A DNA stretch of 35,011 nucleotides. Origin: Methylocystis sp. (GTDB lineage: Bacteria; Pseudomonadota; Alphaproteobacteria; Rhizobiales; Beijerinckiaceae). Under the pieces are notes generated by a model. It was given only the letters and a program-made list of their open reading frames with translations. It was not told the origin of the DNA and searched no databases. Shown in pieces: positions 1 through 35,011 of this stretch (the stretch's first letter is position 1; each line of letters begins with the position of its first letter). Location of the stretch: positions 1-35,011 of the forward strand of contig JALHNR010000006.1 in NCBI GenBank assembly GCA_022843525.1, given 5' to 3'. The position numbers were made by a program, and so were the translations under genes.

Positions 1-105
1 ATTTGCAGCAGCGACTTCCGCCCGTCCCTTGCCATTTCTATCCCTGAGCCAACACCCACAAACCAACCGGTAGGACGGATTGTTTCCATAGGGCTGCCGG
101 CCCCT

Positions 106-341
106 ACTCCCACTCGATTGTTTTAAGTCATCGTAACGCGCTGAATTTTCAGCGCAAATTTTTTCTGTGTGCGATGAAGAACCGTCTCCCCGGTCCGTCA
201 GAAATTTGCGCTCTTGATTTCAAACACAAATTTGGACGATCCGCAGTTTGCTCGGTTTCAGCGACTGTCGATAACGATCGGTCGATTTTTTGAACTCTTT
301 GATGACTACGGCGTCGCCGGACAGCTTCAAAAAAGACCGTC
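106..341. repeat. Left copy of guaA-type att/terminal direct repeat
   Basis: The copy starts with the core ACTCCCACTCGAT (106-118), the reverse complement of an Ile-Glu-Trp-Glu end as found at the 3' end of guaA. It then shares several blocks with the copy at 9838-10073: the CATCGTAACGCGCTGA region, CAGCGCAAATTTTTTCTG, CTCTTGATTTCAAA, a GAC-ATCGA-AACGATCGG-like block, and a final AAAAAAGACCGTC. The copies are diverged but collinear over about 235 bp. No guaA coding sequence follows on the right, so this looks like the far (attL-like) end of an integrated element followed by element DNA. Bases 1-105 to its left hold nothing I can identify. Confidence 0.7.
138..155. repeat. Palindromic hairpin inside left att repeat
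   Basis: Perfect 8-bp inverted repeat GCGCTGAA/TTCAGCGC with a 2-nt loop, followed by AAATTTTTT. The other att copy has the equivalent hairpin at 9870-9887. It could be a recombinase or accessory-factor site, or a terminator at the island edge. Confidence 0.5.
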
Positions 342-391
342 ATCGCCGCACCTGCTGCATCGCGTCTTCTCGGCCACGAAAGGATCCCTGG

Positions 392-1168
392 TCAGCAGGT
401 CGGAATAGTGCCGCCGTCGATGACGAACTCGGCCCCGGTTATGGACGAAGCGCGGTCGGAGATCAGGAAGGCGGCAAGCTCCGCCACCTCCTCGGGCTCC
501 GCCGGACGGCCGAGAGGAATGCCCCCAAGCGAGTCCATCAACTGTTTCAAAGCCGCGTCGCGGTCGCCCCCCAGCGACTGGGCGAGGCGCCCGATCAGCG
601 CCTCCGCCGCCGTCGTCTTCACGAAGCCGGGCGCCAGCGCGACAACACGCACGCCCTTGGACCCAAGCTCGTTGGACAGGCCCTTGCTGTAGTTGCTGAG
701 CGCCGCCTTGGCGGCAGCATATGGGAGGGTTGCGTTGTACAGCGGCAGCGTCCGCTGGATGGAGGTGACGTGCAGGATCACGCCCGCGCCGCGCTCGATC
801 ATCGCGGGCGCGAGCAGCCGATCAAGCCGAACCGCGGGGTAGAGGTTCGCCGCCATGGTCTCCTCCCATGACGTGTCGGACGCCGCCGCAAAGCCGCCGG
901 CCGGCGTCGAGGACGACCCGACAACATGGACGATCGCGTCGATCCGGCCCAATCGCCGTGTCGCCGCGTCGGCGACCACTTCGACGCCCTCCAAAGTGGA
1001 CATGTCGGCGGCCACGAAATCCTCGGGCTCGGCAAGGTCGTCGGGCCGCGAGCGGCTAGTGGTGAATACCCACGCGCCAGCGGAGCGCAATCGCGCCACG
1101 ACTGCGGCGCCTATGCCCTTGGTCCCACCGGTGACCAGGATGGATTTATTAGAAAACTCGATGGACAT
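392..1168 (-). CDS. SDR-family NAD(P)-dependent oxidoreductase
   Basis: This 258-aa protein is a classical short-chain dehydrogenase/reductase. It has the Rossmann cofactor motif TGGTKGIG (residues 13-20) and a complete catalytic tetrad of Asn108, Ser136, Tyr150 and Lys154 (YAAAK). The C-terminus ends in the usual [11 protein letters not shown] stretch. The length is normal. I chose the ATG at 1168 because GAGG lies 5 nt upstream; an in-frame start 30 bp further out lacks a ribosome site. Substrate cannot be read from the sequence. The next gene upstream on the same strand (NTF2-like) ends 86 bp away, so the two may share a transcript controlled by the HxlR regulator. Confidence 0.92.
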
Positions 1169-1254
1169 AGCTGCCTCGGTATCGCTCGCGATGAGCATTG
1201 GTGTGTGCGGCGGGCATCGAAGCGCCGAGCGGCGTCAGCGCTCCAGCGCCCAGG

Positions 1255-1581
1255 TCAGCTGATCGAGAGCGTAGTGATCGCGCCCCCGGAGAGCGTGAAG
1301 CGGTAGGTCAGATCAACGGGGTTGCCCGGGAAATCGCCCGTGACGTGAGCCTTCACGATCGGGGCCGCGTCATCGCCTTGGCGCTCGAAGGGCTCGGACT
1401 GGAAGCTGTACTTTTTGCGGGTGTCGATCACCCATTGGCGGATCGCCGGCCGGCCGACGAAGTCCTGTTTTTCGTCGTTTACCTTGGCTTCCGGCGCGAA
1501 GCAGGCGGCGATACGGTCGGCGGCGTCGGTGTTCGCTGCGGCGAAATACTTCGCGACGATTTCGGGAAGGTCGGGCCTCAT
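1255..1581 (-). CDS. NTF2-like (SnoaL-type) small protein
   Basis: A 108-aa single-domain protein of the NTF2-like cone fold. It has an N-terminal helix (IVAKYFAAANTDAADRIAAC), a WVIDTRKKY segment, and C-terminal strands typical of nuclear transport factor 2-like proteins in alphaproteobacteria. The start at 1581 is supported by AGAGG about 9 nt upstream; an earlier in-frame Met lacks a site. It is divergent from the HxlR regulator, with only 49 bp between them, so it is the most likely direct target. It may bind or convert a small hydrophobic ligand, but the substrate is unknown. Confidence 0.8.
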   Translation of the reverse strand: MRPDLPEIVAKYFAAANTDAADRIAACFAPEAKVNDEKQDFVGRPAIRQWVIDTRKKYSFQSEPFERQGDDAAPIVKAHVTGDFPGNPVDLTYRFTLSGGAITTLSIS

Positions 1582-1609
1582 TTCTGCATCCTCTCGTTGA
1601 TCCTGCGGA

Positions 1610-1619
1610 AGATGCATCT
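1610..1619. promoter_or_regulatory. Palindrome in hxlR/NTF2 divergent promoter
   Basis: AGATGCATCT is a perfect 10-bp palindrome placed 11 bp before the HxlR start, in the only intergenic space of the divergent pair. It is a candidate operator. A short palindrome can arise by chance. Confidence 0.3.
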
Positions 1620-1630
1620 ATGCTGGCGAA

Positions 1631-2014
1631 ATGGCTAGAACCGACAAAAAAGTAGGGTACTCACCTACAGGTAAGTTAGAGGATGTGTCGCCCACCATGG
1701 CGGCGTCCGGCGCGAAAGAGGCGCTTCAGTTGATCGAGGGCCGCTGGAAGCTCGTGATCATCTTCCATCTCTTCGGGCACGGCGTGCTCCGTTTCTCCGA
1801 GCTGGAGCGGGCGATCGAGACCGTGTCGCAGAAGATGCTGATCCAGCAGCTTCGCGAGCTCGAACGTGACGGGATCGTGCAGCGAACCATCTACGCGCAG
1901 GTGCCGCCCAAGGTTGAGTATTCGCTAACCGAATGGGGAAAGAAGATCTGCCCGGCGCTCGACGCCCTCCTGGAATGGGGAGCCGAGCGGCCCGTCAGCC
2001 CAAGCGCCGACTAA
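1631..2014 (+). CDS. HxlR-family transcriptional regulator
   Basis: A 127-aa winged-helix regulator. The family core is plain: ALQLIEGRWKLVIIFHL (about 31-47), RFSELERAIETVSQKMLIQQLREL (recognition region), and VPPKVEYSLTEWGKKICPALDALLEWG at the C-terminus. Redox-sensing members of the family usually carry a Cys just before the first helix. Here that segment reads MAASGAKEAL, and the only Cys is near the C-terminus, so classical thiol sensing is unlikely. No clear Shine-Dalgarno precedes the ATG, and a downstream Met at residue 23 is an alternative start. It probably controls the divergent NTF2-like and SDR genes. Confidence 0.93.
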   Translation: MARTDKKVGYSPTGKLEDVSPTMAASGAKEALQLIEGRWKLVIIFHLFGHGVLRFSELERAIETVSQKMLIQQLRELERDGIVQRTIYAQVPPKVEYSLTEWGKKICPALDALLEWGAERPVSPSAD

Positions 2015-3220
2015 GTGAGCCGCTGCAGGGGACACCTCGCCACTGGGAAGGCTGCGAGGGGGTTCATGCGAACGGAAACCGCAGATCACCAGCGGCGAGA
2101 AGCCCGGTGGCGAAACTACAACTTGGCGGGACCCATTCCCGAACTGGGCGACGTCGTCGCCCTCGATGTCCTGGAACTGAACCTGCAATACCCGAGGCTC
2201 TTGCCACTCGCCCTTGGCGCCGAACCGGACGGGTCCCATCACGGTCTCGAAGGTCGCGTCCCGCGCATAGGCGGAGAGCCGCTCATCGTCGAACCCTTGG
2301 GTCGCCTCCACGGCCTGGGCGACGACCTGCAGTTGCGCATAGGCGAGCGGGGCCATGTAGTGACCTAGCGCATCGACGCCCGCCTCTTGAGCACGTGCCT
2401 GATACGTCCCGAGAAGCGCGGCGACTCCAGGGAACATCATGGTGGGCGACGGCACCCAATACTCGTAGTTCACGAAACCATTGAGCAGCGGACCGAGGGT
2501 TGTCTTTACCGTCGTGTTCTGAGGACCAATCATGGCTCCGCCGACCATCTTGGGCCGACACGGGTGGGCCTGAATGGCACGCACGAGCCCGACGGAATCG
2601 TTGAGATACGAGCAGAGAAACAGCAGATCGCAGCCGCTCGCGGCCACGCCGTCGAGAACGGCCGCGAAGTCCTCGGTCGCCAATGGATAGGTCTCTTCAT
2701 AGACAACGTCGAAGCCATAGGCCTTGGCGTTGTCTTTGCCGCCCAGCACGGGGTTTCGGGAGAACTCGGCGTCCGCCGACAGGAGCGCCACCGTCCGGGG
2801 TCTTGGGCTCTGCTGCGCCGCAAGGGCGAAGAAGCCTTCGGTGAGCGCCGCGTTCGGATTCGGCCCGGTGGGGATCATTGCGAAGTAGTTTGGGTAGTTC
2901 AGGGCATTGTTGACGCCCAGTCCCATCAACCCGACAAAGAAGCGACCGCGCTCCATCATCAACGGCATGGCGGGAAGGATAGTGTTGGTGCCGTATCCGC
3001 CGATGACCAGATCGACTTTGTCGGCGTCGATCAGCCGGCGATACAGCTGGTCCACGTGCGAGGCATTGGCTTCGTCGTCATAGCGGACGAAATCGACGGG
3101 GCGGCCTAGCAGGCCGCCCCGTCTGTTGACGTCGTCCCGCCAGATCTCATGCGCCAGTTGCGCTGACCGACTGTTGCCCGCGAGCGACAAGCAGTAGCTG
3201 ATGCGAATGGGGGCGGGCAT
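1925..3220 (-). CDS. ABC-type urea/amide-like substrate-binding fold protein, 3' frameshift suspected
   Basis: The N-terminus (RISYCLSLAGNSRSAQLAHEIW, then RRGGLLGRPVDFVRYDDEA) and GGYGTNTILPAMPLM are characteristic of periplasmic binding proteins of the branched-chain amino acid/urea/amide type. From the chosen Met at 3220 there is no signal peptide, and the possible 51-residue extension upstream is Arg-rich, so export is doubtful. The domain should end soon after QVVVSPPGF. Instead the frame runs on for about 60 poorly folded residues and overlaps the 3' end of the hxlR gene by 90 bp. In a neighbouring frame the sequence reads AGDLRFPFA and stops at 2064-2066, which suits the family's C-terminus and suggests a one-base deletion near 2090-2100. 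No permease or ATPase gene is adjacent. The isochorismatase gene ends 14 bp upstream, so they are probably cotranscribed. Confidence 0.8.
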   Translation of the reverse strand: MPAPIRISYCLSLAGNSRSAQLAHEIWRDDVNRRGGLLGRPVDFVRYDDEANASHVDQLYRRLIDADKVDLVIGGYGTNTILPAMPLMMERGRFFVGLMGLGVNNALNYPNYFAMIPTGPNPNAALTEGFFALAAQQSPRPRTVALLSADAEFSRNPVLGGKDNAKAYGFDVVYEETYPLATEDFAAVLDGVAASGCDLLFLCSYLNDSVGLVRAIQAHPCRPKMVGGAMIGPQNTTVKTTLGPLLNGFVNYEYWVPSPTMMFPGVAALLGTYQARAQEAGVDALGHYMAPLAYAQLQVVAQAVEATQGFDDERLSAYARDATFETVMGPVRFGAKGEWQEPRVLQVQFQDIEGDDVAQFGNGSRQVVVSPPGFSPLVICGFRSHEPPRSLPSGEVSPAAAHLVGAWADGPLGSPFQEGVERRADLLSPFG

Positions 3221-3234
3221 GACGTTCGCGCGGC

Positions 3235-3888
3235 CTAGAGCCCCGCCGCTTCCGGAGGTGTGGCTAGGAGTTGCATCTCCCAGGCGAACGCCACGCCGCT
3301 GGCACCGCCATGTTCGAGAAGGACCCCTGCAAGGCCCGCGGCCGTGTCTGCACGCGCCCAGTCGCGTTGCCATTCGCCAGCCACAGCAGCCCAGTTGATC
3401 GGTACAACGCCGGCTGCGATCATCCGACGGACGGCCATGTCGTGGGCCTCGTTGGACACGCCGCCGGAGGCGTCCGTCACGACAAAGACGTCATAGCCTT
3501 CGGCCAGGGCCTGGATCGCCGGCATGGCGACGCAGATCTCGGTCCAGAGGCCGGCCAGGATCAGTTGCTTGCGCCCGCTCTTCTTCACGACATCCGTGAC
3601 GTTGGCGTCCTGCCAGGTGTTGATGAAGGTGCGGTCGATCGGCTTCTGGTCGGGGAAGACGTCTTGAAGACCCTTGATGAGGGCGCCGCCGCGGGCCGCC
3701 AGCACCGTCGTGAGAACCGTCGGAACGCCATAGACCTTCGCCGCCTTCGCGAGCCCGATGACGGCGTTGATGACCAATGTCGGTTCGTGACTATTCAGGT
3801 TCGCGAACTGAAAAGGCTGGTGGTCGATCAGTACGAGGATGCTGTCTTCGGGACGCAGAAGGGCGTCGAGTCCGGTCTTTGCGGGCAT
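3235..3888 (-). CDS. Isochorismatase-like cysteine hydrolase (YcaC type)
   Basis: A 217-aa cysteine hydrolase. It has ILVLIDHQPFQF with the catalytic Asp22, and GLWTEICVAMPAIQAL with the nucleophile Cys119, followed by VFVVTDASGG and a DMAVRRMIAAGVVPINW segment. All are typical of the YcaC branch of the isochorismatase superfamily. The start at 3888 has AAGGAG 6 nt upstream. Length is normal for the branch. It lies between a SnoaL-like gene (27 bp upstream) and the binding-fold gene (14 bp downstream) in an apparent operon. Family members hydrolyse amides, imides or similar small molecules; the real substrate is unknown. A second, distinct family member is encoded at 6648-7223. Confidence 0.93.
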   Translation of the reverse strand: MPAKTGLDALLRPEDSILVLIDHQPFQFANLNSHEPTLVINAVIGLAKAAKVYGVPTVLTTVLAARGGALIKGLQDVFPDQKPIDRTFINTWQDANVTDVVKKSGRKQLILAGLWTEICVAMPAIQALAEGYDVFVVTDASGGVSNEAHDMAVRRMIAAGVVPINWAAVAGEWQRDWARADTAAGLAGVLLEHGGASGVAFAWEMQLLATPPEAAGL

Positions 3889-3915
3889 GGGTAACTCCTT
3901 GAGATGGACTGGCGC

Positions 3916-4293
3916 TTAGGCACCGGCCGGGTCGAGAAAGACGTGAAGGCTCTGGATGCGCCCGTCCTCGATGCGGACCACGTCTGTTCCCGTCACCGCG
4001 ACGGACCCTTCTGGAGGTCCCGCCCGCCAGCGCAGGCGGCCAAGCCCATGGTGGCCTACGGCCGGGCCAATGGCCGTGAAGACGAAATTGGGCGGCAGAC
4101 TGGTGAGCAGCGCTTCGACCGCTTGTGCGATGGCGTCGTGGCCGGTTGCTATGGCATCGGGCTCATAGATGACCGCGTCCGGTGCATAGAGGTCGCGGAT
4201 CGCTGCGATGCGTTTCTCGGCGTCACGTTCGCCAAAGACGCGGTTAAGATTGGACTGCAGAAGGCCATTATAATCAACTACACTTGCATTCAT
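3916..4293 (-). CDS. SnoaL-like/NTF2-fold protein
   Basis: A 125-aa protein with the SnoaL/NTF2 pattern: an N-terminal helix, IAAIRDLYAPDAVIYEPDAIATGHDAIAQAVEALL, a central strand pair, and TDVVRIEDGRIQSLHVFLDP at the end. The ATG at 4293 is preferred; an in-frame GTG 21 bp upstream (4314) is possible. It is first in a minus-strand run with the isochorismatase-like and binding-fold genes. The 130 bp between its start and the end of the AraC gene would hold the promoter. Likely a small-molecule isomerase, hydratase or binding protein; no substrate can be named. Confidence 0.85.
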   Translation of the reverse strand: MNASVVDYNGLLQSNLNRVFGERDAEKRIAAIRDLYAPDAVIYEPDAIATGHDAIAQAVEALLTSLPPNFVFTAIGPAVGHHGLGRLRWRAGPPEGSVAVTGTDVVRIEDGRIQSLHVFLDPAGA

Positions 4294-4423
4294 TGACCCA
4301 TCCGAACTCAGCACCGGGCGCGAACTTTTTCGCCCTGAGCGGCCGACTATTTATCACGATGGCCCTCGAACGGCCCTGTCCGATCCTGAGGTCGGCAGTT
4401 CGATCTTGCTGCGCTTGGCGGTC

Positions 4424-5326
4424 CTAGCCTTTCCGTTCGCGCCGCCAAGCGGCGGGGGCCGCGCCGGTGAGTTTTCGGAAGGTCCGCCCGAAATGAACCG
4501 CGTCGGCGAAGCCCGTCGCCTCCGCCACTTGGTCGAGCGACGCGTCGGTGTCCATCAGTTGAGCCTGCGCTCGCCGGATGCGCGCGTCCAACTGCCACTG
4601 ATATGGTGCCATGCCGGTCGAGGCTTTGAATGCGTGGCTGAAATGCGAGGGCGATAGGCCGATTAGCTCAGAGAGATGGGCCAGATCCACCCGCTCTGGA
4701 AGATGAGCATCCAGGTAATCCATGACCCGGCGCAAGCGCCAAGGCGCGAGACCCTTGCCGTCCCCCACGCGGGCCGTGGTAGGAGGGGCGAAGAGGCGTG
4801 CCGCGATAGCCGCGACGAGACCGTCACCGTAGAGCTGTGCCGAGGGATCGGGGTCGCCTACCGCCTCGGACAACAGCCGCACGAGGGTCCAAAGACGGTC
4901 GTCAGAAAAGCGCTGGCGCGGCGCGGTTACCGGATCTCCGGAGATGTCCATGGCCATTTGCTCGGCAAGCGCCTTCAAATCGAAGCTGAGCGTGGCGTCT
5001 TTCACAAATCGGGCGTCGGCGGTGTAGCCCCACAACTCCAATCCCGCCGGCGCGAAATGCATGTGCCGAGGCGCGTGATCGATGGGATTGGGTAGGTCGG
5101 GGCGAAGCCGCGGCTCGCAACGGCCACCGATCTCTTCGAGCACCACACTAAGACGCGTCTCCTCGCTGTGATGCAATTTATGGGAGACTTGTCCGACGCA
5201 TTGGAAGCTGGTCACGTCGATCCGCACATCGTTCCAGCAGCCCTGGATCGCCGACACGCTGAGGACATTCTCGGGCGGAGAAGCGTTCTGGTGCATGGCG
5301 ATGGCTTTCCATTCAAAGAAGTCCAT
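4424..5326 (-). CDS. AraC-family transcriptional regulator
   Basis: A 300-aa regulator. The C-terminal 100 residues hold two helix-turn-helix units: RVDLAHLSELIGLSPSHFSHAFKASTG, and the second with VAEATGFADAVHFGRTFRKLTGAAPAAWRR, the AraC/XylS signature. The N-terminal 200 residues would be the ligand-sensing part and match nothing I can name. An in-frame TTG at 5377 gives a longer form; the ATG at 5326, with GGAG 4 nt upstream, is preferred. It lies just upstream of the SnoaL-isochorismatase-binding protein run on the same strand and is a likely regulator of it. The 260 bp upstream (5327-5586) show no further gene. Confidence 0.92.
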   Translation of the reverse strand: MDFFEWKAIAMHQNASPPENVLSVSAIQGCWNDVRIDVTSFQCVGQVSHKLHHSEETRLSVVLEEIGGRCEPRLRPDLPNPIDHAPRHMHFAPAGLELWGYTADARFVKDATLSFDLKALAEQMAMDISGDPVTAPRQRFSDDRLWTLVRLLSEAVGDPDPSAQLYGDGLVAAIAARLFAPPTTARVGDGKGLAPWRLRRVMDYLDAHLPERVDLAHLSELIGLSPSHFSHAFKASTGMAPYQWQLDARIRRAQAQLMDTDASLDQVAEATGFADAVHFGRTFRKLTGAAPAAWRRERKG

Positions 5327-5586
5327 CGACTCCGTCGATAGGGCCTCGAACTGTTGCCAAATCAGTCCTTGACTCAACGCAGTTGAATTTACGCTTGGGC
5401 TTTCGTTCTAAATAGCCGTAAAAATCTGGTCATGTTGTTCTATGGAACTGAACGTATCGCGCGGGAAGCCAACCGCCGTGGACGGGCCTTGCGCAGAATT
5501 TGGTGAGCTACGCAGCTGAATGGAGTGCGCCAGTGTCACGGCAATACTCTAGAAGGCTACCGGTTTTCTGGTGCTGGTTGCGCGCG

Positions 5587-6480
5587 TTAGGCCTGTTCGA
5601 CCAGCTTCCTAATTAGCCAGGCGCCGGCCGGGCCCGGCGGCGTGTCGGTCCGGTACATGGCCTGAAGAGGATAAAATCCGCCGCGAGTTTCGGGAAGATT
5701 GAGACGAACTAGCCGCCCTTCGGCGATGGCTTGGCGAACCATGGGCTCGGGCATATGCCCCCAGCCTACCCCCGCCAGCAGCAGCGCGTGCTTTGCCCCC
5801 AAGTCTGACAGCGGCCACATCTCCGAGGCGAAGACGGCTACATCGAGGCCCTGTTGAAAAGACGCCCGAACCGTCAGGATCAATTGCCGGTGCTGTCTCG
5901 CCGCGCCGACAACCTCGCCGTCCGGACCAGCGAGGGGATGCGAAGGCGCCGCCACTGGAATCATCTCGACTTGGCCCACGGAAATGAGCTCCAGGCCAGC
6001 GTCATCCGTATGCATCACCCCGCCGATCCCCAGCCGCGCAACGCCCCGCTGAACCAGCTGGGAGACTGCGCTCAACGCCTCCAGACTCAGGCGCAGCGTC
6101 ACGGTGGGAAATTTCGCTTCAAAGGCCTGCACCGCTTCGACGAGTCGTTCGGTGGGAAGCATGACGTCCACAACCAGGGTGAGATCTGCCTCTAGGCCCT
6201 GTCGGATACTGGCCACCCGGGCTTTGATGTCGTCCACGCCCGTGGTTACGGACCGCGCCTTGGCCAGGACTGTCTCGCCGGCGTTCGTCAGCCTCGGCCT
6301 TCGCGCGTTTGTCCGGTCGAAGAGTTCAAGGCCGAGCTGCGCCTCTAGAGAGGCGACAGAATAGCTGATCGCAGACGTAGCCCGATTGAGCCTGCGCCCT
6401 GCGGCCGCGAAGCTGCCTTCGTCGACAACGGCGATGAGCACCCGCAGTTGGTCCAGAGAAGGCGTTCCGACAACCGACAT
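5587..6480 (-). CDS. LysR-family transcriptional regulator
   Basis: A 297-aa protein with the LysR N-terminal helix-turn-helix (SLDQLRVLIAVVDEGSFAAAGRRLNRATSAISYSV, LGLELFDR; residues about 7-65) and an effector-binding domain from about residue 90 (LTLVVDVMLPTERLVEAVQAF) to the end. I chose the Met at 6480, where the family homology begins; the open frame extends 24 codons further upstream. It is divergent from the isochorismatase-like gene at 6648 across 167 bp, the standard LysR arrangement, so that gene and perhaps the downstream oxidoreductase and pirin genes are expected targets. Confidence 0.94.
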   Translation of the reverse strand: MSVVGTPSLDQLRVLIAVVDEGSFAAAGRRLNRATSAISYSVASLEAQLGLELFDRTNARRPRLTNAGETVLAKARSVTTGVDDIKARVASIRQGLEADLTLVVDVMLPTERLVEAVQAFEAKFPTVTLRLSLEALSAVSQLVQRGVARLGIGGVMHTDDAGLELISVGQVEMIPVAAPSHPLAGPDGEVVGAARQHRQLILTVRASFQQGLDVAVFASEMWPLSDLGAKHALLLAGVGWGHMPEPMVRQAIAEGRLVRLNLPETRGGFYPLQAMYRTDTPPGPAGAWLIRKLVEQA

Positions 6481-6579
6481 GTTCAATCTAGTAGCACAAC
6501 TTGGCTGGCACTTTACGGCTAGTTCGAACGAGAACCCAAGCACAAATTCCACTGCGTCGAGCCCGCTTGGCCGACGACG

Positions 6580-6591
6580 TGACTTTAGTCA
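6580..6591. promoter_or_regulatory. Candidate LysR operator in divergent promoter
   Basis: TGACT-TT-AGTCA is a perfect inverted repeat in the 167-bp space between the LysR gene and the divergent hydrolase gene. A second palindrome, GTTCGAAC, lies at 6522-6529. Position and dyad symmetry suit a LysR site, but nothing here proves binding. Confidence 0.35.
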
Positions 6592-6647
6592 GTTCGAGAC
6601 CCTACCGACGCGGTCGATGGTCCACTTTGGATGGAAAGATAATCCCG

Positions 6648-7223
6648 ATGCATAAGAACGTGTTCACCCCCGAGAACTCCGCCATGCTGCTGATTGACCA
6701 TCAGATCGGCACGATGGCCTGGACCCACTCCCACGATGCCAACCTGATGAAGCAGAATGCCATCAAATTGGCGCGGATCGGAAAGGCCGCCGGCATCCCC
6801 ATCGTGCTGACGTCTAGCATGGAAGACCAAGTGCAGGGCCCGCTTATCTCGGAGTTGCAGGAAATCCTGCCGGAAGAATACGCGGCGCGCATCCGCCGCC
6901 CTGGCATCGTCAACGCCATGCATCACGACGGTTTCAACAAGGCCGTCAAAGCGACGGGCCGCAAGAAGCTTTTCGTGGCCGGCGTCACAACCGAGATCTG
7001 CATAACCTTTCCGGTCCTGCAAATGCTCGACGAAGGCTATCAGGTGCAGGTGTCCGCCGATGCTTCGGCTTCCTACACCAAGTACGGCGACGATATCGCG
7101 TTGCGACGCATGGAACAGGCCGGTGCGGTCATCACGACAGTGGATATGATCGTCTCGGAACTGGCGGTCGACTGGACGAGCCCGCTTGGCGCAAAGCTGG
7201 TCCCGATCCTGGGTTACCGCTAA
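6648..7223 (+). CDS. Isochorismatase-like cysteine hydrolase (second copy)
   Basis: A 191-aa hydrolase with AMLLIDHQIGTM (catalytic Asp17) and VTTEICITFPVLQML (nucleophile Cys118), then VSADASASYTKYGDDIALRRMEQAGAVITT. It belongs to the YcaC-like branch but is clearly different from the 3235-3888 protein, so it is not a recent duplicate. The start at 6648 has GGAAAG about 8 nt upstream; the longer open frame is ruled out by absence of homology. It is divergent from a LysR regulator and followed by the Old Yellow Enzyme gene after 275 bp. Substrate unknown. Confidence 0.93.
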   Translation: MHKNVFTPENSAMLLIDHQIGTMAWTHSHDANLMKQNAIKLARIGKAAGIPIVLTSSMEDQVQGPLISELQEILPEEYAARIRRPGIVNAMHHDGFNKAVKATGRKKLFVAGVTTEICITFPVLQMLDEGYQVQVSADASASYTKYGDDIALRRMEQAGAVITTVDMIVSELAVDWTSPLGAKLVPILGYR

Positions 7224-7498
7224 CAGCTACGGCCGCCGGCAGCAAACCGCGTTCGAGGAGGTGGGGGCAATCTGGCGCCCTCCTCCCGCGGCCTCTCCTG
7301 AAAAGCCCGCGACACCTCAAGTCTCGCCGCAGCGATTTGAAGCCGTTCATCTTCATCGACCCATTCGAGGCCGCCATGCGGATGATGCGCTCCGGCGCTA
7401 ACTCCGCGACCGGCCGGTTCATACTTGGTCGATGGCGGAAATACGATGCCCTGACATAAGAGCCTCGCCCCCAAAAACATCCCTAAAAGGAGAGACCA
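7224..7498. other. Gap between hydrolase and flavin oxidoreductase genes
   Basis: The 275 bp contain no convincing gene. The first third has G-rich and C-rich complementary stretches (about 7257-7288) that could fold into a hairpin but lack a T-run. The end holds the ribosome site of the next gene. Confidence 0.4.
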
Positions 7499-8590
7499 AT
7501 GCCTCGCCTGATGGATATTTATGACCTCAACGGCTTAACCCTTCCCAACCGCACGGTGATGGCGCCGATGACCCGGACCCGCGCGACCGAGGATGGCGTG
7601 CCAACCGACCTGATGCGCGACTACTATGTCCAGCGCGCCGATGCCGGATTGATCATTACAGAATGCACGCAGATCTCGGATCGGGCGCGCGGGATTATCC
7701 GCGCGCCGGGTATCCACCGCGAGGACCAGGTCGCCGCCTGGCGCAGCATAACCTCGGCCGTGCACGACGCGGGCGGCCGCATCGTGAACCAGATCTGGCA
7801 TCCTGGACGCGTCTCGCACCCAGAGATCATGGGCGGGGCCGATCCCGTCGCCCCCTCGCCGATCCCGGCGGAGGGGAGCTTCTTCCTACCGTCGGGACGC
7901 GTGCACTTTACGGTGCCACACGCGCTTGGCATCGACGAGTTACCGGGGATCGTGGAGGACTTTCGCCGTGCGACGTCGCACGCCAAGGCCGCGGGTTTTG
8001 ACGGCGTCGAGATCCACGCCGCGAACGGTTATCTTCTGCAACAATTTCTTGAGGACAAGTCCAACGACCGCACCGATGCGTATGGCGGGTCGATTGAGAA
8101 CCGCGCGCGGCTGACCCTTGCGGTCGTCGATGCGGCGATCAATGCCTGGGACGCAAACCACGTGGGCATACGCCTCTCGCCTGCCGGCGCGCATTACGGC
8201 ATAGCCGACAGTGACCGACCCGCGCTTTACGATTACGTTATCCGCGAACTCGCCCAGCGCGATATCAGCTTTATCCACGTCGTTCGTCCCAACAAGGCCT
8301 CCTACGACGCCGGTCCGGTGCAGATCGAGGACGTCGCTGGCTTCACGCGGCAGCGTTACGCGGGTCCGATCATCGTCAACGGCGGCTATGATCGAGACAG
8401 TGCCGACTCTGTTATCCAGAAGGGTGACGCGGATCTTGTCGCTTTTGGCGTGCCGTTCCTGGCAAACCCGGACCTGGTAGCCCGCTTGAAGACCGGCGCG
8501 GGCTACAATACGCCGGACCCGACGACCTTTTATGGCGTGGGCCCGAAGGGCTACACTGACTACCCGGCACTGGACCGGGTCGGGGCCTGA
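7499..8590 (+). CDS. NADH:flavin oxidoreductase, Old Yellow Enzyme family (NemA-like)
   Basis: A 363-aa FMN-dependent ene-reductase. It has NGLTLPNRTVMAPMTRTRA near the N-terminus, WHPGRVSHP, and the substrate-binding HxxNxY set His173, Asn176 and Tyr178 in VEIHAANGYLLQQFL. NDRTDAYGGSIENRAR and a phosphate-binding region with IIVNGGYD and ADLVAFGVPFLANPDL follow. Length matches the family (about 360). AGGAGA lies just before the ATG. Such enzymes reduce activated alkenes, N-ethylmaleimide-like electrophiles, quinones or nitro compounds with NAD(P)H in the cytosol. Neighbouring hydrolase and pirin genes point to electrophile or aromatic-compound handling. Confidence 0.95.
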   Translation: MPRLMDIYDLNGLTLPNRTVMAPMTRTRATEDGVPTDLMRDYYVQRADAGLIITECTQISDRARGIIRAPGIHREDQVAAWRSITSAVHDAGGRIVNQIWHPGRVSHPEIMGGADPVAPSPIPAEGSFFLPSGRVHFTVPHALGIDELPGIVEDFRRATSHAKAAGFDGVEIHAANGYLLQQFLEDKSNDRTDAYGGSIENRARLTLAVVDAAINAWDANHVGIRLSPAGAHYGIADSDRPALYDYVIRELAQRDISFIHVVRPNKASYDAGPVQIEDVAGFTRQRYAGPIIVNGGYDRDSADSVIQKGDADLVAFGVPFLANPDLVARLKTGAGYNTPDPTTFYGVGPKGYTDYPALDRVGA

Positions 8591-8662
8591 ACCGCAGGCC
8601 GGGTCGCGAGCAGCGTGGGCCCGCCGCGACCCCAACTCCCACTGACATCGTGGAAACCCAAA

Positions 8663-9439
8663 ATGACCATGACAGACGGCCGCACCCGGAAGATCTCGCG
8701 CGAGAACAAGAAGCACCACGGCTTCGGAGGCTTCCAAATCGAAATCCTCTTTCCCGGTGCAGCCCTCGGGAGCACACGCGACAGCGGAATCGGTACGATC
8801 GGCAGGATCGACGACGCGCAGGTGCAGCCCGGCACGTTGGTCAAGATGCACCCTCACCGCGACGACGAGATCCTGACATATCTCCGCTCGGGCCGTGTTC
8901 TGCATCGTGACACGGTTGGCGATGCCGAGGAAATCTCAGCCACCCGCCTGATGCTCATGAATGCCGGCGCCGAGTTTCAGCATGAGGAACTGGTGCAACA
9001 TGACAGCGAAGTGCTCCGCGGGTTGCAGATCTTTTTGCGCCCCTCACAGGGAGGGCTCGCCCCGAAAGTCCAGTTCCACGACTTTGGTGAATCCATTTCT
9101 CATGAGGCATGGCGTCGCGTGCTCGGCCCGGAAGAGACTGCCCCTTTGGTCGTGAGGAGCCGCACCTGGATCGACGACGGACGCTTTTCTCCTGGTCCGG
9201 TAGAGTTACCTGCACCACCGCAGCACGGAGCGACACGACTCCTCTATGTTTTCGCAGGCGAAGCTTCAGTGGACGACGTGCTGCTTCAAACTGGGGAGGC
9301 TGCACCTTTGTCAGGCGACTTCGCCGAGATGGTCGTTTCTGAGATATCGGATCTCGTGTTGCTCTCAACCGACAAAGAGTCGGCATTTTTCGATCAGGGT
9401 ATGTTCAGCGGAAATATGTTTACAGCGACCAGATCATGA
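8663..9439 (+). CDS. Pirin family protein
   Basis: A 258-aa bicupin. The N-terminal cupin has the pirin metal ligands: HPHRDDE with His63 and His65, and FQHEE with His107 and Glu109. The second half (about residues 150-258) is the usual degenerate cupin. The ATG at 8663 is preferred; a GTG 48 bp upstream extends the frame without homology. Pirins are iron proteins, and some have quercetin dioxygenase or redox-sensing activity. Here the gene follows the Old Yellow Enzyme gene by 72 bp and is probably cotranscribed with it. It is the last gene before the second att repeat. Confidence 0.92.
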   Translation: MTMTDGRTRKISRENKKHHGFGGFQIEILFPGAALGSTRDSGIGTIGRIDDAQVQPGTLVKMHPHRDDEILTYLRSGRVLHRDTVGDAEEISATRLMLMNAGAEFQHEELVQHDSEVLRGLQIFLRPSQGGLAPKVQFHDFGESISHEAWRRVLGPEETAPLVVRSRTWIDDGRFSPGPVELPAPPQHGATRLLYVFAGEASVDDVLLQTGEAAPLSGDFAEMVVSEISDLVLLSTDKESAFFDQGMFSGNMFTATRS

Positions 9440-9837
9440 GTAGCCGGTGACCTGCTCCCCTGAATTGTCCTCGCTTTGAGGTTAGCCTGCTCCCATATTA
9501 ATGTGCTACCCAACGCGTCCCCGGTCGGGCGCCATTTACGTCAGAACTCGAGATTGATCTCGGCAGTCCGAACTTCAAGCATTGCGCATGCGCGGCTGGG
9601 GCCCACTCGATCTCATTCCTACTCCCCTCAGCTAAGATAGGGCGCCGGATTAGCTCACAGGTAGCCAGCAGCCCGCTCCTATGCAACATGTCCCGGTCGT
9701 GAGGCTTTCACCGAAACCGAATCCCTCTGCCGATCCATCACGCTGATGCTGTTGATATCATTCGAGATCAATCGAAACATCTGCGCCTCCGTCTCTACGC
9801 TGCAACATCCCGCAGTAGCCGGAACTACGCTCCCGTC
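9440..9837. other. Gene-poor right end of island A
   Basis: I see no supported gene in these 398 bp. Two CCTGCTCCC-like words lie near 9450 and 9487, but there is no transposase and no terminal repeat pair. The stretch ends at the second att core. An integrase gene often lies next to such an end, and none is present. Confidence 0.5.
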
Positions 9838-10073
9838 ACTCCCACTCGATGATTTTAGATCATCGTAACGCGCTGATTTTTCAGCGCAAATTTTTTCTGC
9901 TGACGGTCAAAGCCCGACTGTCGAGCCGTCAAAATTTTTCACTCTTGATTTCAAAGGTAAAATCGCGCGATTTGGATTTTGCGCGGCTTCGACGACTATC
10001 GACAACGATCGGCCAATTGTTTGCGTTGTCGATCGCCGAGCGCATTCTCGCGCCAGGATGAAAAAAGACCGTC
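9838..10073. repeat. Right copy of guaA-type att/terminal direct repeat
   Basis: The core ACTCCCACTCGAT (9838-9850) is preceded by TC, so 9836-9850 is the exact reverse complement of ATC GAG TGG GAG TGA, the expected guaA end including its stop. The following 220 bp are collinear with the copy at 106-341, including the hairpin, the CTCTTGATTTCAAA block, an AACGATCGG block and the closing AAAAAAGACCGTC. As in the left copy, no guaA coding sequence follows, so this is the left end of a second island. The 205 bp up to the next gene end (10279) hold nothing I recognise. Confidence 0.7.
9870..9887. repeat. Palindromic hairpin inside right att repeat
   Basis: Inverted repeat GCGCTGA/TCAGCGC with a TTTT loop, followed by AAATTTTTT. 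It is the counterpart of the hairpin at 138-155: the stem is conserved and only the loop-proximal pair differs. Confidence 0.5.
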
Positions 10074-10278
10074 GACGCTTAATAGCACGATCAGCAAACA
10101 CGCTCCATTGGCTCTTCCTTAATACCATCTGGACGGAACGAAAGCGCGGGCGAGAAGCTGGCCAACGGCGGTTATCGGAATATCCCGAATCCTTCGCGGG
10201 CGCGATTGCGCTCGGCAGAACAAGCTGTAGAGAAAGCAAGTCCGCTATCGCCGCCGGCCAAATGGTCGTCTGATGCAG

Positions 10279-13200
10279 TCAGTTGAAAATTGAGCCTAGG
10301 ACTTTCCAATGCTGCTGCACGACCGGCACGCCGCTGACTGCCGTCGCGCCGGCCACGGGAAATTGCACGAATTCGCCATCACCGCTCTGGCCGACATTCT
10401 CGAGATAGAAAACCGACGCTGCCTCCGGCATCGCTTTTCCAAGCCGTTTCAGATAGGCGAAGTGGTCCGCGGATACGGGATCGGCCTTCGTGACGACGGC
10501 GAGAATGCGCCCGTGCAGTAGGGGGAGGTCGGGCGGCCGTCCCAACAGCACATAGCCTTTGTCCAACGCGACCGGAAAGGCGCTGTCGCCGGCCACGCGC
10601 GCAGCGGCGACCACCTGCGCGAGCACGGGCGACGCGCCCAGAAAGACCGCCTCATCCTGCGACTTTGCCATCATCGTTTCATCGAACAGCACCCCGACGA
10701 TCTTGTGAAGCGTCGCGCTGCTGCGTTGCACGAAATGCGTCGGCGGCGCTCTCGGATTGGTCGAGGGCATCGTCTCCAGTGCGATCCGTGACGGCTCCGA
10801 GTTGTCGATCCCAATCCGCCGGGCGTAGGTCTTGCCCGGCGTCTGCACGACGGCGAAATCACCGTTCTTGACCTCCGCCGTAGCCGAGACGATCAGAGTC
10901 TGGCCGGGGAAGGCCACGAGACCGAGGGTAGGCGCGCGCAGCGTGAACAACGACACATCGCCGAGCGTCGCCAGCTCGAAGGTTTCCGTCGCATCGTCAA
11001 CGCTGGTCAACGCCCCGCCGACTTCCCGCGCAGCCAGCCGGCCGACAACGGCGATGGGCTTGCTGGGCAGCGTGACGACTTTCAGGTTGGAGCCACCCTT
11101 TTGCGCTTCGGCGACGGCTTGCTCTGGCGGCAGACGCCCCATAAAGCGGGCATAAGCCAGCCAGCACCCGTCGATGGCCGAAAAAACGTCCTCGTAGCCT
11201 TGCCGCACCACGTCAGCTTCGGCCGGCGAGATCTGATCCGCCTGACCATGATGCGCCTTGTTGATGACCTCGCGAAACGGTGCTCCCGCGCGCAAGACCA
11301 GGAGGTCAAGAAGGCGCTGAAACGGCTCTTCATTAAATGGTCGCTCGCCGCGTTTGCGCGCATTCGCGATCCGGCCGAGCAGGTCGTTTAAGGTCGGATC
11401 AATGAGGATCGACGGATCGGAAGCAAGCAGGTCCCACAGCTTGGTTTCGATCCGTATACGGACCGGATGAACGAAGGCCCGCGCCAGTGCGACATCGTTC
11501 ACATCGGTTTTCTGCCAATGTTCGCAGCGGGTCCGCGCCTCGTCCGCCACCGGCGCGAGGCTCGCAGTGCATTTCGAGGTGGAGATGGCGGAGAATTCCC
11601 AGGTCTCGAAGCGGTAGCTTGCGCCCCCGGCCTTGTGGGCAGTGACGAAACCCTCGATGGCCGGGATGAATCCGAAATCATTGCTGACGATCAACGGATT
11701 CATCTGCGCCGCCAGAAGATGCGGCACCGTTGCAGCCAGGTTCGCCACGTTGCTGGGGTCGAACAGATCCTGCGGATCGTCCATCAGGAGGGTCGTGAGC
11801 CCGCCGGCGCGATCCCAGACTTGCTGCCAGAGCGCCACGACGAAGGCGGCGAGATAGGCGCGCAGGGCCGAGGCATTCATGACGTGATGCGCTTCGACCA
11901 AATGCTTGCCTTGCGACGCCAGCAGGCCGAGCCCGTCGGTCTTTGCCGGATCGAGGCCAGCATATGCCGGCGCCTGCAGAAACTGTGCCCGGTACATGTG
12001 TTGCGCCCACGCGCTCGCCTGGGTGTCCAGCGCGGTGATCAGACCGGCCACCTGATCGTGCACCAGCGTTGGAAAGCGAACGAAAGGTTCGACCGCCTTG
12101 GCGGCCCGCGCCAGCTTCTCGATCCGAACCTTTAGCTTCGCCCATTTCTCGCAGGTCTCTTTGATCTGGGCGAGCTGCCGACGCAGACCGGCGAAGATCG
12201 TTGCGGCATCGCGATAGGCCTTAAGCACCGTCAACTGGCCATCGATGGAGCGAAGATTGGCGGCGAGATCGGTCTCGGGCTTGTCCGCCCGCAGGACGCC
12301 CATCATCGCCGCCTTGGCGAACTCCGCGTGTTCAGAGCGGTAGCGCGCGAGCTGGACGGCGCGGCGAACATTCTTAATGGCCGTGCGCAAGCCTTCGTTG
12401 TCGGGAATCTCTGACGGAATGTCGACACCGGGAAGCGGGGCACGCGGCGGCGCATCCCTCCACGCGGACCGGCACAACGTCGCAATGGCCGGCGACATCT
12501 TCTTGAGCATCGCCGGAAACTCCGGCGTCGCGAAGACTTCCTTCGACAGCGCCGCCTCGTAAAGAGCGGCGAGGTCGTCCGGGACAGCCTGCTCGATGAA
12601 CGGCTGGAGCGTCGCCGGCAGCCGCCCGTGCAACGACTGTCTTGTGTCGCGCTCCCATTCGGCCGCCGTCTTTAGCATCGCAGCGTCAGCTGTCCGGGCC
12701 TGGTTCAGCGCCTCTGCGACGGAGCGGTCCAGCAACGCATCTTTTGGAATCGCGCCAGGCTGGTTGAGATCGCGCTCGCAGACGGGGCAGTCGGTGAGCG
12801 GCTTGCCCGGATGGGCGGCCTCATGCCACTTGGCGACGAGACCGTATAGCCGCAGCCGATCGGCGCGCCCCGCATCAGCCAAGTGCGCGACCAAGGTTTT
12901 CGCCTCAGCCTCGATCTTCGCCAGCACGTCCTCGGCGGCGGTTATATGTTCGGCTGTCACTTCGCCGAGCTTCGACGAGAGCTGCATCGACGGCAATCCC
13001 TTGAGCGCCGCTCCGCTGAAGCAATTGCCCGCAGCCGTTAGGGCGGCGCCAAAACGATTGACATCGGCTTCCGTCGCCAGCGGCGGGAGCGCGCCAAGGA
13101 TCAGCAAGGCATCGGCAGCGGCCTTGGTTTCGACGGCTTTCAGGCGGGTCTCGGCCTCATCGAGCCCGGCCTTCCAGGCGTCGGGCTTCGCATCAGACGG

Positions 13201-14253
13201 CACCACCACGCAAGTGAGGTCGGGAAGGCTCTCACCGTCCTTCAGCAGATCGGCGAGCGTCTGCAATTGCTTCGCCGCCATTGTTTCGCAGTCAGCTTTG
13301 TCGGCTGTCGCCTGCTTGGGATATTTGTCGGTCAGGCGGTCGTGCAGACGTTCGCTGCGTTTGCCGAAATGCGCCAACGGCCGTAGGCCCGTCAACGTCG
13401 ACACGGCCTGCGACAAGGTGGTTTTATCGTCGAAGCGCGTGGCGGCAGCGATGCCGGGCATCAATGTTCCGACCTGAAGCGCCAACTCCGATAGGCCGAG
13501 CTTGTCGAGGCCGGTTGGTGTCGTCTTGAAGGCGCGCTTGCCGTCGCGTTCGAGGCGACGTTCGACATCGACTTCGCGCCCGTCGATGAGCGAGCGGAAT
13601 CTGAGCCGCACCCAGGTATCAACCTTCGGCGCGCCGTCGACCGCGACAAGCTCGGCTTCGTTGGGGATAGGGACAATGACGGGCAAGGCGAAGCTCTTGT
13701 CCGTTGTATCGCCGTCTCCGTCGCCTGCACCGACCTGCACCTGAATCGGTTCGTGCAAGAGCGAGGGAAGACCCTGCGAGCGATGACCGTAGCCAGTCAG
13801 ACACCAGCAGATCGCACTCACCAGTGACGTCTTGCCCGCTCCGTTGAAGCCGCGGAACAGCGAGACATCGCCCGCAAGCTCGAGCTCGAACAGATGCGGA
13901 TCGGCGCCGGCGGCGACGCAGTGACGATGCAAGCCGCGGAAGCGATGCGCGACGACTTTGACGAGACGCCATTTCTGCACAGTGGCGGGCGGCCGCGCCA
14001 GCGCAGCGACGGTTTTGGGCGGCTTGTCCAACGCATCTAGCACGCGGTCGATTTCACCGTCCTGGATGGTCGGATCCTTGTCTGGATTCCAATAGGTCCG
14101 GCGGTCCTGATTGTAGAACGCCAGAATCGCTCGACTATCGGCCAAAGACAGCGCGAATTCTTCGCCGCCCGTGACGGCGAGAACGTCGCCGGCGATCAGA
14201 TGGAGAACGACCTCATCGAGGGTGAGATCGGCAATCTTATGCGCCATCCCCAT
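10279..14253 (-). CDS. SMC/Rad50-like ATPase fused to tandem S24 (LexA-like) domains
   Basis: A 1324-aa multidomain protein. Residues 1-95 are an unrecognised helical segment. The ATPase begins at about 97, with Walker A GFNGAGKTS (135-143). A long, partly helical middle region carries CPVC at 489-492, resembling a Rad50 zinc hook. The second ATPase half has LTTLLMDDPQ (Walker B, Asp825-Asp826); a canonical LSGGQ is not visible. Residues about 1100-1190 follow the LexA/UmuD S24 pattern (PGQTLIVS, VKNGDFAVVQTPGKTYARR, HKIVGVLF) but lack the Ser and have Arg for the Lys. Residues about 1215-1324 repeat the pattern with VAGDSAFPVALDKGYVLLG (Ser1224), HFAYLKRL (Lys1269) and KVLGSIF, so a Ser-Lys dyad may be intact. 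ATG 14253 or 14247 could start it. It shares strand with sbcD-sbcC but sits after a 409-bp gap. The ATPase reading is secure; the S24 assignment is by pattern only. Confidence 0.85.
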   Translation of the reverse strand: MGMAHKIADLTLDEVVLHLIAGDVLAVTGGEEFALSLADSRAILAFYNQDRRTYWNPDKDPTIQDGEIDRVLDALDKPPKTVAALARPPATVQKWRLVKVVAHRFRGLHRHCVAAGADPHLFELELAGDVSLFRGFNGAGKTSLVSAICWCLTGYGHRSQGLPSLLHEPIQVQVGAGDGDGDTTDKSFALPVIVPIPNEAELVAVDGAPKVDTWVRLRFRSLIDGREVDVERRLERDGKRAFKTTPTGLDKLGLSELALQVGTLMPGIAAATRFDDKTTLSQAVSTLTGLRPLAHFGKRSERLHDRLTDKYPKQATADKADCETMAAKQLQTLADLLKDGESLPDLTCVVVPSDAKPDAWKAGLDEAETRLKAVETKAAADALLILGALPPLATEADVNRFGAALTAAGNCFSGAALKGLPSMQLSSKLGEVTAEHITAAEDVLAKIEAEAKTLVAHLADAGRADRLRLYGLVAKWHEAAHPGKPLTDCPVCERDLNQPGAIPKDALLDRSVAEALNQARTADAAMLKTAAEWERDTRQSLHGRLPATLQPFIEQAVPDDLAALYEAALSKEVFATPEFPAMLKKMSPAIATLCRSAWRDAPPRAPLPGVDIPSEIPDNEGLRTAIKNVRRAVQLARYRSEHAEFAKAAMMGVLRADKPETDLAANLRSIDGQLTVLKAYRDAATIFAGLRRQLAQIKETCEKWAKLKVRIEKLARAAKAVEPFVRFPTLVHDQVAGLITALDTQASAWAQHMYRAQFLQAPAYAGLDPAKTDGLGLLASQGKHLVEAHHVMNASALRAYLAAFVVALWQQVWDRAGGLTTLLMDDPQDLFDPSNVANLAATVPHLLAAQMNPLIVSNDFGFIPAIEGFVTAHKAGGASYRFETWEFSAISTSKCTASLAPVADEARTRCEHWQKTDVNDVALARAFVHPVRIRIETKLWDLLASDPSILIDPTLNDLLGRIANARKRGERPFNEEPFQRLLDLLVLRAGAPFREVINKAHHGQADQISPAEADVVRQGYEDVFSAIDGCWLAYARFMGRLPPEQAVAEAQKGGSNLKVVTLPSKPIAVVGRLAAREVGGALTSVDDATETFELATLGDVSLFTLRAPTLGLVAFPGQTLIVSATAEVKNGDFAVVQTPGKTYARRIGIDNSEPSRIALETMPSTNPRAPPTHFVQRSSATLHKIVGVLFDETMMAKSQDEAVFLGASPVLAQVVAAARVAGDSAFPVALDKGYVLLGRPPDLPLLHGRILAVVTKADPVSADHFAYLKRLGKAMPEAASVFYLENVGQSGDGEFVQFPVAGATAVSGVPVVQQHWKVLGSIFN

Positions 14254-14662
14254 GGCCCCTGTTTTCTCGACATTTCTCTCAGTTTGTCCGCGTTTGGCTT
14301 AACTTAAGTACCGCTGTCGTAGCTCGACCATGATAACTCGCGCTTTCTCAAATGGCGAGGAAAGCCCCCCTGCGGCTGAGCCATCAGGTCTCAGCCGCCC
14401 CCTCCTGCGGAGGGGCCCATGCCAAGCGAGCCTTATGGGAAAGACCGTCAGCGCTTTGCGCTCTATCGCGCAAATGACCTTTCACACATCGCCATGGCCC
14501 ACCAACGCGTCCGGGGTGAGCCTGACATTCGATCCATCGTCGAGACCCTGAGAAATCTTTCACGAACATGCTCTTGCACTTGGCAGCGCATACGGCGTTG
14601 CTGAAGACTTTGATGCCGTCATGTGGATCCGCCATAGACACCACGCTTGGGCCTAAACCATT
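14254..14662. other. 409-bp gap between ATPase and 186-aa genes
   Basis: The left part must hold the ribosome site and perhaps a promoter for the ATPase gene. At 14345-14415 it contains a structured repeat also found before ardC. A possible 61-codon plus-strand frame (14419-14604) starts 3 bp after that repeat, but its product matches nothing I know and I do not call it a gene. The rest shows nothing. Confidence 0.5.
14345..14415 (+). repeat. Structured repeat, copy 1
   Basis: Shares TCTCAAA, the GGAAAGCC word, CCCCTGCGGC-GAGCC and GGTCTC-GCCG with 33026-33093. It folds as CGGCTGAG (14373-14380) with CTCAGCCG (14390-14397), then CCCCTCC (14399-14405) with GGAGGGG (14409-14415). Compared with copy 2, one base pair of the first stem is changed on both sides, so pairing is kept. 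Here it does not precede a recognisable gene. Confidence 0.55.
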
Positions 14663-15223
14663 CTAAGATCCGGATCGAATTTGCTTGACCGACCGCATGA
14701 CGCTCTCGGCCGTCGTTAAGCTGAGCCCCATGTCGAGGCACAGTTTGAAGAACTCCTCTGGAGCATCAGCCTGGTCCAGGCGGTATTGGCGGGTGAGATC
14801 CCGGGCGAACTTCCCGATTGGAACGATGTCACTTGAGGAAACCCACTGCGGATTACCGACTTTCTCCTCAAATGCCATGATGACTTCGTCAGGAAGCTCG
14901 GCGCCGAAGAGAAAATAGCGAAGGTGACGGATAAAATTCGGATGCGTATAAATATCGGCACCTTTGCGACCGTTCCTTTCGAATAGGCCTTTGCGCGATG
15001 CTTTGATACTACCCTGATGGTAACGTGGGTCATTCCAGTAGTTCAGCCTTTCTTGGGGAACCGCAGACCTGTCGCTCAGAGATTGGAGCAAGGCGAGGAT
15101 CGGCTGTGCATTTGCTTTATAAGCTGCATGGCCTTCATCATGATTACGATGAGTTTCGCTCAGATCGATCTTCGCAAGTGTTGCCGCCTCGTCCTCAGTC
15201 AGCTTGATGTGATATTTTTCCAT
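14663..15223 (-). CDS. Conserved-looking hypothetical protein between sbcC and ATPase genes
   Basis: A 186-aa soluble protein I do not recognise. It has a charged N-terminal helix (KYHIKLTEDEAATLAKIDLSE), a central motif with NYWNDPRYHQGSIKASRKGLFERNG and YTHPNFIRHLRYFLFGAELPDEVIMAFEEKV, and a C-terminal helical part. The motif-like middle suggests a conserved family. The ATG at 15223 has GGAAAGG about 5 nt upstream. The frame opens further, to a GTG at 15277 abutting the sbcC stop, so it is translated directly after sbcC on one mRNA. Its place between two SMC-type ATPase genes suggests a partner or accessory of the DNA-processing complex; no function can be assigned. Confidence 0.75.
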   Translation of the reverse strand: MEKYHIKLTEDEAATLAKIDLSETHRNHDEGHAAYKANAQPILALLQSLSDRSAVPQERLNYWNDPRYHQGSIKASRKGLFERNGRKGADIYTHPNFIRHLRYFLFGAELPDEVIMAFEEKVGNPQWVSSSDIVPIGKFARDLTRQYRLDQADAPEEFFKLCLDMGLSLTTAESVMRSVKQIRSGS

Positions 15224-15277
15224 CAATCCTTTCCTTCTCGATCTCAAACGTTCCGAAGCGGCGGGATCTCCTGACAC

Positions 15278-18200
15278 CTATTGTACGGCACTCATGACAG
15301 GCCCAGTCGTACCCATCCCATCAGAAACTCGAATCTCCGATCGTCCAGCGCCGCGCTTTTCTACGCGAACCTGCACGGCGATCCGCTCGATCATGGCGGC
15401 CACATGCGTGATGACGCCAACCTTCTGACCTCTGCCCTGTAAGGTTTCTAGCGCATCTACTGCCAAGTCGAGCGTCTCAGCATCGAGCGATCCGAAGCCT
15501 TCGTCGATGAACAGGGTATCGACAAAGGATGCCCGGCCTTCGAGACCTGACAGCGCCAGCGCGAGCGCCAACGAAACCAGGAAACGTTCACCGCCTGAAA
15601 GGCTCCGGGTCCCGCGGACCTCGTCGCCCATGTCGTGATCGATGATATGCAGCGTGAGATCGGACGCTGATCCCCGCGCGAGCCTATAGCGGGGGCTCAA
15701 CGCATTGAGGTGATCATTCGCCAGTTGGACCATGTGATCGAGCGTGATGCCCTGTACAAAGCGGCGGAAGCGATCGCCGCTGGCGGAGCCGATAGCATCG
15801 TCAACCGCCTGCCAAATTGCGAGTTCCGCCCTTGCTGTGTCTATTTCAGCAGATAGGTTCGCGGCCGCACGGCGCGCGTCATCGTCGCGCGCGAGCGCTG
15901 CGGAAAAAACACCAGTTCGTTGGTGCAAGTCGCCGATTTCGGTTGCCAGCACTGCAACGACAGCGGTCAACGCCTCCGCGTCGGTCGTCTCGTCGAATCC
16001 TTCGAGCGCCCTACCTAAGTCATTCTGACGCGTCAGCACGGCAGCGTCCGCATCGTTCACAGCCCGCTCGATCTCTTGAATTCGCGTTCGCAGCGCTCTG
16101 CACACAGCTGGGTCGATGGCAATCAGTGCGGAAACCTGATCCGGCGACCGAGCAACGTCCTGACAGGACGTATTGAATGCCACTTCGGCTGAAGCGCGAC
16201 GGCTCTTCGCTGCTTCCAAGCCAGAGGCGGCCTCCTCACAACGGGCGCTGGCCGACTGAAACGCAGCGGCGGTTGCAGATTTCACCTCGCGCGCCTTAGT
16301 GAGCCCTTCACGGGCCGTCCGACGAGCTTCATTAATCCGTGTCCGGTGACTCGCAGTCGCCTCGCCGCCAAGGAGTTCGGCTCGGCCACTCGCCTTTTCC
16401 TCCACGACCAATCGACGTTGATCGAGACGGGTCGCGCTCTCCGTCATCTGCGTTCGCGCATGCTCTAGAGAGGCGGCAGCCGCCGCACGCTCAGGCGCCA
16501 GCCGCTGCAGCGTCATTTCCAGCTCGCCAACCTGCTTTCGCAGGGCATCGTACTCTTGTGCGACCGCTGAGAGCCTGACGGCAACGTCGGCGGGATCGGC
16601 ATCGAGTGCTTCGATGGTTAGATCGGCCGCAGCGAGATACGGCGCGATTTCACGGTCGATGGAACCGAGTCTCTCAGCAAGAGCCGCCTCGCGAACCATT
16701 TGTTCTTTTGCCTTCAATTGCGCAGCGTGCAGTTCAGAACGTCGTTGGTCAACGTCTCGGACTATCGACTCGATTACCCGAGCGAGCGCGTCATGCTCCC
16801 GCTGCATACCATCGATCTCTGTCCGAAGACGCTGGGCGTCTGCGAGTGGACCAGTGATAGTGATCCGTTCCGTCTTCGCGGCCAAGGCCAGCGCCGCCAA
16901 TTCGGGCGCGCCTTGGCTGCCGGGCGCGCGGGGCACGCTCCCCTCCACTCTCGCCTTCGAGCAGAGATCGCTCACTATCGGCCCCTGTTCGATATAAGCG
17001 CTCTCGGCAGCCGAAACTTGGCCGCGCGCGATATCGATCACGCGGTTTGCTTCTGCCCGGCGCACCTCTGCGGCGGCAAGTGCGCGTGTGGCAGCGCTGA
17101 GACGCTGACTTATCGCAGCCAGCGCCGTATCCAACTCTTCGCGACGGCGACGAACCGTAGCGACCATCTCGTTCAGCGCACTTGGGTGCACGAGATGAGG
17201 ATGGTCTGTGCTACCGCATACCGGGCAGGCTGAGTTCGGGGTCAACAGGCTGCGCAGATGGACGGCTTCAGCCGAGACAGTTTCATCGGCGAGCTCCGCG
17301 AGAGGTACGATTTCCGCGCGCGCGGTCCGATCGCGGAGCTGGTCCGATTCGGCGCCAGCGATTTGGCTGTTCGCTGTGCTCACCTCCTGCGCCGCAATGG
17401 CGAGCTCCGATTCCCCGCGCGCTAGATCCGCCGACGCCCGAATATGCTGTTCGCAGGTGGTGCTCACCTCACGCAGAGCCTCAAGCGCCCGTTGGAGATC
17501 AGTGTCACGTTCATGGAGCGCGGGCTCGTCGATTACGGCAAGACCGTTTCGCCGTTCACCCATCTCGCGACCGAGGCTATCTTTTCGCTCACGGTCCGCC
17601 ACGAGCTTTTCCGACAGCTCTGCTATTTCACCTTCCAAACGCGCCGTTATTTCCGCGGATTCAGCCGCCCCGAACGCCGTCGTGCCGCGGCTCTGTTTGA
17701 GATTGACCCGCTTCTCCAGCAGAACCGTCGCGTCACCGAGGCGATCGGCAAGGAGAACGCGACCCGATTGATCTCTCAATTGAGCCTTGGTTGTGCCGAG
17801 CGACGCTGTGGCCTGGTCAAGAGCATGATCAAGCGCGGCCAGCGCGTCCACGTTAGCCCGTAGCGTCACTTCCGCCTGCTGGGATTTCTCCGTCGCATCA
17901 ATGAACTCGATCCGGGCCGTCGCCAGCTCCGCGTCGAGCTTTTCGGCCTCGCTCCAGAGAGGTCCAAAGCGCTTGAAGAGGTCTTCTGCGGCCTCGTCGG
18001 CCGTTGTCGCATCCGTCAGCTGAGTTGCCGCCGCTTCGTCGAGGGTCCGTGCTTCTTCACGTGCAACAAGCAAATCACCGAGGCGTGATTCGGCCTCCGC
18101 CGCAGTCCGCTGCGCGTTGTCCATATCGACTGATAGTGGGCGAATCGGTTCGACCAGCTCGAATTCAGCAAGCGAGCGGTACTCATCGGCGGCCGCCTCA

Positions 18201-19063
18201 CGCGCTGAACGCGCCGTCGCCGCTCGAGCCGTCGCCTGAGCGAGATCGCCTCTGGCGGCAGCGACACGCTTGAAATGATCCAGCCGACTATTGTGTTGAT
18301 CGCGCTCGGCGGCTTTCTGGGCGATGGTAGCAGCAAGCTGGCCTTGTTCGTCCAGCAGTCCCTGCCTGGCATCGTCATCGAGAAGGCCGATGTCGCTGCG
18401 ACGCTGCTCCAACTGCTCGACGGTCCTTCGCCGAGCCTCTGTGCCTTCATGGACGCGGATCGATATTGCTGCGTAGATTTCCGTACCTGTAATCTTCTCA
18501 AGCAATTCCGCGCGCTCGCTCTCGGCAGCGAGAAGGAAGGCATCGAACTCGCCCTGAGCGAGGAGCACCGTTCGTCGGAACTGATCGAATGTAAGGTCGG
18601 TTCTCTCTTCTACCGCGTCGCGAACCTGAGTCTTACCCGTCGCCACGGCGCTGCCGTCGTCAAGCCGGTACAGCGCGCGCTGCTCATTCTGAAGCCGCCC
18701 ATTTGCCCGACCGCGCGCGCGATTGGCTTCCCAGCGGACACGGTATCGCTCACCATCCTGCCCGACGAAATCTACCTCGGCATATCCGCCGCCGGCGCCT
18801 CGGCGCAGGATCGCGCGACCATCATGAATCGAGATCGCTTCGCCGCTGGGATCGGGAGCATTCTCGCGCCGGCCGACGGAGACGCGCGGATATTCGCCAT
18901 AAAGCGCGAGGCACAGCGCATCAAGAATGGTGGATTTCCCGGCACCCGTCTCGCCCGTGATGGCGAAGAGGCCGGAACCCGCAAGCGGCTCTGCCGCAAG
19001 ATCGATTTCAAACGGCGCCGCAAGACTGGCCAGATTTTCACCACGGATGGCCAGGATGCGCAT
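15278..19063 (-). CDS. sbcC: SbcC-like exonuclease subunit (Rad50 family ATPase)
   Basis: A 1261-aa Rad50/SbcC protein. Walker A GETGAGKST is at 37-45, followed by a long coiled coil. The zinc-hook CPVC is at 613-616, almost exactly mid-protein. The returning coil leads to the ABC signature LSGGE (1155-1159) and Walker B FIDEG with Asp1187 and Glu1188. The full set is intact and the length is normal to long for SbcC. GGAGG lies 8 nt before the ATG, only 3 bp after the sbcD stop, so the two are coupled. With SbcD it should form an ATP-gated nuclease on DNA ends and hairpins. Presence on an island next to a BrxR-like regulator suggests a specialised, not housekeeping, copy. Confidence 0.95.
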   Translation of the reverse strand: MRILAIRGENLASLAAPFEIDLAAEPLAGSGLFAITGETGAGKSTILDALCLALYGEYPRVSVGRRENAPDPSGEAISIHDGRAILRRGAGGGYAEVDFVGQDGERYRVRWEANRARGRANGRLQNEQRALYRLDDGSAVATGKTQVRDAVEERTDLTFDQFRRTVLLAQGEFDAFLLAAESERAELLEKITGTEIYAAISIRVHEGTEARRRTVEQLEQRRSDIGLLDDDARQGLLDEQGQLAATIAQKAAERDQHNSRLDHFKRVAAARGDLAQATARAATARSAREAAADEYRSLAEFELVEPIRPLSVDMDNAQRTAAEAESRLGDLLVAREEARTLDEAAATQLTDATTADEAAEDLFKRFGPLWSEAEKLDAELATARIEFIDATEKSQQAEVTLRANVDALAALDHALDQATASLGTTKAQLRDQSGRVLLADRLGDATVLLEKRVNLKQSRGTTAFGAAESAEITARLEGEIAELSEKLVADRERKDSLGREMGERRNGLAVIDEPALHERDTDLQRALEALREVSTTCEQHIRASADLARGESELAIAAQEVSTANSQIAGAESDQLRDRTARAEIVPLAELADETVSAEAVHLRSLLTPNSACPVCGSTDHPHLVHPSALNEMVATVRRRREELDTALAAISQRLSAATRALAAAEVRRAEANRVIDIARGQVSAAESAYIEQGPIVSDLCSKARVEGSVPRAPGSQGAPELAALALAAKTERITITGPLADAQRLRTEIDGMQREHDALARVIESIVRDVDQRRSELHAAQLKAKEQMVREAALAERLGSIDREIAPYLAAADLTIEALDADPADVAVRLSAVAQEYDALRKQVGELEMTLQRLAPERAAAAASLEHARTQMTESATRLDQRRLVVEEKASGRAELLGGEATASHRTRINEARRTAREGLTKAREVKSATAAAFQSASARCEEAASGLEAAKSRRASAEVAFNTSCQDVARSPDQVSALIAIDPAVCRALRTRIQEIERAVNDADAAVLTRQNDLGRALEGFDETTDAEALTAVVAVLATEIGDLHQRTGVFSAALARDDDARRAAANLSAEIDTARAELAIWQAVDDAIGSASGDRFRRFVQGITLDHMVQLANDHLNALSPRYRLARGSASDLTLHIIDHDMGDEVRGTRSLSGGERFLVSLALALALSGLEGRASFVDTLFIDEGFGSLDAETLDLAVDALETLQGRGQKVGVITHVAAMIERIAVQVRVEKRGAGRSEIRVSDGMGTTGPVMSAVQ

Positions 19064-19066
19064 GGG

Positions 19067-20299
19067 TCAAGCCTCCGCCCGCACGCGGTGGAAAACATCC
19101 AAATGCGCAGCATTCGGCGCCGCGCCAAACTCGCGTTCGAACGCAAGCTTGAACAAGTCCTCTGGATCTCGTTCCGCCAACCGGATTAAAGGATCGGTGA
19201 GGACCTCCTCATTCAGCGCGCCGGGGATCGCGGCGACACGGGCATCGACGATGCGTACAGGAAAGTTCTCGGCAATGCGGTCGATCTCCTCCCTGAATCC
19301 GGGCGGCAGCCCGTCGCGGGTAAGCCTGATCTGGACGAATGGCCGCGCGCTGATCGGCAAATCCGGCTGGAGACCCAATGCCGTCAGATAATCGCCAAGT
19401 TCCGTCAAGCGCATATCGCCAGCCTCTGGGAGGCGCAGGAAAGGAACTGGCCGATCGACCGGGATATGTTCAGACGTGACCTGCGCACCGTCGAGGCTCA
19501 CAAGCGTGACCCCATGAGCGTAAGGCTGCTCCGTCGCCGACAAGGGAATCAATGATCCCGAATAGCGAACGGTATCGCGGCCGACGGCCTGGGCCTTGTG
19601 CAGGTGGCCGAGCGCCACGTAGCTCGCTTCCGTTGGGAATACGTCATGCGGCACGGCATGCTGACCGCCGACCAGGATTCGCCGCTCCGCGCCCTCCGAC
19701 TCGATGCCGCCTGCGACATGGAGGTGCCCTGTAAGGACAAACGGCAAACTGTCCATCTGCCCCCGTAACGTATCGAGCAATTCCGCGTAGAGACTGCGCA
19801 CCCCGGCGATGACGGGCGAGCCGGACTCGCCATCCAGCCGCGTCAAATTTGGAAGGCACGCGGCCGTCGGGTAGGAGACCGCCAAAACGTGTGCGGCCAC
19901 CGCACCGCTGGCGTCAGCGATCGGCACGAGGTGGCGTGCCGCCTCGATCCGCCCGTCATGCCGCCGCACATTTCCCACGACGCGGATCTTGAACGCCTCC
20001 AATAGAGGCCGTGGCGCTTCCAACCGACCAGCGGCATCATGATTGCCGGCGACGATCACGGTTGTCATTCGTGGCCGCGCGCGGCTCAGCCGCACAAGCG
20101 TATTGTAGAAAAGCTGTTGCGCTTCTCCGGACGGGTTCTGACTGTCGAACACGTCGCCGGCGATTATGAGCGCATCGACGTTCCGCTCAACGACAATCTC
20201 TTCGAGGCGCTCAAAAACTTTAAGGTGCTCATGCTCGCGCGAAAACCCGCGCAGCGTTTGACCGACGTGCCAATCAGCCGTGTGGAGAATACGAATCAT
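19067..20299 (-). CDS. sbcD: SbcD-like exonuclease subunit (Mre11 family)
   Basis: A 410-aa calcineurin-like phosphoesterase of the Mre11/SbcD type. Metal-binding motifs appear in order: HTADWHVG (Asp9, His11), IIAGDVFDS, VAGNHDAAG, LTGHLHVAGG and ALGHLHKAQAV. A C-terminal capping region follows. Met at 20299 matches the family's usual MxILHTADWHxG start and has GGAGG about 10 nt upstream; the frame extends eight codons further. It is preceded by the WYL regulator gene (106 bp) and followed by sbcC after 3 bp. Confidence 0.95.
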   Translation of the reverse strand: MIRILHTADWHVGQTLRGFSREHEHLKVFERLEEIVVERNVDALIIAGDVFDSQNPSGEAQQLFYNTLVRLSRARPRMTTVIVAGNHDAAGRLEAPRPLLEAFKIRVVGNVRRHDGRIEAARHLVPIADASGAVAAHVLAVSYPTAACLPNLTRLDGESGSPVIAGVRSLYAELLDTLRGQMDSLPFVLTGHLHVAGGIESEGAERRILVGGQHAVPHDVFPTEASYVALGHLHKAQAVGRDTVRYSGSLIPLSATEQPYAHGVTLVSLDGAQVTSEHIPVDRPVPFLRLPEAGDMRLTELGDYLTALGLQPDLPISARPFVQIRLTRDGLPPGFREEIDRIAENFPVRIVDARVAAIPGALNEEVLTDPLIRLAERDPEDLFKLAFEREFGAAPNAAHLDVFHRVRAEA

Positions 20300-20405
20300 T
20301 GTCTTTAGTCCTCCGGTGTTCAAGCGAAGGTGTTCGATCCAGCTTCGGAACTCCGGGAGTTAACAACCATACGGCTCAACTCTTCGGTTCAACAAGCGCG
20401 GCAAT

Positions 20406-21284
20406 TCAGTCCTCAGTTCCATGCGACATTGTTTCGGCTGCCAGAACCTGTGGATTCAAGAGAACGATCTGCTGGTCTTGCGGTCTGCGCACCTTCTCAT
20501 CGCCATCGAGACCAAGGCGTTTGAGAGTGTAGTAAAGAAAAGCGCGGCGAACCCGCACCTTTGCCTTTCCACCGCTCATTCCGTAGTCGAGCGCGATGAC
20601 CTTCTTCTGTGTCTCGGAAAGATCTGGATGAGGACCGACTTCAAGAACTACATGTTCCTGCCAGCCTCGATCCGCATTCGCCTCGATCTCACCGGTTCGA
20701 ATCCCGCGAGTTTCGAGAACTCGTGACAGCAGAAAATCCTTGAAGTCTCGATCAATCTCGCAATAGGCGCGCATATGCCAACGGAAACCGTCGAAGCCGA
20801 TGGCGTGAGGTGTTATCCAGCGCCATTTCGGCTCGGGACGTGAGAGCGACTGGTATTTGATTTCGATTGCTTCGGCGCGGCGGATCACTTTCACGATAGC
20901 GCGCAGCGTCTCGGCATTCACTCCCCGGACCGGGGTCGCCGCGGCATCGTAAGGTGGGAGGCTCCCGATCCAGGAATCAGAGCTTTCAAGAATCCCATCG
21001 GCCACCGAACGCAACTGCGAAAGGTATGCGTGTGGGTCCGGCTTCAGGAAACAAGGCCTAAAGTTTTCGCTGGCGACATAGCGTTTGGCGCTCTTGTCAT
21101 AGATCGCGTTCCGCGGCGCCCTCTCCTGATAGAGGGTAAGGTCCTTCGATGCCTGCGGCACCGACACATCGAACATTTCGATGATGTCGGCGCGATTGAC
21201 GCCGCCTTCCCAGAAAAGCCGGAATTCGATGAATTCGAGCCGCCGTTCCACTCCCCATGTCAATCTCGCACCGGCTTCCCCCAT
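20406..21284 (-). CDS. BrxR/CapW-like WYL-domain transcriptional regulator
   Basis: A 292-aa regulator with three parts. The N-terminal winged helix (RRLEFIEFRLFWEGGVNRADIIEMFDVSVPQASKDLTLY, then NAIYDKSAKRYVA) is the hallmark of the BrxR/CapW group. A WYL domain spans about residues 125-200 (IEIKYQSLSRPEPKWRWITPHAIGFDGFRWHMRAYC). A C-terminal extension follows at about 210-285. GGAGG lies 7 nt before the ATG. Known BrxR/CapW proteins are dimeric repressors of phage-defence operons (BREX, CBASS) and bind inverted repeats. This gene lies at a divergent promoter serving sbcD-sbcC on one side and the AddBA-like genes on the other, so it probably controls both arms. Confidence 0.9.
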   Translation of the reverse strand: MGEAGARLTWGVERRLEFIEFRLFWEGGVNRADIIEMFDVSVPQASKDLTLYQERAPRNAIYDKSAKRYVASENFRPCFLKPDPHAYLSQLRSVADGILESSDSWIGSLPPYDAAATPVRGVNAETLRAIVKVIRRAEAIEIKYQSLSRPEPKWRWITPHAIGFDGFRWHMRAYCEIDRDFKDFLLSRVLETRGIRTGEIEANADRGWQEHVVLEVGPHPDLSETQKKVIALDYGMSGGKAKVRVRRAFLYYTLKRLGLDGDEKVRRPQDQQIVLLNPQVLAAETMSHGTED

Positions 21285-21306
21285 CCTTCAGCCTCCGATG
21301 CAGTGG

Positions 21307-21321
21307 ATATAGGAACTATAT
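21307..21321. promoter_or_regulatory. Inverted repeat 1 in divergent promoter
   Basis: ATATAG (21307-21312), GAA, CTATAT (21316-21321): a perfect 6-bp dyad between the WYL gene and the AddB-like gene. Its right edge touches the proposed rightward -35. Confidence 0.45.
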
Positions 21322-21351
21322 GGACATATCATCACGACCCGTCTATTTAAT
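21321..21351 (+). promoter_or_regulatory. Proposed rightward promoter (AddB/AddA-like)
   Basis: TGGACA (21321-21326) and TTTAAT (21346-21351) each match five of six sigma70 consensus bases, with a longish 19-nt spacer. The -10 overlaps that of the leftward promoter and lies inside inverted repeat 2. Confidence 0.35.
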
Positions 21352-21360
21352 ATTCGTGAT
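21331..21360. promoter_or_regulatory. Inverted repeat 2, candidate WYL-regulator operator
   Basis: ATCACGA (21331-21337) and TCGTGAT (21354-21360) form a perfect 7-bp dyad with a 16-nt spacer. The half-sites are 23 bp apart centre to centre, about two helical turns, as expected for a dimer reading one face of DNA. The spacer covers the proposed -10 boxes of both divergent promoters, an ideal position for repression. Confidence 0.5.
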
Positions 21361-21376
21361 TGCCCTCTCGGGTCAA
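21347..21376 (-). promoter_or_regulatory. Proposed leftward promoter (WYL-sbcD-sbcC)
   Basis: On the minus strand TTGACC (21376-21371, five of six bases of the sigma70 -35) and TATTAA (21352-21347) are separated by 18 nt, upstream of the WYL gene. The -10 is enclosed by inverted repeat 2. Confidence 0.45.
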
Positions 21377-21443
21377 GGCCGAAATTCTCCTGTCATCAGG
21401 GGGACGTTTTGTCCGACCTTCAGAAGGTGGCTGGGAGGGACGC

Positions 21444-24101
21444 ATGGGACAACCGCTTCGGCATACGATTGTAGCGCACGGCCGCCTTGCCATGCGAGAG
21501 CTTCGGCTCGCCGCGGCGCGGGAGCGCCGTCACGGCCTGCAGATCATGACTTTCGAACAGCTCGCCGCACGCCTAGCCGGCGGCCTGTCCCGGCCGCTCG
21601 ATGATGAAACCCTTCGAGCGGCGATCCAGATGTGCTTGCCGGAAACGCCGCTCGGCGAACTCGATACCCTGAGAACCCTCCCGGGAATGGTCGGTGCTGC
21701 CGCCGACACCCTGCACAAGGCGTGGCGTGCAGGCATCAATCTCCAGGCGCGCGCCGCCGAGCATCCGCGCATAGCGTCAATCGCCGCGCTCGAAAGGGCG
21801 GTTCTCGACGCTCTGCCGCCAGCGATGCTGCGTCCTGTAGATATTGTCGATACCGCATTGCAACGTCTCGACCATGTGGAAGCGCTGTTTGGCCCGATTG
21901 AGATCGTCGGGATCACCGAACTATCTCCGTGCTGGCGGTCCCTGCTACATGCGCTCGCCGCGCGCGTACAGGTGCGATGGAACGCCGGCCCGAGATCTGT
22001 CCCCCACTGGCTCGATGGTGAACGCATCGCGATTATTCGGACGGAACCGCAAGCGCCAGCGATCACTACGGTCAGTGCGGCGACCGCCTATCATGAAGCG
22101 ATCGAGGCTCTTCGTTGGGCACGGGCGCTGGTGGCATCGGGAACCGAGCCCGGCGATATCGCCATCGCCGCCGTCGCGCCAGCCGACTACGACGACCACC
22201 TTCTGGCTCTACGGTCCGATGCCAATCTCGACCTCCATTTCGTCCATGGCGTGAAGATTACTGCCTGCCGAGAAGGACAAGCGGCCGCGGCGCTGGCGGA
22301 TATCCTCCTGCGCGGGCTGTCGCAGACGCGGGTGCGCCGGCTGTCTGCGCTCCTGAGCGCTTATCCTGGTCCCTTCCAGGCACTGCCGGAAGGGTGGACG
22401 CGCATCCTGCCGGCCGATGCACCGCTGGCATCACCTGAATCCTGGGACCGGCTCATCGAGCGTACAACAGCCACGGAATGGCCGGACGCCGTCAATCACG
22501 GCACGGCCTTGCGCGAAATCGTTGGTCTGTTGGCGCAGGGTGCGGCCGCAGCCGAAGCAATTGGTGAGGCGCTGTTGCACGGCCGGACCTTGGCGATCTG
22601 GCGCAAGGCCTTGCTCGCCGGCCCGGCCGCGTCCCTCGATCTCACTTTGGAGTCGTTGCGGCAGGATGATGGGCTCGACGCCTGCGTCTCGCTCGCCTGG
22701 ATGCCGGCGAGCGCGCTCGCAGCTTCACCGCGCCGGTTCGTTCGCCTGCTCGGTCTCAATTCCTCACGCTGGCCGCGCGGCATCTCCGACGACCGGCTGC
22801 TGTCCGACCACATCATCTCCACCTCCGAACTCGATCCTCTTCCGGTCGGCGCGGCGGACCGGCGCGATTTCGCGACGATCCTCGCCACGACCGAAGAACA
22901 GGTCGTTCTATCGCGGGCGCGACGTGATAGCGATGGACGTCTCCTCGGCCGCAGCACGCTGCTGCAGGGTCAACCCGAGGAAACCTATCTGCGGCGCAAC
23001 GGCGTGCCGGATCATGCCCTCAGCGAAACCGATCGCCTGATGGCTCGGCCGCAGGAATTCCGCGCCCTTCCGCAAGCGCTGACGGCCTCAGCGTGCTGGC
23101 ACGACTGGCTGCGCGAAGAGATCACCGCGCATGACGGCTTGGTTCGGGCTGATCACCCGGTGATGCGGGCTATCCTCAGCCGCACCCAGTCGGCCAGTTC
23201 GCTGCGTCAGCTCCTGCGCAATCCGCTGGGGTTTGTTTGGCAATATGGTCTGCGCTGGCGCGCGCCCGAAAGCGGCGAGGAACCGCTTGTGCTGGACGCG
23301 CTGGCGATGGGAGATCTCGTCCATATGACCCTCGACCGGGCGCTGCGCACCATTGAAGCGGGCGGCGCGCTCGCCACCGCCACGTCTGCGGAGATCGCAG
23401 CGGCTGTCGCCGCCGCCACCGTTGACGTCGCTCGCGTCTGGGAAACCGAGCGGGCTGTGCCGCCACGCGTCATCTGGCGACGGACGCTTGACGAAGCCCG
23501 CGAAATGAGTTGCCGCGCACTCGCGTTCAGTGATGACGCGCTGCCCGCCGCCCGCGCCTATGGCGAAGTGGCGTTTGGCGGTGCCGAGCCTAAGACAGAC
23601 GTCGCACCGCCCTGGGACGCGGCGGCGAGCGTCGAAATCCCGGGCGCAGGTTTCCGAATTGCCGGCTACATCGATCGCCTGGACATCGCGGGCGACGGTC
23701 AGCGCGCTTTGGTGCGAGACTACAAGACAGGCCGCACGCCGAAGACCGGCATCGTGCTCGATGGCGGTAAGGAGCTGCAACGCTGTCTCTACGCCTTCGC
23801 GGTCAAGGCGCTGCTCGGCCGAGACGTCGAGATCCGCGCCTCGCTGCTCTACCTTCGCGACGAAATGGATCTGAGGCTCGCCGATCCCGAGGCTACCCTC
23901 GTCGAAGTCGCTGCCCATCTTCGCGAAGCCCACGCCAACCTTCTCTCCGGCGGAGGCGTAATCGGGATCGACACCGGCGGGACTTATGACGACTTCGCGT
24001 TCGCCCTACCCGCCAATGCGGGCGCCGCCTATTGCAGGCGCAAGAGCGCCGCGGCGACAGCGCGCCTCGGAGCCGCAGCGCAAGTCTGGGAGGCTCAATA
24101 A
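21444..24101 (+). CDS. AddB-like PD-(D/E)XK nuclease/inactive helicase
   Basis: An 885-aa AddB-type protein. The N-terminal two thirds resemble the inactivated helicase half of AddB. The C-terminal RecB-family nuclease is clear: GDLVHMTLDRAL (His627), AGYIDRLDI (Asp744), VRDYKTG (Asp759, Lys761), and KELQRCLYAFAV. Typical AddB has four Cys holding an Fe-S cluster around this nuclease; here the C-terminus has a single Cys, so the cluster seems absent. ATG at 21444 is chosen because GGGAGGG lies 4-5 nt before it; a TTG start at 21360 would run through the proposed operator. The stop overlaps the next gene's ATG (TAATG). With AddA it should form a dual-nuclease DNA-end resection motor. Confidence 0.88.
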   Translation: MGQPLRHTIVAHGRLAMRELRLAAARERRHGLQIMTFEQLAARLAGGLSRPLDDETLRAAIQMCLPETPLGELDTLRTLPGMVGAAADTLHKAWRAGINLQARAAEHPRIASIAALERAVLDALPPAMLRPVDIVDTALQRLDHVEALFGPIEIVGITELSPCWRSLLHALAARVQVRWNAGPRSVPHWLDGERIAIIRTEPQAPAITTVSAATAYHEAIEALRWARALVASGTEPGDIAIAAVAPADYDDHLLALRSDANLDLHFVHGVKITACREGQAAAALADILLRGLSQTRVRRLSALLSAYPGPFQALPEGWTRILPADAPLASPESWDRLIERTTATEWPDAVNHGTALREIVGLLAQGAAAAEAIGEALLHGRTLAIWRKALLAGPAASLDLTLESLRQDDGLDACVSLAWMPASALAASPRRFVRLLGLNSSRWPRGISDDRLLSDHIISTSELDPLPVGAADRRDFATILATTEEQVVLSRARRDSDGRLLGRSTLLQGQPEETYLRRNGVPDHALSETDRLMARPQEFRALPQALTASACWHDWLREEITAHDGLVRADHPVMRAILSRTQSASSLRQLLRNPLGFVWQYGLRWRAPESGEEPLVLDALAMGDLVHMTLDRALRTIEAGGALATATSAEIAAAVAAATVDVARVWETERAVPPRVIWRRTLDEAREMSCRALAFSDDALPAARAYGEVAFGGAEPKTDVAPPWDAAASVEIPGAGFRIAGYIDRLDIAGDGQRALVRDYKTGRTPKTGIVLDGGKELQRCLYAFAVKALLGRDVEIRASLLYLRDEMDLRLADPEATLVEVAAHLREAHANLLSGGGVIGIDTGGTYDDFAFALPANAGAAYCRRKSAAATARLGAAAQVWEAQ

Positions 24102-27100
24102 TGTCCGCGCCGACGAAACCGCTCGCCGACGATGCATCCCGCCGCGACGCCATCGCGGTTCACGACCGCGCCTTCCTGGTGGAGGCCGGCGCTGGCTCCG
24201 GAAAGACCGCGGTCATGGCCGGCCGCATCGCCATGATGCTGGCCGAAGGCATCGCCCCAAGAACCGTCGCCGCCGTGACCTTCACTGAACTCGCGGCTAG
24301 CGAGCTCCTCATCCGCGTGCGCGAGTTTGTCGGTGAACTCACCGCCGGCCGCATCCCCGCCGAATTGTGCGTGGCGCTGCCCGGCGGCCTCTCCGATCAG
24401 CATCGCCAGAACCTCGCTGCCGCGAGCGACACAATCGACGAAATCACCTGTTCGACGATCCACGGCTTCTGCCAGCGTCTGATCAAGCCCTATCCGGTGG
24501 AAGCCGACATCGATCCCGGGGCGACGGTGATGGACCGGAATCAGTCCGATCTCGCCTTTGTCGAAATCATCGAGGCATGGCTCCGTGAGGAGCTAGCGGG
24601 AGAAGGCGGCGGCCTGCTTGTCGAGATGGTGCTGCGCGAGCCAGGCGAAGCCGTCAACCTCATCCATACGATCCTGCGTCATCTCCGCAGCCGACGCGTC
24701 CTGGTGGTCGACGCACCGGAGGCTTTGGCGCCGTTGGTGAAAGCCATTTCTGACGCAGCGGACGAGTTTTCTGCATTCTTGCGCGGATGTGGCGCTGAAG
24801 AGCCGGAAACCGTCGCGATTGCAGCGCGCTTCGCGGAAATGGCTGAGAGCATCGCCTTTGCTCTCAATACCGAGGCGCCAGCCGATCTCGTCCGCCTGTT
24901 GATCACGCGGCCGCATCCTGATCTTTGCACGGCGTCCGGGAGCTTCCGCGCCTATAAGAAGAAGGGCAAATGGGGCGAGGCGGCCAAACGCGTAGGCCTC
25001 TCGAAGGCCGACGGTGACCGGCTGAATGCCGCCGCCGAGACACACAACGCGGCCTGCTGCGAGGCGTGGACTTCCCTACTGCAGGCCGTTGCGGCGCGCG
25101 TTCTCGCCGAGCTTGTAGGTCTGGTGCAGCCGGTCATGGACCGCTTCCGGGACTATAAGCGATCGGCGGCGCTTCTCGATTTCGACGACTTGATCTTCGC
25201 CGCCCGCGATCTGCTGCGCAACCACGAGGCGGTGCGCCGCGCACTTGCCGCCCGCTTCGCGCATGTTCTCGTCGACGAATTTCAAGACACCGATCCGCTC
25301 CAAACCGAGATCTTCTGGCGGCTGTGCGGCGAACCGCCGGCCGGGGCGGACGAAGGCGACTGGACGGCGTACCATATTCGGCCGGGCGCACTGTTCCTGG
25401 TCGGCGATCCGAAACAGGCGATCTATCGCTTTCGCGGCGCTGACGTTGCCGCCTACATCAAGGCCCGCGAAGCCTTCTTAGCCCAGACTCCGGACAGCGT
25501 ACTGCCGATCTCTACCAATTTCCGCTCCTGTGCCCCGATCTTGCACTATGTAAACGAGCGCTTCGAGACCCTGCTCTCAGTGGAGAACGGTCAGCCGGGC
25601 TTCACTCCGCTGGACCCTTTTCATCCCGCGCGGGATGAGAGTTTGTGTGTCGCTGCGCTCGACGTGGCGGTTGCGGATGAAGATGGCAAAGCGTCGGCAG
25701 AGCAGCAGCGGGACGGCGAAGCCGAAGCTGTCGCCGACATGTGTGCACGTCTCATCGGCAGTGAGGCGATCCTTGATCGCAAGACCGGCGAGAGCCGCCC
25801 CTGCCGGCCTGGCGACATTGCGCTCCTGGCGCCGACAGGAAGTGATCTCTGGCGCTACGAGGAAGCGCTGGAGCGGCACGGCATTCCGGTCGCGACCCAA
25901 GCCGGGAAAGGCCTGTTTCGTCGGCAGGAGATTCAAGATCTCATCGCGATCACGCGCGTCCTGGCAGACCGACGGGACACGCTGGCGCTCGGCGCGCTAC
26001 TACGCGGGCCCCTGGTCGGCCTGACCGAGGAGGAGCTGCTCGACATTGTGTGGAATTTGCCGCGCTCGCCGGATGCGCCGGACGCTCTGCCTCGGTTCGA
26101 CCTTGGCGTCGACCCCGAGCATATCGGCCAGCCCATCGCCCGCGACGTGATTGAAAAGCTGCAGGCGTTGCGTCGGCGGGTCAACGCCACCACACCCCAT
26201 GACCTTCTGTCGCAAGCGGTCGATGTGCTGCGCGTGCGCCCGATCCTCCTCCAGCGCCATCGCGGTCAAGCCGAGCGCGCGCTCGCCAATGTCGATCTCT
26301 ATCTGTCCCTCAGCCGCCCACTTGCGGTGCGCGGGCTGCGCGCCTTCGCCGAGACCATGGCCGCAGCCTGGGCCGACGAAACACGCGCCGTCGAGGGCCG
26401 GCCGGACGCTCAGGAAGAGGCTGTGGCACTTTACACCATGCACGCCGCTAAGGGCCTGGAATGGCCGATCGTCGTACCCGTCAACACTATGACGCAAATT
26501 ATGGCGCCGGAGAACGCCGTCACTGATCGCGCGAGCGGGCATTTCTATTGTCCCATCTTCGGCGTGAAGCCGACCGGCTACGAGGCCGCGCGCGATGCCG
26601 AGAAAGCCGAGCTCGATCGCGAGCGTATCCGGCTCTGGTATGTGGCCGCGACCCGCGCGCGCGAGCTTCTGGTCCTGCCCCGGCTGGATGTAGCCGCCAA
26701 AAGCTCCGCCTGGATTTCGCTTCTTGACCTCTCTCTTCCCGGTCTACCGAGCCTGGATCTCAACCACCTTCCTGCCGATGCCACGTTCGGCGCCACTGCG
26801 GCCGAAAACGACCAAAGCCGCGAGATCTTCGCCGCGGAAGCCGCCGCGATCGCCGCGCGGCAGCGGCGTATCGTTTGGCTGGCGCCAAGCCGGGACGAAG
26901 CCACCACGGGGCCGGTGCTGGAAAAGGAGACGCCGGATATTCTGGTAGCGGATAGCGAGGGTAAACCCGTCGAGGAAAACCTTCCGATTAGCGTGCAAGG
27001 TGGCCGAGAGCGCGGTGCCCTGCTGCACAAGCTGATCGAAGAAGTTCTCACCGGCGAAACCGAGGAGGCGCAAGACGCGCTCCAAGCCCGCGCCACGAGT

Positions 27101-27505
27101 CTGATCCGCGGCTTGGGCCGTCCGATCGTCGAAAACCCGGCCGAAGGGCTCGCGCCTGCGGAACTCGCCGGGACCGTGATGCGCGCGCTCAACCTTCCGG
27201 AAATCGCATCCTTGCGTCCGGGTCTGATGCCAGAGCTTCCGGTCTATGCATCGGTCATGACGGACGGGCAGGAAGAGGCGACAGCAGGTGTTGCGGATGC
27301 TGTCGCCTTCGATCCGGGCGGCAAGCCGCAGGTGGTGGTCGATTGGAAGAGCGACGTGGCCCCCTCGGCCGCCGTCATCGAGCATTATCGCGCTCAGGTA
27401 CGAGCCTACCTTGATGTGACCGAGACGGAGCGCGGGCTGATCGTCCTGGCCACACCAGGGACTGTCATCCAGGTGATGCGGGCGCCAGCGCCCGCCGCAT
27501 CCTGA
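24101..27505 (+). CDS. AddA-like UvrD-family helicase-nuclease
   Basis: A 1134-aa SF1A helicase with all motifs: AGAGSGKT (Lys35), TFTELAASEL, LVDEFQDTD (Asp392-Glu393), GDPKQAIYRFRGAD, STNFRS, TMHAAKGLEWPIV, and WYVAATRARELL (from 846). The C-terminal RecB-type nuclease has GALLHKLIEEVL, ADAVAFD (Asp1066), VVVDWKSD (Asp1081, Lys1083) and HYRAQVRAYL, so it looks active. Length and domain order match AddA. The ATG shares its A with the stop of the AddB-like gene. I read the pair as an island-borne AddAB homologue under the WYL regulator; a chromosomal AddAB elsewhere is likely but cannot be seen. Confidence 0.93.
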   Translation: MSAPTKPLADDASRRDAIAVHDRAFLVEAGAGSGKTAVMAGRIAMMLAEGIAPRTVAAVTFTELAASELLIRVREFVGELTAGRIPAELCVALPGGLSDQHRQNLAAASDTIDEITCSTIHGFCQRLIKPYPVEADIDPGATVMDRNQSDLAFVEIIEAWLREELAGEGGGLLVEMVLREPGEAVNLIHTILRHLRSRRVLVVDAPEALAPLVKAISDAADEFSAFLRGCGAEEPETVAIAARFAEMAESIAFALNTEAPADLVRLLITRPHPDLCTASGSFRAYKKKGKWGEAAKRVGLSKADGDRLNAAAETHNAACCEAWTSLLQAVAARVLAELVGLVQPVMDRFRDYKRSAALLDFDDLIFAARDLLRNHEAVRRALAARFAHVLVDEFQDTDPLQTEIFWRLCGEPPAGADEGDWTAYHIRPGALFLVGDPKQAIYRFRGADVAAYIKAREAFLAQTPDSVLPISTNFRSCAPILHYVNERFETLLSVENGQPGFTPLDPFHPARDESLCVAALDVAVADEDGKASAEQQRDGEAEAVADMCARLIGSEAILDRKTGESRPCRPGDIALLAPTGSDLWRYEEALERHGIPVATQAGKGLFRRQEIQDLIAITRVLADRRDTLALGALLRGPLVGLTEEELLDIVWNLPRSPDAPDALPRFDLGVDPEHIGQPIARDVIEKLQALRRRVNATTPHDLLSQAVDVLRVRPILLQRHRGQAERALANVDLYLSLSRPLAVRGLRAFAETMAAAWADETRAVEGRPDAQEEAVALYTMHAAKGLEWPIVVPVNTMTQIMAPENAVTDRASGHFYCPIFGVKPTGYEAARDAEKAELDRERIRLWYVAATRARELLVLPRLDVAAKSSAWISLLDLSLPGLPSLDLNHLPADATFGATAAENDQSREIFAAEAAAIAARQRRIVWLAPSRDEATTGPVLEKETPDILVADSEGKPVEENLPISVQGGRERGALLHKLIEEVLTGETEEAQDALQARATSLIRGLGRPIVENPAEGLAPAELAGTVMRALNLPEIASLRPGLMPELPVYASVMTDGQEEATAGVADAVAFDPGGKPQVVVDWKSDVAPSAAVIEHYRAQVRAYLDVTETERGLIVLATPGTVIQVMRAPAPAAS

Positions 27506-27523
27506 GATTGGCAGGCGGCTTCC

Positions 27524-27613
27524 ATGTCCTCCCTAGCCTGGCTCGATTTCGACGAAGCCGAGCGCCAGCTCGCGCAGCGGATCATGAGCGCGCTCCACGC
27601 GGCGCAGCCGCCG
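27524..27613 (+). pseudogene. 5' remnant resembling a DUF6361 protein
   Basis: Starting 18 bp after the AddA-like stop, MSSLAWLDFDEAERQLAQRI resembles the N-terminus of DUF6361 proteins, which continue with a conserved DELGLG/RD...LFPGTST region. That continuation is missing: after about 25 codons the frame becomes unrelated and runs antisense into the helicase gene. I infer that a third gene of this operon was cut off when the neighbouring block arrived. The match is short and from memory of the family. Confidence 0.45.
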
Positions 27614-27616
27614 CGT
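27597..27616. repeat. Hairpin at the junction of two defence blocks
   Basis: ACGCGGCG-CAGC-CGCCGCGT is a perfect 8-bp stem with a 4-nt loop. It sits where the DUF6361-like remnant stops and 16 bp beyond the convergent helicase stop. It has no T-run on either side, so it is at best a weak terminator. Confidence 0.4.
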
Positions 27617-27631
27617 AATAAACCATCCGCG

Positions 27632-29362
27632 CTACACGGCGACCAGAGTTACGTCGCCGCCCATGCCGACCATCAGGTCACGCAGGCGCGGGGCCTGTGT
27701 CCTGGGAAGCGCGATCACCAGCAGGCGCTGCGCCCGTGACGCGCCGACATAGATCTTGCGCGCTTCCTCATTGTCGCCATCGCCGCCGTCGGCGGTGAGG
27801 AAGTCGAGGATGCCCTTCGCGGTACTCGGCGACATCACAACGCAGACAGCCGGAAACTCCAACCCCTTCACGCTGTGGACCGTGCGGGCGGAATGCCCGC
27901 TGGGCGCCGCCGCCGACAGCGCGCCCGCGAGATCCGCATTTCGCCGAAGCCGTTGGTTGATCGACTGGCCCCCACCCGCCGGCAGCAGCGGCTCAAGAAG
28001 CTGCCTCGCGCGGTCGAGCCATGCATCCGCCGTCGCGAAGCGTTCAGGGCTGAAACGAAGCTCCTCTGCGATCGCAAGAGCACGCGGTCGCCACAAGCCC
28101 GGTTCTTCCTCAGTCTCCGCGAGGTGCTGATGATAAGTCCGCGCTCCCATGGCATCTTCAAGATCCAGCATGATCCGATGGATCGCCACAAGTGCCTCCT
28201 TGCGGCCTCCCAGCTCGAACGTGAAGTGGAAATCGCTGACCGCGACCGCGAGCCGATAGCTCAGGTCGTGCACGCCCGTGTCCTGCGGATGCCCCAGCGC
28301 GTTGGCCCCGGTCCGCCGTGTTGCCGAAACAACGGGACAATTGCGAGCTTCGAGCTCCATCGCCTCGGTCAGTTCGCGGAACTTTGCACCAATTGCCGCC
28401 GGCACACCCCGGCCCGAATAGGAGAGTATCTGCACCGCGGTCGGCTCCTCGCGATGTTCGCCAACCGCTTCATCTCGTGCCGCCCGCATCCCCGGCGGCC
28501 GAAGGGCGACGATTCCGCGAGCAATGTGGTGGCTCGATCGGAAATTGCCGGTGACCGGCAACCGTTCCTCGTCGCGGAACGTCTCCGCGAATTGCGCCAG
28601 TTCGCGTGTGACGCCGCCCCGAAATCCATAGATCGCCTGGTTCGGATCGCAGATCACCTTCACGGGAACGCCGGCGTTCCTAAACCAGGTGATGATTTCC
28701 AGATCGACCGGATTACAGTCTTGCGCCTCGTCGACGATCAACTCCTGGAAGCGAGCGGCGAATGCAGGTCCCAGCACCGCGCCGCACGCGGGATCGCGCA
28801 ACCGCGCCAGGGCGATCTCCCTAACGTCCGTGAAATCGAGCTCGCCCCGTTCAAGGAAACGACGGCGCGTGTTGCGCGCAGCTGTCTCATGTGCGCGAAT
28901 ATTCCCCTGGAAGCGGTAACGCTGGACCTTTGCAGGAATGGCTGCGCCCGTTCCACGGTCGAAGCATTCTAGCGGAAGCGATTGCGCAGCCGCAAAAGGT
29001 TGGATGAGCCGATCATCCTTATCAGGGATCAACCGCGGCCGGCTCGCGCAGCCGTCGACCCCGAACGGCGCGATCAGGAATTGCCAGAGGAAAGCATCAA
29101 ACGTCCCGATGAAGTGCGGGAAGGGCGGCGTTTCCATCAAGCCTTCGCGCCGCAGGCGATCTTCGAGTTCAGATACCGCCGCGATCGTGAAGGACAGAAA
29201 CGAGATGCCGCGCCCTGTCGGCCGCCCGCCCAGAAGCTGACGCGCGCGCTCGACCATCACACGTGTCTTTCCGGCACCTGGGCAAGCAGCGATGAACGCG
29301 GAGCCCGCGTGGCTGATGATCCGCGCCTGCTCGTTCGTCGGCGCGAACACCTTTACCGTCAT
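27632..29362 (-). CDS. gajB: Gabija-like GajB, UvrD/PcrA-like helicase
   Basis: A 576-aa SF1 helicase with AACPGAGKT (Lys32), LIVDEAQDCN (Asp211-Glu212), CDPNQAIYGFRGG, GNFRSS, TVHSVKGLEFPAV and YVGASRAQRLLVIALP. No nuclease domain is attached. Its ATG overlaps the stop of the OLD-nuclease gene (ATGA), so the two are translationally coupled. An OLD-family nuclease followed by a compact UvrD-like helicase is the defining pair of the Gabija anti-phage system, in which GajB is thought to respond to DNA ends and promote GajA activity. It is somewhat longer than the best-known GajB. A generic UvrD helicase is the alternative. Confidence 0.85.
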   Translation of the reverse strand: MTVKVFAPTNEQARIISHAGSAFIAACPGAGKTRVMVERARQLLGGRPTGRGISFLSFTIAAVSELEDRLRREGLMETPPFPHFIGTFDAFLWQFLIAPFGVDGCASRPRLIPDKDDRLIQPFAAAQSLPLECFDRGTGAAIPAKVQRYRFQGNIRAHETAARNTRRRFLERGELDFTDVREIALARLRDPACGAVLGPAFAARFQELIVDEAQDCNPVDLEIITWFRNAGVPVKVICDPNQAIYGFRGGVTRELAQFAETFRDEERLPVTGNFRSSHHIARGIVALRPPGMRAARDEAVGEHREEPTAVQILSYSGRGVPAAIGAKFRELTEAMELEARNCPVVSATRRTGANALGHPQDTGVHDLSYRLAVAVSDFHFTFELGGRKEALVAIHRIMLDLEDAMGARTYHQHLAETEEEPGLWRPRALAIAEELRFSPERFATADAWLDRARQLLEPLLPAGGGQSINQRLRRNADLAGALSAAAPSGHSARTVHSVKGLEFPAVCVVMSPSTAKGILDFLTADGGDGDNEEARKIYVGASRAQRLLVIALPRTQAPRLRDLMVGMGGDVTLVAV

Positions 29363-31227
29363 GCGACCAAGGCCTCGATCGCGCGCGTTAGATAAGGCGG
29401 CACCTTGAACGCCTTGCCTGCGTTAATCTCCTCAGCAAGGAATTGAGCGAAGTCTCCCTTGCGGGTCGTCTCAAAGAGTTTCTGAATCGCGACAGATTGG
29501 GCTGCATCCGCCTGTGCAACGGCGGCGTCCCACTTGTCGCCCGATCGCGGATGAAGAACGAGGTAGATCTGCTTCAGCAGGTCGGCATTGCCCGCCCTGA
29601 CCAGCTCGGTTTCCAGCGAATAGTCATTAATGACGACTTCTAGAAGATCTGCCGCGCCGAGACCCTCCGCAACGGCCTCGAGCTTGCGCTTCCGGCCGAC
29701 GCCCGGAGACTCGACGCCTGCGGCCACTTCGCCACTATCGCCGTCCGTCAGGATCACGAGGAGATCTGCAATCCGCACATCCTCGTAGGGGGACAGGAGG
29801 AGCTTCGTATAGGGCTCGAAATCCACGCCATCGATCGGCACGAAGACGGCCGACCGGAAGAGCCGAAGTTTCTCGACATCGTCCTTGAACACGATCTTCT
29901 TGGCGATTACCGGAAGGAGCAGCGCCTCCGCTATCCCCTCGGCCAAAACAACGCGCCCGCCGAAGAGCAAGGCCGACTTCGTCACATCCAGGTAGCGATC
30001 GACCTTCCGACGCTCGACATCGTTGAGCGCAAGCGCGGCGAGCGGGATGCAGCGCGTGACACGTCGCGGTCGCCCCACCGGCAGCACCGGATTCGGCTCA
30101 ATCTCGGGCATTATCTCGACCGGTACTCCCGCGAGAGGCTGCGGCTCCTCGCCCGCCGCGGCTGCCACAGCAGCGGCGGCCGAGTTTGCTGGCGCCGGGA
30201 GAAACGAGCGGAAGAAGATCAGCTTCCTGCTCTCCACCCACGCGGAGAGGTTCGGCGAGTGCGTCGCCACGATGATCTGCAATTCGCCGGCGGGGCCCTG
30301 ATGGCCTTCGCGCGGCTTGCGGGACTTCTCTGCCTGCTCATCAAGAAAGCTCAGCACCGCGGCCTGAAGCTGCGGATGAAGGTGCGCCTCCGGTTCTTCG
30401 ACCAGGAAGAGCGTGAGATCCGCGTCGTTCACCTTCTCCAGTTCGACGGCAATCGTCGCCATGTAGAGAAGGTTCGCGTACCCATGTCCCGAGTAACGCA
30501 GGTCCTCCGGCTCGATGCCATGATCGGCGAGCTTGAACCGCAGGTCGCGCGCGATATCGATCAACTTCTCGTCGTTCGCAAAGCCAAGCGAGGCCGCCTG
30601 GCGACGGACGCCAGCGGTCAGCGCAGTGAGACCGACCTCGACCGCCCCGCCGACCTTGCCGAGGATCTCGGCGTCAGCTCCGCGTCGCAAGGATTTCGCG
30701 AGTTCCTCAGGGGCCTTCCCTTCCAAGAAATGGTTCAGCAGCGCGTAGATGCGAGTTGGATTGCCTGAGGCGAGTGACCTCTTCGCATCGCGCAGCGGCG
30801 GTAAGTATACGTGCCGGATCCACTCATGGCATCCGGGCTCGGGATTGCCCTGCTGGGCCCCCGCCCACAATTGGGGACGGATCGGAAAGCGGCCGGTCGT
30901 CTCGTCATACTTCACCCCGAACACGCATCCTGTTATCGCCGCATCCGTCGCAGCCGAGATCATTCGCCCCTTCTGCGCGGGGTTAAGCTCCGCAAAGGAC
31001 GCGGTCAGCGAGAACTTCCGCTCCGTGCTACCGAACCGGATGTCCGTCGTCTCGCAATAGAGCTCACGCCGCCCACCCAACGGCGTCGTCAGCAGCCGGA
31101 TCGCATCGATGGCGTTGCTCTTGCCGCCGTTGTTCTCGCCGACAAGGATCGTAAGGTCTTCGCAGAGGGGAATTTCCGCCTGCTCGAAGGAGCGAAAACT
31201 ATTCAGCCCCAATTTTTTTAGATACAT
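29359..31227 (-). CDS. gajA: Gabija-like GajA, OLD-family ATPase-TOPRIM nuclease
   Basis: A 622-aa OLD-family protein. The N-terminal ABC-type ATPase starts at residue 1 (LKKLGLNSFRSFEQAEIPL) with LVGENNGGKSNAIDAI (Lys36). It continues through YSGHGYANLLYMA and Walker B LTLFLVEEPEAHLHPQLQ. The C-terminal TOPRIM domain has VVLAEGIAEALLLP (Glu430) and LVILTDGDSGE (Asp495, Asp497), so the metal site is intact. A strong AGGGGGG lies 4 nt before the ATG. In Gabija the tetrameric GajA nicks DNA when nucleotide is depleted. Standing right before gajB with a 4-nt overlap supports the call. It follows abiEii by 63 bp on the same strand. Confidence 0.9.
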   Translation of the reverse strand: MYLKKLGLNSFRSFEQAEIPLCEDLTILVGENNGGKSNAIDAIRLLTTPLGGRRELYCETTDIRFGSTERKFSLTASFAELNPAQKGRMISAATDAAITGCVFGVKYDETTGRFPIRPQLWAGAQQGNPEPGCHEWIRHVYLPPLRDAKRSLASGNPTRIYALLNHFLEGKAPEELAKSLRRGADAEILGKVGGAVEVGLTALTAGVRRQAASLGFANDEKLIDIARDLRFKLADHGIEPEDLRYSGHGYANLLYMATIAVELEKVNDADLTLFLVEEPEAHLHPQLQAAVLSFLDEQAEKSRKPREGHQGPAGELQIIVATHSPNLSAWVESRKLIFFRSFLPAPANSAAAAVAAAAGEEPQPLAGVPVEIMPEIEPNPVLPVGRPRRVTRCIPLAALALNDVERRKVDRYLDVTKSALLFGGRVVLAEGIAEALLLPVIAKKIVFKDDVEKLRLFRSAVFVPIDGVDFEPYTKLLLSPYEDVRIADLLVILTDGDSGEVAAGVESPGVGRKRKLEAVAEGLGAADLLEVVINDYSLETELVRAGNADLLKQIYLVLHPRSGDKWDAAVAQADAAQSVAIQKLFETTRKGDFAQFLAEEINAGKAFKVPPYLTRAIEALVA

Positions 31228-31290
31228 TCAGCCCCCCCTACTGAGTATGGTCTTCCCCAACCTTTGGTTCTCAGCGTCGTTAACCAACGC

Positions 31291-32205
31291 TCACTCCAGT
31301 AACCGGATGAGCGCGTCCGATTGATCGGCGAACTTCCGGGCGTTGGCCTTCCGAAGCCGTTCCAGGTTTTGCACCTTCCAGCGCGGACCGGGGAGCTGCT
31401 CCAGATGCGGCACACCCAGCAGCGACCATTCGGGCTCTGCAGCGACCAAGGACAGCAGGAACCGGCGTTCATCGGCGCTTAGGCCTTGCTGAAGCTCACG
31501 CATCATGCGCTCGCGCGCCGCTAAGAGCGCATCGAGCTCGACGGGTTCGGCGGTCATGCCTGTGAAATTGTGTTCGAACTCCTGGCCGATGTCGCGCAAC
31601 GACGGAAACAGGACCTCGTGGACCGGCCGATTATGGCTCGCGAGGTAGACGACGAACGCTCGGCGGATGCCGGCGGTGATTCCCTCATGCGCGAAGAGCT
31701 GCAGAACGTCGAACAGGTCGCGGGGATGCTGGCGGTCCATCGCCGCCACCAGCTTGCCGCCATACACGTCCTCAAGCGACACGACCGGGATGTCGAGATC
31801 CGCCTGCAGCGTGTCGCGCGCAGTCTGTGTCAGCGACCCCCTGCGCGCCGGATGGACGGTCCCGCGCATGACGAAGTTGACCTCGATCTTGACCTCGATG
31901 CTGCCTCGCCGCACCAGCAGCTTGGTCTCGCCGGAATCCGCCGCGGCTGGCGCATGAGTCTGGAAGCCCTGCTTCTGCAGACGCGCGGCGGACTGGCGGA
32001 TAGCTTCGTTGATGCGCTTGAGCGCCTGTTCGCGCGGCAGGGAATGATCAGGAAACACCAGGTCGAGATCGACCGAGAGCCGCGGCATGTCGCGCACGAA
32101 GAGATTGATGGCCGTGCCGCCCTTGAGCGCGAACGTGTCGTCGACGAGCACGAGCGGCGCGACGCGCGTCAGCAGCCGTGCGCTGTCGAGATAGACCTGG
32201 TTCAT
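31291..32205 (-). CDS. abiEii: AbiEii-type nucleotidyltransferase toxin
   Basis: A 304-aa toxin of type IV-style AbiE systems (DUF1814). Nucleotidyltransferase motifs are intact: LKGGTAINLF (Gly29-Gly30), PRLSVDLDLVF (Ser44, Asp46, Asp48), and the later GGKLVAAMDRQHPRDLFDV with the conserved Lys, Arg and Asp. Related enzymes transfer nucleotides to tRNA ends and arrest growth. Its ATG overlaps the abiEi stop (ATGA), giving coupled translation after the antitoxin. Acts in the cytosol as an abortive or island-stabilising toxin. Confidence 0.94.
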   Translation of the reverse strand: MNQVYLDSARLLTRVAPLVLVDDTFALKGGTAINLFVRDMPRLSVDLDLVFPDHSLPREQALKRINEAIRQSAARLQKQGFQTHAPAAADSGETKLLVRRGSIEVKIEVNFVMRGTVHPARRGSLTQTARDTLQADLDIPVVSLEDVYGGKLVAAMDRQHPRDLFDVLQLFAHEGITAGIRRAFVVYLASHNRPVHEVLFPSLRDIGQEFEHNFTGMTAEPVELDALLAARERMMRELQQGLSADERRFLLSLVAAEPEWSLLGVPHLEQLPGPRWKVQNLERLRKANARKFADQSDALIRLLE

Positions 32206-32939
32206 GGCTTCAGCACCAGGAGCCCGTCACTGGAACGGGACACCCACGGCCGATCGCTGCCTTTGGGCAATTGAGACGGATCGAGTTTGCCGACCCAGGG
32301 CTGGGAGAGATCGCGGCCGAGCTGCAGGCACAGGCGCACGGTCTTTACGCTGGTGCAGCGCTTGAGCAGGTCGCGCAGCACATCGGCACGCAGGCTGTAA
32401 GTGCTCTCGACCAGCTCGCGCGCTTCCTGCAGCGGCTGCCGGACGCCGACCTCGCTCAGCACCTCCAGCAATGCACGTTCCGGCGCCGAGACGAGCGGCC
32501 CGCCCTTGCGATTTTCGAAGGACCGGACGTGAAGCAGCGCACCGGGCTCCTCTTTGAACAGCCGCTTGCGATGGTACTCGGCCGGAAAGCGCTGGGTGAA
32601 CCACTCGGGAAGGCGCCCTGCCCTCCAGCCGTAAAGATGGAGCACAGGCCGTTGGGACAGGTATTGGCGTATGCCATGCCAGTCGAGCGCGGACTTGCCG
32701 CCGACATGCAATCCGTCGAAGCTCCGCTGCAGCAGGGTGAGGCTCGGGTGCAAGGCGGGCGGATCGTTCGGCCGGCAATAGACGCCGCGCGCCAGCCGTT
32801 GCAGCCAGCCAGCACGGACATAATGGACGGCGAGATCGGCCGATATCCCCAGGGCGGCGAGGTCCTTGGGGGTCAGCGGCGTGCCCGGCGCCAGGCGGGT
32901 ATAGAGCCGATTTAGCTTGGTCCTGTGAGTCGTAGGCAT
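32202..32939 (-). CDS. abiEi: AbiEi-type antitoxin and autorepressor
   Basis: A 245-aa antitoxin. The N-terminal winged helix (LTPKDLAALGISADLAVHYVRAGWLQRLARGVYCRP) is followed by the AbiEi C-terminal domain (GGKSALDWHGIRQYL, APERALLEVLSEV, ESTYSLRADVLRDLLKRC). I take the ATG at 32939; the frame continues upstream only through the promoter. There is no Shine-Dalgarno; TATAAT lies 6 nt before the ATG, so the mRNA should be leaderless. AbiEi proteins repress their own promoter through two inverted repeats, which are present here. It neutralises AbiEii. Confidence 0.93.
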   Translation of the reverse strand: MPTTHRTKLNRLYTRLAPGTPLTPKDLAALGISADLAVHYVRAGWLQRLARGVYCRPNDPPALHPSLTLLQRSFDGLHVGGKSALDWHGIRQYLSQRPVLHLYGWRAGRLPEWFTQRFPAEYHRKRLFKEEPGALLHVRSFENRKGGPLVSAPERALLEVLSEVGVRQPLQEARELVESTYSLRADVLRDLLKRCTSVKTVRLCLQLGRDLSQPWVGKLDPSQLPKGSDRPWVSRSSDGLLVLKP

Positions 32940-32946
32940 ACTACGA
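32930..32946. promoter_or_regulatory. AbiEi operator, proximal copy
   Basis: TCGTAG-N5-CTACGA. The spacer contains the abiEi start codon and one edge touches the -10 box. Same half-sites and spacer length as the copy at 32995-33013, with centres 66 bp apart. Confidence 0.65.
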
Positions 32947-32975
32947 TTATAGCAACAATTCGAAGGCTTCGCCAA
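32946..32975 (-). promoter_or_regulatory. abiE promoter with leaderless start
   Basis: On the minus strand TTGGCG (32975-32970), an 18-nt spacer and a perfect TATAAT (32951-32946). Transcription would begin 6-8 nt further, at or next to the A of the abiEi ATG (32939). Confidence 0.65.
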
Positions 32976-32994
32976 GTTTGGATCCGGTTCTGCC

Positions 32995-33013
32995 ATCGTA
33001 GCTTAACTACGAT
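32995..33013. promoter_or_regulatory. AbiEi operator, distal copy
   Basis: ATCGTAG-N5-CTACGAT, a perfect 7-bp dyad upstream of the -35. Two such repeats flanking the promoter match the known cooperative autoregulation of AbiE operons. Confidence 0.65.
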
Positions 33014-33025
33014 AATTCATACTAT

Positions 33026-33093
33026 CTCAAAGATGCGGGGAAAGCCTTCCCCTGCGGCCGAGCCCAGGGTCTCGGCCGACCCCTTCTGCGGGG
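33026..33093 (+). repeat. Structured repeat, copy 2 (upstream of ardC)
   Basis: Three successive hairpins: GGGGAA/TTCCCC (33037-33052), CGGCCGAG/CTCGGCCG (33055-33062 with 33071-33078) and CCCC/GGGG (33080-33093). The sequence and middle stem correspond to 14345-14415. It lies about 100 bp before the ardC start, in ardC orientation, and may act as an RNA element in the leader or as a DNA site. Confidence 0.55.
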
Positions 33094-33134
33094 ACACCCC
33101 GCAACGCCCCGAGAGTGAGAGTGCGGACGGGTTT

Positions 33135-33182
33135 CCGTGACGGGTTGAGGGCTGGGAGAGAGGCTCCCGGCGCCCGTCGCGG
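33135..33182 (+). promoter_or_regulatory. Foldable leader before ardC
   Basis: Outer stem CCGTGACGGG (33135-33144) with CCCGTCGCGG (33173-33182), one G-U pair. Inner stem GGGAG/CTCCC (33154-33168). The ardC ribosome site GGAGA starts inside the 3' strand of the outer stem. The same design precedes the ParB-like gene. Confidence 0.55.
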
Positions 33183-33191
33183 AGATCCGCG

Positions 33192-34151
33192 ATGTCCAGA
33201 CATAACCGCACCGCCCGTTCCGGCTCCGACCGGACGAGCCTCTATGACGAAATCACCGCCAAGATCATCGGTGAACTGGAGGCCGGCCGCGTGCCCTGGG
33301 TCCAGCCTTGGGGCACGGCGGCGGCGAAGGCGCCGCTCGCCATGCCGAAAAACGCCGCCACCGGCCGGCAATATTCCGGGATCAATGTGCTGATCCTCTG
33401 GGGGGCGGTGATCGAGCACGGCTTCCCCGTCCAGGGCTGGGTCACTTTCCGGCAGGCCCTGTCGCTCGGGGGCAACGTCCGCAAGGGCGAGCACGGCACC
33501 ACCGTCGTCTATGCCGACCGCTTCATTCCCGACGACGAGAAGAAGCGGGCACGCGAGACCGGCGAGGAAGCGCAGGCCATCCCGTTCCTGAAGCGCTTCA
33601 CCGTCTTCAACCTGGCGCAATGCGAGGGTCTACCTGAAGATCTTGCCGTCGCGTCGCCGCCACCGGAGACAGGCCTGATCGAGCCCAAGATCGAGGCGCT
33701 GATCAAGGCGACGGGCATCGATTTCCGCATCGGCGGCAACCGCGCCTTCTATGTCCCGGCCCACGACTATGTGCAGGTCCCGCCGCCGCAAGCCTATTTC
33801 GCGACGATCAACTGGCATCGCACCGCGCTACACGAGCTCGGTCACGCCAGCGGCGCCCCGCAGCGGCTGAACCGCGATCTCTCCGGCTCCTTCGGCTCCA
33901 AGAAGTATGCGTTCGAGGAGCTGGTGGCTGAGATGAACGCCGCATTCTGCTGCGCTTCGCTCGGCATCGTCCCCACCGTGCGCCATGCCGACTATATCGG
34001 CTCCTGGCTGGAGGTGCTGCGCGAGGATAATCGCGCCATCGTCCGCGCCGCGTCGCAGGCGAGCAAGGCCGCCGATTTCATCCTCGGTTTTCTTCCTGGC
34101 GACGACGAGCGCTCAATCGCCCCATCGGATAGCGAACAGGAAGCGGCGTGA
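33192..34151 (+). CDS. ardC: ArdC-family antirestriction protein (ssDNA-binding, zincin domain)
   Basis: A 319-aa ArdC protein. The N-terminal DUF1738-type ssDNA-binding domain has YDEITAKIIGELEAGRVPWVQPW, TGRQYSGINVLILW and GWVTFRQALSLGGNVRKGEHG. The C-terminal zinc-peptidase-like domain has ALHELGHASG (His214, Glu215, His218) with Glu247 in VAEMNA as likely third ligand. GGAGA is 7 nt before the ATG. ArdC proteins protect incoming plasmid or ICE DNA from restriction during conjugation, so this marks the start of the mobile backbone. It is followed by the ParB-like gene in the same orientation, with a related leader. Confidence 0.93.
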   Translation: MSRHNRTARSGSDRTSLYDEITAKIIGELEAGRVPWVQPWGTAAAKAPLAMPKNAATGRQYSGINVLILWGAVIEHGFPVQGWVTFRQALSLGGNVRKGEHGTTVVYADRFIPDDEKKRARETGEEAQAIPFLKRFTVFNLAQCEGLPEDLAVASPPPETGLIEPKIEALIKATGIDFRIGGNRAFYVPAHDYVQVPPPQAYFATINWHRTALHELGHASGAPQRLNRDLSGSFGSKKYAFEELVAEMNAAFCCASLGIVPTVRHADYIGSWLEVLREDNRAIVRAASQASKAADFILGFLPGDDERSIAPSDSEQEAA

Positions 34152-34340
34152 TTCTTCCACCGCTGGACTCGGCCCACATCTTTGGCGGAGCCGGCCGTCG
34201 CGCAAAGCCGGATCTGTGCGGATGCGCATCTCCGGCTCGGCGGGTCTGCGGCGTCCCAGAGGAAGAGGGCTGCGCCGGTCTTCGTGACGGGTTGGAAGCT
34301 GAGAGAGAGTCTTTCGGTGCCCGTCGCGGAGACTACCCCG
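34152..34340. other. Spacer and leader between ardC and ParB-like gene
   Basis: Besides the 3' foldable leader it contains GATGCGCATC, a perfect palindrome at 34221-34230, enclosed by a GAGCCGG/CCGGCTC pair (left arm near 34180, right arm near 34232). No gene is visible. Confidence 0.45.
34283..34328 (+). promoter_or_regulatory. Foldable leader before ParB-like gene
   Basis: Outer stem CGTGACGGG (34283-34291) with CCCGTCGCG (34320-34328). Inner stem GAGAG (34303-34307) with CTTTC (34311-34315). It matches the ardC leader in outer-stem sequence and position, while the inner stem differs yet still pairs. The ribosome site GGAGA follows at 34328-34332. Confidence 0.55.
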
Positions 34341-35011
34341 ATGGCTACTGCTGTTCAGAAAATCACCCTGTCGTCCTCGCGCGACATTCCCTTCAACAAG
34401 CTGGTGCTCAGCCAGGCGAACGTCCGGCGCGTGAAGGCCGGCGTCTCGATCGAGGAACTGGCCCAGGACATCGCCCGGCGCACGCTCCTGCAGGGCCTCA
34501 ACGTCCGGCCGGTGCTCGATGCCGAAGGCGCTGAGACTGGCATGTTCGAGATCCCGGCCGGCGGCCGCCGCTACCGAGCGCTCGAACTGTTGGTGAAGCA
34601 GAAGCGCCTGGCGAAGACCGCGCCCGTGCCCTGCGTGGTGCGCGATCCCTCGACCGACATTCTCGCCGAGGACGATTCGCTTGCCGAGAATATCCAGCGC
34701 GCGCCGCTGCACCCGCTCGACCAGTTCCGCGCCTTCCAGGCAATGCGCTTGAAGGGGCGGTCCGAGGAGGACATCGCCGCCGCCTTCTTCGTCTCGGTGA
34801 ATGTCGTGAAGCAGCGGCTCCGGCTCGCTTCCGTCTCTGAAGTTCTGCTCGACATCTATTGCGAGGACGGCATGTCGCTCGACCAGCTCATGGCCTTCGC
34901 CGTGTCGTCCGATCATGCCCGTCAGGAACAGGTCTGGGAGTCGCTCCGGAACTCCTACAGCAAGGAGGCCTATCAGATCCGCCGCTTGCTGACGGAGCGC
35001 ACGGTCCGCGC
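34341..35011 (+). CDS. ParB/RepB/Spo0J-like protein, 3' end outside window
   Basis: The first 223 residues are visible and the frame is open at the window end. The ParB N-domain is clear: IPFNKLVLSQANVRRVKAG, IEELAQDIARRTLLQGLNVRPV, IPAGGRRYRALELL and the box SLAENIQRAPLHPLDQFRAF. A helix-turn-helix follows (EEDIAAAFFVSVNVVKQRLRLA). GGAGA lies 8 nt before the ATG. Such long ParB-like proteins are common in alphaproteobacterial plasmids and integrative elements, often without an adjacent parA. Role: DNA binding for partition or regulation of the element. Confidence 0.92.
   Translation, partial: MATAVQKITLSSSRDIPFNKLVLSQANVRRVKAGVSIEELAQDIARRTLLQGLNVRPVLDAEGAETGMFEIPAGGRRYRALELLVKQKRLAKTAPVPCVVRDPSTDILAEDDSLAENIQRAPLHPLDQFRAFQAMRLKGRSEEDIAAAFFVSVNVVKQRLRLASVSEVLLDIYCEDGMSLDQLMAFAVSSDHARQEQVWESLRNSYSKEAYQIRRLLTERTVR

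Follow-up and report, generated by a model that had tools for sequence, protein, structure and literature searches.

Regulator, nuclease and ATPase–S24 modules in a probable composite defence island of Methylocystis sp.

The window analysed here is a stretch of 35,011 nt from Methylocystis sp. (GCA_022843525.1, contig JALHNR010000006.1, positions 1 to 35,011 of the forward strand). Open reading frames confirmed the gene layout described by an earlier sequence-only reading, with sbcD, sbcC, the gene for a 186-aa protein, a gap and a 1324-aa ATPase gene on one side of a divergent promoter and AddB- and AddA-like genes on the other. The reading's observations were thus confirmed, and its interpretation, which joined these genes into one inducible defence system, was partly supported.

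The regulator gene next to the promoter (20,406–21,284, minus strand) encodes a protein that matched five solved CapW/BrxR-type chains at 1.2e-65 to 2.9e-32 over 84–95% of the length, and the WYL domain PF13280 was found at 2.5e-10. Sequence comparison therefore supports the proposed assignment to the CapW/BrxR family. The intergenic promoter region (21,285–21,443, no strand assigned) contains the element AACTATATGGACATATC at 21,314–21,330. On the plus strand follow an AddB-like gene (21,444–24,101) and an AddA-like gene for a UvrD-family helicase-nuclease (about 24,032–27,505), whose true start is probably near 24,101. Both proteins carry PD-(D/E)XK motifs, AddA and the AddB nuclease retain their key motifs, and the AddB-like protein is without a Walker A motif. 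The AddA-like protein scored 277 bits against a curated cut-off of 860.75 and is for this reason only called AddA-like; no AddB model matched the AddB-like protein at E≤0.01. A second, diverged AddA-like copy is found elsewhere in the genome.

AddB was accompanied by AddA in all 16 AddB loci, and a divergent WYL gene was located less than 300 bp from AddB in seven of them. The promoter core aligned across all seven divergent loci, with the exact element in five and near matches in L104 and L106. Among the 173 loci compared, the exact 16-bp form was present in six, two of them repeat copies, and always upstream of AddB; it occurred once in the window and not at all in 100 shuffles. The WYL gene and AddB-AddA, module A, thus recur as a divergent unit that shares a conserved candidate operator element; given this conservation, AddAB and the genes behind WYL are plausibly regulated together. 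Those genes were BREX in L018 and L019, a NOV_C-domain helicase in L104 and L106, a sacsin-domain protein in L103 and SbcCD in the window. That this pairing recurs ahead of such dissimilar genes suggests an accessory for end processing that is both portable and inducible. In the accessible portions of the open-access literature, AddAB was not found to be described as a partner of BREX or WYL. Behind AddA, a DUF6361 gene was present in L006, L104 and L105, while the window keeps only a 72-bp stub, the first 24 codons (27,523–27,594, plus strand), and therefore the AddAB operon was severed after AddA.

Module B lies behind the regulator on the minus strand. Its SbcD-like nuclease (19,067–20,299) has intact phosphoesterase motifs and passed the NCBIfam sbcd subfamily cut-off. 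The neighbouring ATPase (15,278–19,063) has Walker A, the CPVC zinc hook, the signature LSGGE and Walker B, and it is named SbcC-like because it remained under the curated family cut-offs (398.7 of 750 and 254.9 of 478.5 bits). The genome encodes a second, diverged SbcCD elsewhere. In L006, L026, L028 and L047, homology to the window started at the SbcD start codon and continued through SbcC into the gene for the 186-aa protein, and the order SbcD-SbcC-186 aa was kept in five of nine window-type SbcCD loci; this smaller link is real. Upstream of SbcDC, other loci had SIR2-HerA (L023, L026), an AAA ATPase (L025), AbiE genes (L006) or the S24-ATPase (L013), so SbcCD-type pairs, too, join varied genes, among them SIR2-HerA and AbiE.

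The last gene of module B (14,663–15,223, minus strand) encodes 186 aa when read from its ATG; the ORF tool placed the start at an upstream GTG, giving 204 aa. An AlphaFold2 model with a pLDDT of 85 predicted an all-helical protein, for which no Foldseek match was obtained at E≤0.001, and the best VIA match (Z 6.8, a designed helical repeat, residues 109–186) falls in a range that is uninformative for helical proteins. Pfam, PADLOC and NCBIfam gave no match at 0.01, and the best PHROG match was at 0.094. The gene was found in four of 200 close genomes including its own, with one match marginal (9e-4) and another interrupted by a stop, and in two loci on viral contigs. A constant partner was sought among its neighbours, and none was found; instead there were three types of neighbourhood, namely after SbcC (five loci, window included), directly downstream of a Gabija-like GajA and UvrD-type pair (L032–L034) and after ArdC (L030, L035, L046 and L042).

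To the right of the DUF6361 stub, PADLOC identified the adjacent Gabija genes gajB (27,632–29,362; 1.6e-293) and gajA (29,359–31,227; 0), module D, and Pfam identified an AbiEii toxin-like nucleotidyltransferase (31,291–32,205) and an AbiEi antitoxin-like protein (32,202–32,996), module E, all on the minus strand; the island does lie beside Gabija and AbiE, as had been noticed. Next to AbiE, genes for an ArdC anti-restriction protein (33,192–34,151) and a ParB-like protein (34,182–35,009, interrupted by the contig end) are on the plus strand and belong to the carrier element. They are 82% and 77% identical to the genes of a Methylobacterium locus, and therefore the island touches a mobile-element backbone.

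The most unusual piece of the island is the 1324-aa protein, module C (10,279–14,253, minus strand), whose gene lies 409 bp from the gene for the 186-aa protein, a gap that was unmatched among the loci compared. It combines a Rad50-like ATPase, with Walker A at 135, CPVC at 489 and the Walker B LLMDDPQ at 822, with a C-terminus of two S24-like repeats. The second repeat holds Ser1224 and Lys1269, and the first is without a Ser-Lys pair. Ser1224, Lys1269, the CxxC and Walker B were unchanged in 17 of 17 proteins compared, and Walker A in 16 of 16. This comparison included the window protein and consisted of 16 full-length or nearly full-length proteins plus L128, which is without the N-terminal third; L087, L089, L111, L112, L123, L124 and L130 were left out as split or containing stops.

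The fusion of an SMC-type ATPase with S24 domains, proposed from the sequence, found support from two kinds of profiles. Pfam Peptidase_S24 matched four of five family members (best 2.3e-4), and the window protein remained under the curated cut-off (0.022; 14.9 of 23.3 bits). When compared by hhalign with eight LexA-type sequences, residues 1060–1180 gave 92% and residues 1180–1324 gave 72%, against a background of 0.1–0.3% for five unrelated profiles and 0.0–0.2% for two other regions of the ATPase. The eight sequences came from 30 S24 loci and were chosen by a Ser-Lys motif filter. As positive controls against SbcC, the N-terminal region was recovered at 96% and the Walker B region was missed at 1.7%. 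The predicted S24 fold rests on these profiles because a single-sequence AlphaFold2 model of the peptidase region alone was unusable (pLDDT 36). An HTH family was absent from the Pfam scans of the ATPase. The upstream regions of seven ATPase genes revealed no convincing common element beyond the gene start; likeness among them was limited to the closely related L013 and L087.

At E≤1e-3 the profile of the ATPase matched 96 of 385 genomes, mostly in short ABC-motif stretches, and at E≤1e-15 it matched four of 385 and nine of 337 genomes of the order; in a phylum sample the profile matched four of 398 (own genome included in these last three counts). In viral contigs 51 stretches fitted a pattern, and none of these was a relative. 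The accessible parts of the open-access literature yielded no description of an S24-Rad50 fusion. If active, the fusion would unite DNA-structure sensing and LexA-type proteolysis within one chain. We consider it possible, as a tentative reading, that the protein is a one-protein immune switch of a new kind, in which a Rad50-type sensor would turn on the built-in LexA-type peptidase by an ATP-driven change so that it cleaves itself or a partner. The partner might be a repressor or, in some islands, a SbcCD-type nuclease partner, and cleavage would start defence or cell arrest.

Gene neighbourhoods were then compared in 24 ATPase, 32 186-aa gene, 16 AddB and nine SbcC loci, several with flanks shorter than 10 kb, so that absences are lower-bound statements. 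The ATPase loci were the window, 13 of 26 plasmid records and 10 genome loci; left out were L131 (a 3.8-kb contig), H2, H3 and H18–H23 (assumed from near-equal values to be copies of H1 and H17), and H7, H8, H25, H26, G187, G250 and G937. The AddB loci were the window, seven of 64 plasmid records and eight genome loci, excluding the fragment G561; L032–L034 were entered under the 186-aa gene only and not under AddB. The SbcC loci were the nine of window type, excluding H90, H91, H95 and H96. L007, from the same plasmid as L026, and L014, from the same place as L046, were also excluded from the counts.

The proposal of one six- or seven-gene system, with a WYL repressor over SbcCD for end recognition, AddAB for resection, the S24-ATPase as protease output and the 186-aa protein as adaptor, did not withstand this comparison. 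The divergent regulator with its conserved promoter element speaks for it, and a consensus scan of the minus strand from WYL to SbcD revealed nothing resembling a terminator. SbcD was also located within 10 kb of the ATPase in eight of 24 loci, and a WYL gene in two. However, the full seven-gene set was found in the window only. AddB and the 186-aa gene were each near the ATPase in one of 24 loci, the window itself, and SbcC was near the 186-aa gene in five of 32; the homologues of both the ATPase and the 186-aa gene thus regularly occurred without SbcCD, AddAB or the WYL gene. In addition, module junctions lie at SbcD and behind AddA, and the 409-bp gap precedes the ATPase. The co-occurrence counts and the junctions contradict a single system, which we reject as very improbable. 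What stands of the proposed joint regulation is the regulator-AddAB unit with its divergent element, and what stands of the protease output is the LexA-like Ser-Lys pair on the ATPase.

The recurrence of SbcD hints at a loose functional tie to the ATPase rather than full independence, and this part of the earlier proposal survived. One-sided Fisher tests, with loci that are non-independent, gave p = 0.02 for 7/23 ATPase loci versus 0/15 AddB loci and p = 0.11 for 7/23 versus 4/31 loci of the 186-aa gene. The tie could mean a smaller system in which a SbcCD-type pair makes or trims ends that the S24-ATPase reads, with AddAB, Gabija and AbiE as bystanders. In L013 and L087 SbcD follows the ATPase at a distance of 125 bp, in L088 SbcC is convergent with the ATPase at 67 bp, and L010, L112, L111, L128 and the window have the genes within 10 kb. 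The SbcCD copies involved vary, being window-like in L013 and L087, with SbcD about 28% identical in L010 and 33% in L088. On the Croceicoccus plasmid p2, which is among the eight loci, the ATPase, SbcC, SbcD and WYL are together, at 26–35% identity to the window. However, SbcD was absent from the available flanks, some of them short, in 16 of 24 ATPase loci, and gene order and strand vary. Moreover, L013 and L087, the latter with a partial SbcD only, represent a single arrangement within one genus, and both L111 and L128 are degraded. We regard such a two-part system as unlikely.

A slightly less likely alternative is that the SbcCD and AddAB copies maintain the carrier plasmid or element, through DNA repair and end protection in transfer, and are not for defence. 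Relatives are on plasmids, many predicted to be conjugative (11 of 26 ATPase records and 40 of 64 AddB records), next to the island are genes for ArdC and a ParB-like protein, and the genome has its other, diverged SbcCD and AddA-like copies. On the other hand, the SbcCD and AddAB copies recur in or beside BREX, TerB-N/ATPase/helicase, SIR2-HerA and AbiE genes, and in the window they adjoin Gabija under a CapW/BrxR-family regulator.

The window is thus probably a composite island in which the separately travelling defence modules A to E were brought together on a mobile element. That homology begins at the SbcD start codon and that a DUF6361 stub follows AddA indicate that the modules were shuffled, and the analysis sets genes that travel together apart from genes that are merely co-located. 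In such a composite island, the repressor would occupy the conserved element in the WYL–AddB intergenic region. Infection or DNA damage would relieve it; AddAB levels would then rise, and read-through behind WYL would raise those of SbcCD as well. AddAB, of RecBCD type, and SbcCD, of Mre11-Rad50 type, might then attack the ends and hairpins of invader DNA. The S24-ATPase would act independently, its Rad50-like head binding unusual DNA, and the engaged ATPase state may trigger the Ser-Lys peptidase, which would then cleave its own chain or a partner.

BrxR/CapW proteins are described in the accessible part of PMC9122601 as WYL repressors adjoining diverse defence systems. In the window, by contrast, the regulator is divergent from an AddB-AddA operon, and what lies behind WYL varies by locus; the words AddA, RecB and SbcC are absent from the main text of PMC9122601. 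BREX type I is found in L018 and L019, where brx/pgl genes follow a WYL gene and element of the same type and addB-addA-helicase stands opposite, and a Pfam scan of 21 window proteins revealed none of the BREX core genes brxC, pglX and pglZ. The nuclease accessories of BREX are listed without an AddAB pair in the available part of PMC12839542, where the words AddA, AddB, RecB and UvrD are absent from the main text. Like AddAB, the window pair consists of an adjacent helicase-nuclease and a second nuclease subunit. In the window's SbcCD every nuclease and ATPase motif that was sought is present, but this SbcCD is an accessory copy. The ATPase resembles Lamassu LmuB and ABC-3C in its Rad50-like head, zinc-hook-like CPxC and altered Walker B. 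The Walker B motif usually reads DEP. According to the accessible part of PMC10586767, LmuB has a Glu-to-Gln change there, whereas the window ATPase has DDP, and LmuB has about 650 aa and its effector, LmuA, is a separate protein, whereas the window protein is one chain of 1324 aa with S24-like domains. PADLOC LmuB models covered about 20–40 residues around Walker A (best 124–154) and gave no whole-protein match, and LmuA was not among the families in the PADLOC matches listed for nine proteins (the best 25 for three of them). Finally, in the alignment with LexA-like proteins, Ser1224 and Lys1269 fall on the catalytic-type Ser and Lys, and the window's S24-like domain differs from these proteins in being fused to a Rad50-like ATPase.

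The genes named in the sequence-only reading were all found present as read. The WYL regulator (20406-21284, minus strand) matched five chains of solved CapW/BrxR-type structures (1.2e-65 to 2.9e-32), which bore out its proposed place in the CapW/BrxR family. SbcD (19067-20299, minus) carried the DxH, GDxxD, GNHD and GHxH motifs, SbcC (15278-19063, minus) Walker A, CPVC, LSGGE and Walker B, AddA (about 24032-27505, plus) Walker A, DExQ and the DWK nuclease motif, and AddB (21444-24101, plus) the DYK nuclease motif without Walker A. By curated cut-offs, SbcC and AddA were relatives of the named families and not members. Other contigs of the host genome encoded a second, diverged SbcCD (SbcD 48%) and an AddA-like protein (about 27-29%), and thus the SbcCD and AddA of the window are accessory copies.

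The same reading had joined the regulator, SbcCD, a 186-aa protein, a 1324-aa ATPase with two C-terminal S24-like repeats and AddAB into one inducible system, and this proposal did not survive a comparison of the neighbourhoods of homologues. Loci were collected with three anchors (the ATPase, the 186-aa gene and AddB) and scanned with profiles made in this analysis, and the window was included in every co-occurrence count. Within 10 kb of the ATPase gene (10279-14253, minus; n = 24 loci), SbcD was found 8 times, SbcC 6, WYL 2, AddB 1 and the 186-aa gene 1. Loci of the 186-aa gene (14663-15223, minus; n = 32) held SbcC in 5, AddB in 5, the ATPase in 1 and WYL in 1, while the 16 AddB loci held AddA in all 16, WYL in 8, the 186-aa gene in 2 and SbcD in 1. 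The ATPase and the 186-aa gene mostly occurred without SbcC, AddB and WYL, and the only locus to combine the ATPase with AddB, or with the 186-aa gene, was the window. Among the loci collected, the full set of partners co-occurred in the window alone, and the counts contradict a single system; the island is a composite and no new system.

Divergent WYL and AddB starts lay at most 300 bp apart in 7 of the 16 AddB loci, and an intergenic core with many invariant columns could be aligned across all seven. The element AACTATnTGGACATAyC was exact in five of them (the window and the comparison loci L006, L018, L019 and L103) and L106 and L104 carried versions with one or a few base changes. A 16-bp exact form was found in 6 of 173 collected loci, two being repeat copies (L090 of the window, L091 of part of L103), and always upstream of AddB; it was present once in the window and in none of 100 shuffles. 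Behind WYL stood BREX genes (L018, L019), a NOV_C helicase (L104, L106), a sacsin-domain protein (L103), SbcCD (the window) or no such operon (L006), and behind AddA a helicase or a DUF6361-led set. The regulator-AddAB unit is therefore a plug-in; the SbcCD of the window stands at the place held by BREX in L018 and L019. No minus-strand terminator-like site was found between WYL and SbcD, and WYL transcription may continue into sbcD.

The BREX operons of L018 and L019 have brxC, pglX and pglZ annotated, and L019 brxL as well; in both loci the WYL gene and an addB-addA-helicase operon share the divergent promoter element. This operon is apparently a BREX accessory, of which no description was found in the open-access literature covered. 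The AddA match in L018 was split into two pieces. On a Sulfitobacter plasmid (L020), TerB-N, ATPase and DEAD helicase genes, presumably Shango-like, lead straight into addB-addA-helicase. ThiF/JAB or multiubiquitin-ThiF-DUF6527 genes, which look like ubiquitin-like conjugation operons, directly precede AddB-AddA in L021 and L027.

To judge by its sequence settings, SbcD-SbcC is as mobile as the regulator-AddAB unit. The pair followed an AAA ATPase in L025 and the S24-ATPase in L013, lay near AbiE genes in L006 and stood alone in L024; in L023 and L026 it came directly after SIR2-HerA (DUF87) with overlapping genes, suggesting an SbcCD-extended SIR2-HerA operon. Homology to the window began at the SbcD start codon in eight other SbcD loci (L006, L013, L023-L026, L028, L087), and between the window and the L006 WYL gene it stopped about 160 bp short of that codon. 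Across the SbcC/186-aa junction, homology was unbroken in L006, L026, L028 and L047 (76-82%), but in L013, L023, L024 and L025 it broke off at the SbcC end or close to it, which makes the 186-aa gene an optional third member of the module. The 409-bp gap that separates the ATPase from the 186-aa gene had no match among the collected loci. Behind AddA, 72 bp remain of a DUF6361 gene (its first 24 codons) that is intact at this place in L006, L104 and L105; in the window Gabija comes next. We take these seams as the marks of recombination between modules. The 186-aa gene (split in L033) came immediately after a Gabija-like GajA and UvrD-type pair in L032-L034, which belong to Bradyrhizobium, Ensifer and a Rhizobiales genome; a distant AddB-AddA operon was divergent from this cluster.

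The head of the ATPase was Rad50-like, with a Rad50 chain as the top solved-structure match (1.6e-6). Among 17 family proteins including that of the window, with identity down to about 25%, just 47 columns were invariant; every protein kept Cys489/Cys492 (a zinc-hook-like CxxC), the Walker B DDPQ, Ser1224 and Lys1269, and each of the 16 long enough to include its region also kept Walker A. In a profile comparison with LexA-type S24, the second C-terminal repeat scored 72%, with Ser1224 and Lys1269 aligned to the S24 Ser and Lys, and the first 92%, though without the Ser-Lys pair; five unrelated control profiles scored 0.1-0.3%, one positive control worked (96%) and another, the Walker B region against SbcC, failed (1.7%), so that the comparison may miss true matches. 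Pfam S24 was found in 4 of 5 family members scanned, and the window protein scored weakly (0.022). The S24 region was assigned by sequence profiles, a single-sequence structure model of it being unusable. The gene was rare, with matches at E ≤ 1e-15 in 9 of 337 genomes in the order and 4 of 385 in the class (own genome included). It was also often broken, with stops in genome records G681 and G649 and split, interrupted or degraded copies in L087, L089, L111 and L112. SbcCD-type genes were near the ATPase in 7 of 23 loci, compared to 0 of 15 for AddB (p = 0.02) and 4 of 31 for the 186-aa gene (p = 0.11; one-sided Fisher tests on loci that are not independent), which is suggestive of a tie to SbcCD-type pairs. 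The best lead for a genuine ATPase-SbcCD unit is Croceicoccus plasmid p2 (L088:9851-18990), where a distant S24-ATPase, SbcC, SbcD and WYL occur together at 26-35% identity.

The GC content of the window dips to 0.55 between 9 and 10 kb, which probably marks the edge of the island, and positions 1-10000 carry everyday metabolic and regulatory genes (SDR, periplasmic binding protein, isochorismatase, AraC, LysR, FMN oxidoreductase and pirin). At 33192-35009, ArdC shares 82% identity, and a ParB-like gene 77%, with their counterparts in a Methylobacterium locus (L030) in which the 186-aa gene comes immediately after ArdC; in the window ArdC adjoins ParB, and 18 kb separate them from the 186-aa gene.

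The comparisons establish which genes these are, their motifs, the promoter element and the seams; every activity is inferred. In the mechanism we propose, infection or damage would relieve the CapW/BrxR-type repressor; AddAB, and probably SbcCD, would then be upregulated as end-processing nucleases, and the ATPase-S24 protein would be a separate sensor-peptidase. BrxR is a repressor found alongside many defence systems (PMC9122601), and LmuB of Lamassu is Rad50-like with a zinc hook and an altered Walker B (PMC10586767). Judged by the open-access literature covered, both the S24-ATPase and the unit of regulator and AddAB appear to be undescribed forms of known kinds.
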